The notes under the pieces are model-generated. The model had not been told where the DNA came from and ran no database searches. It saw nothing but the letters and a program-made list of their open reading frames with translations. A stretch of DNA of 64,000 bases from Cephalotus follicularis (Eukaryota > Streptophyta > Magnoliopsida > Oxalidales > Cephalotaceae). The DNA lies in NCBI GenBank assembly GCA_001972305.1, contig BDDD01001586.1, positions 62,001 through 126,000 of the forward strand, written 5' to 3'. Position numbers and translations under genes: made by a program. Shown piece by piece: positions 1-64,000 of the stretch (the stretch's first letter is position 1; each line of letters starts with the position of its first letter).

Positions 1-966
1 ATGTAAGAAAAATGAAAATGGCACTAAACTAAACAGTGGAGGAGACAAAGGCTTTATACAGCTTTCCTCCGACACTGGGGGCATAGGACTATTTTGATTT
101 CCCTCTCCCTCTGAGATATCCTTCTCTTCTTCATCCGAGTGGGATTCTTGGCCGAGGACCACGCTCAGCCCAGCATGGAGTAGAAGATCCTCACGAACAG
201 TGGAGTTCACCTCCTCTGGCTCAAGGGCCAGGAGTTTATTGAAGCTCATTTTCTCCGCCGAGGTCAAGCGGGACCTCTTATTCAAATATGACGTGTCTAG
301 AGAATCACACCAGGGAGAGGGAGTGAATCCTTCAAAGTTCTTTATCAAGAAATACCTCTTCCTCCAGTTTTTGATGGATTTGGTAGGGTTGAGTAGAAGC
401 TTTTTTATGCCAGAGTAGGACTTGAAAAAGTACCCGCTCTTCTTGGGCGTGGCCGAGAGGACGTGGAACTCTTTAAAAAGATTCACTGTTACGTCCACCT
501 CTGACTCGATGCATTTGACGAGGAAGCCGATTATGAAGCTCCAAGACCGAGGTTGAAGAAGTGAAGGGTGAAGACTAAAGTGTTCCAAGATCGAGATGGC
601 GAAGGAGGGTATTGGAACCCTCAGGCCATGAGAGAGCGCCCCCTCGAAGATCACAAAAAGACCCTCTCTGCTCATGGTGACCATCCGAGGATCCGAGGGA
701 AGGCTGTACGTCAGCCCACAAGGGAAGTTGTATTTCTCAGAGAGTCCCTTCACCTCAACACGAGAAAGGGTGCTAACCTCGAAGCAACATTCGGAAGGTG
801 GGGGTTTAGCCTCGGCGGTGGGAGCAACATAGTCACCCACTGCAGCCCCCAGGCTACCTTCAAAGCCAAGCGGTCTCTCGGTGGTGGGAGCCACCATGGC
901 CAAGGGTTCGACCGCTAAGGGAGAAGAAGAAGAAGAAGACCCACTGGTTTGTTCTTGACTAGCCAT
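1..966 (-). CDS. Antisense extra ORF of a Tat/Retand-like Ty3-gypsy element, partial
   Basis: Reading the minus strand from the ATG at 966-964 gives an uninterrupted frame of 322 codons to the left edge. It starts MASQEQTSGSSSSSS, has a Ser/Pro-rich N-terminus, then a globular part (about residues 95-225) with MSREGLFVIFEGALSHGLRV, ISILEHFSLHPSLLQP and KNWRKRYFLIKN, then an acidic tail (HSDEEEKDISEGEG). The globular part resembles the 'putative gypsy type transposon' domain (PF04195) of extra ORFs in Tat-lineage elements. In Retand-like elements such an ORF can lie antisense just before the 3' LTR, which fits the plus-oriented LTR at 1596-2438. The last ten or so codons before the edge (SLVPFSFFLH) could be intron. 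The biochemical role of these proteins is unknown. Family call moderately sure; the open frame is certain. Confidence 0.7.
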   Translation of the reverse strand, partial: MASQEQTSGSSSSSSPLAVEPLAMVAPTTERPLGFEGSLGAAVGDYVAPTAEAKPPPSECCFEVSTLSRVEVKGLSEKYNFPCGLTYSLPSDPRMVTMSREGLFVIFEGALSHGLRVPIPSFAISILEHFSLHPSLLQPRSWSFIIGFLVKCIESEVDVTVNLFKEFHVLSATPKKSGYFFKSYSGIKKLLLNPTKSIKNWRKRYFLIKNFEGFTPSPWCDSLDTSYLNKRSRLTSAEKMSFNKLLALEPEEVNSTVREDLLLHAGLSVVLGQESHSDEEEKDISEGEGNQNSPMPPVSEESCIKPLSPPLFSLVPFSFFLH

Positions 967-1170
967 TAACCTTAGACAGAGAGAAAGAAACGGCTAAGGA
1001 AATCCTAGACCAACTTAGAACAGCAAGAACACTACGGAAACTTACCAAAAATCTTGACGAAAAAGTGATGAAACGAGGTTTTGAAAGCACTGTGAATTTG
1101 GAAAGCTCTCAGCAACAAGACGAAGATTGGAGATCGAAGGAGTGAAAGGTTTTCTTTGAGAAAAAGATAT

Positions 1171-1179
1171 CCTTTTATA
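1171..1179 (-). promoter_or_regulatory. TATA box for the antisense ORF
   Basis: The minus strand reads TATAAAAGG here, about 205 bp upstream of the ATG at 966. It is followed by a CT-rich leader, as expected for a plant RNA polymerase II start. A GTAAGT donor-like site near 1045 may mark a 5'-UTR intron. Expression is inferred, not shown. Confidence 0.5.
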
Positions 1180-1570
1180 AACTCGAAGCTCGGATCCTGG
1201 CCCTCCACATCGCACGGATCCAACGGCTGAGGAATGAACTGTTAAATCAGACGCGGGAAACGAAGAGACAGAGGCGGGAAATGCGCAGTTTATGCCACGT
1301 GTGAGTCGTGCTTGATACGCTACTTAAAGGCATAGGATTTGGGCCCATGGTGTGAAGCCCGTTAATGGAGATAGGCCCAACTATGTAGTTTTTCTCAGGC
1401 CAATTTCCCTCCTTTGCTCAAACAGACTCAGTTTTGTGTCAGATGATCATCAAAGGCAATACCTCAGACCTCGGCTCGTTCACACGTGGGAAAGCTTACG
1501 TGAAGTTCCTCAGAGGAGTTCAGCCCGAGTCACGACTCCCAGCTTTGATCCTCGTCCTCTGACCACGGTC

Positions 1571-1591
1571 AGAGAAGAAGGACCAGGGGGG
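1571..1591 (+). other. Polypurine tract of the Tat-like element
   Basis: A 21-nt run that is almost all purine (AGAGAAGAAGGACCAGGGGG) lies directly before the proposed LTR start. It would prime plus-strand DNA synthesis. Its position supports the plus orientation of the LTR that follows. Confidence 0.45.
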
Positions 1592-1634
1592 CATATGACA
1601 TGGGGAAAAGTCTGTTTATACTAAGAAGGACACA

Positions 1635-1925
1635 TGTCCTCCTCGGACGTAGCCAAATGTCCAAGGGGTTTTTGAAGCTCACCTAGATACTGATCAAAGG
1701 AGGCTTAGTAAAGCACGTCAGAGAAGTAGGTGAGGAGCCCCTCTCCTAATATCAGAGCCGAGGAGCTCTTGCATAGCAGAGGAAGTCTTCCTCGGCACCA
1801 GTGCTGAGCACCTCCTCTTCCCGAGGAGCTCTTGCTTGGTTATAGGGCAGAGGACGTCCCCCAAGACCCCAGTGCCGAGGACCTCCTCTTCGGCTACCTC
1901 TTCCTCGGCAGGGTGGTAAAGGACC
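1635..1925. repeat. Inverted-motif array in the Tat LTR
   Basis: GCCGAGGA and its complement TCCTCGGC, or near copies, recur at about 1640, 1752, 1790, 1822, 1872 and 1903. They include the hairpin GAGGAAGTCTTCCTC (about 1781-1795). The copies are close, in both orientations and imperfect. No spacing rule was established. The array lies upstream of the LTR TATA boxes, in the expected U3 region. Confidence 0.5.
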
Positions 1926-2221
1926 CATTGCCCCATGCACAAGCTCCAGACGTAGAAGACCTTGAAGCGGACAGGAGATCAGAGGACCTCTTTCATCCTC
2001 ATCCTCCTCATCCTCTTCTTCTGCATGATGCCGCAAATCCAGCCTATATTCCAGGAGTCAATCTCTATAAATAAGGAAGCCTAAGATATGATAAGCATCA
2101 TATAGGGTAAGTCCCACCAAATCAGGCGGAGATAGAAAGATATGCCCGAAATCCTCGACATTTCCCTAGAGGTACAGTAGTTACCTCCGATTTACACGCT
2201 CAGATAGTTGCAAACCAGCAC

Positions 2222-2229
2222 TATAAATA
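2222..2229 (+). promoter_or_regulatory. LTR TATA box
   Basis: TATAAATA on the plus strand, about 215 bp from the LTR end, pointing toward the DUF21-CBS gene. A second TATAAATA lies at 2066-2073. Either could start LTR transcripts reading into the gene. Confidence 0.5.
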
Positions 2230-2438
2230 CAAGAATCAAAGACATATCTCAGGTCAGTCATTTTTACACTAAAAGAACATTGTTTTCTCTGTGCAAAACC
2301 TAACTTGAGTGTCAGAGTGTCCCCGGGAGAACAACCTCCTGGACCTTCAACGTGTTTGCTCTTTTGTGTAGGGAAAATATTGACACAAGTTACCCTCAAC
2401 CTTCTTCTCGGAACATCCAAACAGTGTTTCTCTCAACA

Positions 2439-2743
2439 AATAAAAACCCTCCAAGTAAGATACTATTAAATGAAGATTTTTTGCATCAACATAATCATTA
2501 TTCATTTTGTAAAAATAGATAATAAACGAGTTCTGTGAACAAATTTCTTAACAATTTTTACCTAAGAAACGTCAAACAATTAACCCTTTTGTTTTTAAAG
2601 TAAAAAATGGAACGAAGACATACATACAACAACAAAATCACGTCACGGTCGAGTCCGACTAGTCTTCAAATCTGTTTACAATTACAAAAGAAGCTGAAAA
2701 CAAAAACAAAAAAAGAATCACATCCAAAAAAATAAATAAATTT
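2439..2743 (+). promoter_or_regulatory. Upstream region and 5' UTR of the DUF21-CBS gene
   Basis: About 305 bp of AT-rich sequence between the LTR end and the start codon. There is no clear own TATA box. Stop codons (TAA) lie in frame shortly before the ATG, so the coding frame does not extend further upstream. The promoter of the gene is either here or inside the LTR. Confidence 0.35.
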
Positions 2744-5175
2744 ATGAGTATGCAGCTAATAAATACGGTAATGGCGGCCCGGATGTTGACTATGGTCAAC
2801 GGATCAAACGGTGTCGGAGAAGGAATAGCATTTGGATCGGTGTGGTGGATCATATACGCAGGGATATCTTGCTTCCTCGTCCTCTTCGCCGGTATCATGT
2901 CTGGTCTAACCCTGGGATTGATGTCTCTTAGCCTCGTCGACCTCGAAATCTTACAACGTAGTGGCACCTCCACCGAGAAAAAACAAGCAGGTTGCACAAT
3001 CATATTTTTATTTTTATTATTTCTTTTTCGATTTTATTATCTTGTTTTAGTAATTATGTAATGTTTCTAAAATGGAATGCTTTTTGTGTGTGTGTGTGTG
3101 TTTTTAGCTGTTATTCTTCCGGTGGTACAAAAGCAGCACCAGTTATTGGTTACTTTACTTCTTTGTAATGCTGCTTCTATGGAGGTAAATTAATCACTGT
3201 CATTTGCTACTTGTCTCTTTAATTTGTGCACTGTCATATTTATATGTGCAATTTCAAATGCAATTTTTATTACATTTGTGTGTGCGCGCTGAATGAGGAT
3301 CAATGTTTATAATGAATATAAATTTTAATGCAGCTATTGGGTTTGATACTTGCTTTGTGCAGGCCCTTCCTATATACCTGGACAAGCTTTTCAATCAATA
3401 TATTGCTATAATACTTTCGGTTACCTTTGTTCTGGCTTTTGGGGAGGTAGATTTATTTTTCTTACAATCTTTTCATGCCTTTTCAGTTTTGCTTGCACTT
3501 TCGTATTCTTTTATTTACCTTACCTTCTTGTATCCTGTTGTATGCCAGGTTATTCCACAAGCAATATGCACTAGATATGGACTTGCTGTTGGTGCCAATT
3601 TCGTGTGGCTTGTTCGAATTTTAATGATAATTTGCTACCCAATTGCATATCCCATTGGGAAGGTAATTCTGAGAAAAGTAGATTAATATTGAAGATATGT
3701 TATAATCTTCAATTTGCATGCTTTTGATAATTTATATATACACCATTGCCTGCTATATAACTCCCATTTAATAGAAGTTGTGGGATAGTTGGTTGGACTG
3801 AGTTATCTATGGGAATTCAATGCCTCTCTGTTTGCTTGCATGTTTATTGCTTTTCATTAAGAAGATTTGTGGAATAAGATTAATTATTACTCCCTTTGCA
3901 AAACACCAAAAATAAAAGTGTAGAGATGGAATTGAAGAGAGATGACTTGCTTTTATGTTCATCTTTAAAAAAATATGTTTATCAGCGAAAAAGTACTTTC
4001 TCCTAACTTTCTGTTTTGCCACTTTTTAGTCTTTGTTATATCTCTTTATTTTGATGGGAGTTGTTGCCTCTCATAAAGCGTTACATACCCTGCACGAGAT
4101 AAATAATCTGAATAATTTCATTTTGCAGCCTATCACCAAAATGATTACTTAACTTATTTTCAATGTTTTTGTTTAAGTGAACTCTGTTGGAATTTCTTAC
4201 ACATTACTAAGAAATATGTGTTGCAGATTCTGGACTGGGTTCTGGGACATAATGAAGCACTATTTAGGCGAGCTCAGTTAAAGGTTCTTGTCTCCATCCA
4301 TAGCCAAGAGGTAAAATAAAGCAAATAAAAATATCATGTGCTAGGTATTGCAGTGATAGGATGATGAATTTATGCTATTTGTCAATAATCAGGAAAGCCC
4401 CAAATATTGCCCATATTTCTTTTGAGTTTCCTTGATAATACGCATGCTTTTCTGGCTTATTTAGGCTGGCAAAGGAGGTGAACTTACACACGATGAGACG
4501 ACAATTATTAGTGGAGCACTAGATTTAACTGAAAAGGTATGCACAGTATTAAGCTAAGCATGTTGAATTCTGTTTATCATGTTTTTTGTTTGCTTTACAA
4601 ATACAAGGAAAATTCAGAAATGCAGCTTAGTAATGAAGTTGCATACCAGTTTAGTTTTAGTAAATTTTTATATTAAAGTTGTTTTACCTAGATTATGGTG
4701 GCAAATCTGAAACTGTCATCATCTTACTATTTCGTGCTTAGTTGTGTGTGGGACCTGTATAGTTTGACTAAATTTCTTTATTAAAGTTGTTTGCACCTAG
4801 ATTATTGGCAAATCTGAAACTGTCTTCACTTTTCTAGTTCGTGCTTAGTTGGGGGTGGGGGAGGCCTTGATGGTTCGTGTTCCTTTTGCATGTCTTGTAA
4901 GCATTTCAAAGAGCTTCTAAATAATTCATCCTCCGTTTTGACCAGCTTGCTGCAACTTCTTGGCTCATCTAGTGCGTTCGATATTGATTTGCAACACCTT
5001 CTAGTTATATCACGTCTTCTCCCATATCATACATTTGAGACAATTGATACCATACGATGCCAGAATTTGAATGTCATTCTTCTTGTTTCATTTTTATACA
5101 TAAGCAGACTGCTGAGGAAGCTATGACACCCATTGAATCAACTTTCTCCTTAGATGTCAATTCGAAGTTGGACTG
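2744..5175 (+). CDS. Exons 1-7: DUF21 membrane half
   Basis: Codes residues 1-249 (the last codon is split by the giant intron). Hydrophobic segments: about 35-55 ([15 protein letters not shown]), 93-112 ([20 protein letters not shown]), 118-140 ([20 protein letters not shown]) and 152-172 ([20 protein letters not shown]). The segment [12 protein letters not shown] and the [14 protein letters not shown] loop are family hallmarks. Exon 7 begins the first CBS motif ([14 protein letters not shown]). Introns 1-6 are 38-570 bp range or slightly larger and unremarkable except for a TG tract and a tandem duplication. Confidence 0.93.
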
Positions 5176-8100
5176 GTAAGTTTTACTCTTTACTAACTGT
5201 TGTTGTTGCCATGATATTTCTGCTATTTCTCCTCATTTCATCTATTAATTGGATTCAAGTATTACATTTGTCTATGCATAGTAATTGCTAAAGGTCAAAT
5301 TTTTTCTGATAGGTGACCCAAACACTGTAAATGTGGAAAATAACTTCATGTAAGTCATTTCCAACAAACGAAAGGAGCCCCAACCATGTCTTATTGCCCT
5401 GCTTAAAAATAAAAGTAAATAATTCTATTCATGAAATTTGGTATTATGATTTTTTCCATCATATTTATAAATTGTGATCGACTAGTTTTAGAAAAAGAGA
5501 GGGGGAGAAGAGAACGGGTGAGAGGGAGAAAGAGTTGAGAGGGAGAGATGAGAGTCGAGAGAGAAAGAGAAATTTTAAAAAAATGGGTGGTTTTTATTTT
5601 TAAATTTTTTTTTGTTAATAATGAGGCACAATGATGTTGTGGATATCTTATATGTGTTGAATAAAATATATTAATACATGATAGGTGGCATTATTCCCAT
5701 TATTTAAATACATGTAAGCACAACATTAACAACCATGTCAATACAACTAACAGAATTTTGTGCAAAAGGGTTCTTTAGTTCACATTTGAAGGTTCAAGTG
5801 AACAAAAAAATAGGATAGGGTTCAAGTGAACAAACGTTTAAAGTTGGAGGGCTTCTAAAACCCTTATGCCTTCTATATACAAGCCAAAGACTCAATTTGC
5901 CTCCCGAACTTTGATGAAAGTTATTGATTGCCCTCCGTACTTAAAAAAGGCTCAATTGAGGACCCAAACTATTGATCTGGGCTCAAATAAGGACCAGCCC
6001 TGACGGAAAATTTAACCCTGTTAACGTTGACGACGTGGATGCTGACATGACGCAATGTTGTTGACGTGGCGCTGACATGGAAAAATTTCCCGCCAAATTT
6101 CTTATCGTAGTTGCTGACTTGGCTTATAAGTCCCACACGACATGTGCCACTTTCCTAGCCGTTAATCATTAGTCACATATTAATTATTTCAATTTGTTAA
6201 TCAATATTACTCACTGATAATTCTCATTAACCTTATTGTTGAGTTTACATAGTATATATATAGACTAGAATCCCTAAACACTTAATCGTAATAGGGATAG
6301 ACTTAGTAAAAAGGATTATGGGCTTAAGCCCACCTACTAAACACAACTTAACATAAAACATAAGACTTCTAACACTCCCCCTCAAGTTGGAGCATAAATG
6401 TCTATCATGCCCAACTTGTTACAAAGATATTGCACTCTCACATTCCCAAGGGACTTAGTAAATATATCAGCTAGTTGTTCTCCAGTCTTCACATGACAAG
6501 TTGAAATAAGTCCTTGCTGTATCTTCTCTCTCACAAAGTGACAATCTACCTCAATATGTTTAGTTCTTTCATGGAATACTGGATTTGATGAAATATGAAT
6601 TGCAGCCTAATTATCACACCACAATTGCATGGGATAAGCCTCAGTAAAACCTATCTCAGTAAGCAACTGTCTCACCCACATTAACTCACATGTAGTATGT
6701 GCCATGGCTCTATACTCAGACTCTGCACTTGACCTAGCTACAACTTATTGTTTCTTACTTTTCCATGATACAAGATTACCACCAACAAATACACAATATC
6801 CAGTGGTGGACCTTCTATCAACAGGGGACCCTGCCCAATCAGCATCAGAAAAACCCTCAACTCTTCGATGATCATAATCTCGATAAACTAACCCACGTCC
6901 AGGATTACCCTTAAGGTATCGCAAAATTCGGATCACAGCATTCCAGTGTGTGATTTTTTGGGCTAGCTAGAAACTGACTTATCACACTTACTGAGAATGC
7001 TATATCAGGTCGAGTGACTGTCAGATAGTTAAGTTTTTCTACTAGCCTTCGATACTTCTTAGGATCATTCAATGACTCTCCATCTTCAACTGTAAGTTTT
7101 ACATTCGGATCCATGGGTGTATCAACAGGTTTAGAACCTAACATTCCTGTTTCCTCCAGAAGATCGATGACATATTTTCTCTGTGATAATGAGATACCCT
7201 TATGAGATGTGGCTACCTCAATACCCAGAAAATACTTCATACGTCCTAAATCTTTGGTCTGAAATTTTTGTTGAAGATGTATCTTTAAAGCACTAATCCC
7301 AACCTGATCATCTCCTGTAATAACAATATCATCAACATATACAATCAACACAACTTTCCCTGTATGGGACTGGCGATAAAACACCGAGTGATCCCTGTTA
7401 CACCGAGATAGTCCAAAAGATAAGACTACATCTGTAAATCTCCCAAACCATGCTCTGGGAGATTGTTTCAGACCATATAATGATCGTTTAAGTTTACACA
7501 CCTTATTAGACTCCCCCTAAGCAACAAACCCTGGTGGTTGCTCCATATATAAATCCTCATGAAGATCCCCATTCAAAAAGGCATTTTTAACATCAAGCTG
7601 ATATAAGGGCCAATGATTTATAGCAGTAAGAGAAACAAGTAATCTAATAGAGGACAACTTAGTCACAGGAGAAAAAGTATCTGAATAATCCACCCCATAG
7701 ACCTGAGCATACCCTCAAGCAACCAAACGTGCTTTTAATCTAGCAATAGAACCATCAGGATTAATTTTAACTGCATATACCCATTTGCAACCAATTGCAG
7801 ATTTGTCTGTCGGTAAGGAGACCAGATCCCAAGTATTATTGTGCTCTAAAGCCTGTATTTCCTCTTCCATAGCTTTCCTCCATTCAGAATGAGATAATGC
7901 CTCTGTGATAGACTTAGGTAACGGATGAGATGCAATGGTAGAAAGACAAGTGCGAAATGTTGGAGATAGATGAGAATAAGTAACAACATTAGAAATGGGA
8001 TGATGAGTACAACTACATTTACCTTTCCTTTGAGCAATGGGAAGATTCATATTAGACATAGAATCATCAGAAACAGGATCTATGAGAACTGGTGACACAG

Positions 8101-11100
8101 GGGGATCCTCCGACACAGAAACTACTGCAGGGTCACGAATGACTGGTGGTACAGACTGGTGGCGACGTGTATAGACATGACGAACAGCAGGAGATTGGTG
8201 AATAATAACAGACGGGATATCATCACTACAATGGTCATCTACGACAGACACAAGAGGAGATGCAGATGTTAACGGTGTAGACTCGAAGAAAGAAACATCA
8301 GCTGTAGTGAAATAACGATGAAGATCAAGGGAGTAACATCTATAGCCCTTTTGGTGTCAAGAGTAACCGACAAAAATGCATTTAAGTGACTTAGGATCAA
8401 GTTTAGACACCACTGGACGATGATCACGAATAAAACATGTACAGCCAAACACTCGAAGAGGAACAGAAAACAAAGGTTGAGAAGGATATAATATGGAGTA
8501 AGGGATACGACCATTCAATATTGAGGAAGGCATACGATTAATTAAATGACAGGCAGTCAAAACAGCATCGACTCAAAACGATTTAGGGACATTCATATGA
8601 AGTAGTAATGCACAAGCTGTGTCCATTAAATGTCGATTTTTACGCTCGGCCACCCCATTTTGTTGTGGAGTATCGATACAAGAGGATTGATGAACTATTC
8701 CAAGTTGAGTCATGAATGAAGTAAAAGATGTAGAGAAATACTCTTTAGCATTATCACTGCGAAGAATACGTATGTGTATTAAATTGAGCATGAATTTCAG
8801 ATACAAACGCACAGAAAACAGAATAAAGCTCAGAACGATTCTTCATTAGATATAACCATGTAACTCGTGAGTGATCATCGATAAAAGTTACAAAATACTG
8901 AAAGCCAAGTTTAGAAATTACAGGACACGGACCCCATACATCTGATTGAACTATATCAAAGAGGTTCGTAGACCTTTTTTTGACTCGACTTGGGTAAGAC
9001 ACACGATGATGCTTACCAAATTGACATGACTCACAATCTAGACTAGAAAAAGACCGAAGAGTAGACACCAATTTCTTCAAGCTTTCCAAGGAAGGGTGAC
9101 CCAATCGCAATGTATTTGAAGGGGAGAAGCAATGCTAGAACACGCAACGGGGTCAGACTCTTCAAAAACATACAAGCCACCAGACACACGGCCTCTACCA
9201 ATCATCTTATGTGTCGTAAGATCCTGAAAGATACAAAAAATTAGGAGAAAAAATGACAGAACAGTTAAATTCTTTTGTAAATTTACTGATAGAAATAAGA
9301 TTGAACGGAAAACTAGGAATGTGAAGAATCGAAGACAATGAAATGGAAGGAGTCAGATGAACAGTTTCATTGCCTGTAACTTTGGCGACGGAACCATTTG
9401 CTAAAGTAACACCAGGATTTGAAGACATAGGTGTGTAAGAAATAAAATTACCCGGATCTCCAGTCATATGATCAGAAGCACCAGAATCAAGTATCTAGGG
9501 ACGGGTAGTAGACAAACATGCAGAGGCATTACCTGTAATCTGAACAAAGATAGCTGTGGAGAAAGAAGGTGCCTGAGTAGCCAACTGATATTGTAAGAAA
9601 GCTGCATATTGCTCATTGTTCAAGGTAACTGTTTTCTCTTCAGATGGAAGATTCATAGACGGAGAATCAGTAGATTCAAATGGATTGGCAACTGTATTGG
9701 CATACCTAGGTTTAGTTGGTCGACCATACAGTTTCCAACACTTCCTCTTTATATGTCCAGTCTCTCCACAGTGATAACAAACTAGAGGTGCAGAACCAGT
9801 ACCATCAATAGTTGGGTACTTACCAACTCCCATACCACGACCACCATCAACCCCAAGAGATCTACCAATTCCTATTCCACGTCTATCACCTCGTGGACCA
9901 CTTTGGCCACCGATACGACCTCCCATTCCAGAAGGTATAACAAGAGCAGAACTTTCTCTAACATCTCCGGGCACAGTAGTTGTAACACCCCGCGCCCGCA
10001 GGGCGGACACGTGGCATTACTCTCAATCCAATACACAATACAATGGCCGGGACTAGCAATATAAAAATGCGGAAAACTTTAAAACTTTGCAATACATATC
10101 AGTTGCGGAAGATACAATACAAATCCATCCATACAATACAATACAAATCCTTTACAATACTAGTCTTTTCAATACATTATCAATCCTTCAAAACAACATT
10201 ACAATTCAATACATTTCCATCTTTCACTACAATATCTCTATCAACTTCGCGATACCCAAGAAGTCGTGCGGTCAACGGGTCTTCAGTCCTTCTGTTCACT
10301 GCTACCTGTTGCCCTACCTATGCCGCACACAAAGGTACAACACAGCCCCACCCCGAAGGATGGGGTTAGCCGCACTGGCTAAGCAAAAACCCCATGCAGC
10401 ATGTATGCATGTACAATGTGCAATATCGTGACAATCTATACAATATCAATGTGCGGTGTACAATATCAATGCATGACATGGCAAATGTACATGTACAATT
10501 GACGATCAGACTACCCGTATGACAGTGACCCATAACAGAGCATACGGATAGGATCTATAACAATCAATCAATGGCAGACACTCAATGGTGGTGTATGAAA
10601 CACCCAATCAATCAATCAATATCCTATAGAGCGTGTGACCGGTGTCAATTCAATGTCAATCAGTTAGCAGTGATCAATCCCACGGAAGGTAGTCCTTCAA
10701 AAAGGGTGGGAGATCTACCTACGGTTCTCAGACTGATCAGGTCTGGAACGCATAGATCTTCCAGCCTATGGCTGGGCCAATACAATCTCTATGAGCTACA
10801 GCTGAGGGAGCTACTGATGCCGTTAGGGAGCTATGGCCCTCAGCGAGCGTCAATCGTCAATCAATCGTGCTCGTCAGCACATGCTCGTCAGCAAGACAAT
10901 ACAATAAAAGAAATGATCGACGGAATAGGTGGACAAAGTCAACCTAACATGCCGACGTAAACCACAAGGTCGCTCTATAGGATCCATACAATACAATCAA
11001 TCATTCAATCGAGTCAAAACAACATTAAGTAAAGTCAATAAGTGGTGGTGTCTAATGGAGAAATGGGAACGTGCGTCCATCGTATCGACTTAGACTCACA

Positions 11101-14100
11101 ACAACACTCACGACTCTAACAATTGATCAATGTATCAATACAACGTCGAAGCAAGGCCGATAAGTGGTGGTGCCTAATGGAGGGATGGTAACGTGCGTCC
11201 ATTTTACCGACTTAGACTCACAACAACACTCATGACTCAAGCAATCAATCGATCAGTACAATCATTAAAACTGTTTTCAAACACTTGAACACCTCAAGTG
11301 AGACTCTAGCCAAGTGGCAATGTGAAAAGAAGTTGAAAACCAGCTTTAAAATAGTTAAAAACTCTTTTCAGTACATTAGGCGTCGTTGTCTTTGGTGAAA
11401 GACATCGACTCCTCTTTAAAACGGTGGAAAGATGTCGATGTCTTTGAAAGACATCGATGTCTTTCCCTATTTGGGTAGAGATCTGGCCGAAGACGTCGAT
11501 ATCCTTGGAGAAAGGCGTCGACGCTATTCAATAAAAATAGCCTGAGAATGCGCATCGATGTTCGACATCGATGTCTTTCCAGGGGAGAGACATCTCGAGG
11601 CAAAGACGTCGACGTCTTTGAAAGACGTCGATGTCTTTGTTGCAGAATCAAAGATACAACGCTCTAATGAGAAAGACATCGACGCCTTTGGGCTAAGTGT
11701 CGATGTCTTATCCGGGTAGTGTCGATTTTATGCAGAAAATAGGGCCAATCTCAAGTCAAAATCCAATTTAAAGCCATTCTTTGAAAACCAAAGTTTACAA
11801 TCAATTATTTGAGGTTAGTAAGACTAGTTACAACCTTCCAAATTCAATTTCAATAATTTAATCAACAATTAGGTCAAGGGTTTGCTATAAACCCTAAAAA
11901 CCCCAATTCACTCAATTCAATCATTCAATCAGTCCTTCAATCAATACAATCAATCATTCAATCAATACAAGAGGCAGGTAATTCAAGTAAGAAGTCCTAC
12001 CTATCACTGAAGCTTCAAAAGTCGAGCTTCCAATCACTCAAACCGCTGCTATGCCGTTCAATCACCAATCCACTACTTGCAATCACTGTCCTTGTCGATG
12101 GAGATGCAATCCGGGGCTGCAATGGTGGAAGATGGAAGCTGCTTAGATAGAAAGAGAGAGAGAAGGATAGAGAGAGAAGGATGAATGGTGAGAATTAGAG
12201 AAATGACAAGGAATTGACTTAAATAGTCGATTCGGTCAACTCTCCAAAACTCTGCCCAAAATCCCGACTATACATGCATGTGATCAATACAATATCAATA
12301 GGTATAAGAATACCTCAATTCAATACAGTTCAGTACGGTCCAATACGGTACGATGTATGCATGAACAGTACAAAAGGGAATTCGGGTCGTCACAGTAGCA
12401 TTCGAAGTGTGAGGAGAGAGTCTCATCAGACGAGCAAAGGTATCAGCAAGAGTTGGTACCACAGAGTCACCCAGCACTTGGGAACGAAACCCCTCAAACT
12501 CAGAACCCAGAGAACCCAAAAGACCCATAACAACCAACTGTTCGCGTTGTTCCTGCATCTTTGGTATATCAGTAGCAATAGGAAGTAGAACATTTAACTC
12601 CTCATACATACGTTGATAATCTGCTAAATAATCAGCCAAAGGACGATCCCCACGAGTCACCCGATAAAAATTTTGAGATAAAGAAAAAATACGAGAAATA
12701 TTGTCTTTTCCTGAATATAGAACAACTAAATAATCCCATAATTCTTTAACTGTATTCTGATAAGCCACAAGACTCAAAACTTGAGGCTCCATTGCATCCA
12801 ACATCTGTCCCAGAATTTGAGCATCCCTACACTCCCATACCTCATCAGGTACCTCTTTGGGTTGAATACCTGTCAAGTGACTTCCTAGTTGGCGCCCAAT
12901 GATGGCCAACCGCACCAGTTTTTGCCACTGCTGATAATTGGTAACCCCCTTCCGTTTAATACCCTAATCAGATTAATCCAAACATTACCACAACGTACAA
13001 GACGAAAATATCAAACTGCCAGGACAAAGCGTCGACGTGTAAACAAAAGCGTCGACGTGCATGTCAAAAGCGTTGGCGCTTAACATAGGCGTCGACGGTT
13101 TTGACATAGCAATAACCAAGATATAAAACAAAGCGTCGAAGAACAATACAGCAAAACACGACATAAGCGTCGACGTTTAACTGAAAGCGTCGGCGTTTAA
13201 GCCATAAGTGTCGACGGATAAACAAAACAGTCGACGCTTAGACATATGCATGGCGTTTAAAAACAGGTTTTATACACACAGGCGTTGACGCTTACTATAG
13301 GCGTCGACGCTTTGCGTCGAAAACATGAAAAACCCAGTATTATCTTTGTTGAAAACCATGAACAAAATCCCAATTTCTTAAACACAAGTCATAACAACAA
13401 TATGCAGGTTCAGAAACATGGCTTTTAAGCTTGTAAACACCTTTATACACATATCAATGCATGAACATATATTTTGCAGATTACATGAGTGCAATATCCA
13501 TGTCAAACATATTTTCTGGTTTCACAAAATAAAACAGTTTCTTCATGGATTAACAGTCGGATTTTGCAAAAAATAAACTTATGTTTAACGATAATAACAA
13601 TATATATGATGAAAATAAGATCAGTATAACATCATACCTGAAAATGATGAAAACATAGTGCAGAAAACGTTTGCAAGAGATGGTGTTTTCAGTTTTTGTA
13701 AAACATGCAGATGGTGCAATTTTTAAAGATGAAAAGTGACAAATCGTGTGTTCTAATGACAGAATCAGTGAAGTAAAAGCTCTTTCCATATGTACAAAAC
13801 GCGTCCAAACAAGTAAGGAAAACTTGGATGGCAAATTATGGCTAAAATCCTCTTTCCATAAGTGAGCCACCGTCCAAACAAATAAGGAAAGCCGACTTAA
13901 GCGTCGACGTTAATGTCGACGCTTACACCTTTAAAGCCAAAAGCGTCAATGTCAAAACATGGGCGTCGACGTGATCCACAACGCCAAAGCATCGATGTTT
14001 CTAATGAAGGCGTCGACGCTTAGCACCCAGAAAACAATAACAATGAATTTTTTTCAAAATAAAATCGGACGGTCTGAATACCATGTCATATAACAGAAGA

Positions 14101-17100
14101 CATAAACACAACATATAACGATAAACACGTAAGCATGGAAACGGGGTATTACATCCACCCCCCCTAAAAAAGGATTTCATCCCGAAATCATAATCACATA
14201 CCTTAAACAAATAAACGAGGGTATTGCTCCCGAATGTGCTCATCCAATTCCCATGTAGCCTCCCTCTCCGGATGATTCTTCCACAAGACCTTGACAAACG
14301 GAACGGTCTTGCTACGAGTGACCCGTTCTTGTCGATCCAGAATAGCCTCAGCCTCCTCATCACAAGATAAATCCTCCCAAATACTGTCCAAAGGATAGTG
14401 GACCACGTGCCGGGGATGATACTGATAGCCCCTCAACATAGACACATGGAACACATTATGGATATGAGATAACTGGGAGGCAAAGCTAACCGATAAGCAA
14501 CAGCTCCAACATTTTCTAGAACTTCAAAGGGTCCTATAAACCAAGGACTCAACTTCCCTTTCAATCCGAACCGACGGACTCCTTTCCACGGTGAAACCTT
14601 CAGAAACACATATTCACCTGCTTTGAACTCCAAGTTCCTCCGATGTTTGTCCGCATAACTCTTCTGTCGGGATTGAGTTGCCTTCAATCTTTTCCTAGCT
14701 ATAGTCACCTTATCAGTAGTGATCTGAACTAGCTCGGGTCCCTCAATAACTCTTTCTCCAACCTCATCCCAACATGTCGGAGCTCGACACTTCCTCCCAT
14801 ATAAAGCCTCGAAAGGAGCCATACGAATGCTAGCATGCCAACTGTTGTTGTAGGCAAACGCTATCAAGCTTAAATACTCATCCCAGGTGTGAAATGGGGA
14901 TCCCTAAGTGAAATGGGGATCCCTATCCGAAACAATGGATACAGGTGTCTCATGAAGTCTCACTATCTCCTGCTGGAAAACCTCCGCCAACCGGTCCACA
15001 GAGAAATTGTCTCGAATGGCCAAGAAGTGAGCCGATTTGGTCAATCAATCCACCACTACCCAAATAGCATTATTCCTTCTGAATGTCCTTGGCAAACCTG
15101 TGATAAAATCCATCGAAATACTCTCCCATTTCCAAACTGGAATCTCCAAAGGCTGTAACAATCCACTGGCTCGCTGATCTTGACATGCTGACAGACCAAA
15201 CACCTCCCAACATACTCTGCTACATCCCTCTTCATTCCATTCCACCAGAAATTTTCCTTCAGATCTCTATACATTTTTGTAGAACCAGGATGTATGGAGA
15301 ACGGGGAGCTGTGCGCCTTTGACAAAACGGCATCTCTGATTTCAAGATCAGCCGGCACGCATAACTGTCTACCCAACCAGATAACTCCATGCTCATCCAC
15401 ACGAAACTCCGACTGCTTACCTCCATCCACATTCTGGACTAAGGCCCATAATTCACCATCATTATTCTGAGCCGCCTTAATCCGAGATATAATAGTAGGT
15501 TCTATGTTCATCCCAGCAATGAAACCTCCAGAACCCCGAACAAACAAATTCAGATCCAACCGCTCCATATTTGATATCAATTGCGGCTGAGTAAGCAAAG
15601 CCACTACACTCCCAGAACTCTTCCTACTAAGAGCATCAGCTACCACATTAACCTTACCGGGGTGGTACTGAATATTCACATCATAGTCCTTCAGAAGCTC
15701 CAACCATCTTCTCCGACGTGTTCAACTCCTTCTGCATGAAAATATACTTGAGACTCTTGTGATCAGTGAAATATCACAAGTTTCTCCGTACGGATAATGC
15801 CTCTAGATCTTCAACGCAAAAACCACAGCTGCCAACTCAAGGTCATGTGTAGGGTAGTTTATCTCATGGGGCTTAAGCTGCCTAGAAGCATAAGCTATAA
15901 CATGACCGTGCTGTATCAGAACACATCCTAAACCCTTCTTGGAAGCATCCCTATATATCTGGTATCCACCTGACCCAGACGGCAAACGAAGAAGTGGCGC
16001 ATACACGACCATTCTTCAGCTTCTCAAAGATTGCTTCTCGTTCTTCATTCCACACAAACTTGGCTCCCTTCCTCATAAGCTGAGTCAGTGGTAAGGCTAT
16101 CGAGGAAAACCCTTCCATAAACCGTCTGTAGTAACCAGCCAAACCCAGAAAACTTCTTACCTCTGTCACTTTAGTAGGTCTCGGCCATTTGGTAATAGCA
16201 TCTACCTTGGCAGGATCCACACTGATACCTTCTGTCATAACCACGTGGCCCAAGAATGCCACCTATTCCAACCAGAACTCACACTTCGAAAACTTCGCAT
16301 GTAGCTGATTCCCCCTCAAAATACCTAGCACTATACGAAGTTGTTCTTCATGCTCTTCTCTTGACTTTGAATGCACCAAGATGTCATCGATAAACACAAT
16401 CACAATTCTATCTAGGAATTCGTGAAACACCTGATTCATCAAATCCATGAAGACCGCTGGCGCAGTGGTAAGTCTGAACGGCATCACCAGAAACTCGTAA
16501 TGCCCATACCGTGTGCGAAAAGCAGTCTTGGGGTATATCCTCATCCTTTACCCATAGCTGATGATATCCAGACCTCAAATCGATCTTAGAAAAATACCTC
16601 GCACCTTGGAGTTGATCAAACAAGTCATCAATCCTAGGCAAAGGGTATTTGTTCCTGATAGTAATCCGATTCAGCTCTCTGTAGTCTATGCATAGTCTCA
16701 TAGAACCGTCCTTTTTAACAAACAGAACCGGAGCACCCCACGGCGAAACACTCGGCCGGATGAAACCCCGATCCAACAATTCTTGCAACTGCTCCTTTAA
16801 CTCCTGTAATTCCAATGGTGCCATCCTATACGGTGTCTTGGATATAGGTCCCGCTCCAGGAATGAGTTTGATGGTAAACTCCACTTCCCGTTGCGGTGGC
16901 AATCCCGGTAATTCCTCCGGAAAGACATCAGAAAACTCTCTAACAACAGGATAGTCCTCAAGGCGAGGCTCATCCTTAGAAACATCTTTCACCACAGCTA
17001 AGAATCCCTCAGCGCCCTTAGCCACCAACTTCTGAGACTTCAAAGCAGAAATAATCTTTACACCCTTCTTCAAATGTGAACCCTGATAAACAAAATCAGG

Positions 17101-20100
17101 TCGATCCACATCCCCAAACAAACTTCTCCGAGTGTGACAATCAATCGTGGCATGATGGCGATCTAACCAATCCATGCCAAGAATCATGTCGAAGTCATGC
17201 ATATCGATCGGAAGAAGGTCCGCCTCACGAACTTTATCATCAAAAGAAATAGTTTAACAACTAAAATACTCAGATATCACAACAGATGTCCCCATAGGGG
17301 TCGAAAGAACCAGAACTGGATCCAGAGACAGAGATGGCACCCCAAGATGCCGAACAAAAGTCCTCGCTACCACAGAGTGAGTTGATCCAGTATCATATAA
17401 TACAAAAGCCATACGATTACCAATAGAGAGATAACCCGAAACTGTACCTAGAGCATTCGCTGCCTGATGAGTCGTCATTGCAAAGACTCGGCCACCTTCA
17501 TTGCGTTGTCCCGCATCTCCGCCATTATCTCTCCTCTCCTTCGCACGAGGGTCTGGACAATCTATAAAGCGATGACCCTGCTGTCCACACAAAAAGCAAG
17601 CCCCAGTCGCCTTGTAACAAATCCTCACTGGATGTTCGTTCCCACAAGAATCACATAGTGCAATCTGAACATTGGGGTTACCCCCACCACTAGCTCCCTG
17701 AGCTTGCCTCTGCTCATTCCCTTGCTGATGCTGCTGTCCTCCACCCTTGTTCTGATTATCATTCTTCTTTTGCTGCTTACCATCTTGGCCCCTATTCCAC
17801 TGGCCGCTTTGACCCTTGTTTTGCTGTCCAGAATTTTGACCTTGCACATCACTTCTGTTACGCTTCCTCTCACCTTCTTGTCGAGCAGCCTGAAAGTCTA
17901 ACCTCTCCATCTCTATGTTCTTCGCAGCATTTGCAACCTCCGATACATCGGCAAATCTCGAGTTTATCAGCTTACCCCTGAGCTGATAGTGTAACTTCCA
18001 TTTAAACTTCTCAGCCTGTTCTGCTGCCGACCCCGCTGCAGGTCCAGCAAAGCCCGCCAATCTGGTGAACCTGGCTAAGAACTCGGTGACCGATTCACCC
18101 TCCTTCTGTCTCGTCATAACAAACTCTCTTGAATAAGCCTCTTTATCAGCAGTGGGAAAATACTGCTGATAAAAGACTTCACAGATTTAGGACCATGATA
18201 ATGCATCAACAAATCCTCCACCTGTAACACCCCCGGACGGCGGGAGTCGTCACAGGGTCATATCAAATATAACATTACTTATTAAATCATAATACATAAT
18301 AATCCATGTTTCTGACCACTAAACATAACATAAGGATCACTTTCCTAGGGATCCTAACACAAGAGGTGGTCATCACTCGTCACACTTTCCCCCGCTGCTC
18401 CTGTAAACCTGCCGCATGGAAACAAAAACGCGGCTGAGCAAACCTCAGTACGGATAAAGGAAATAAAACAGTAAACGATAATTTGAAAGCAGTAAAATTT
18501 CAATAATAACATATCAGAAATCATAGTAATTAGAACAATTGCATAATTGTAAAATCACATTTGTACTTTCATAAATTCCATATAACTTCGGAACAATTAC
18601 GCAATCATTTCATAAAATCAATTACGAATCATACTGAGCCACATACATATCACATAACATAAATTTGGCAAAGGAGGCGCTAATTCCACATGCCCACTAG
18701 AGTTGAAGTGTACGGCACTACACAAGTCAATTCTCACATACACATGTCCGATCACACCTCGGACCACATATCTGAATTCACCTCAGATCACATAAACTAA
18801 AATCGATTCATACGCCTCTATCTTAAGTAGCGGATCCACAAATCCACCTCATGGGATTTGTTCATACACTCAGAGACGCCGTAGTCTAATCACACTGCTA
18901 CGGAAGTGTCACGTCCCCGTGCCAGGCCCACGACGTGCCTATGGTACGCCCCATAGGTGGGTACAATACTCAGTATTTTAAAATCATTGATTTATCAAAA
19001 TCAATTTAAAATCACATAAAATATGTTTTCACACAACATATTCGAAAACCGTTCACAACGGTATCATAACATATCATATCATAACATATCGTATCAAAAT
19101 ATATCGTATCATTTCATATCGTATGGATAAAGTCAGAATCATTTAAAATGTCAAACCAACTTATATTCGAAACATATCAAAATCATAAAACATCGTTGAT
19201 TTCATAAACGAAGATGCTTAGCAAAACAGTTTCAGTTCGAATATCAGATAGCCAAAGAACAGAAAATTCCGTACCTTATGCGCTTACAAGGTACTTACGA
19301 ATAGGCGATCTAAACGGAATCCACTTGAAGCACAACAATCTAAAAGGCATTCAAAAACATACGTATAAGAGTCTAAAACACATCAGAAGTATAAAACAGA
19401 CTCTTAACAGTGTTGGAAAAGATTCGGATCGATTCGAGGATCAAACGAATGAAAACAATTGAAAACAGTACATTCCAGGGCAAAACAGTTGACTAAAACA
19501 GGGCTCCAGTCGACTGGGGAAGCAAGACAGTCGACTATTCAAATGGTCCAGTCGACTACTCAATTAAAAGTGCAGGCAGTCGACTGTGTTCATCCCTCCA
19601 GTCGACTACACAACCAAGGCAGTCGACTGCATTCATGTGGCAGTCGGCTACTCAACCATTCCAGCCGACTGTCCACAGAGACTGCCGACTGTTCTGGGCG
19701 ACAGAACAGTTGGAAATCGACAAATTCACCACTGAAAATGGTTCAAATGGTTTCTACATTAAACTAGAGACATATGGACACAAATATATGATTATATATG
19801 ACTTGTAGGTGACATGGAAACACATAATTGACAAGAAAACGATTCAACAGTGGGTTAACTTACAAAAGGAAGCAAAGAGACAATGGATGTATATGTCCAG
19901 ATTCTGTCTCTAATCGATTATAGATGTTGTAAAACAAGTTTATGACACATCTATGAGTATAAAACGTGTTGACAATCATATTAACACAATAACATGTTTA
20001 GGCAGGAATCAATGACCCAAAGACACCAAGAGCACAAAAACTCAAAGTATGCCACTAGAACAAGATTATCACTAGAGAAGACGAATCTACTAACCTGTAA

Positions 20101-23100
20101 TGATTCCCAGAACACAAGAACAGTAGAAGAAACACTAGCACACACTCACAATTCGGCTGTGAACAAAAACAGAGGAAGAAGAATACAAAACCATAACATA
20201 CTTAGACATACATAGCAAACTAAGAGAATTCAATCCAAAGAAATAACTAAAGGATCGAATTTACCTCTTCTGACTTTGAAGAACGAATTACACAGCAGCT
20301 TGTTACACACTAACAAGCCAGAATCGGCAGTGGCTTGCAAGAAAGATGAGGGCAACATATAAAATGGCAAAGGCACTTTATGAAAGGAAAAAGGAGGAGA
20401 CACAATTTGACCAAAAGGGGAAGAATGGAGGATTTTCAGGAATTTGAAATAGGAAAAGGGAGACTTAGCATGTGATATTGATGGTGGGAAGAAGGAATTA
20501 CGGGAAAGAAGGAGGAAAGTAGGAAGAAAATGATAAAATAGGGAAAAAGGAAAATAAAGAATTAATAAAAAAAGGAATAAAGAGATTTTTAAAATAAAAG
20601 ATAAATAATTTGTTTTTAATAAAATAATTTTGGATTATAATAAAATAAATAAAACCCAAACCCAATATAGCATAACATACCCAAAATTTCGGATTGGTAT
20701 CAGTCAGCTCAATTCACATAAACCCAAATCATAGGGCAACCGAAATTTTAAAATTAAACAAAATTAAAAGTCCGAAAACACATATAAAATCCGTAAAAAT
20801 ACATTTACGAACGAGCAGGGTATTACACCACCCTTAGCTATCTTCAATGTCTTCCACCATCTCTGGGCATCACCCTCCAGCTTATACGCAGCCATTTTCA
20901 CCTTCTGATTCATCACTGCATCCAAGCACATCAAAAATTTTCTCCAAATGAGCAATCCAGTGCTCAGCCTCCACAGGTGTTGGCACTGAACTAAAGGACT
21001 GCGGTCTCTGCTTTTGGAACCTCTCAAGCCAGACATAAACAGGAGTGTTAGGTCGGTCCCCAACTCCCCTATCCGCATGAGCATCAACTGGTACATTCTC
21101 CTTCGCCACTTGCTCACGACGACCTTGTCCAGCATTTTGCCGGTGCATCACTCGATTCACTTCCTGAGCCACTGCCTGTCTCACCAACTCGCCCACAACA
21201 GGCTCATTTCTGACTTCTTCCCGAGCCCCAGCTGGTGCAGTTCTTCGAGGGGTGTTCCTTGTTCGTACCATCTACGCAACAGAAACCAGGGCAAGATAAA
21301 GACAAAAAGAATTAGAATGTCAAAACAAAAGACATATCGAAAAGATCGTAACGAAAAAGCCCTAACCCAAAGTCTACCCGATCTCACAGGTCAAACCTAG
21401 GTAAGTCTTCTAAGGAACAAAACCTACTCTCTGATACCATAATTTATAACACCCCAGAAGGTGGGAGCCCTTACAGGTCATACTACAGAACACATCTAAA
21501 CATGAACTCAAAGCATAATCTTATCTTTATTCAAAATACGTGGTGGTCTAAGACAAAATCCAAAAACATATCATAATCTGAAAACATAGTCTGAAAAACT
21601 TTAACGTAATCCGAATCTAAAACCATAATCTGAAATCAAATACTGTTCAAAATGTTGGCCCAAACATGATCATAACCCTACTGAAAACACAAACAGACCA
21701 ATCTCCTAGATGATCCTTAGACATAGGTGGATAACTCTCATCACACATTTCCCCCATGCTCCTGATAACCTACCGCATGGAAAACAAAAACGGGGTTGAG
21801 CAAACCTCAGTACGGATAAGGAATGTAAAACAGTAAACAGACATTTAAAAGATAAACCAAAGTATCTGAACTTCAAAATCAGAAAATAAAACAATTAAAT
21901 ATTCTTTAATAATATAAAGCAGAATATTTAAATAAAACAGTTATAAAATCTTCATAACCTTCCGAAAAGCATAGAATCAAATTTCATAACTTTATCTGAT
22001 TTCATAATTCCATAACAGAGATCTGATGTACATATATATAAGTGTAAGGGGTTCGCAAGGCCAACATGCTCTGACGGAAAGGCGTGTACGGCACTACACA
22101 ATCAATCCCAAATCTGAATCTGAATATGATAATAACTAAAGTCGACTCATACGCCTCAAAAGGATCCACACCCTACCCTCATGATATATATATATATATA
22201 TAGATAGATAGATAGATAGATAGAGAGCGAGAGAGAGAGAGAGAGACGCCGTAGACCGATCACACCGCCACGGTAGGTGTCATGTCCTTCGTGCCAAAGG
22301 AACATGCCTATGAGACCTCATAGGTAAGTTTTTTTTCTGTATGTTATTATGCCAAAAATATTGTTTTGTTCTAAAACAATTTAAAACATAAACATATTTT
22401 CTAAACAATTTCTGAACATATCTGAAATCAAAATCTTATCCGTATCTGAAATTAACATACTTCCGAAAGTGGAAGCCATGTCCATTTAACATATTTTCGA
22501 TAGTGAAAATTATGTTCGTTTAACATATTTTCGATAGTGAAAATCATGCACAGATTATAAAATCAGTAATATTAACCTTAGTAATAAAACAGATTTTACT
22601 CAAAATAAAACCGAATATCCAACAACGAAAAATCCATTTCAATAAAATCGGAGAATAGCCAAGAATAAGAAATATCCGTACCTTGGCCGATCGAAAACTA
22701 AACAAATCCGAATACGAAACAAAAACAAACAAGGAGTACTCTAATCTCCACCACGTATGATATTAATACCCTAATCAGATTAATCCAAACATTACCACAA
22801 CGTACAAGACGAAAATATCAAACTGCCAGAACAAAGTGTCGACGTGCATGTCAAAGCGTCGGCGCTTAACATAGGCGTCGACGGTTTTGACACAGCAATA
22901 ACCAAGATATAAAACAAAGCGTCAAAGAACAATACAGCAAATCACGACATAAGCGTCGACGTTTAACTTAAAGCGTCGACGTTTAAGCCATAAGCGTCGA
23001 CGGATAAACAAAACTGTCGACGCTTAGACACATGCATGGCGTTTAAAAACAGGTTTTACACACACAAGCGTCGATGCTTACTATAGGCGTCGTCGCTTTG

Positions 23101-26100
23101 CGTCGAAAACATGAAAAACTCAGTATTATCTTAGTTGAAAACCATGAAGAAAATCCCAATTTCTTAAACACAAGTCATAACAACAATATGCAGGTTCAGA
23201 AACATGGCTTTTAAGCTTGTAAACACCAGTATACATATATCAATGCATGAACATATATTTTGTAGATTACATGAGTGCAATATCCATGTCAAACATATTT
23301 TTTGGTTTTACAAAATAAAACAGTTTCTTCATGGATTAACAGCTGGATTTTGCATAAAATAAATTTATGTTTAACGATAATAACAATATATATGATGAAA
23401 ATAAGATCAGTATAACATCATACTTGAAAATGATGAAAACACGGTGCAGAAAACGTTTGCAAGAGATGGTGTTTTCAGTTTTTGTAAAACATGCAGATGG
23501 TGCAATTTTTAAAGATGAAAAGTGTCAAATCGTGTGTTCTAATGACAGAATCAGTGAAGTAAAAGCTCTTTCCATATGTACAAAACGCGTCCAAACAAGT
23601 AAGGAAAACCCTGATGGCAAATTATGGCTAAAATCCTCTTTCCATAAGTGAGCCATTGTCACACCCCGTTTTTTCCCATAGAGACAACATATAAGGCGGT
23701 AAGGCAATCAACACAAGATAAAATCCAGCTCATGCAAATTTACCAATAAATAAATTTCTCGATAGCGGAAGCATTCATGTAAAAGCTGAATTTAAACATA
23801 CATCACGCATCCCATACTACGTGATGCCCAACAAGTTTATAATAAAACCCAACCTCATTGTCGATCGCCCAAAAACGGAGCGTGAAAATACAGTACGAGA
23901 TAAAATAAATCATGTTACAATAATCCAATTAACATGACCAAAGTTCATTAACTCAATACAGGAAATAAGAGAAACAACTTGGTCTTCTCCATAGGTCTCC
24001 TTGCAATGCTCCATATCAAACCCACTCCATCAATCTGTTACAGTAGAGGGTTAGCCTTTGTCCTCGCTCGGCTAAGTGAAAAACTCATAAGTACAGTTCG
24101 AGGTATATGATAATGAGTATCATGAATGAATGCATTATGATGCAGTATGACATGTAATTTTTCACAATAATTATATCTCCGTATATACATATAAAAATAT
24201 ATGCATGTTCACAGTACAAGTATAACCTCATAAGCTATATCAACACAAGCAGTAAGTATGTCCCAAAAGGAACCAGACAAACAAGTCGTCATAACCGTCG
24301 CCACCTCCTGGCCCCAACGTCATGCACTTTTACCCCATCCCCGTTTGCGAACGGTTTTGGAGCAAGTCCTCCGTATGTTGCTTAGCACGGCGGCTAAACC
24401 AACAGCAAGTTACTAGCACATCGGCTGAGTAATCAATAGGTACAAGCATTGCACAGTACAAGTCAAGCAATAAAATATATTTAATTGATCAAATATATTT
24501 GTTTAAAATATATTACTCCGTTCACAAGTTGTGATAAGTTATAAAACTTAACACAATACATTTGATTGTATAATCAATCCTTAAAAACATTTCTCCGTCT
24601 TTGGAAATACTTTCCGATCATTTCGAAAATATATAAATTCATATGTTGACAAATATACATGTTCGCACAATACATTTGATTGCATAATCAATCCTTTAAA
24701 ACATTTCTCCGTCATTGGAAAATACTTTCCCAGTCATTTCGAAAATACATATATTCCTATGTTGACAAATATACATTTTCGTACAATAATGATTATAATA
24801 ATCATACAAGCTTTTCAAAATGGTTAACACTTTTGAAATCAACCATAATGCAATTCATAGTAATAATGCAAACATATGCTCAGAATGCATCTAAGATCGT
24901 TTCTAGAGTCGTTTCGGGTCTAGCGGGTCCCATTCGAGTGAAATTCCATTAAACAGGGAGATAGGCGTCGATGTCTATTCCTAAGGCGTCGACGTTTTTT
25001 ACCCTAAGGCGCCAATATTGCGAGCAGTCATTCCCAGGCGTTTTGGGACCAAAGACATCGATGCTTCTCCAAAGACGTCGATGTCTTTATGGTACCAGTA
25101 AGCATCAGTTCGCGAATCTTGATTCTAAAGGGGTAGAATCCGGCCCTTTAATCCTTCATGTAGACGAATCTCACCCTCTCAACGTGTAAGGCACTCTACT
25201 GGTTATCAGGGAATATAACCAGAACATCATTTCATGCATAAAACATGTAATCCAAAGGGCAGCTCACCAACAACAGTAAACACTACTGTTCTGCAAAACC
25301 CAGAAAAGGCGTCGATGTCTTCACAAAGACATCGATGTCTTTCGCATTCACACACGAAGGTATAACATTACTGTTCTATAATGCCCAGAAAAGGCATCGA
25401 TGTCTTTACTCAAGCATCGATGTCTTTCACATTTTCGCACGAAGGCATCGATGTCTTCATGTAGACGTCGATGTCTACCCAACCCAGAACGTTTTCTCCA
25501 TAAAATTAACACACTAATCCAATATCCAATTCATCCTTTACACAACCATTTCACATATTCATGTAATCACACATGCATGGTTACTCCATATTTCACAGTA
25601 ATCATCACAGAAATCCAGAAATTACAATCCACCCATTAACATGCGACTCATCAATGGCATTCATTATCTTAGAACTCAAAAAGCATGTATAAGAATCATC
25701 ACTTCCCCTACCTTGTTGTTCCAAGTTAGGAACTGGAAAGTCCACCTCTTTGAGTTCCCAGGTTCTGGCCACAGCAGCTCCAAGATCCTCTCAGCAACTG
25801 CTACCCACGAGCTCCAAGTTCTAGCTCCAATCAAGCTCAACAATGGTGGCTCTCTCTCTTCCTCACACTCACTGTTTCTCTTTCTCACTGTTTTTAGCTG
25901 AGAGAGAGAGGAAGGAAGAGGTGTTTTTATTAAGGCAGAGACCCTCCCCTCCTCTCTTTGCTTCACAGATAACCACACCTTCATGTGCTCACCCTCCTCT
26001 GGTTTTGGCCCTTTTCTCTTTTTTCCCTTCTGCAGGTTGCAGATGAAGATGGTATATCCTCTTGCATGCACCAGGTGAGGGGCACGTTTTGAGCATGCCT

Positions 26101-29100
26101 GGCAACACACCAGCATGATCAACACGTCGCATTGTGCATGTCAAGGTGTCTGGATGATGCCTCAAAAATTGCCCATTGCATGTTATTCTGTCAGTGTTAA
26201 TCGTGACAGATGTTCTTTACAAAGGCGTCGACGTCTTTCCTTAGACGTCAATGTCTTTTCCTCTTTCACCAGAAGGTGTCGATGTCTTCACCCTACATCG
26301 ATGTGCATGTCCATGCATTCACGTGTATCTCGGTTCCATAGGCGTCGACGTCTTTCCAAAGACATCGACGCGTTTACCTCAAAACAGCGCCGTTTTCTAG
26401 TTTAACACACACAATTCTTTTCCCAAAACAATATTTAGGGTTTGGAATATCTTTTGAGTTCGAAATCTAAACATTCTCATTAATTCAAGTTTAAGATTAC
26501 ATCTCAAAACGAAATATTACAATCAGGAAAATACCGGGTGTTACAGCCATCGTCCAAACAGATAAGGAAAGCTGACTTAAGCGTCGACGTTAAAGGCAAG
26601 ACGTCGACGCTTACACCTTTAAAGCCAAAAGCGTCGATGTCAAAACATGGGCGTCGGCGTTTCTGATGAAGGCGTCGACGCTTAGCGCCCAGAGAACAAT
26701 AACAATGAATTTTTTTCAAAATAGAATCGGACGGTCCGAATACCATGGCATATAACAGAAGACATAAACACAACATATAACGATAAACACGTAAGCATGG
26801 AAGCGGGGTATTACACATACACGTTCGAGATCAGCATCATTGAAGCCAGTCACGTCTTTTGACATGCCCACTTTCTGTTTTCGGGCTGTTGTACCACCAT
26901 AAACCTTCAAGCATAAGCGTTTTTTAGGAGAGCTCGAATCTCCTGAAAAAGGTCCCCCCAAGATGGTATAAACTGTGCATCATGGTTCTCTTGCATCCTT
27001 ATTCTATGGCAAGAAGAGAAAAGAAAGAGAAGACCTCCCAAGGGATGATATCTGTACTAAACTCAACAAGGGGTTAGATGAGCAAAAGCCCCAACTCAAA
27101 GACTTCAAGAAGTATATGCCTTTGATAGAGGCATAAGCAAACATACTTTTGGAGATAAAAACCGAGTCAATCAAATGGCTTGAGAGGCTTAGGGGGCCAT
27201 CAGAGAAGAGAGATCAGACCAGGTACTGTCTGTTCCATCGTGAAAATGGTCACGACACGAACAAGTGCAGACAACTGAAGTATGAGATTGAGAGGTTGGT
27301 CCGAAATGGTTATCTCGGATGATTTAAAGAAACTGCCAACAGAGAGCAGAGGACATAGTGCAGAGAGGAGCAACCACAGAATAGGGATGCAAGAGAACCT
27401 TGAGGCACAATTTATACCATCTCCGGGGGACCTTTTTCAGGAGTTGTAAAAAGCTTATGCTCCAAGGTCTATGGTGGTACACCAGCCCTGGAAACATAAA
27501 GTAAGCATGCCAAAAGATGTGATCCGCTTCGGTGATGTTAATCTCAAAGGTGCAGATCTAGTGATGGTAGAGGTTCAGTAATGCTATTGGTGCCATATGA
27601 AGATTGATTTGTTAATCTGTAAATGGTTTTTGAAGGAATTTTGTTTTTTTAGGACAGTTTCAATCTTCAAGGATTTCTTGTTTTTTTGTTATTTGAAAAA
27701 TATCAATTGCATAATAAAGCTCAGTTATAATATCTGTATAGCTTTGTACTATGGGCATCGACGCCCATAGTATAGGCACCGACGCGTATGAACGATGAAC
27801 ACGTTGATGTGTTAATCATTCACGTTGACGCCTTGAAAATATGAATAAAAATTATAGAACAAACGCATAGACGTTAACGCTTAAATGATACACGTCAACG
27901 TGTATGGTAATCGGGTTGGGTATTTAGCGTCAGACGGGTTTGAATATGGGATTTTAGATGATTTGGGTATTTGGGTTTGATTTCATTGTGTGTAAAATGC
28001 GCATATTGAATTTGAATGCATCTTAATCATCAGCCATTTGATTGAAATAATTTATATTTGACTAATGATTAATGGTTGGGAAAGTGCCACCTGTTGTGTG
28101 GGACCTACAAACCAAGTTAGCAATTAAGAAAAGAAATTTGGCAAAAAATTTTGGTGGGAAAATTTTCCATGTCAGCGCCACGTCATTAATGTTAACGGGG
28201 TTAAATTTTCCGTCAGGACTGGTCCTTAATTGAGCCCAAATCAATAGTTTGGGTCCTCAATTGAGCCGTTTTTAAGTACAGAGGGCAATCGATAACTTTC
28301 ATCAAAGTTTGGGGGGCAAATTGTGTCTTCGGCCAGCAGGCCACGTCATCAATGTTAATGGAGTTAAATTTTCCGTCAAGGCTGATCCATATTTGAGCGC
28401 AAATCAATGGTTAGGTTTCTCAATTGAGCCGTTTTTAAGTAGAGAGGGCAATCAATAATTTTCATCAGAGTTCGGGGGACAAATTGGGTCTTTGGCCCTA
28501 TATATATTAGTGTTCTTTCATAGAAACATTAAGGGGCTCTTTTTTTATTAGGGTTGTTCAGAGAGATGGAACATGATATAGTAGTACTACATATTAGTAT
28601 AATTTTTAATTTGGCCATTGAAATTTAATTAATCGAACTTATTTGAAACCCACCACCTTAGTACATATCAAAGAAATTCCCGATAATGTTATTTCTGCCA
28701 AGTTAATTTTTATTGGAGGGAGTTTCAATTATTCAGAATTTATCCCACTGCTAGCTGCTATCCTAAATCATCCCTTGCAATTTTGTTCATTTGAAGTTTT
28801 CTACTTCTGCATGTCCAATTGGGTTACTGGCTTCGGTGCTTGTTTCATATATACAATACAATGCACATGTATATCAGCCAGGCTTATGTTCTTGTTTTGA
28901 ATTTTGGCAATCACCATTGTGTTCCATTCTAATATGGCTGTGTATTTTTAAGTAGAAGTATTAGACTTCACATAGGCCATATAATATTCACCTATTATTA
29001 GATTTTAATTTTAAGAAATAACACAGGGAGGCAATGGGAAAAATTCTTGCTCGTGGTCATAGCCGAGTTCCTGTTTATTCTGGGAATCCAAAAAATATTA

Positions 29101-30350
29101 TTGGGCTTCTGCTGGTAAGTGATGGAACTTACTGCATTGATAAAGTTTAATATAATGTAAGCATTATTTGTTTTAGATTTTTGCTGATCTTATGGCTCAA
29201 AAAATTTCTCGTTCTCCCAATCTTGTTTGCCATTAGTCGAAAAGTCTGCTCACTGTAAGACCTGAAACAGAGACCCCAGTCAGTGCTGTTTCCATCCGGA
29301 GAATTCCAAGGTGTGCTTAATATCTTCAGATATGTTCATTAGTTCTCTTCCAGAGCTGAATACAAAACATCCAAGTGTTAATATGTGTAATGTTTCCTCA
29401 GGGTGCCAGCTGACATGCCTCTGTATGATATACTAAATGAGTTTCAAAAGGGTAGCAGCCATATGGCTGCTGTTGTGAAGGCAAAAGGGAAAAGCAAGGC
29501 TCTTCCACCAACAATTGATGGAGAAAAACTGGAAGAAAAACAAGTCACTGATGGGGACTCCCAGTTGACTACTCCTTTGCTATTCAAGCAGGAAGAAAAG
29601 TTGGATGGTGTTGTGGTTGACATTGACAGGACTTCTAGGCCTACCAATGTTACTAGGCCACACTCTGTACCACGGATTGACATGGTAACAAATGGATTGC
29701 CTCACTTGTCCGAGGATACTGAAGATGGTGAAGTCATTGGCATCATTACCCTAGAAGACGTATTTGAAGAACTTCTGCAGGTAAGTTAACAGCCCCTGAT
29801 TGCATTGATTGGATTCAGTTTATGCATTTCTTGAGTTTCTATGAAACAGTGGATCAATATTTTGTATGCAGGAGGAGATTGTGGATGAGACTGATGAGTA
29901 CGTTGATGTGCATAAAAGGTATTGTAGAGTTGGAGTATTAACGAGTTTTGTTGCGGCAAAGTATGTAAGATGAATAGTTGATCATATTGATGTTTAATAA
30001 CAATTGTTGTTGTTCAGAATCCGAGTTGCTGCAGCTGCAGCTGCTTCATCAGTGGCACGGGCTCCGTCAAGTCGGAGATTAACTAATAAAGGACCAGTAA
30101 GTAAATATCATATATGACCAATATTTTCGCTGGTTTCCCCCATCTTATTTTATAAGCATGGTGGTATAAATTAATGACTGACATCGAGAATCTGATTACT
30201 ATAATTTGATATATGTGTATCATTCACTCTTTCTGTAATGTATTTGTCAATTAGTATTCTCTTTTTGTTTTGGTTTCCCAGGGAGGTCAAAGTAAGCAAG
30301 CGCTCACCCCAAAACAAGGGACAATTGGTGAGACTGGGAAACAGAGATAA
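2744..30350 (+). CDS. DUF21 and CBS domain-containing membrane protein (CNNM/CorC family), 13 exons, 493 aa
   Basis: Exons: 2744-2990, 3108-3184, 3363-3446, 3549-3662, 4227-4310, 4465-4536, 5108-5175, 29027-29114, 29237-29310, 29402-29780, 29872-29918, 30018-30096, 30282-30350. All introns are GT-AG and the phases fit, giving 1,482 nt and a TAA stop at 30348. Order of domains: N-terminal membrane DUF21 (about 30-190), CBS pair (about 225-420) split by a hydrophilic insert, and a short basic/Ala-rich tail. Plant members (CBSDUF, also called MGR) belong to the CNNM family and are linked to Mg2+ export from the cytosol to vacuole or xylem; that role is taken from the family. The closest relatives I know are of the At4g14240 type, with near-identical length. 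Another ATG at 2750 is a possible start. The gene looks intact despite a 23.9-kb intron. Confidence 0.93.
3085..3100 (+). repeat. (TG)8 microsatellite in intron 1
   Basis: Perfect TG dinucleotide run directly followed by the T-rich acceptor tract of exon 2 (AG at 3106-3107). Length changes here could affect the polypyrimidine tract. Confidence 0.9.
4661..4860 (+). repeat. Tandem duplication of about 92 bp in intron 6
   Basis: 4661-4752 and 4769-4860 are near copies. Both hold TTAAAGTTGTTT, CCTAGATTAT, GGCAAATCTGAAACTGTC and TCGTGCTTAGTTG in the same order, with small differences. Not coding. Confidence 0.8.
5176..5881 (+). other. Start of giant intron 7, no gene
   Basis: Ordinary AT-rich intron sequence with a GA-rich tract at about 5490-5578 (repeated GAGAGGGAGA-like units). 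No open frame or recognised element. The right end carries CTATATACA (5873-5881), the left copy of the proposed 9-bp target duplication. Confidence 0.6.
5882..6194 (+). repeat. Left terminal inverted repeat
   Basis: Contains CTCAATTTGCC, GGCTCAATTGAGGACCCAAA, GACGGAAAATTTAACC and CCGTTAATCATTAGTCA, all mirrored on the right. The copia 3' LTR begins immediately at 6195, so the inner part of this arm may be displaced or lost. Confidence 0.8.
6195..6374 (-). mobile_element. 3' LTR of copia element A (180 bp)
   Basis: On the minus strand it starts TGTTAGAAG at 6374 and ends TTAACA at 6195. It is preceded by the polypurine tract TTGAGGGGGAG. The short LTR suggests the Ale/Retrofit type. The flank at 6190-6194 is CAATT; the matching duplication was not found because the 5' end of the element is lost. 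Confidence 0.8.
6375..6386 (-). other. Polypurine tract of copia A
   Basis: Minus strand TTGAGGGGGAG directly before the LTR start TGTTAG. Confidence 0.75.
6387..8260 (-). pseudogene. Copia A reverse transcriptase and RNase H, broken
   Basis: Minus-strand pieces read in order from right to left. At 8251-7715: linker and RT start ([40 protein letters not shown]). At 7501-6911: RT palm with [15 protein letters not shown] and the catalytic YVDD ([14 protein letters not shown]). At 6936-6745: RNase H ([20 protein letters not shown]). Sequence to about 6390 continues to the copia C-terminus. Stops (for example TGA near 7714) and frameshifts interrupt it, so it cannot make an active polymerase. 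Confidence 0.88.
8261..9480 (-). pseudogene. Copia A protease and integrase, broken
   Basis: Protease has [15 protein letters not shown] at the 9480 side, with the DSG triad intact, preceded by a TAG where Trp is usual. Integrase pieces: [11 protein letters not shown] and [12 protein letters not shown] (zinc-binding part), [20 protein letters not shown] and [15 protein letters not shown] (core), [17 protein letters not shown], and [16 protein letters not shown] (end). Several stops and frameshifts split these (for example near 8570 and 8350). Confidence 0.85.
9495..9980 (-). pseudogene. Copia A gag, C-terminal part
   Basis: Gly/Arg-rich stretch followed by the zinc knuckle [14 protein letters not shown] (about 9738-9780), then the linker to protease. 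It ends at TAG 9497-9495, a former Trp codon (CTGG to CTAG). Its N-terminal partner lies at 12395-12958; the two were one gene before the LTR at 9981-12394 inserted. Confidence 0.85.
11036..11277. repeat. Two tandem copies of a 122-bp unit in the solo LTR
   Basis: AAGTGGTGGTG-CTAATGGAG, GGAACGTGCGTCCAT / GGTAACGTGCGTCCAT and CGACTTAGACTCACAACAAC recur 122 bp apart (starts near 11040 and 11162). Confidence 0.8.
11376..11735. repeat. Palindrome array, AAAGACATCGATGTCTTT type
   Basis: Fourteen imperfect copies centred on TCGA-like cores. Core starts read at 11383, 11405, 11435, 11454, 11496, 11518, 11555, 11568, 11595, 11609, 11628, 11679, 11700 and 11722. Many steps are 19-22 bp or about twice that. 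Perfect examples are AAAGACATCGATGTCTTT near 11454 and AAAGACGTCGACGTCTTT near 11609. The array lies 660-1,020 bp from the LTR start (minus orientation). Confidence 0.85.
12395..12958 (-). pseudogene. Copia A gag, N-terminal part, 5' truncated
   Basis: Minus-strand frame with [40 protein letters not shown] and [20 protein letters not shown], typical of copia gag (UBN2-like). The N-terminus, leader and 5' LTR of the copia are missing. At about 12958 the sequence changes to the LTR of Tekay element A. Confidence 0.85.
13021..13335. repeat. Palindrome array, AAGCGTCGACGCTT type
   Basis: Core starts at 13032, 13052, 13073, 13092, 13136, 13170, 13190, 13211, 13231, about 13251, 13285, 13304 and 13317. 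Most steps are 19-21 bp; two of 34 and one of 44 interrupt. Its partner in the 5' LTR is 22833-23105. Confidence 0.85.
13897..14025. repeat. Second palindrome array of the 3' LTR A
   Basis: AAGCGTCGACGTTAATGTCG, GTCGACGCTTA, AAGCGTCAATG, GGCGTCGACGTG, AAGCATCGATG and GGCGTCGACGCTTAG within 130 bp, about 130-255 bp from the LTR start. Partner copy at 26578-26690. Confidence 0.8.
14153..14172 (-). other. Polypurine tract of Tekay A
   Basis: Minus strand TTTTTTAGGGGGGGTGGA directly before the LTR start TGTAATACCCC. Confidence 0.8.
14203..14888 (-). pseudogene. Tekay A integrase C-terminus with chromodomain
   Basis: Frame pieces 14867-14433 and 14454-14203. The first gives [20 protein letters not shown] and [15 protein letters not shown], then [18 protein letters not shown] and [20 protein letters not shown]. 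The second has [16 protein letters not shown]-like sequence and ends in a chromodomain, [20 protein letters not shown]. Chromodomains steer chromoviruses to heterochromatin marks (known for the family). A one-base shift lies near 14450. Confidence 0.9.
14889..14925. repeat. 18-bp direct repeat at an integrase deletion
   Basis: GTGAAATGGGGATCCCTA occurs at 14889-14906 and again at 14908-14925. Element B has it once, at about 58038. Between the two frames about 50 integrase residues present in element B are missing here. Confidence 0.85.
14926..15703 (-). pseudogene. Tekay A integrase zinc finger and partial core
   Basis: From right to left: [20 protein letters not shown] (RNase H end), [20 protein letters not shown] and [20 protein letters not shown] (HHCC zinc finger), [20 protein letters not shown] and [14 protein letters not shown] (core). 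A TGA (near 15048) replaces the Arg codon expected after VVVD. The core is cut short by the deletion at about 14889, which removes part of the DDE domain. Confidence 0.88.
15704..17202 (-). pseudogene. Tekay A reverse transcriptase and RNase H, broken
   Basis: 17202-16560 gives the protease/RT linker and RT start: [79 protein letters not shown]. After a frameshift near 16545, 16544-16266 has [20 protein letters not shown] and the catalytic FIDD ([14 protein letters not shown]). TAG at 16265-16263 replaces the Gln that element B keeps ([10 protein letters not shown]). 16262-15803 covers the connection and RNase H ([20 protein letters not shown]), again frame-shifted near 16000. Confidence 0.9.
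17254..18222 (-). pseudogene. Tekay A gag C-terminal part and protease
   Basis: Open from 18117 to 17254: [17 protein letters not shown], a Gln/Gly-rich low-complexity stretch, zinc knuckle [14 protein letters not shown], and aspartic protease with [13 protein letters not shown] (DTG intact). 18118-18222 continues the gag frame. A stop near 17254 separates it from RT. The gag N-terminus is at 20828-21271, beyond a solo LTR. Confidence 0.9.
18223..20827 (-). mobile_element. Solo Tekay LTR inside element A gag (family with GTCGACTG array)
   Basis: 2,605 bp, TGTAACACCCCCGG to GGGTATTACA, flanked by a perfect 5-bp duplication CCACC (18218-18222 and 20828-20832). No internal coding region. Same family as 33963-36490. 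The inner left part resembles the LTRs of A and B (CCGCATGGAAACAAAAACG and GAGCAAACCTCAGTACGG), giving minus orientation. Confidence 0.92.
19486..19700. repeat. Phased palindrome array, CAGTCGACTG type, ten copies
   Basis: Core starts at 19489, 19510, 19531, 19552, 19580, 19602, 19623, 19644, 19665 and 19685. Steps are 21, 21, 21, 28, 22, 21, 21, 21 and 20 bp. Sequence between cores differs, so this is not a plain tandem repeat of identical 21-mers. Confidence 0.93.
20828..21271 (-). pseudogene. Tekay A gag N-terminal part
   Basis: Starts at ATG 21271 with [20 protein letters not shown], a typical basic gypsy gag start, then [38 protein letters not shown] frameshift near 20925 moves to the frame with [20 protein letters not shown]. 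Cut at 20827 by the solo LTR. Confidence 0.88.
21430..21441 (-). other. Primer-binding site of Tekay A (initiator Met tRNA)
   Basis: Minus strand ATGGTATCAGAG, complementary to the 3' end of plant initiator tRNA-Met, three or so bases inside the LTR end at 21445. Confidence 0.85.
22181..22245 (+). repeat. Compound microsatellite (AT)n-(GATA)n-(GA)n
   Basis: TATATATATATATATATA followed by six or so TAGA/GATA units and a GA run ending in GACGCCGTAG, inside the 5' LTR of A. The same place in element B has only GATATATATAAAAAGAGACG. Confidence 0.9.
22833..23105. repeat. Palindrome array of the 5' LTR A
   Basis: Counterpart of 13021-13335 with the same order of AAGCGTCGACG-type units and the same approximately 20-bp steps; single units differ or are missing between the copies. 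Confidence 0.82.
24962..25475. repeat. Palindrome arrays, AAAGACATCGATGTCTTT type
   Basis: Clusters at 24962-25090, 25305-25345 and 25385-25475: GGCGTCGATGTC, GGCGTCGACG, AAGACATCGATGC, AAGACGTCGATGTCTTTA, AGGCGTCGATGTCTTCAC, AAGACATCGATGTCTTTCG, AGGCATCGATGTCTTTA and others. Same motif type as 11376-11735. They lie about 1.1-1.6 kb from the LTR start. Confidence 0.82.
26222..26380. repeat. Palindrome array near the LTR start
   Basis: AAGGCGTCGACGTCTTTCC (26222), AGACGTCAATGTCTTTTC, AAGGTGTCGATGTCTTC, TACATCGATGTGC, AGGCGTCGACGTCTTTCC and AAGACATCGACGCG, 170-320 bp from the LTR start. Confidence 0.82.
26578..26690. repeat. Second palindrome array of the 5' LTR A
   Basis: Counterpart of 13897-14025: AAGCGTCGACGTTAAAGG, AAGACGTCGACGCTTACA, AAGCGTCGATGTC, GGCGTCGGCG and GGCGTCGACGCTTAGC. 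Confidence 0.8.
26816..27600. pseudogene. Tat-type gypsy gag fragments in inverted arrangement
   Basis: Plus strand 27074-27330 reads [20 protein letters not shown], a stop, then [15 protein letters not shown] and the zinc-binding [15 protein letters not shown], as in Tat/Ogre/Retand gag. 27400-27580 continues with [12 protein letters not shown] and [12 protein letters not shown]. The minus strand at 26980-26820 repeats this last part ([38 protein letters not shown]). So the gag-protease linker is present twice, head to head. Several stops. Tekay A begins exactly at 26815. Confidence 0.72.
27755..27912. repeat. Phased palindrome array outside any recognised LTR
   Basis: GGGCATCGACGCCC, GGCACCGACGCG, CACGTTGATGTG, CACGTTGACGCC, GACGTTAACGC, CACGTCAACGTG. 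Core starts at 27758, 27779, 27804, 27825, 27874 and 27895; steps 21, 25, 21, 49, 21. Lies between Tat gag fragments and the right TIR. Confidence 0.8.
28041..28497 (-). repeat. Right terminal inverted repeat with a partial duplication
   Basis: 28041-28333 is the complement of the left arm. 28340-28497 is a second, shorter copy of the outer half (GTCATCAATGTTAATGGAG to TCTTTGGCC). The element end and the 9-bp flank CTATATATA fit the outer copy. Confidence 0.78.
28507..29026 (+). other. End of giant intron 7, no gene
   Basis: AT-rich intron sequence; nothing recognised. Ends with ACACAG, the acceptor of exon 8. Confidence 0.7.
29027..30350 (+). CDS. Exons 8-13: CBS-pair half
   Basis: Starts with G completing the Trp codon split at 5175. 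Exon 8 carries [18 protein letters not shown]. Exon 9 starts [14 protein letters not shown], where relatives I recall have Val as the first residue. Exon 10 is the longest (379 nt) and covers [20 protein letters not shown], a hydrophilic insert of about 65 residues, and [18 protein letters not shown]. Exon 11 gives [16 protein letters not shown]. Exons 12-13 encode a run of Ala and a basic tail ending ETGKQR. Confidence 0.93.
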
Positions 30351-30720
30351 TGGTTATGCAGTTTTTCATGAACTGATTCTACGATCCCAAGGAGAGAGTT
30401 ATATTGTTTCCATACAAAATAAAACGGAAAACCATGGATGTAATATAATTAATTTTGTTGTCTATTGAGGAGATTCCCTATGAGTTCTCTTCCCAATGGT
30501 TGTTTTGAATGTTTGCTTCAAACAGAAGCACGCTATTAGGCTTAAGCTCTATTGATTTTTTTTCTTCATCATAGAAAAAGAGATGAATGTACATCAGTGC
30601 AGGAGGACCATTTGAGCGAGTTGTAATATATGTATTGACCTTTTTATTGGAAATAAAAATCAGAGAAGATTGCTTCAGAACCAATACCGTGCTGTACGAA
30701 GAGAATATTTGGAGCACTTT
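30351..30720 (+). other. Likely 3' UTR of the DUF21-CBS gene
   Basis: Follows the TAA at 30348-30350. A candidate poly(A) signal AATAAA lies at 30652-30657, about 300 bp after the stop; AAAATAAAACGG near 30417 is another. Confidence 0.4.
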
Positions 30721-32066
30721 CTTGGATTTTCTTTACCCTTTTAGACAGCAAAAAGAGCCTAGATCAGTCATGGATGATAAATTTGTGACTCCAATATACA
30801 TGCCAATACCTCACACGGGCTTTGAGAAAATTGCAAATCTTGTTATGTGTCAATCCTTATATTTTGGTATGGTATGTGCACTTGCATATTTCAAATTAAC
30901 TTTGATTGACCTGCGTACTAGTGTTCATAGATATGTTTTCGGAGACCGTTCTGAGCACTCACTGGAAGAAAAAACTTACAAATTCATTCTTGGTTCAACA
31001 AAAAGCAGTCATTTACTAGAAAATTTCTTACCTGCACATAACCCAAGACCACCACACAAGTTGAGACATCAACAATAATCTAGTAATTCATATGCTAAAA
31101 CTTACACAAAACCATGCAACTGAAGTCTAAGAATCATCTATAGATAGTTAATAGTGGATTATAAGTAGATCTTACATGTTTGCTCGTGGCTAATAGTCCA
31201 CCAGGCAATAAGTGATTGCTGAATGTCACTATGCGCAAAGATAATAAGCGTGTGCAAGAGCAAAACACTTGATAATATTCTAAAGAAATTGTTTACGTAT
31301 GACTTGTGAGGTAGGGTTAAGACAGGAAGGTAGTTAAATATAGAATAACTTAGAGAACTCGAGAACAAGAATTTTAGCAGGATGGTGGTGGAGAGAAGAG
31401 GAGAGACTCTAGTAGGGATTGTGAGTGCTGATTAGAAGACGGCTAGGGCAATTATTTTCAGATTGTCCCTTGCGTCATAATTGTTCTTCAGTGAATCCTT
31501 GTACCTACGTGAGTAGAAGTCGTTTATATAGGGTATCAAAGTTGGTTTTAGTAAGACTTTTGTAGACCCCGAACTTCTGTTAGTAATAGACAATCTTGGA
31601 ATCCTATTCTACTTAAAATAGGATTTCTAAAATATTTTCTCAATCATATCAATTGTGATCAAGCTCAAATATCTAAAGAATAGGCTCACGTGAGTAGGTA
31701 TGTTCGCACGCCTACATGACCGGCTATCTCTTCAAGTCCACCAAGCCAAAACCCTAAAAAAGTCCCAAGAAGTGAGAGAGCATTTACAACCGCTTAAGTC
31801 ATTGAGTAAGACCGCCATTGAACTTTGCTATCTAGTCCAATGGCGCAATCATGATCCGTGCTAAGCGTATGAACATGATGGTCATAACCAAAAGATAGCG
31901 CATGAATTAACCATTCATGGCCCAAAACCGGTGCATATGCTTTGTTACTTATGACCCAATACATCCAATGAGGCACAAAAGACGTCACCTTATGCCTATT
32001 GAACAAAAGATAATGTACACCTACCTGATTATACTAGGATTTCCACATCCTTCATTGTGAGGCCCT
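30721..32066. other. Intergenic stretch, nothing recognised
   Basis: AT-rich, without a supported gene. A 163-codon open frame (30587-31078) has no family resemblance I can see. The part from about 31350 to 32060 is richer in GA and may be remnant transposon, but no termini were found. Confidence 0.4.
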
Positions 32067-32737
32067 TGTTAGAGAGAGTGTGATCCATCAAGCCACTAGG
32101 TGGCTGGATGTACTTGCACTCTTCTCAAATATACAGTCCTGTTCTATTCATGTTACATTGTGTAAATTATATTTTATTATTGGCATAACCGTATATGTTT
32201 TATCACATAATTGAAGCATGACACTGCTTATATATATGGTGCCCTGTCACATCAAAGAGTTGGTTGTCGAGCCAAGGGCTATGAGAGAGATTTCCTTATT
32301 CCCTGTGATTAAACTGTTCCAAGTCATAGGTTCACTTATTTTGGGCATTTGTGAACCGGACAGACTTACCGTATTGTGTTTGCTCTTACGAATGAGAGGG
32401 TGGAGTATCTTATTGTCACTTGGGTTAAACCCTAAAGCTAATGCGGGGTGCGTGCTGTAGCATGTACATTGAACTTGACCCACCATGAGAATTCTATTTG
32501 GATGGTCACATTGTAATGACCCAAATTTCCATGTAAGATATTAATTATGGAAAATGATTGCTAGTATATATTTTGGCAAATAGTTCAAGGGACCCGTAGT
32601 ATGACCCTACGCTCGGGGGTTCGGGGGTTCCGCTCCTCGGTGAGCGGACGGGGGGTCCCGCTGCCCGGTCAGTGGGCAGCGGCTAGGGGGCAGCGCCCCC
32701 AGAAGAAAATGGAATTTGGCTAAGTGATGAGAAGGAA

Positions 32738-33085
32738 AAACTGTGTTAAGCGCCGACAGTTCCACTTCAAGCGTCGACGCTTGGGTAGTAACGGGCGACG
32801 CTTAGACCCCTTCTATCTGCGCTTTAAACCAGTGCAACGGTAAATTGGACAAAGCTCTCACACCGGCGACGCTTACGAGAAAGAGTCGACGCTTTGGACA
32901 ACGAACGACGCTCTAATTGAAAACGTCGACGCGTTGAAGTCAAGTGTGTCAGTTGACCTGGACGAAGACTTAAAGCGGCGACGCTTTGTAAGAAAGCGTC
33001 AGCGCTTTAGTCGGGATAGAAGTGGAGAACTCAGGTCAAGCCCGTCACCGGCGACGCTTAGGGAGAAAACGTCGACGCTTTGAGC
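32738..33085. repeat. Phased palindrome array, AAGCGTCGACGCTT type
   Basis: Core starts at 32753, 32774, 32795, 32866, 32886, 32905, 32926, 32953, 32978, 32999, 33051 and 33072; most steps are 19-21 bp or multiples near 21. Lies 240-570 bp from the LTR start. Confidence 0.88.
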
Positions 33086-33962
33086 TACAGACAAAATGCA
33101 AAATCTGACTTTTTGGTATTTTGTGAGTGAAAATCTTTAATTTCGGACACGTGGCAGGCCAGGGAAGGATGATATGAGACGTTATCAGATGATCTAACAA
33201 GTGTCATCACTTGGATTGGGTGAATTTGAGCACATGGGCTGCCAAGAGAGAGAGTTGAGTTGTGTGAGAAGGGGAGAAGGCTTGCCTCCCAAGTAATCCT
33301 TCTATTTAATGGAAAAGAGGGTTGAACTCAGTCATTTTGGCTGAGAAGGAAAGTGCTCCTGCTGAGAGTGAAGTGAAGAATTCGTGGGAGAGCAAAAGAG
33401 AAAGAAATTCTAAAGCAAAGTAAGGAATTCCTATACCCATGTATGTCAAAGCTTCCTCTGTTTTGATTCAAAGTTATGCAACAGATTGTTCTATTGATAT
33501 CTTCCTCAATTCTTGATGAATTTTTAAATGGTTGAATGTTCTGGAAACGTTAGGATGTCCTCTTTAACTTTTATGCTTTGCATATTTCAAGATTCTATCT
33601 ATTTCTTGATGAAAATCAATGTTTTAAATTGCTGTCTGGGGACTGTTTTATTCCTGGGTTATGCAGCAACTTCTTTAAATCATATCTTGCTCGTTTCTTG
33701 ATGAAAAATTAAATGGTTGGAAGTTTTGAAAACCTTAAGATGTCCTCTTTAACTGTTATGTTTTATGTATCTCAAAATTCTGTCCAATTCTTGATGAGAA
33801 TTAATGTTTCATTTTACTGCTCATGCCCTATTTTCATATGGAACCAACCACTCTAAAAAATTCATAACGGATTCAATTCTCAACCAATTGTTATGATCTT
33901 GAGTTTTATGAATTCGTAAATATGTCTACTTTAATATTTATGTTTTAAGTTTTCACTGGAAA

Positions 33963-36490
33963 TGTAACACCCCCGGACGGCGGGAGTCGTCACAAGGTCA
34001 TATCATACATAACATAACAAATCATAAGTTTGCTTCATTAGTTAAAAACAGCCAAAACGTGGCAGTCGTATCAAACAATAATACTTAAACATTTAACATA
34101 ATAAGTAGTTGCGGAAAATTCAAAACATAAATAAGTTCCAATTTAAAACATAAAACATAAAACATAATAATCCATGTTTCAGACCACTAAACATAACATA
34201 AGGACCACTCTCCTAAGGATCCAACACATAGGGTGGTCATCACTCAATCACACTTTCCCCCGCTGCTGCTGAAAACCTGCCGCATGGAAACAAAAACGAG
34301 GCTGAGCAAACCTCACTACGGATAAGGGAAATAAAACAGTAAACGATAATTTGAAAGCAGTAAAATCTCAATAATAACAGATATCATAGTAATTAGAACA
34401 ATAGCATAATTGTAAAATCACATTTGTACTTTCATAATTTCCATAAAACTTCGGAACAATTACGCAATCATTTCATAAGATCATTTACGAATCATACTGA
34501 GCCACATACATATCACATAACATAAATTTGGCAAGGGAGGCGCTAATTCCACATGCCCACTAGAATTGAAGAGTACGACACTACAAAAGTCAATTATCAC
34601 ATACACATATCCGATCACACCTCGGACCATATATATGAATTCACCTCAGATCACATAAAATAGAATCGATTCATTCGCCTCTATCATACATAGCGGATCC
34701 ACAAATCCACCTCATGGGATTTGTTCATACACTCAGAGACGCCGTAGTCAAATCACACTGCTACAGAAGTGTCACGTCCCCGTGCCAGGCCCACGACGTG
34801 CCTATGGTACGCCCCATAGGTGGGTACAATACTCAGTATTTTAAAGTTATTGATTTATCAAAATCAATTTAAATCACATAAATATATTTTCACACAACAT
34901 ATTCGAAAACCGCTCATAACGGTATCATAACATATCATATCATAATATATCGTATCGATAAAGTCGGAATCAATTAAAATGTCAAACCAACTTTAAATTC
35001 GAAATGTATCAAAAACCATAAAACATTATTAATTTCATACACAAAGAAGTATATCAAAACTGTTTCAGTTCGAATGACAGATAGCCAAGGAACAGAAAAT
35101 CCGTACCTTATGCGCTCATAAAGTACTTACGAATAGACAATTTAAACGGAATCCACTTGAAGCACAACAATCTAAAAAGGCATTCAAAATCATACGTGTA
35201 AGAGTCTAAGAAACATCAGAAGCATTAAAAAGACTCTTAACAGTGTTTGGAAAAGATTCGGATCGATTCGGGGATCAAACGTATCAAAACAGTTGAAAAC
35301 AGCACATTCCAGGGCAAAACAGTCGACTAAAACAGGGCTCCAGTCGACTGGGGAAACAAGACAGTCGATTATTAAAAGGTCCAGTCGACTACTCAAATAA
35401 AAGTGCAGGTAGTCGACTGTGTTCATCCCTCCAGTCGACTACACAACCAAGGCAGCCGACTGCATTCATGTGGCAGTCGGCTACCCAACCATTCCAGCCG
35501 ACCGTCCACAGAGACAGCCGACTGTTCTGGGCGACAGAACAGTTGGAAATTCGACGATTTGCTATTGAAAATGGTTCAAATGGTTTCTACATTAAACTAG
35601 AGACATGTGGACATAAACATATGATTATATATGACTTGTAGGTGACATGGAAACACATATTTGACAAGAATACGATTCAACAGTGGGTTATCTTTCAAAA
35701 GGAAGCAAGAAGACAATGGATGTATATGTCCAGATTCTGTCTCTAATTGATAACAGATGTTATAAAACAATTTTATGACACATATATGAGTATAAAACGT
35801 GTTGACAATCATGTTAACACAATAACAACACGTTTAAGCAGAAATCAAGACCCAAAGGACATAAAGAGCATATAACCCACTTTTCACAACATTGTAACAA
35901 AACTATATCAAAAGGGACGAATTAACTGACCTGCAATGATGTTAAGGACACAGAAACTAGCAGGAGGAACACAAGCACAAACACACAATCTGCTGTGAAC
36001 AAAAACAGAGGCAAAGAGACCAAAACCAAAAGAAAACCAAAAACAAGGAGAAACTTAGCAAACTAAATGAATTCAACTCAAAATAACACAAGAAGGATTA
36101 AGATTACCTCTACGAATTTGATGAAACAAATACACAGCAGCTTGACACACACCCACAAGGCAGAATTGGCAGTGGTTTGCAAGAAGGATGAAGGCAACAT
36201 ATAAAATGGCAAAGGTACTCTAAGAAAGGAGAAAGGAGGAGAATTAAGGAATTTTAAAATAAAAGATAAATAATTTTTTTTAATAAAATAATTTTAGATT
36301 ATAATAAAATAAATAAAACCCAAACCCAACATAGCATAACATACCCAAAATTTCGGACTGGTAACAGTCAGCTCAATTCACATAAACCAAAATCATAGGG
36401 CAACCGGACTTTTAAAATTAAACAAAATTAAAAGCCCGAAAACACATATAAAATTCGTAAACTATATTTACGAACGAGCAGAGTATTACA
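33963..36490 (-). mobile_element. Solo Tekay LTR nested in the solo LTR 32512-37391
   Basis: 2,528 bp, TGTAACACCCCCGG to GAGTATTACA; close relative of 18223-20827. Flanks (GGAAA / TAAAA) do not form a clean duplication, but the interrupted sequence AGTTTTC...CTTATTTCTATATGAAT is continuous in the related LTR at 52560-52615, which fixes the insertion point. Confidence 0.87.
35320..35530. repeat. Phased palindrome array, CAGTCGACTG type, ten copies
   Basis: Core starts at 35323, 35344, 35365, 35385, 35413, 35435, 35456, 35477, 35498 and 35518: steps 21, 21, 20, 28, 22, 21, 21, 21, 20. The pattern is the same as in 19486-19700. Confidence 0.93.
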
Positions 36491-39018
36491 TAAAAGACTT
36501 ATTTCTATATGAATTATCAGTTTTCGCAAAGCTATGCAAAACTGTTTTTATGAACTTATTTGAGTCAATTACTCAAATGAAGAGAAAAGTTTATGAATTG
36601 TGAAAGAAATGTTATGAAATGATTTTTATGATTGCTTTGAGATGATCACTCAAAGTAAATGATGAATGAACCGCCCTTGGATTGCGATCCAAGGGGAATG
36701 GAGCGAGATGCTCAATGTTAATGGAGCGAGATGCTCACGGACATGCATGTGATGTAAGGATAGTAGTCGGGGAGTGCACAATGCCCCGGTGAAGCGGTGT
36801 AAAGGGTTCATTAAGGTTTTTATGACTTTCATGTTTACGAAATGATCTAGTTATGATATTAACTAGAAAAGTGATATGTTTTATAAAATATTTTAGTCAT
36901 ATATGTTGACTAGACTAAGGTTACGATGAAATGTGTTTACAGTAAAAATACCTTACTGAGCTATTTTGAGCTCATTCCTTTCAATGTTTGTTTTCAAATA
37001 AAATGTTTTCAGGAAATAATTGAATGGAGATTTAAAGCTTAGAGGGAGCTCTTAAGAAGGAGTTTTTGTGAAAGAAAGGCTATGCGATGATATTTGCATT
37101 AATGTTTTGATATGTAATAAGAACAAAGTTTTCCGCTGTATTATATGTTTATGTAGAAGAATGATCCTGTGTAATGTAGACCAACAATATGATTATGACA
37201 TCTTTATATAAGATGATTATGTGTAAAGTTTGAATTTGAGATTATGTATGATGTTGCAAGACATGAGTTTATGATGTAGTGTACTTTTAGAAAAGAGTAC
37301 CAAAGGATGTAACGTTTCACACCCAACGTAACGCAACCGATCCTCGGAGTTCACTTTGAGCTATTAGCGAGCTCGGGTCGAGGTCGTTACACACATATCC
37401 CGTGTCAGTAGAGTTTCCCATCTGAGATAGTAGTGTATAGACTCTACGAGTCTAACAAGTTATTGATGGACTTGTCTGATCCTTAGACCTGAGCGGCTAC
37501 TGTGCATTGCATAGGGACTGTCTGACTTTGATTTCTACCATACCCAGTTCTTTCGCGGGACTGGCAAACAGGTAGCTTTTGGGTCTTACAGGATTTATGT
37601 GAATGTAAGTGAGTGCGCAACATGGGATCGTCACACCTGATGTGAGGGTGATTGACTCTATAGTATCTGTGTTCATTGTGGACTTTTAAATACCTGGCCA
37701 GGTTATGGCGAGCTGGAACCTAGGGTTTCCAGAAAGACTTGTCGATAGTCATGATGGTAAAATACGGATTTATAGATACCGGCATATCTAGGGTTGACAT
37801 GTATCCTTACCCTAGGCCGTGATCGGAGCCGAGGATGACGAGGGATTATAGTACACGGTAACTGTTGTCAGGATAAAGTATCGGATGTATCAGAAACGGA
37901 CTTAATTGTGGAAATTAATCAAGGGATTAATTTACACACATGGAATATGATAGTCATAGGTTCAGGGTCTAAAAGTAGTCAATGACTATTTATGGTAAGT
38001 TTACTTAAGAGCAAGGCATCTTAGTAACACACCATCATTACCGATTAATTCTGTACTTTCGGGTCCCGCCTTACGAGTATATGTATTGGATACATATATC
38101 ATATTGTTTTATAACGTGTGATGGCACATGTTATATTGTGGTGTATTAGTGATCTTACGTGACTGATTAGTTGACGTAATATACTAATATGATTTTGGTA
38201 TTAATTAATAATTATATTACTAATTCTCTTATCTCTTATTAAGTAATAAATAATAATTGAATTATTATTTATTTCTCTCCTCATAGTCTGCTGCACGTGA
38301 TCAACGTGTTGGTTGTTAGACAACCAATATGATAAGTAGCAACGAAATATAACACATTAAAAATACATATGTCTTCTCTTATCCATTCCATATGTCATGG
38401 TGACAAAATGGAAAAAAGGATTTGCATTCAAATGGAATGAAATCTTGATAAGAGGTTTGGCTGTTATTATCATCCTATAATTGTGGATCAAACTCTGGGG
38501 ATAAGTAGAGGGAAGTTAAAAAACGTGTATAAGGGCTGGGTTGTTTTTGAAGGACCTGGACATTGAAAACACAAGGAGAGAACTTCTGGTTTTTGGTTCT
38601 TAGAGAACAAAAACAGAGAGAAGAGAAAATATACCAAAACACACCACAACTTGATTTCTATAGGTGGTGTACTGCTTTCATTGAACATTACATTCCCTAT
38701 ATTGATCCTAGTCTAGGATTAGAAATATAGGCTTTGGTTTGTTTGTTATTCCGTTGCTGTTCGTTCCTGAGTGAAAGCTTGAAGTCTCAGAATGGATACT
38801 TGAAGGAAGGAGTTGGTTGCTTGATATAAACTCTATCATTCTATGTATGTTTATATTGTTTATCTAGATTGTTGATTAGCTATTCTAGGTTGTTTGTATT
38901 CGTTTATGGTGTTAAATAATGGATGTTCTTTGTTTTAAGCCACTTTAATGAAAATTAAAGTTGAACAGTCCATGCAACTAATACCTAAAATGACTATAAA
39001 CTCAATTTTATTCTTTCA

Positions 39019-39031
39019 ATTGGTATCAGAG
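39019..39031 (+). other. Primer-binding site of copia C (initiator Met tRNA)
   Basis: ATTGGTATCAGAG directly after the LTR end. Sets plus orientation for copia C. Confidence 0.8.
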
Positions 39032-40284
39032 AGAACTAATCAACCCCAGTTAAACACTGTTTTTGGTTTTTGGTGGCTATTTTTGGTTATTTTGGAATTC
39101 TGGTTGTGTCCTGAACTGTCTAACTTGTCGACTGTTTCACGTAAAGCATTGACTGTTGGACATAAAGCACTGACGATATACGTTTAAGCGCTAATGATTT
39201 GCGTTAAGCGCTAGCGGTTAAGGTAAAGCGTCGATGAATTTTTTTTCCCAACGACGCTTAATGGATTAGGCGATGGCGCTTTGTCTAAAGTGAAGTGGGT
39301 TACGCAAAGCGTCGATAGTGGCATCGACGCTTAGCCAGTAAATGCCAACGCTTATGATACAGCGTCGCCGCTATAGTCGGGACATATGCATATGATGCTT
39401 CGCTTGAAGTGTGGATGGTTACGCCAAAACGTCGACGTTAGCGTCGACGCTTAGCTAGTAACCTCCGACGCTTAAGGCAGAGCGTCGCCACTTTGAACGT
39501 GTTTTTGAACAGTTTATAACTGTTGGTATGTAATCCTGTGATACTAGATTTTAATTCATCTAGTGGGAGTTATACCATATTGTTCCACATTTGATTCGAT
39601 TAGCCATAAAAAATTAAAATTGTTAAGTTTTTCATTCAATTTTATATTAGATATTATTTTGGATGTGATATGCATGATGGTAGGTTATGGGACATGACCT
39701 AGATTTTTGTTTCTTTCGTGGATATTTAATTTGCTTTATTATTTTATTGGGTTTGTAATTTGGTGGCCTACGAGCACCTTAATTTCTTATTTTTGATTCC
39801 TCTCTAGGATAGATTCTTTTCTTTAAAATTTAAATGTAAATTTTATTATAAAGCTTTGTAAGCAAAAGGAGGAGAATCGATGGAGAGGAAGATAAAGAAA
39901 GTTGCAAGACCAAGATGAAGGTCATGGATGCATGGTATTCTTTGTAATAAAGTAGAATTAAATAGTTCACCTAGGAGACCCGGTGATCACATTGGCTCTT
40001 GTGAATCACTATAGAATTGTCCCTAGCCTAACCATGTTTTATGTTGTATTTTGGATGCATGTGTTGGACAATTGGTCCAATTACGTCGTTGCATGTAAGC
40101 CGTAATTAATTGGATTTGGCTATGATAACCAATGAATTAATTAATGGATCGGCTTAATTAAAATGTGAGACCTAAAATCCCTCAAAGGATGAAATAATAA
40201 GTCTTAACCCCAGGCACACTAAGAGTGACCTGACGTGGCCTTCCATATTTCTCGTTGAGTGGCATTGACAGGTTGTGGGTGGTT
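39032..40284 (+). mobile_element. Leader of copia C, first part
   Basis: Untranslated region between the primer site and gag, continued at 51002-51529 after a solo LTR. No open frame of note. It contains a palindrome array at 39121-39500. Confidence 0.65.
39121..39500. repeat. Phased palindrome array in the copia C leader
   Basis: Units such as GTCGAC, AAGCGCTAATG, AAGCGCTAGCGG, AAGCGTCGATG, GGCATCGACGCTTAG, AACGTCGACGTTAGCGTCGA. Core starts about 39128, 39149, 39170, 39190, 39211, 39231, 39251, 39272, 39312, 39324, 39345 and 39365: the first eight are 20-21 bp apart. Motif and spacing are those of the Tekay LTRs, but the surrounding sequence is not LTR-like. Confidence 0.85.
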
Positions 40285-41880
40285 TGTAACGTCCCCGATC
40301 TGAGCCCGCTAATTGCTCAAAGAGAACTACAAGGATCGGTTGCGTTATGTGGGGTGAACCGTTACATCATTTAGCACTCTTGTCTAAAGCTAATTTACAT
40401 CATAAATCTCATACATTGCAACATAATACATAGCCTTGAATACTAACTTTAAACATTCTCATCTTATGTAAAGATGTCATCAACCATAGCATTCTTATAC
40501 ATTTACATAGGATCATCAGATAATACAGCGGAAAAATATTGTCTTATTACTTGTCAAAGCATATTATGCAAACACTATTGCATAGTACATTTCCTTCACA
40601 AAACTTCTTCTTAAGAGCTCCCTCTAAAGCTCGCATTCTCCATTTAATTCTTTCCTGAAAACATTTTTATTGAAAACAAACATCGAAAGGAATGAGCTCA
40701 AAATAGCTCAGTAAAGTTTTCATTGTAAACACATTTCATCATATCACTTTTCTAGTCAAAACTCATAGCTAGAACATTTCATAAAACATATCTCTTTTCT
40801 AGTTAAAATTCGTAACTAGAACATTTAATAAAACATAGAAGTCATAAAACCTTAATGAACCATTTCACACCTCTTCACCGAGGCATTGTGCACTCCCCGA
40901 TTACTATCCTTACATCACATGCATGTCCGTGAGCACTCTTCGCTCCATTAACATTAATCCATCTTGGATTCATTCCCCTTGGATCGCAATCCAAGGGTGG
41001 TTCATTTCATCATTTCATAAAACATTTCTTAATACTTTGAGTGATTAGCTCAAAGCATTCATAAACATCATTGTATAACATTTCTTTCACAATATATAAA
41101 CATTTCTCTTCATTTGAGTAATTAACTCAAATGCACTCATAAAACAGCTTTGCATAACATTTCTAAATATGGAATTTCATATAGAAATAAGCACTTTCAG
41201 AGAAAACTCAAAACATAAACATTAAAGTAGACATCTTCACAAATTCAAAACGCTCAAGTTCATAAAAATTGGTTAAGAATCGAATCCCTTATGAATTTTT
41301 AAAGTGGCTGGTTCCTTTTTTTAGCAGTACAGGAGTAGTAAAATGAAACATTACTTTTCATCAAGAATTCGACAGAATTTCAAGTTGTGCAAAACATAAC
41401 AGTTAAAGTAGACATCTAAGAGTTTCTAAAACAATGTACCATTTGAAATTGAAAAATAATTGAGCAAGATATGAATAAAACAATATGATACAAATTTGAA
41501 TCAAAACAGGGGAAACTTTCATAAAAATGGGTGTTGAATTTCCTTCCTATGCTTTAGAATTCCTTTCTCTCTTTTCTTTGTTGAATTCTCCACTTATCCC
41601 CAGCAGAAAACTCTTCCTTTCCTCAGCCAAAATGACTGAACTCAGCCTTCATTGCCTATAAATAGCCCGGTAGCTTGGGGAGCAAGTCTTCTCCCTCTCT
41701 CTCATGACTCAACACTCTTAGTTGCCCATGTGCTAAATTTAATCCAAGCAAATGGTGACACTTGTTATATCATTTGAAAATATCTCAAATCCTTCTCCCC
41801 TGGCCTGCCATGTGTCCATAATTAATTAATTTAACTAACAAAAGGATAAAAAGTCAGACTTTGGCAACTAGTCTGTAGCT

Positions 41881-42260
41881 CAAAGCGTCGGCGCTTCACT
41901 TTCAAGCGTCACCACTTATGGGCTTGTTCTGAGTTCTTCAACTTCCTCCTAGACTAAATTGCTGACGCTTCATTTTAAAGCATCGCTGCTTTAGGGTCTC
42001 ATCTAAGTCAACTGAAACACTTGACTTCAAAGCGTCGAAGCTTACATTTAGGGCGTCGTCGGTTGCACCAACCGTCGCCGCTTTCATCCAAGCGTCGTCG
42101 GTTAGAGGAATTTGTCCAAATCCAAAACTCTCTGTTTTTAATCGGTGCCAAGAGGGCTCTAGGCGTCAATGGTTACCTTCAAAGCGTCGCCACTTTAAGT
42201 GAAAAAGTCAGTGCTTTAGACATCTTCGTCAATTTTTAACGTTTGAAATTGACGCTTTCA
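41881..42260. repeat. Phased palindrome array, AAGCGTCGACGCTT type, decayed
   Basis: Mostly doublets 19-21 bp apart: 41888/41909, 41962/41983, 42035/42056/42075/42095, 42166/42187/42208. Units are GCGTCGGCGC, GCGTCACCAC, GCGTCGAAGC, GCGTCGTCGG and similar, often one half-site changed. Confidence 0.82.
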
Positions 42261-42547
42261 ACATGACACTCATCCAAAACAAATAGTCAATTTCGATTTT
42301 CTTCCGAGGGCACTGCCCTCGAGCCCCTGCCCGCTGTCTGGGCAGCGGGACCCCGAGTCCGCTCACCGGGGAGAGGAATGTAATAACCGTAAATTCTATT
42401 CATGTACATTGTAATAATGATTAATAAAATGTGCACTCATTCGAATTTAATGTCCAATTATTATAATTTGTGATTGGTATTTGCTTGGGACGAATGGAGA
42501 TACAATTTGGTGAAAATCAAACTTAAGAAACCCTAAAACAACCATTG

Positions 42548-42680
42548 ACAGTCGACTGCCACAGGGAGGAAGTCGACTGCCTGGTTTATGAAGGGGCAGC
42601 CAACTGTCACAGGGGAGCAGTCGACTGCCTGATGCGTGTTGTGGACAGTCAACTTGCCAATGCATCCAGTCGACTGGATC
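42548..42680. repeat. Palindrome cluster 1 in LTR D, CAGTCGACTG type
   Basis: Core starts 42552, 42573, 42600, 42621, 42649 and 42670; steps 21, 27, 21, 28, 21. Counterpart in the 3' LTR at 48259-48391, where two units altered here keep GTCGAC. Confidence 0.92.
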
Positions 42681-43729
42681 GGTACAGAACAGGTGTCTGT
42701 GCATGCCTGTTAAACTGAACCAAGAGGAGATTGCATGGTGGGCAGGTGTCACACGAGACAGGAGCTGCCAGAGCATGCAAAAAGGCATGCTTGCATGTCC
42801 TCTATTCCCTCTGCAATTTGCAGACCTGCAACCTACAAGAATCAAAAGAAAGAAAGGTGAGAAAGAGGTGCATGTGAGAGAGAGGGAAATGTGAGAAAAG
42901 TTGAGTAGATGAGCCTGGCGAATTCTAAGCTCCTAAGACCTCTATATCAACTGTGCATGAACTGAAAGAGAGTGTTAGAAACACTGAATTTTGAAGAGAG
43001 TTGTTAGAGGATTATTGAAAGCTTGAATTGGGGATTTGGTGTGGAACTCAAAGACTTGGAAGCTTTAGACTTCTCCTGGTAAGTTCCAATTCGAGCTTCC
43101 TGCTGTTATTGTAATCTGTCTAGAATGTGACTAGGAATGCTAATATCTCCTGCTAAATGGTTAAGATTAGCAGATTCTAGGATGGAATTAGAAATAGTAT
43201 AAAAGAGATTAAGAACATGGACATGAAGCTTTGAGGATTATATAACTCAAACTCGAATTGAACCTGTTGGTTAGTTGTATTATGCCTCCTGATTCTCTTA
43301 AATGTATATATGCATCCTCTGTCCACACATTAATCCGAAATTGAAAGATGCATGACATAGAGCTCCAAAGAGAAAGTGGCAAAATGGAAGTAAGACTTAT
43401 GGAATTGTGATAAGCTGCTGTGTAATAGGTAATTGTAACTGATAGCTAGTTAACCTACTGATTAGGTGAATGGACCTCTAAACATGCATGCATAGATTAT
43501 TCTTGCTGGATTCGAAGGATTGTTGGGAAAAGGCTTTGGAAGCTTTAAAGAGAAAGATCAAACCCAATTGATCTTGGGATAGCGATTGAGGTAGGGGTAA
43601 CGATATGTTATGGGAGATATGATCATGCATATCATGTATGTTTACTTTTCTGCATTATTGCATGTTTGATTGGATTGGTATTATAGATTGAAAATTGTAA
43701 ACTGCTACTGCCTGCATTTTCTAGGCAGA

Positions 43730-43845
43730 AGCAGTCGACTGCTCTTCATGGCAGTCGACTACTCAACCTATCCAGTCGACTGCCAAGGCAAAGCAGTCGA
43801 CTACTCAACCAAGGCAGCCAGCTATTCTTGAGGTAGCCGACTGTC
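43730..43845. repeat. Palindrome cluster 2 in LTR D
   Basis: Core starts 43735, 43755, 43776, 43797, 43818 and 43837; steps 20, 21, 21, 21, 19. Counterpart at 49441-49556. Confidence 0.92.
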
Positions 43846-45167
43846 CTGGATAAAATTGGCTAATATAGGTCTGTTTGGACCTCAATTTTGAATGTAATCA
43901 ACTTGGCCTCCATTTGGATGACTAGAACAATTAATCCTGGCCTCATAGACAATTACATTCCTAAATTAAACAATGTACACACTCCTTGTGAGAGTTGCTT
44001 ATGAATTGACTATGTAATGCTATTCTTTGTGAATCCTTGCATTACTACTGATTTGTGTTATTGTTACTGAATATGCTACTGTCATATTAGTATAAACTGT
44101 TTTGGTGTCATTTAACACCAATACCACTTGCATTTCTATAATTGAAACCAACTATGGGCTATGTACCCAAATTATGATATCAACTATCATTTTCAATGAA
44201 ACCTATTGTTTAAAAGAAATTATTGATTTTCTCCTAAGAGATATACCATCTGTTTTGTTTTCCCATACTGGAAACCACTATTGAATTGATATCATTTTCC
44301 CTCGAAGAGATGTACGATAAATGACTTGTTATATCTTTCTAAAGAAACCAATTTTATATTGCATATTGCTGACATATGTAATATTATTATTGAATGCTTG
44401 TATTGTTTGTGCTTGTTGCCGGTAGTCGAGTGATGACTGTGGTCACCGACTACGGTAGGGATCCTAGGAGCCAGGAGTTGGCCAGGAGATCTCCAAAACT
44501 TATCTGCATGGTAGATCTTATTTTTTAAACTACCCGCCAATGCCGGTAGTATATGTTACATGTTCTATCATCCTCGGAGCGCAGGAGATAGTTAGGTAGT
44601 GCACAGTCGGAGCTAGGAGTTAGCGGCATGTGAGACCCAATTTGATGGATGAATTGATTGTACCCTTGTGCGGTATTCTTGCATATGGATTGTTTATGGC
44701 CACTTGGCATGATTGCTTATATATTGGCTCAATTAAATGTTATTTGATATAAACTGTCATACATGTTGCATTCATACATTCCTTAGCATACTTTATCTTC
44801 CTACTTAGCCAAGTGAGGACAACGGCTAACCCCTACAATTTCATATTAAGCGAAGACGTTGAAGATTGCTGCTGAAGCTTGGAAAGCTTCTACTTTCGTT
44901 TTATGGTTGTTATTTTCATGATGTCGTACTGTTTTGTATTGAGTGGTTCATACCGCGTTAATGTTGTACTTCCGCTTGTAAGGATAATTTATTTGAATTG
45001 TAACCGCACGTAGTATGGGATGCGTGCAGATGACTTATGTTATATTCTGTCTTATTGAATGCTTTCGCATATTATTTTATGATTTGTTAAATGAATGCTG
45101 GAATATATTCAATTACTGATATCACCACATATGCTTGTCTAACGTGAATGGAAAACGGGGTGTGACA

Positions 45168-45182
45168 GCATGGTATCAGAGC
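45168..45182 (+). other. Primer-binding site of element D (initiator Met tRNA)
   Basis: GCATGGTATCAGAGC directly after the LTR end TGTGACA. Confidence 0.9.
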
Positions 45183-45271
45183 ATATTCCATATATGCTAG
45201 CAGGGATAAGTTTCTCAGAAATTTGACTGAATTGTTTCCTAATGATTATGTCATTCCATATAGGGAACCGA

Positions 45272-46960
45272 ATGGATCTCCGAAGAGGAAGGAGGGGAAG
45301 GCGTAGAGCTGACGAGGGGATCAATGCTCCGCCAGCACCTGAAAATGTTCCGCAAATGAATGAAGGAGTGAATGTCCCTCCAGCACATGATGAACGGAGT
45401 AATTTTGATAACCTGGCTGATCTTTTCCGACAGCAGATGCAAGCAAATGCAGCGAACATGGAACAGATCAGGCAAATGTATGAGACTAACTGGGCATATC
45501 AGCAAGCACCTGACGCTTGCCATGGCGGTGGTTTTGGCAGAGATTTGGAGCGGTTCAAGAGATAGAATCCTCCGACTTTCAATGGGGAACTGAATGCTAC
45601 TGTTGCCGAGCGGTGGATAAGAGGCTTGGAGAAGATATTTGCTGTTCTGGAATGCACTGATGACCAGAAGCTCAATTTTGCTGTGTACCGCTTGTGGGGA
45701 GAGACAACTTACTAGTGGGAAAGAACTGAAGAAAAATGGGAAGCCCGTGGACTTGACAGGACTTGGGACAGATTCCAGTCCGAGTTTCTTGATACTTATG
45801 TACCGCAGATTGAGCGAGATCGATGGGAGACAGAGCTGATGGAGTTACGTCAAGGAGATATGACGGTAGCTCAGTACCAGACCAGATTTGTGGAGCTGGC
45901 AAGACACACACCTTATCTTATGGAGGGTGAAGCACGGATGATCCAAAGGTTCCTGAAAGGCCTTCGACCAGACATCAGGTCTAAATTGTTGTTGTTGTAG
46001 CTGACCACTTTTGTTGATGTTGCTGAGAGAGCCATGATCTTGGAGGCTGACGCGAATGAGAGAAGGGCGGAACAGACTCGTACTAATCAATCGAGGGCCG
46101 TACAGTCGCAGGGGTAGGGAAGTAATAATCATGCTAAGTCAAACAAGTCTGACAACCGAGGGCAAGGAGGTTCTCGACGCACACGATCAAGGACTCCGGG
46201 CCGAAACAGTCAACAGAATGCAAGTGGATGTGCTTTTTACGGTCGTCAGAACCATGATGAGACCGATTGCTGGAAGAAGTTGGGGAAATGCTTGAGGTGT
46301 GGTTCGCAGGACCACATAATGAATAGTTGTCTAAAGATGAGGGATCAAGCATGCGGCCAATAGGGAAGTGCTGGTACTGGTGCTAGTGGTAGTGTTGCGG
46401 CAGCTCAACCGCGGAGAGACACCGGAAAAGGGATTGTGAAAGGTAGGGTCTATACCTTATCTAAAGATGATGTGCCAGAATCTACTACTGTTATGGGAGG
46501 TACTATTTACATATCTGGCATATTAGCTCATGTGTTGATTGACCCTGGTGCGACGCATTCATTTATTGCATCTAGTTTTGCTCGCAAGTTGCATGGTGTT
46601 ACTTCTAGACTACCATATATTCTGGAGGTGAGTACTCTTGCGGGTACTTGTCTTTTATCTGATACTGTTATGAAGGACTGTGGAATCGTGGTAGCTGGGA
46701 TTGAATTATTCGCTGACTTGATAGTGTTACCTATCCGAGAGTTTGATGTAATCTTGGGGATGGACTGGCTGTATGCTCATCATGCTTGTGTTGATTGCTA
46801 CAATAAGATGATAACATTTTATTTGCAAGATGGGACGGAGTGCAAGTTTATCGAAATAAGAATGTTACTGCTCCGATCATTTCATATACACGAGCACAGA
46901 AATATCTCAAGCAAGGATGCGAGGGCTATTTGGCGTATGTGATTGATCATACGAAAGGTA
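45272..46960 (+). pseudogene. Element D gag and protease with five TAG stops
   Basis: One frame runs from MDLRRGRRGRRRADEG (45272): NPPTFNGELNATVAERWIRG, QSEFLDTYVPQIERDRWETE, zinc-binding CLRCGSQDHIMNSC and protease VLIDPGATHSFIAS (DPG in place of DTG/DSG). It is broken by TAG at 45563, 45713, 45998, 46115 and 46361, all in the same frame. A one-base frameshift near 46855 follows. Without these the polyprotein would be continuous. Confidence 0.9.
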
Positions 46961-47353
46961 CGTCTAGTATTGAACAAGTGCCTGTTGTATGTGATTTTCC
47001 TGATGTGTTTCCAGATGAACTCACTTCGTTACCACCAGAGAGAGATATAGAGTTCAGTATTGAACTGATTCTTGGAACTGCTCCTATATCCAGAGCACCG
47101 TACCGAATGGCTCCTGCCGAACTGGAGGAGTTGAAAGTTCAATTGCAGGATTATCTTGACAAGGGCTTCATCAGACCAATTGTATCACCATGGGGAGCAC
47201 CGGTTCTATTTGTAAAGAAGAAGGATGGATCGATGCGGCTATGCATTGATTATAGGCTGCTGAATCAGGTGACTGTGAAGAACAAGTATCCTCTGCCACA
47301 TATTGAGGAGTTGTTCGACCAATTGCAAGGCTCAACTGTATTCTCCAACTGGG
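46840..47353 (+). pseudogene. Element D reverse transcriptase, N-terminal piece
   Basis: Frame with [60 protein letters not shown] and [15 protein letters not shown]. It stops before the catalytic motif, where the sequence jumps to the integrase end at about 47350. RT palm, RNase H and integrase core are absent. Confidence 0.9.
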
Positions 47354-48043
47354 AGTTGGGAGGATCATCTGGCATTGATTGAGTTCTCCTACAACAACAG
47401 TTTTCACACCAGCATTGGAATGGCTCCCTATGAAGCTCTATATGGGAGAAAGTGCAGGTGACCTATTTGCTGGGACGAAGTAGGTGAGAGGCAAGTGCTT
47501 GGACCGGACTTGGTGCAATAGACCACTGATAAAGTGGAAATGATCAAGAAGAGACTGCTAGCTGCACAAAGTCGGCAGAAAAGTTACGCCGATAGCAAGA
47601 GGAGAAAGCTGGAATTTGAAAAGGGAGATCATGTTTTCTTGAAGATCTCGCCTTCGAAGGGGATATACCGTTTTGGCCTCAACGGGAAGTTAGCTCCAAG
47701 GTATATTGGACCTTACGAGATACTAGAGAGAGTGGAGGAGGTAGCTTACCAGAATGCACTGCTGCCTAGTTTGTCCGACGTGCATAACGTATTTCATGTC
47801 TCCATGCTACGGAAATACGTACCCGACCCATCTCACATTTTGAGCTACGACCCTGGATTCATTAGCCCGAGATTGACATATGAAGAAAGGACGACAAGGA
47901 TTGTTGATCGAATGGAAAAGGTTCTGAGGAACAAGACCATCCCTATGGTCAAGGTACTATGGAGTTTTCACGGAGCGGAGGAAGCTACGTGGGAGCATGA
48001 AGAAGAAATGAGGGAGAAATTTCCCCACCTATTCGGAATGTGA
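47354..48043 (+). pseudogene. Element D integrase C-terminus with chromodomain
   Basis: [20 protein letters not shown], then stops TGA 47459 and TAG 47519, then an open frame to 48043 with [40 protein letters not shown] and the chromodomain VKVLWSFHGAEEATWEHEEE. This part is undamaged after 47521. Confidence 0.9.
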
Positions 48044-48073
48044 TGTAAGAGCTAAATGCGAGGACGAATTTTC

Positions 48074-48089
48074 TTTAAGGAGGGAGGAA
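48074..48089 (+). other. Polypurine tract of element D
   Basis: TTAAGGAGGGAGGAA directly before the 3' LTR. Confidence 0.85.
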
Positions 48090-50878
48090 TGTAATAACCG
48101 CAAATTTAATTCGTGTACATTGTAATAATGATTAATAAAATGTGCACTCATTTGAATTTAATGTCCAATTATTATAATTTGTGATTGGTATTTGCTTGGG
48201 ATGAATGGAGATACAATTTTGTGAAAATCAAACTTAAGAAACCCTAAAACAACCATTGACAGTCGACTGCCACAGGGATGAAGTCGACTGCCTGGTTTAT
48301 GAAGGGGCAGCCGACTGTCACAGGGGAGCAGTCGACTGCCTGATGCGTGTTGTGGACAGTCGACTGGACAATGCATCCAGTCGACTGGATCGGTACAGAA
48401 CAGGTGTATGTGCATGCCTGTTAAACTGAACCAAGATGAGATTGCATGGTGGGCAGGTGTCACATGAGACAGGAGCTGCCAGAGCATGCAAAAAGGCATG
48501 CTTGCATGTCCTCTATTCCCTCTGCAACTTGCAGACCTGCAACCTGCAAGAATCAAAAGAAAGAAAGGTGAGAAAGAGGTGCATGTGAGAGAGTGGGAAA
48601 TGTGGGAAAAGTTGAGTAGATGAACCTGGCGAATTCTAAGCTCCTAAGACCTCTATATCAACTGTGCATGAACTGAAAGAGAGTGTTAGAAACACTGAAT
48701 TTTGAAGAGAGTTGCTAGAGGATTATTGAAAGCTTGCATTGGGGATTTGGTGTGGAACTCAAAGACTTGGAAGCTTTAGACTTCTCCTGGTAAGTTCCAA
48801 TTCGAGCTTCCTGCTGTTATTGTAATCTGTCTAGAATGTGACTAGGAATGCTAATATCTCCTGCTAAATGGTTAAGATTAGCAGATTCTTGGATGGAATT
48901 AGAAATAGTATAAAAGAGAGTAAGAACATGTTCATGAAGCTTTGAGGATTATATAACTCTAACTCGAATTGAACCTGTTGGTTAGTTGTATTATGCCTCC
49001 TGATTCTCTTAAATGTATATATGCATCCTCTGTCCACACAATAATCCGAAATTGAAAGATGCATGACATAGAGCTCCAAAGAGAAAGTGGCAAAATGGAA
49101 GTAAGACTTATGGAATTGTGATAAGCTGCTGTGTAATAGGTAATTGTAACTGATAGCTAGTTAACCTACTGATTAGGTGAATGGACCTCTAAACATGCAT
49201 GCATAGATTATTCTTGCTGGATTCGAAGGATTGTTGGGAAAAGGCTTTGGAAGCTTTAAAGAGAAAGATCAAACCCAATTGATCTTGGGATAGCGATTGA
49301 GGTAGGGGTAACGATATGTTATGGGAGATATGATCATGCATATCATGTATGTTTACTTTTCTGCATTATTGCATGTTTGATTGGATTGGTATTATAGATT
49401 GAAAATTGTAAACTGCTACTGCCTGCATTTTCTAGGCAGAAGCAGTCGACTGCTCTTCATGGCAGTCGACTACTCAACCTATCCAGTCGACTGCCAAGGC
49501 AAAGCAGTCGACTACTCAACCAAGGCAGCCAGCTATTCTTGAGGTAGCCGACTGTCCTGGATAAAATTGGCTAATATAGGTCTGTTTGGACCTCAATTTT
49601 GAATGTAATCAACTTGGCCTCCATTTGGATGACTAGAACAGTTAATCCTGGCCTCATAGACAATTACATTCCTAAATTAAACAATGTAAGCACTTCTTGT
49701 GAGAGTTGCATATGAATTGACTATGTAATGCTATTCTTTGTGAATCCTTGCATTACTACTGATTTGTGTTATTGTTACTGAATATGCTACTGTCATATTA
49801 GTATAAACTGTTTTGGTGTCATTTAACACCAATACCACTTGCATTTCAATAATTGAAACCAACTATGGGCTATGTACCCAAATTATGATATCAACTATCA
49901 TTTTCAATGAAACCTATTGTTTAAAAGAAATTATTGATTTTCTCCTAAGAGAAATACCATCTGTTTTGTTTTCCCATACTGGAAACCACTATTGAATTGA
50001 TATCATTTTCCAACGAAGAAATGTACGATAAATGACTTGTTATATATTTCTAAAGAAACAAATTTTATATTGCATATTGCTGACATATGTAATATTATTA
50101 TTGAATGCTTGTATTGTTTGTGCTTGTTGCCGGTAGTCGAGTGATGACTGTGGTCACCGACTAAGGTAGGGATCCTAGGAGCCAGGAGTTGGCCAGGAGA
50201 TCTCCAAAACTTATCTGCATGGAAGATCTTATTTATTAAACTACCCGCCAAAGCCGGTAGTATATGTTACATGTTCTATCATCCTCGGAGCGCAGGAGAT
50301 AGTTAGGTAGTGCACAGTCGGAGCTAGGAGTTAGCGGCATGTGAAACCCAATTTGATGGATGAATTGATTGTACCCTTGTGCGGTATTCTTGCATATGGA
50401 TTGTTTATGGCCACTTGGCATGATTGCTTATATATTGGCTCATTTAAATGTTATTTGATATAAACTGTCATACATGTTGCATTCATACATTCCTTAGCAT
50501 ACTTTATCTTCCTACTTAGCCAAGTGAGGACAACGGCTAACCCCTACAATTTCAGATTAAGCGAAGACGTTGAAGATTGCTGCTGAAGCTTGGAAAGCTT
50601 CTACTTTCATTTTAAGGTTGTTATTTTCATGTTGTCGTACTGTTTTGTATTGAGTGGTTCATACCTCGTTAATGTTGTACATCCGCTTGTAAGGATAATT
50701 TATTTGAATTGTAACCGCACGTAGTATGGGATGCGTGCGGATGACTTATGTTATATTCTGGCTTATTGAATCCTTCCGCATATTATTTTATGATTTGTTA
50801 AATGAATGCTGGAATATATTCAATTACTGATATCACCACATATGCTTGTCTAACGTGATTGGAAAACGGGGTGTGACA
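48090..50878 (+). mobile_element. 3' LTR of element D
   Basis: Same length as the 5' LTR. Differences near the start include GTAAATTC/GCAAATTT and CATG/CGTG; within the palindrome cluster the 5' copy reads AACTTGCC where this reads GACTGGAC. By eye about 1-2% divergence; not counted in full. Confidence 0.92.
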
Positions 50879-51001
50879 CTGAACCCCCGAACCCCCAGAG
50901 CGTGAGGGTCATATCACGAGTCCTTTGAAATATTCGTCAACCTCAAAATAGAAATCATATTTCCATAAATAATATCTCTAATGAAAATTCTGGTCATTAC
51001 A

Positions 51002-51529
51002 GGGTTAGCTAAAGCTAAGGTCTGCGATCTGGTTAGTGTCATGTCAATGTCAGTATTAGATACTGCAAGGAAATCACAATGTTTTGCACTCGGACATGTA
51101 AATGTGTGGGTGTCAAAAAATGTGTATTACTTTAAGGACTGTGGGTGTATACTTATACTGGCTCTAATGGTTTGTCATGCTAAAGCTGAGATCCTATTGA
51201 GCTGGTAGGCTGAATGTATGATTGGATCTTACACGAGCATGTGGGATTAAATCCCGAGCTGTGTAAATTGGCAAGTGAGCCTACCTAGCTTGGGTGTTAT
51301 GGTTTGTCATGCTAAAGCTGAGGCCATAATGTGTTGAGGTTGATTCCATACCCCACTAGGAGATTAGATCTCCCGAATTCCACATGGAGGTGTGGGATAC
51401 GATTAGAATAGTGGGAGGAACCATAAGCACTAAAGACCAAGTGTTATGGTAGTAACATGAAAAATGGAAAAAAGGAATATTTGCTAATAACCTCTAAATG
51501 TTTCCTATAGGCTGTGTATACTTTGCAAA
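51002..51529 (+). mobile_element. Leader of copia C, second part
   Basis: Continues the leader from 40284 to the gag start. No coding signal. Holds two copies of a GGTTTGTCATGCTAAAGCTGAG segment (51168-51190 and 51300-51322). Confidence 0.6.
51168..51330 (+). repeat. Direct repeat in the copia C leader
   Basis: ATGGTTTGTCATGCTAAAGC (followed by TGAG) near 51168 and again near 51299, with a weaker relative (GGGTTAGCTAAAGCTAAGG) at 51002. Confidence 0.75.
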
Positions 51530-51683
51530 ATGTCTATCAGTGCCGCTATTGCAAGAGTCTTAGAGACTAATAAACTGGATGGGCCAAATTTCCTTGGCTG
51601 GCAGCGTAATCTACGCTTGGTTCTGACATCAATGAAATTGTCTCATGTGATTACGGAATCGCCCTTGATACTAGGTGACTATC

Positions 51684-53961
51684 TGTAACGACCCCGACCC
51701 GAGCTCGCTAATAGCTCAAAGTGAACTCCGAGGATCAGTTGCGTTACGTTGGGTGTGAAACGTTACATCCTTTGGTACTATTCTCTAAAAGTACACTGCA
51801 TCATAAACTCATATCTTGCAACATCATACATAATCTTAAATTAAAACTTTACACATAATCATCTTATATAAAGATGTCATAACCATATCGTTGGTCTACA
51901 TTACACAGGATCATTCTTCTACATAAACATATAATACAGCGGAAAACTTTGTTCTTATTACATATCAAAACATTAATGCAAATATCATCGCATAGCCTTT
52001 CTTTCACAAAAACTCCTTCTTAAGAGCTTCCTCTAAGCTCGTAATCTCCATCCATTTCCTGAAAACATTTTATTTGAAAACAACATTGAAAGGAATGAGC
52101 TCAAAATAGCTCAGTAAGGTGTTTTTATAGTAAACACATTTCATCATAACAATTTTTTTTCTAGTTAATACATATAAGTAGAACATTTCATAAAATATAT
52201 TACTTTTCTAGTTAATATCATAACTAGATCATTTTGTAAACATGAAATTCATAAAAACCTTAATGAACCCTTTACACCGCTTCACCGGGGCATTGTGCAC
52301 TCCCCGACTACTATCCTTACATCACATGCATGTCCGCGAGCACTTTACGCTCCATTAACATTGAGCCTTTCGCTCCATTCCCCTTGGATCGCAATCCAAG
52401 GGTGGTTCATTCATCATATACTTTGAGTGATCAGCTCAAAGCATTCATAAAAATCATTTCATAGCATTTTTTTCACAATTCATAAACCTTTCTCTTCATT
52501 TGAGTAATTGACTCAAATGAGTTCATAAAACAGTTTTGCATAGCTTTACAAAAACTGATAATTCATATAGAAATAAGAATTTTCAGAGAAAACTTAAAAC
52601 ATAAATATTAAAGTAGACATCTTTAAGAATTCAGAAAGCTCAAGATCATAACAGTTGGTTGAGAATTGAATCCACTATGAATTTTTGAAAGTGGCTAGTT
52701 CCATAAGAAAACAGGGCATGAGAAGTAAAATGAATCATTGATTCTCATCAAGAATTTGACATAATTTCAAGATACATAAAACATAAAAGTTGAAGAGGAC
52801 ATCTTAAGGGTTTCAAAATGTCCAACCATTTAATTTTTCATCCAGAAACGAGCAAGATATGATTTAAAGAAGTTGCTACATAATCTAGGAATTAAACAGT
52901 ACCCAAACAGCAATTTAAAACATTGATTTTCATCAAGAAATCGATAGAATCTTAAAACATGTAAAGAATAAAATTTAAAGAGGACATCCTAAAGTTTCCA
53001 GAACATCCAACCATTCAAAAATTCATCAAGAATTGGGCATGATATCAATAGAACAACTTCTGTAAAATTTGAAAGCAAAACAGGGGATGCTTTGTAGAAA
53101 ATGGGTATAGAATTTCCTTACTTTGCTTTAGAATTTCTTTCTCTTTTGTTCTCCACGAATTCTCCTCTTCACTCTCAGCAGGAACACTTTCTTTCTCAGC
53201 CAAAATGACTGAGTTCAGCCCTCTTAACCATTAAATAGAAGGATTAGTTGGGAGGCAAGGCTTCCCCCCTCTCACACAACTCAATTCCCTCTCTTGGCAG
53301 CCCATGTGATCAAATTTCAGCCAATCCAAGTGTTTACACCTGTTAGATCACCTGATAGCATCTCATATCATCCTCCCCTGGCCTGCCACGTGTCCAAAAT
53401 TAAAGATTTTTATGCACAAAATGCCAAAAACTCAGATATTGCATTTTGTCTGTAGCTCAAAGCGTCGACGTTTTCTCTCTAAGCGTCGCCGGTCACGGGC
53501 TTGACCTGAGTTTTTCACTTCTATCCCGACTAAAGCACTGACGCTTTCTTACAAAGCGTCGCCGCTTTAAGTCTTCATCCAGGTCAACAGACACACTTGA
53601 CTTCAATGCGTCGACGTTTAAAATTAGGGCATCGTCCGTTGCCCAAAGTGTTGACTCTTTAAATAAAACCGTCGGCGCTTTAGACATTTTTGTCAACTCT
53701 TAGCCTTTTAGATCGACGCTTTCAACATGACATTCATCCAAAAAAAATATCCAATTTAAATTTTCTTCCGGGGGCGCTGCCCCCCGAACCCCTGCCCGCT
53801 GACCGGGCAGCAGGACCCCCCGTTAACTCACCGGGGAGCGGAACCCCCAAACCCCCCGAGTGTAGGGTCATACTACGGGTCCCTTGAACTATCTGCCAAT
53901 TTACACAATAGCGATCATTTTCCATAATTAAATATATTTAATGGAATTTTGGGTCATTACA
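51684..53961 (-). mobile_element. Solo Tekay-type LTR inside copia C gag
   Basis: 2,278 bp, TGTAACGACCCCGA to GGGTCATTACA, perfect 5-bp duplication CTATC (51679-51683 and 53962-53966). Minus orientation. GC-rich block at 53765-53880 as in 32512-37391. Confidence 0.95.
53457..53725. repeat. Phased palindrome array, AAGCGTCGACGCTT type
   Basis: Doublets at 53465/53486, 53538/53559, 53611/53632 and 53651/53672, each 21 bp apart. Lies 236-504 bp from the LTR start. Confidence 0.88.
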
Positions 53962-54847
53962 CTATCCATCTTTGGACAATCAGGCCGCTGTTGCTAAGTG
54001 GCTTGATGATGACGAGCAGGCTCGGTGCCTCGCTATAGCTGGCATGGTGCTGGAGCTACAGCGACAACACGAGCATATGGAGAGCCTTGGTGCTATACTT
54101 CTCCGTCTTAGGGAGTTGTATGGAGCCATCTAGGACTGCTAGGTTCAACCTCTCTCATCAGATTTTTAGTACAAAGATGGTGGAGGGAACTTCGGTCCAT
54201 GAGCATGGACTGAAGATGATAGATCTTATTGAGTAGTTGGCTCAATTAGATTTGACTACGGATAATGATTTCTACATAGATCTCATTTTGTCATCCCTCC
54301 CTCGGTCGTTTTCGCAGTTTATATCGAACTTCCACATGAATAAGGTGGATTGTTCTTTACCTGAGCTAGTGGCTATGCTCAGAACTGCGGAGGCGGATCT
54401 TGACATTGGTAAGTCAACATCTGTCGTGATGTTTCTTCCTTCTTCAAAGATTGCTCAGCAAGAGGGTGGGTCTAAAATGAAAGGCAAGGCCAAGAAGAAG
54501 AAGAAGAAAAACATTAAGGAAGAAAAGCCACTTGGACTGGTTGGGGGAACAATCAAGGAGAAGCTCAAACAGCTAATGGAGGGAAAAGCTTGTTTCCATT
54601 GTGAGAAACAAGGACATTGGAAAAGGGGTTGCAAGGAGTTTCTTGCTTCCACAGCTGGTGCCTTTGGTTCAGGTACCTACATGATCGAGATTCATGTATC
54701 TTATAATATTAGTTCTACTTGGGTGTTAGACACTGGTTGTGGTACTAATATTTGTAATTCTTGGCAGGGTCTAAGAAGCGCAAGGCAGCTTAGAGCTGAA
54801 GAAGCGGTGGACCTACGACTGGGTGATGGATCAAGGATCATTACTAG

Positions 54848-57285
54848 TGTAACACCCCTGAATGGTGAGAGTGCTTACAGAACATAAAACAGATCTTATA
54901 AAAAACTTAATAGAACTTATCCGAAGCTTAACAAAACATATGCTTAATTTTATTCAAATACGTGGTGGTTCAATACTGAAATCAAAACAACATAATCCAA
55001 GTATCAAAACAAAATTTCCCAAAATCCAAATACTGTTTCCAAAATACTGGTCTACACATGACCATCAAATAACAGAAACACAAAAGTACCAAACAACATA
55101 AGATCCTTAGACATAGGGTGACACCTCTCATCACACATTCCCCCGATACTCCTGATAACCTGCCGCCTGGAAACAAAAATGTGGCTAAGAAAACCTCAGT
55201 ACGGAAAAAGGAATGTAAAACAGTAAACGGTAAACAAATATCTAAACTTTAAAATAAAAAAAAATAGCATGGTTAAATATTCTTTATAATGTAAAACAGA
55301 ATATTTAAATAAAACAGTTATAAAATCTTCATAACTTTCCGAATAACATAGTATCATAATTTTCCAAATAATATAAATTCATAATTCATAACTTTATCCG
55401 ATTTCATAATTCTATACAGAGATCTGATATACATATATATAAGTGCAAGGGGTTCGCGAGGCCCACATGCCAAACGGAACGACGTGTACGGCACTACACA
55501 ATCAATTCCCAAAATATGAATCCGATAATAACTAGAGTCAACTCATACGCCTCAACCTGATCAATACCCTACCCTCAGGATATATATAAAAAGAGACGCC
55601 GTAGACCAATCACACCGCCACGGTAACTGTTATGTCCCCCGTGCCAAAGAACATGCCTATGAGACCTGATAGGCAAGTTTTTCTCTATATGTCATTATTT
55701 CAAAATATTGTTTTATTCCAAAACAATTTAAAACATAAACAGATTTTCTGAACATTTTTCGAACATATCATATCATATCATATCATAAGATCAACATACT
55801 TCCAAAAGCGAAAGTCATGTCCGACTAAATCAAATCAGCATACTTCCTAAAGTGAAAGTCATACTCGTTTAACATACTTCGATAGTGAAAGTCATGTTCA
55901 TTTAGTAAAAAATCAGCATACTTTCGAAGGTGAAAGTCATACCCGTTTAATTAACATACTTTCGATAGTGAAAATCATGCTCAATTTATAAAATTAGTAA
56001 TATTTAACTTTATTCATAAAGTAATAAAACATATTTTATAAAACCGAAATAAATATCCGATAACGAAAATCCGTACATATTCATGAACCAAAGGAGTATC
56101 AAATAACGAAGAGTCCATACTAAAAGCAATATTGAATCCATTTCAATAAAACCAGAGAATAGCCAAGAACGAGAAATATCCGTACCTTAGCCGTTTAAAA
56201 CCCAACAACAATAAGAACGAATCAAGGACACGTACAGAATCACCCTAATGTCACAACAAAAGCTTTGGAAACCCTAACAGATCATTCCAATTTAAAATAT
56301 CACAAACCGACGCTAAAATACAAATTGACAGAGGAAAGCGTCGATGTTTGTGTGTAAAGCGTCGGAGCTTGAAAAGAAAGCGTCGGCGCTTATACAAACA
56401 TTAACACAAAGCGTCGACCGAAAACATTACAAAACACTACGAAAGCGTCGACGCTCAAACTAAAGAGTCAACGGTTAAGAACTTAAGCGTCGTTATGAAC
56501 AACAAAACAATCTACACTTAGAACCCATGCAAGAGTAAAACAGTTATGTACACATGCATAAGCGTCGACGGTTAAATCGAAAGAGTCGGCGCTTAATGTT
56601 GAAACATGAAAACCAGTGGCAGTATAAACATAGTTTATATACAATAATCCCGTTTTCTTCATACAAATCTTAAAACACTGGTATTTAGATTATAAAACAT
56701 GGCTCTTATGATAGAAAATATCAGTATAACATTTGTAATGCAATCGCATGTCGGTTACAGGTTACTTATATCAAATAAAACTTGTTTTCTGGCATCGCAC
56801 ATTCACAACAGTTTTTATGAATCAATCGACAAGTTACGAACAATATAATGACTTATATTCAATAAAAATAGTAACATATGATCATAACAAAACCAGTAAA
56901 ATGACATACCTCCTGATGACAGTGCGAAAAGGTGATGAAAATGTGTAAGCAAAATGATTGTTCTGCTTTCGTAAAGAATGCAGAAGATGGTTTATAAAAC
57001 GTGCAAGTGGTGGAGTTTTAAAAGTGATGAAGCCGTGTGTTTTCAAAATGGTAGAAATGGTGAGTTAAAGACCTTTCCATATGTGTGAAATGCGTTTGAT
57101 AAAGTAGGAAAATCGGATAACCAAAATAGGGAAATAATCCCTCTTTCCAAAAACAAAACCACCTTCCAAAACAAATATGGAAGACGACTAAAGCGTCACG
57201 GGTTAAGAATACGTGTCAGCGCTTAACTCTTAAATCGTCGACGACTATCACAAGGCGTGAGTGCTTTACCTACTTATCAAAACAA
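54848..57285 (-). mobile_element. 3' LTR of Tekay element B, start truncated
   Basis: Ends (plus strand) TGTAACACCCCTG at 54848, same family as element A's LTRs (CGTGGTGGT, GACGCCGTAGACC, CACACCGCCACGGTA shared). About 160 bp of the LTR start, the polypurine tract and the end of pol are deleted at about 57285. Confidence 0.85.
56335..56600. repeat. Phased palindrome array in LTR B
   Basis: First cores at 56341, 56362 and 56383 (21 bp apart), then GCGTCGACCG, GCGTCGACGCTC, GAGTCAACGG, GCGTCGTTATG, GCGTCGACGGTTA and GAGTCGGCGCTTA. A smaller group lies at 57190-57265. Confidence 0.85.
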
Positions 57286-58290
57286 GACCTTAACAAAAGG
57301 AATGGTCTTGCTTCTTGTAACCCGTTCCTATCTATCCAGAATACCCTCATCCTCCTCATCACAAGACAAATCCTCCCGGATCTTGTCCAAAGGATAGTGA
57401 ACTACGTGAAGGGGATGGTATTGATAACCCCTTAGCATAGACACATGGAACACATTATGGACATGAGACAACTGTGGAGGCAAAGCTAACCGATAAGCAA
57501 CCGTTCCAACCTTTTCCAGAACTTCAAAGGGTCCTATAAACCGCGGACTCAACTTCCCTTTCATCCCAAAATGACAGACTCCTTTCCATGGTGAAACCTT
57601 CAGAAACACATGTTCACCTGCTTTAAATTCCAAGTCCCTCCGATGTTTATCCGCATAACTTTTCTGTCAGGATTAAGCTGCCTTCAATCCTTCCCTTGCT
57701 ATTGCCACTTTCTCAGTAGTGATCTAAACTAGCTCGGGTCCCTCAATAACTCTTTCTCCTACCTCATCCCAATATGTCAGAGCTCGACACTTCCTACCAT
57801 ACAAGGCCTCTAACGGAGCCATCCGAATACTAGCATGCCAACTGTTATTATATGCAAACTCCACCAAACTCAAATACTCATCCCAGTTTCCAGTCCATTC
57901 TAAAGCACAAGACCTCAGTATGTGCTCCAAAGTCTGGATGGTCCTCTCAGACTACCCATCCGTCTGTGGGTGGAAAGCTATACTGTAATTGAGCCGCGTG
58001 CCCCACGCCTTCTGGAATCCTTTCCAGAATCTAGAAGTGAAATGGGGATCCCTATCCGATTAAATGGATACAGGTGTCCTATGAAGTCTCACTATCTCCT
58101 ACTCGAATACCTCTGCCAATCGGTCCACAAAGAAGTCCTCTCGAATAGCCAAAAAGTGAGCCGATTTGGTCAATCGATCCACCACTACCCAAATGGCATC
58201 ATTCCTCCTGAATGTTCTTGGCAAGCCAGTAACAAAATCCATAGCTATTCTCTCCCATTTCCAAACTGGAATCTCCAAGGGCTGCAATAA
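57286..58290 (-). pseudogene. Tekay B integrase, chromodomain lost
   Basis: [20 protein letters not shown] and [20 protein letters not shown] (core), MEHILRSCALEWTGNWDEYL and [20 protein letters not shown], then [16 protein letters not shown]-like and [22 protein letters not shown] at 57726-57724 (ELV*ITT) and 57330-57328 (DR*ERV); element A keeps Gln at both. The frame is cut just after KTIPFVK-like sequence, so the chromodomain is missing. Confidence 0.88.
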
Positions 58291-58299
58291 CCCACTAGC

Positions 58300-60536
58300 T
58301 CACTGATGTTCGATCTTGACCTTCTGACAGACCAAACACTTCCCAACAAACTTCGTTACATCCCTCTTCATTCCAATCCACCAGAAATTCTTCTTCAAGT
58401 CTCTGTACATCTTAGTAGAACCAGGATGTATATAGAACGGAGAGTTGTGTGCCTCTGACAAAACTGCCTCTCTGATAATAGGATCAGCCGGCACACATAC
58501 CGTTTCCCCAACTATATAACTCCATGACCATCCACACGGAACTGCGACTGCTTACCTTTATCCACATTCTGGACTAAGGCCTATAAATCACCATCATCAC
58601 TATGAGCCGCCTTAATCTGAGATATGAGTGTAGGTTCAATATTCATACCAGCAACAAAGCCTCCAGATTCCCGAACAAACAAGTTCAAATCCAATCGCTC
58701 CATATCTGATATCAACTGCGGTTGAGTAAGCAAAGCCGCTACACTCCCAGAACTCTTCCTTCTAAGAGCATCAACTACCACATTAGCCTTACCAGGGTGG
58801 TACTGAATATTCACATCGTAATCCTTCAGAAGCTCCAACCACCTTCTCTGACGCATGTTCAGCTCCTTATGGGTGGAAATATACTTGAGACTCTCGTGAT
58901 TGGTGAAAATGTCACAAGTTTCTCTGTACAAATAATGCCTCTAGATCTTCAATGCAAAAACCACCGCTGCTAACTCAAGGTCATATGTAGGATAATTCAT
59001 CTCATAAGGTTTAAGCTGTCTCGAAGCATAAGCTATGACATGACCATGCTGCATCAGTACACAACCCAAACCCTTCTTGGAAGCATCACTATATATCTGG
59101 TAACCACCTGACCCAGACGGAAAACAAAGAATTGGTGCAGACACAAGTCCATTCTTCAACTTCTCAAAGCTTGCCTCTTGCTCTTCATTCCACACAAATT
59201 TGGCTCCCTTTCTCATAAGCTGCGTCAATGGCAAAGCTATCGAGGAAAATCCTTCCATGAACCGCCTATAGTAACCAGCCAAACCCAAAAAGCTTCTCAC
59301 CTCCGTCACTGTAGTAGGTCTCGACCATTTAGTAATAGCCTCAACCTCGGCAGGATCCACACTGATACCTTCTGCCATAACCACATGGCCCAAGAATGCC
59401 ACCTGCTCCAACCAAAACTCACATTTTGAAAACTTTGCATATAGCTGATTCTCCCTCAAAATCCCCAGCACTATACGAAGCTGATCTTCATGTTCCTCCT
59501 TCAACTTTGAGTACACAAGGATATTATCAATAAACACAATTACAAACCGATCCAAGAACTCATGAAACAATTAATCAAATCCATGAAGACCGCTGGCACA
59601 TTGGTAAGTCCGAACGGCATCACCAAAAACTCATAATGCCCGTACCGAGTGCGGAAAGCAGTCTTGAGTATGTCTTAATCCCTTACCCATAGCTGATGAT
59701 ATCCAGACCTCAAATCTATCTTAGAAAAATACCGTGCACCTTGGAGTTGATCAAATAGGTCATCAATCCTAGGCAAAGGGTATTTTTTCCTGATAGTAAT
59801 CTGATTCAGCTCCCTGTGGTCTATGCACAGCCTCATAGAACCGTCCTTCTCCTTCAAAAACAGAATCGGAGCACCCCATGGTAAAATACTCGGCCGGATC
59901 AAACCCTGATCCAACAATTCTTGCAACCGCTCCTTCAGTTCTTGCAACTCTAGCGGTGCCATCCTATATGGTACTTTGGATATAGGTCTCGCTCCATGAA
60001 TGAGCTCGATGGCAAACTGCACTTCCCGTTGCGGTGGCAATCCCGGTAACTCCTCCGAAAACACATCTCGAAACTCTCTAACAACAAGATAGTCCTCAAG
60101 GCGAGGCTCATCCTTACAGACATCCTTTACAATAGCAAAGAATCCCGTAGGGCCCTTAGCAACCAATTTCTGAGCCTTCAATACAGAAATAATCTTGACC
60201 TCCTTCGTCAGTCATGAACCCTGATAAATAAAATTAGGTCGATCTACATTCCCAAACAAAATCCTCCTAGCGTGCAATCAATCGTGGCACGATGACGATC
60301 TAACCAATCCATGCCAAGAATCATGTCGAAGTCATGCATATTAATCGAGAGAAGGTCCGCCTCACGAACTGTATCATCAAAAGAAACAGGGAAAACAACT
60401 AAAATACTCAGATATCACAATAGATGTCCCCATAGGGGTCAAAAGAACGAGAACTGGATCCAGAGACTGATATGGCACCCCAAGATGCCGAGCAAAAGAC
60501 CTCGAAACTACAGAATAAGTCGATCCAGTATCATAC
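58300..60536 (-). pseudogene. Tekay B protease, RT, RNase H and integrase zinc finger, broken
   Basis: From right to left: protease remnant to 60536; RT start ([55 protein letters not shown]); palm with FIDN ([14 protein letters not shown]), where the second catalytic Asp is Asn; connection [12 protein letters not shown]; RNase [21 protein letters not shown]; and zinc finger [19 protein letters not shown] with CLVCQKVKI. Frameshifts near 59670, 59575, 58935 and 58500. Ends where copia E was inserted in the protease. Confidence 0.9.
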
Positions 60537-60940
60537 TGTTGGAAACCTGGCAAGGGTGAATAATTTTAATTTTTCAAAAACACCAAGACTGAAAGTCATG
60601 GTCCACACTTACATCTTAGTACCAAATAGAAAAGCCTAGGATCTCCGTTTAATTAACAATCAAACTAAAACAAGAAAAAGCATGAACAAAAAAATAAACC
60701 TAACATAAGTCGGTAAAGATAAAAGTAAGAGCGAAGCAATCATACCAACGTTGGAGGCTCCACCACTTTGCTGCTACACGCTTGCAGGAGCAAAAACCGG
60801 TCACCGGTAACACCGCCAGATTTCGGGCAGTCCACGTTTGGTCCGATCTTGACATCAACGGACTCGAAAAAGATTACTCAACCCCAATTTGGAGGAGACT
60901 AGCCCCGAACCGTGCCGGAACACGACGGCCGGAGGTAGAA

Positions 60941-60966
60941 ACTCACTGAGTTTAGACTCAGTGAGT
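60941..60966. repeat. Perfect 11-bp hairpin
   Basis: ACTCACTGAGT, loop TTAG, ACTCAGTGAGT. Further GTTGACTCAC or GAGTCAC/GTCAACTCACC copies follow at about 60972, 61074, 61085 and 61221. Confidence 0.85.
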
Positions 60967-61640
60967 CTTGGTCAACTCACCATTGATCGGCCTTGACATA
61001 TGTGGACGTCAACACCCCCACGAACACGCTGGTGGCCAAGACTCGGCCTGGAACGCAGAGAACGGGTGACGGCGAGTCACGGGGTTGACTCACGGTTCGT
61101 CATCAGCGGAGCAGAGCCACCAAACGGCTCAGGGTCACCAGCCCGACACACCCCAACCCAAGACTGACCGTGACTCGGTGCGGAATGCCAAGTCACAGCA
61201 GCCCGACGTGTCAACTCGCCCAGTTGACTCACCACGCACAAACGCCGGCCAAGCAGTGCTGGTAACACCTAGTCTATGGTCAGAATAGGTAGAGCCATGA
61301 AGGCTCCACCCACTGAGACCAACTATGGTGGAAAAGAGATGCCGGAGCAAGCAGCGGCAGCAGAAACGCGATTCTGCCGCCAAAGAGAAACAGGGAGAAA
61401 GAGGGAGAAACGGGAGATAGGGAGGGAAGGAGGCATACCAGGGAGGATGTATGCCACAAAATCGGCCACCGGCGCGAAGCGTCGGTCATCTTCCTCGGCC
61501 GAACAGTGTCCCTGTGCTGTGCGCACGCGTAGCGCGCTTCTGCCTCGCCCAAAACGCATGGGAGAGATAATAAAATGGGAGAGGGTGTGAGATAGATTAA
61601 GTAAAAAAAAAACTTTTGACTTAATTGACTTAATTAAAAT

Positions 61641-61643
<3 letters not shown>

Positions 61644-61671
<28 letters not shown>
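61644..61671 (+). repeat. (TC)n microsatellite
   Basis: Run of about 14 TC units in a region of TTAATTAAAATTAAG repeats (61600-61830), inside LTR E. Confidence 0.95.
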
Positions 61672-63090
61672 TAATTAAAATCTCTTTCAAAAAATAATTT
61701 GTTTTTCCCACATGTTTAAAAATTCTCTCAATTAATGAAACATGTTTCTCTCTCTTATGATTTAATTAAAGTCTCTCACTTTAAATAATTAAAGACCCTC
61801 TCTTTAATTAATTTAATTAAAATTAAATCATGCACCGGCTTTAAAATCTCTTTATATATCAAGATGACAATTAGCGGAATGAAAAATAAACCACTAATGT
61901 CAAAATAATATATACTAGTTAAAAACTAGATTTACCACCAAGGGAGCATATGTGCAGCATGCGTCACTTTTCCAATAATCGGGCGGGACCCGAAAGCCCG
62001 GTGGATTTCTGGTACGATGATAGATTTCTCAAAACATCCCGAAGTTCTGGTACGACTATCCAGCTAATAGCCCCGGTGTGATCTATAATCACTCTTGGAT
62101 CAGCAGTCCAAAAAGTACCACGTCTATCATTCGTTAACCGGTTCCCCAGTACTTTATCACTGTCATTGGTTTGCATGCCATGTATCCTTCGTCATTTCGG
62201 CTCTGACCACGGACAAGGGTTTGGATAAATGTCACCCCTAGGAATAACCGCGATATCTATAATTCTATGAACGCACTGAGACTATGGGAGATATCCCCGG
62301 AAACCTCTCGTTCCCAATCTCCCAGTGCCTGGCCAGGACTTTAAGTCTTCAATGGTCACAGATGTTATAGAGCCTATAACCCTCAACCCAGGTGTGATGA
62401 TCCCATCTTGTGCATTCGCCCACACATCTCAATGCAGCTCCCACAAGGCCCAAAGACAACCCTTTTGCCAGCACGTGGCTAGTGCTAGGGAAGGCAGAAA
62501 TCAAAGCCAAGTAGTTGCTACACAATGTATGCCAGCCGCTCAGGTCTAACGATACAACGTAAATCACGTATGATCTACTAGTCACCTTTGACTAAGCACT
62601 ACCGCGACAATAGGAACTCTATTGACAGAGGTGTTGACTCTCCAAATAGATAACCTATGGTGGGTCGGTTCAGTGTCGTGCCTCTGCCCGCACCCCGCAT
62701 CAGCTTTAGGGTAAAACCCAAAGGGCAATGAGATGATCCATCCTCCTTTCCCATTCGGAGCAAGCATAATACGACAAGTCTTTGCGGTTCATCAATTGCC
62801 CTAAGAGAGTGAACCTATGACTTGGAACTTTTGTCACAAGGGAGTAAGGATCTCATTCTCATAACCTCTCAGGCACGAGATCCAACCCTTTACGGACAGG
62901 GCGCTATATGTGTATTCTATTGACATGGTGATCAACTGATCCGTAGAGATGGTATGGGATAATACATATAGCCAGATGCCAATCTTTTATTTAAAATGCA
63001 CAATAAGACATGAATGGAACTAAGAATGTAGGATTCAAGATGGTTTCATATGTCAACAACATATTTCTGCAGCCTTACCCAAATCTAACA

Positions 63091-63112
63091 ATCTCCCACT
63101 TGGCCCTCCAGC
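63091..63112 (-). other. Polypurine tract of copia E
   Basis: Minus strand GGAGGGCCAAGTGGGAGAT before the LTR start. Confidence 0.8.
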
Positions 63113-64000
63113 CATGAAGACCTCCAGCCTAAGCATATCGCACTCTAGAACTGCTCATGGCCTTGGTCAGTGGGTCTGTTAAGTTCGCTTCTCACACGAC
63201 TCTCTCTATGGTGAAATCTAGTCTCATGACGTCTCCTATATTTCCTCAATAACATCTCTCTTGAGACGTTATATTCATCTATGATCTCCATGATCAAATG
63301 ATACCATTGTTGTATTTGTTTGGGTGGTAATGAGACCCGGGTTCCAATGTTTGTGCAAAGCCCCATCGTCGTCCCTATGCTGCACAACTGGACAACGTTG
63401 GAAGGAACCTCATAAAGTTCCACAATGAACATCCGCAGCCAAACAGCTACCATAACCGGTATCACAGGTTGCACATACTTTTATTCTCTGGTGAAGTCTG
63501 CAGTCCTCGACTGCCACAAACTCCTCCCACTCATACAACACTTCCATTCAGGATCAACACATATCCTAAAATGAATTTGTGATAATCTAGATCACAATTG
63601 AAACTAGAGTTAACCCAACTCTTACGTCTCAATTTACTATATTCTCCATGTGTCAAGAAATAATCCCGAGTCTTTCACATGCATTATATCCTCTTGACTA
63701 TGTCCATATTTCTTTTACAGGGACTGGACTGAAATCGACTAGCCAGACCCTTAGGCATATTGACATCAGGCTCAGTACAAAGTATGGCATACATGATGGA
63801 GCCTATTGCCGAAGCATAAGGGTGTCTATTCATGTGTGTCCTCTCCTCATAAATCTTAGAAGACATCCTTTTGGAAAGGTGAATTCCTTGGCTAATTGGC
63901 AATAAGCCATATATGGAATTCGTTCCATGCCATTTCAGCACTCTGGTGATGTACTGGCTTTGGGAAAGTTTAAGCAATCTACTTGATCTACTCTTTAGAT
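63113..64000 (-). pseudogene. Copia E reverse transcriptase end and RNase H, broken, runs off right edge
   Basis: 63977-63684: MLKLSQSQYITRVLKW, GIHLSKRMSSKIYEERTHMN and PYASAIGSIMYAILCTEPDV, the C-terminal RT/RNase H junction of copia. 63474-63145 holds the end of RNase H (KYHLI-like QQWYHLIMEIIDE, then NRPTDQGHEQF for the usual DPLTKA). Frames are shifted and partly deleted. The rest of the element lies to the right. Confidence 0.82.

Follow-up and report, generated by a model that had tools for sequence, protein, structure and literature searches.

The window, the 64-kb stretch of DNA analysed here, carries the LTRs of nested and broken elements that we assigned to families A to G. The first-pass annotation had labelled these elements Tekay/Del; our own placement, from domain matches, is Ty3/gypsy chromovirus. 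Specifically, interior pieces of families D and F match Ty3/gypsy-type RVT_1, RNase H, integrase H2C2 and chromodomain families, with a chromodomain following the integrase in a D piece (14203-14523; Chromo E=1.4e-6, above the cut-off); a B piece gave a Chromo match below the cut-off (E=0.0023). The family B 5' LTR (42379-45167, forward strand, 2,789 bp, exact primer-site word at 45171) is 98% identical to the 3' LTR (48090-50878, forward), and both hold the same two arrays of palindromes. Array 1 of the 5' copy (42546-42678, forward; 175-293 bp from the LTR start) has centres at 42553, 42574, 42601, 42622, 42650 and 42671, separated by 21, 27, 21, 28 and 21 bp, with 42601 and 42650 degenerate; array 2 (43729-43845, forward; about 1358-1460 bp from the LTR start) has centres at 43736, 43756, 43777, 43798 and, in degenerate form, 43838. 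Family A is present as two reverse-strand LTRs, copy 1 (33963-36490), which sits inside a C LTR and has its array about 970-1230 bp from the LTR start, and copy 2 (18223-20827), with array centres at 19490-19686. Family C comprises copy 1 (32512-37394, forward, in two pieces, 32512-33962 and 36491-37394; sites 32775-33073), copy 2 (40286-42378, reverse, with a remainder at about 50881-51001; sites 41889-42188) and a solo LTR (51684-53961, reverse) with a 5-bp target duplication, CTATC, and doublets at a gap of 21 bp (53466/53487, 53539/53560, 53612/53633 and 53652/53673; several sites degenerate). The D 5' LTR (21440-26815, reverse) is in two pieces, 21440-23655 and 26545-26815 (array 1, 26585-26676; array 2, 22860-23091), and nested in it is the E LTR (23657-26545, reverse), whose 16 sites, degenerate ones included, form eight doublets with gaps of 19-21 bp; the D 3' LTR (12956-14153, reverse) is truncated, with sites at 13033-13305 and 13905-14014. 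A D-like (66%) 3' LTR of family F (54849-57265, reverse, limits approximate) has sites at 56342-56587 and 57197-57239, several degenerate. The family G array (11429-11687, probably reverse, though neither strand nor LTR limits are firm) consists of E-type palindromes (sites 11436-11680), and three C/D-type sites (39366, 39433 and 39445, within 39359-39452, no strand assigned) lie outside the assigned LTRs.

Several Ty3/gypsy families are thus confirmed to carry palindromes with a TCGA-like core in their LTRs, and such palindromes extend beyond the window. We counted 34 perfect 10-bp palindromes centred on TCGA, against 3.9 expected (40 shuffles, the largest reaching 10), and of the 128 sites found by a loose scan, 111 fell within the 31,068 bp that we annotated as LTR, two regions of it provisionally, and 17 within the remaining 32,932 bp. 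All 18 core positions listed by the first-pass annotation carry the core, within one base, although only 8 of the 18 are exact GTCGAC and 10 differ by at least one base. The core is TCGA, with flanks of CAG, AAGCG or AAAGAC type that vary by LTR family, and 9 of the 24 cores in families E and G read ATCGAT. Degenerate sites included, A copy 2 and the B 5' LTR each have 10 sites, the C solo LTR 8, the D 5' LTR 13, E 16, F 12 and G 8, so all of these reach the eight copies that define Sirevirus repeated motifs; C copies 1 and 2, with 5 and 6, do not. In all 11 LTRs, sites had a higher CpG observed/expected ratio than the remaining sequence, partly by definition of a site. That the first array lies near the LTR start, as had been proposed for most families, held for B, C, D, E and F (starting about 140-310 bp into the LTR in B, C, D and E) but not for A. 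Specifically, A has a mid-LTR array only, C the first array only, and B, D, E and F both. By eye, TATA-like motifs were seen in A, C, E and F and were not clear in B and D.

When each family is represented by one copy, 33 of the 58 distances between neighbouring sites in the window arrays measure 19-22 bp, and a gap of 27-28 bp also recurs. When palindromy was not required, 98 RTCGAY hexamers in the LTRs (the B 3' copy omitted) gave 182 pair distances of up to 150 bp, 31 of them at 19-22 bp, none at 14-18 bp and 5 at 23-30 bp. The proposal that centres lie two helical turns apart stands for doublets and runs but not for long gaps, as helical phasing was not significant for the 23 non-redundant gaps above 24 bp in the window (Rayleigh p 0.11-0.23, periods 10-11). 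A pooled value of R=0.30 at 10.5 bp was discounted because it included multiples of 21 and homologous copies. Across the 1.58-Gb source genome, exact pairs of AGTCGACT, the one of three palindrome classes on which genome-wide phasing rests, numbered 108,824 at 19-22 bp (reversed-pattern control, 341), 2,657 at 13-18 bp (control, 14) and 19,649 at 23-31 bp (control, 40). Among 100 listed pairs at 19-22 bp, 65 were at 21, 25 at 20, 9 at 22 and 1 at 19. In a random 200 kb, AGTCGACT occurred 77 times, against 0-6 for seven same-composition palindromes outside the array classes, and CGTCGACG 9 times, against 0 for one such control; this sample held two CGTCGACG pairs and no CATCGATG pair at 19-22 bp. 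In viral contigs, AAAGACATCGATGTCTTT was found in three, with no array in the stretches read, and GTCGAC triplets at 19-22 bp occurred in at least 120 stretches.

Such a period could also be left by an ordinary tandem repeat, in which a unit of about 21 bp containing a palindrome was copied in tandem and then drifted, and duplication does occur: Tandem Repeats Finder (TRF) reports a 21-bp unit in B (71% matches), E contains an 85-bp duplication with a doublet, and array copies differ by whole blocks, one A-type copy having gained a block of two sites and B another. As a full account, however, we regard tandem decay as very improbable. Cores are kept while spacers are near chance identity (0.24-0.33 pairwise for the inner spacers of 54 distinct 21-bp AGTCGACT pairs among the matches listed), and the period recurs across families with unrelated spacers and, for AGTCGACT, genome-wide, both of which support selection on phased sites, as the first-pass annotation had argued. 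Further, between related LTRs, sites exceed the LTR average and spacers do not, which largely refutes simple decay and answers the concern that spacers might be as conserved as cores. When the B 5' LTR was compared with L136, L144 and L132 (67-76% identical), identity was 0.915 in sites, 0.684 in spacers and 0.731 in the rest (block test P=0.0012; the first two B sites, in a block missing from the other three copies, are uncounted), and the A-type comparison (A copy 2 with A copy 1, L136 and L140) gave 0.845, 0.704 and 0.745 (P=0.013). Among copies of a single family, sites have changed at much the same pace as the remaining sequence or more quickly, which counts against a dimer-site model: sites and rest scored 0.798 and 0.900 for C copy 1 and the solo LTR, 0.786 and 0.794 for C copy 2 and the solo LTR, 0.940 and 0.956 for the two D LTRs and 0.966 and 0.980 for B, with only the A copies in the opposite direction (0.917 and 0.894).

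A role at the RNA level, with hairpins in the transcript serving packaging or giving rise to small RNAs through which the host silences the element, has been proposed for maize Sirevirus palindromes, which attract small RNAs, as cited in the accessible text of PMC10760457. Here, sixteen array pieces, some overlapping, folded with z of -0.86 to -6.50 (four controls, +2.05, -1.43, -1.42 and +0.52), but low values are expected of any palindrome, and hairpins leave the 20-22 bp spacing unexplained. Sense RNA stems under selection would favour G.U over A.C mismatches, whereas we counted 92 A.C and 42 G.U on the sense strand (67 and 28 with one copy per family), a lean reversed in A copy 2 and C copy 2. 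Strand-biased mutation was rejected as the source of this excess, as CpG shows no such bias in six LTR comparisons (CG/TG 60, CG/CA 63). Arm covariation (P 0.01-0.12 in six families, 1.00 in D; pooled, P=0.008 for pairs 4-7 and 0.44 for pairs 8-10) is given no weight because symmetry was among the criteria for choosing sites and because the pooled test does not separate array sites from stray ones. We consider an RNA-level function improbable, although the arrays may incidentally be targets of silencing, or form antisense stems. Equally improbable, in our view, is anti-silencing of the VANDAL/VANC kind, in which a matching protein reads family-specific non-coding arrays and removes repressive marks. 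The likeness lies in dense, family-specific motif arrays in non-coding transposon DNA, which arise and disappear through the formation of repeats (Hosaka et al. 2017, PMC5735166), and in flank classes that here vary by LTR family. In contrast, VANDALs are DNA transposons with a known, self-encoded binder and short motifs in a single orientation, the word palindrome is absent from the main text of that paper, and the 18 open pieces scanned in our window (from broken elements; 5 of 20 pieces for the B interior) revealed no extra DNA-binding family.

The reading that we favour, and think likely, is that the arrays are cis-acting sites recognised by a dimeric or two-fold DNA-binding factor that would drive or open chromovirus LTR promoters; protein binding, the dimeric state and activation of transcription are all inferred. 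Each palindrome would comprise two overlapping half-sites R(T/C)CGAC. This half-site is suggested by the variants found 19-22 bp from a perfect core, namely CCGA/TCGG 57, TCAA/TTGA 28, ACGA 10, GCGA 9, TCCA 6 and TAGA 6 (counts that take in homologous copies), against 1-5 CCGA and 5-7 TCAA at three control offsets; the preference is weaker at 41-43 bp (CCGA 29, TCAA 22). CpG transitions outpace T-to-C changes in LTR copies (pooled per-site rates, 0.056 and 0.027), and CCGA still outnumbers the product of CpG decay. Two sites 20-21 bp apart would share one helix face and could both be filled, making the doublet or run, not the single site, the probable working unit. Against the model, the palindromes share a polarity for which a strictly symmetric dimer would have no use, and in D the arms pair outside the core less than expected from shuffling. 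Spacers of the A array match B array 2 when inverted (0 of 1,000 shuffles) and not directly (P=0.66), as an enhancer active in either orientation would allow. The readers would most likely be host transcription factors of one family. The CRT/DRE core bound by DREB/CBF (AP2/ERF) factors is RCCGAC or (G/a)(T/c)CGAC, which we take our half-site to resemble, and CCGA is the commonest core variant; the ATCGAT cores of E and G are not predicted by it. A literature search on DREB specificity found no support, and DREB/CBF is kept as a possible, rather doubtful candidate. More speculative still, and unlikely on balance, is that LTR families hold exchangeable, orientation-free array cassettes, with CAG-, AAGCG- and AAAGAC-type codes around one TCGA core read by fast-changing paralogous dimeric factors, for which families would compete or from which they would escape, in a regulatory arms race spread over more than 10^5 doublets. 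Codes and LTR kinship do not run in parallel: the second half of the A LTR is kin to D and F, yet A has the same code as B, and the B LTR end is kin to E.

If the dimer-site reading is right, palindromic LTR arrays are not specific to Sireviruses: a second superfamily has them too, in a strict two-turn geometry that points to a protein complex, and more than 100,000 exact doublets may titrate a host factor and distribute regulatory sites genome-wide. The arrays resemble the repeated cis boxes in the U3 of Tnt1 and Tto1, which bind host stress factors, although to our knowledge those have few box copies and no family-wide palindrome code. A literature search for TCGA arrays in Ty3/gypsy LTRs, with subscription journals thinly covered, found no report, and a copia-only stretch (L134) held no cluster. 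The earlier statement that this form was not known from the literature was nevertheless too strong, as Sirevirus LTRs carry repeated palindromic motifs in arrays (Bousios et al. 2010, PMC2829016), and maize Sireviruses have palindrome clusters in the LTR cis-region (Bousios et al. 2016, cited in the accessible text of PMC10760457), read there mainly as secondary structure seen by the host, unlike here, where mismatch polarity is against sense stems. According to the accessible text of PMC2829016, Sirevirus motifs have at least eight palindromic copies with a CGG-CCG core and differing flanks, start at 200-400 bp, lie upstream of the TATA box and bound a CpG island. Both systems are CpG-rich palindrome arrays in the upper half of plant LTRs, with a common core and varied flanks. 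Theirs, however, are Ty1/copia elements with the CGG-CCG core in 12 of 13 motifs, a TCGA centre in two of the 13 (Vitis CGGTCGACCG and Tnd-1 ACAATCGATTGT) and no fixed spacing given in that text, whereas ours have Ty3/gypsy chromovirus interiors, an R(T/C)CGA core, 20-21 bp phasing and a second array further inward. The arrays described here are new relative to Sirevirus palindromes in clade, core, phasing and scale.

The palindrome arrays in the window's LTRs are real. All 18 of the positions named in the first-pass annotation carry a core within one base, exactly GTCGAC in 8 cases, and the window holds 34 perfect 10-bp palindromes with a TCGA centre, where 40 shuffles predict 3.9 and give at most 10. 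Perfect 10-bp palindromes centred on TATA (18 vs 5.7) and ATAT (15 vs 6.3) are also in excess in the window, in part because of one simple AT repeat near 22190. Loose sites are mostly LTR-borne, with 111 of 128 lying within 31,068 of the window's 64,000 bp. When palindromy was not required, 31 of the 182 RTCGAY pair distances in the window LTRs lay in the 19-22 bp range, and the 14-18 bp range was empty.

For the AGTCGACT class, and likewise for the exact AAGCG word, the pattern extends across the whole genome, and it bears signs of constraint. Across the 1,577,397,061 bp of the Cephalotus genome, AAGCGTCGACGCTT occurs 18,108 times and its reversed word 15 times, while exact AGTCGACT pairs number 108,824 at 19-22 bp (reversed control, 341), 2,657 at 13-18 bp (14), and 19,649 at 23-31 bp (40), or about 27,200, 443, and 2,180 pairs per base of spacing, respectively. 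Among the matches listed, one 13-bp type makes up most of the 13-18 bp pairs, and 42 of 50 pairs in the 23-31 bp class are spaced at 27-28 bp. The AGTCGACT doublet type with a spacing of exactly 13 bp, AGTCGACTCGCTGAGTCGACT, is found on several contigs (e.g., contig C1:172866-172886) and is probably a different repeat family. In a genome sample made up of 20 10-kb stretches, at places chosen before inspection, 236 RTCGAY sites gave 45 pairs spaced 19-22 bp apart (with 29 spaced exactly 21 bp), 4 at 14-18 bp, and 1 at 23-26 bp. This signal came chiefly from the AGTCGACT class, whose 77 sites formed 30 pairs with a spacing of 19-22 bp; CGTCGACG contributed 9 sites and two such pairs, and CATCGATG 5 sites and no such pair, and support for the phasing of these two classes comes mostly from the window. 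Of 27 clusters in the sample, 15 fell within sequence that aligns with LTRs of the window and 12 did not. Some of the 12 adjoin such LTRs, two in stretch L135 lacked homology, and chance looks to account for at least two (L129 at 3832 and L141 at 4424). Of the 13 stretches with homology to chromovirus LTRs or pol, 11 contained a cluster (exceptions, L128 and L133); 6 of the 7 stretches without such homology, including the copia stretch L134, contained none.

The claim that cores are conserved beyond their spacers was borne out in both the B-type and A-type LTRs. Centre-aligned units were conserved for about seven bases per side and were near chance further out. For the 5' LTR of B against the genome stretches L136, L144, and L132, identity was 0.915 in sites, 0.684 in spacers, and 0.731 elsewhere, excluding two B sites in a block absent from the other copies; for A2 compared with its own family member A1 and with L136 and L140, it was 0.845, 0.704, and 0.745. 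Between D and F, the values were 0.747, 0.480, and 0.726 for the rest, in an alignment possibly anchored on the sites. Same-family copies showed no protection of sites after insertion, with A1/A2 a mild exception, which places the constraint on the transposing lineage.

In counts covering the window (homologous copies included), the 20 stretches, and stretches L124-L127, the commonest one-base core variant 19-22 bp from a perfect core was CCGA/TCGG (57), followed by the CpG-decay product (28) and other variants (6-10); at 41-43 bp, the first two numbered 29 and 22. Since CCGA/TCGG is preferred even though CpG transitions exceed T-to-C per site among LTR copies (0.056 vs 0.027 pooled; exception, A1/A2), the variants point to a putative half-site R(T/C)CGAC. 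This has the form of a CBF/DREB core, a candidate identity for which our literature search found no confirmation. The cores of E and G (n=24; ATCGAT 9, ATCGAC 7, GTCGAC 5), being rich in ATCGAT, match this half-site only in part.

Alternatively, the arrays could act as hairpins in sense RNA. Sixteen array pieces fold better than their shuffles (z -0.86 to -6.50; four control pieces, +2.05 to -1.43), but palindromes must fold, and the dyad mismatches on the sense strand of the window LTR families (A.C 92, G.U 42, other 106; Watson-Crick 576) favour A.C over G.U, the wrong direction for sense RNA stems. This polarity is not explained by CpG strand bias, A2 and C2 lean oppositely, and the simple symmetric-dimer picture leaves it unexplained. 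Arrays of putative dimer sites for a DNA-binding factor remain our preferred reading.

Self-alignment of the window delimited families A (two copies), B (LTRs 98% identical, with an exact primer-site word at 45171), C (three copies), D (a 5' LTR and a truncated 3' LTR), E (nested in D), F, and G (partial). The D and F interiors gave Ty3/gypsy matches, and D carries a chromodomain, whereas the chromodomain match of B stays below cut-off; top protein matches were mostly from Asteraceae (best 120 of 7,995 scored candidates). The B interior matched gag, protease, and the integrase end; the RT start in 46807-47382 was read by eye, that piece having no Pfam match. Element B (45168-48089) runs from gag and protease through this RT start to the integrase end and a weak chromodomain, and looks like a young non-autonomous chromovirus. 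Read in the direction of transcription, the B, C, D, and E LTRs have the beginning of array 1 about 140-310 bp from the LTR start. Array 2 is found at about 835-1580 bp in families A, B, D, and E; in F, where the LTR start is truncated, it falls at about 680-925 bp. Between the two arrays, by eye, lie a TATA-like motif and a leader with a splice-donor-like end, clearer in A, C, E, and F than in B and D, so that the arrays may flank the promoter. The donor-like sites (B, CTG/GTAAGT; C, AAA/GTAAGG; E, AAG/GTAGGG; F, GAG/GTATGT; by eye) suggest that array 2 might sit within a 5'-leader intron. Downstream of array 2, the D, F, and A LTRs have the word AAGGTACGGAT in common, about 1075-1385 bp from the start, and an invariant ATTGAGGTAGGGGTAA is common to four B-type LTRs (1207-1222 of the B LTR). 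The D and F LTRs contain further tandem repeats (22452-22548 and 55793-55993; 34-bp and 78-bp units) with ACTTTCGATAGTGAAA-like inverted repeats.

Spacers of the A array recur in B array 2 in inverted orientation relative to transcription (0/1,000 shuffles) and not in direct orientation (P=0.66), and some of them recur in B array 1 in direct orientation (P=0.013). Because the LTRs otherwise group A with D and F, and B with E, array cassettes appear to have been transferred between LTR families, with an inverted one retained. The 27-28-bp gap between doublets, found in the window at 42622-42650, may be part of a composite module: among the matches listed, a second word, CACG/CGTG (such as TGCGTG or CACGTG), occurred in 21 of 38 distinct AGTCGACT spacers of this class, whose copies are related (shuffles, mean 5.5, maximum 13). 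The 21-bp spacers differ in this respect.

The closest known kind is the Sirevirus RMs (PMC2829016), and the working likeness holds, although the window arrays fall outside them by clade and by core. For the boldest reading of the arrays, the model is the VANC arrays (PMC5735166, PMC10398659). The TCGA palindrome arrays are of a kind already known from the Sirevirus RMs, and their form here is new.
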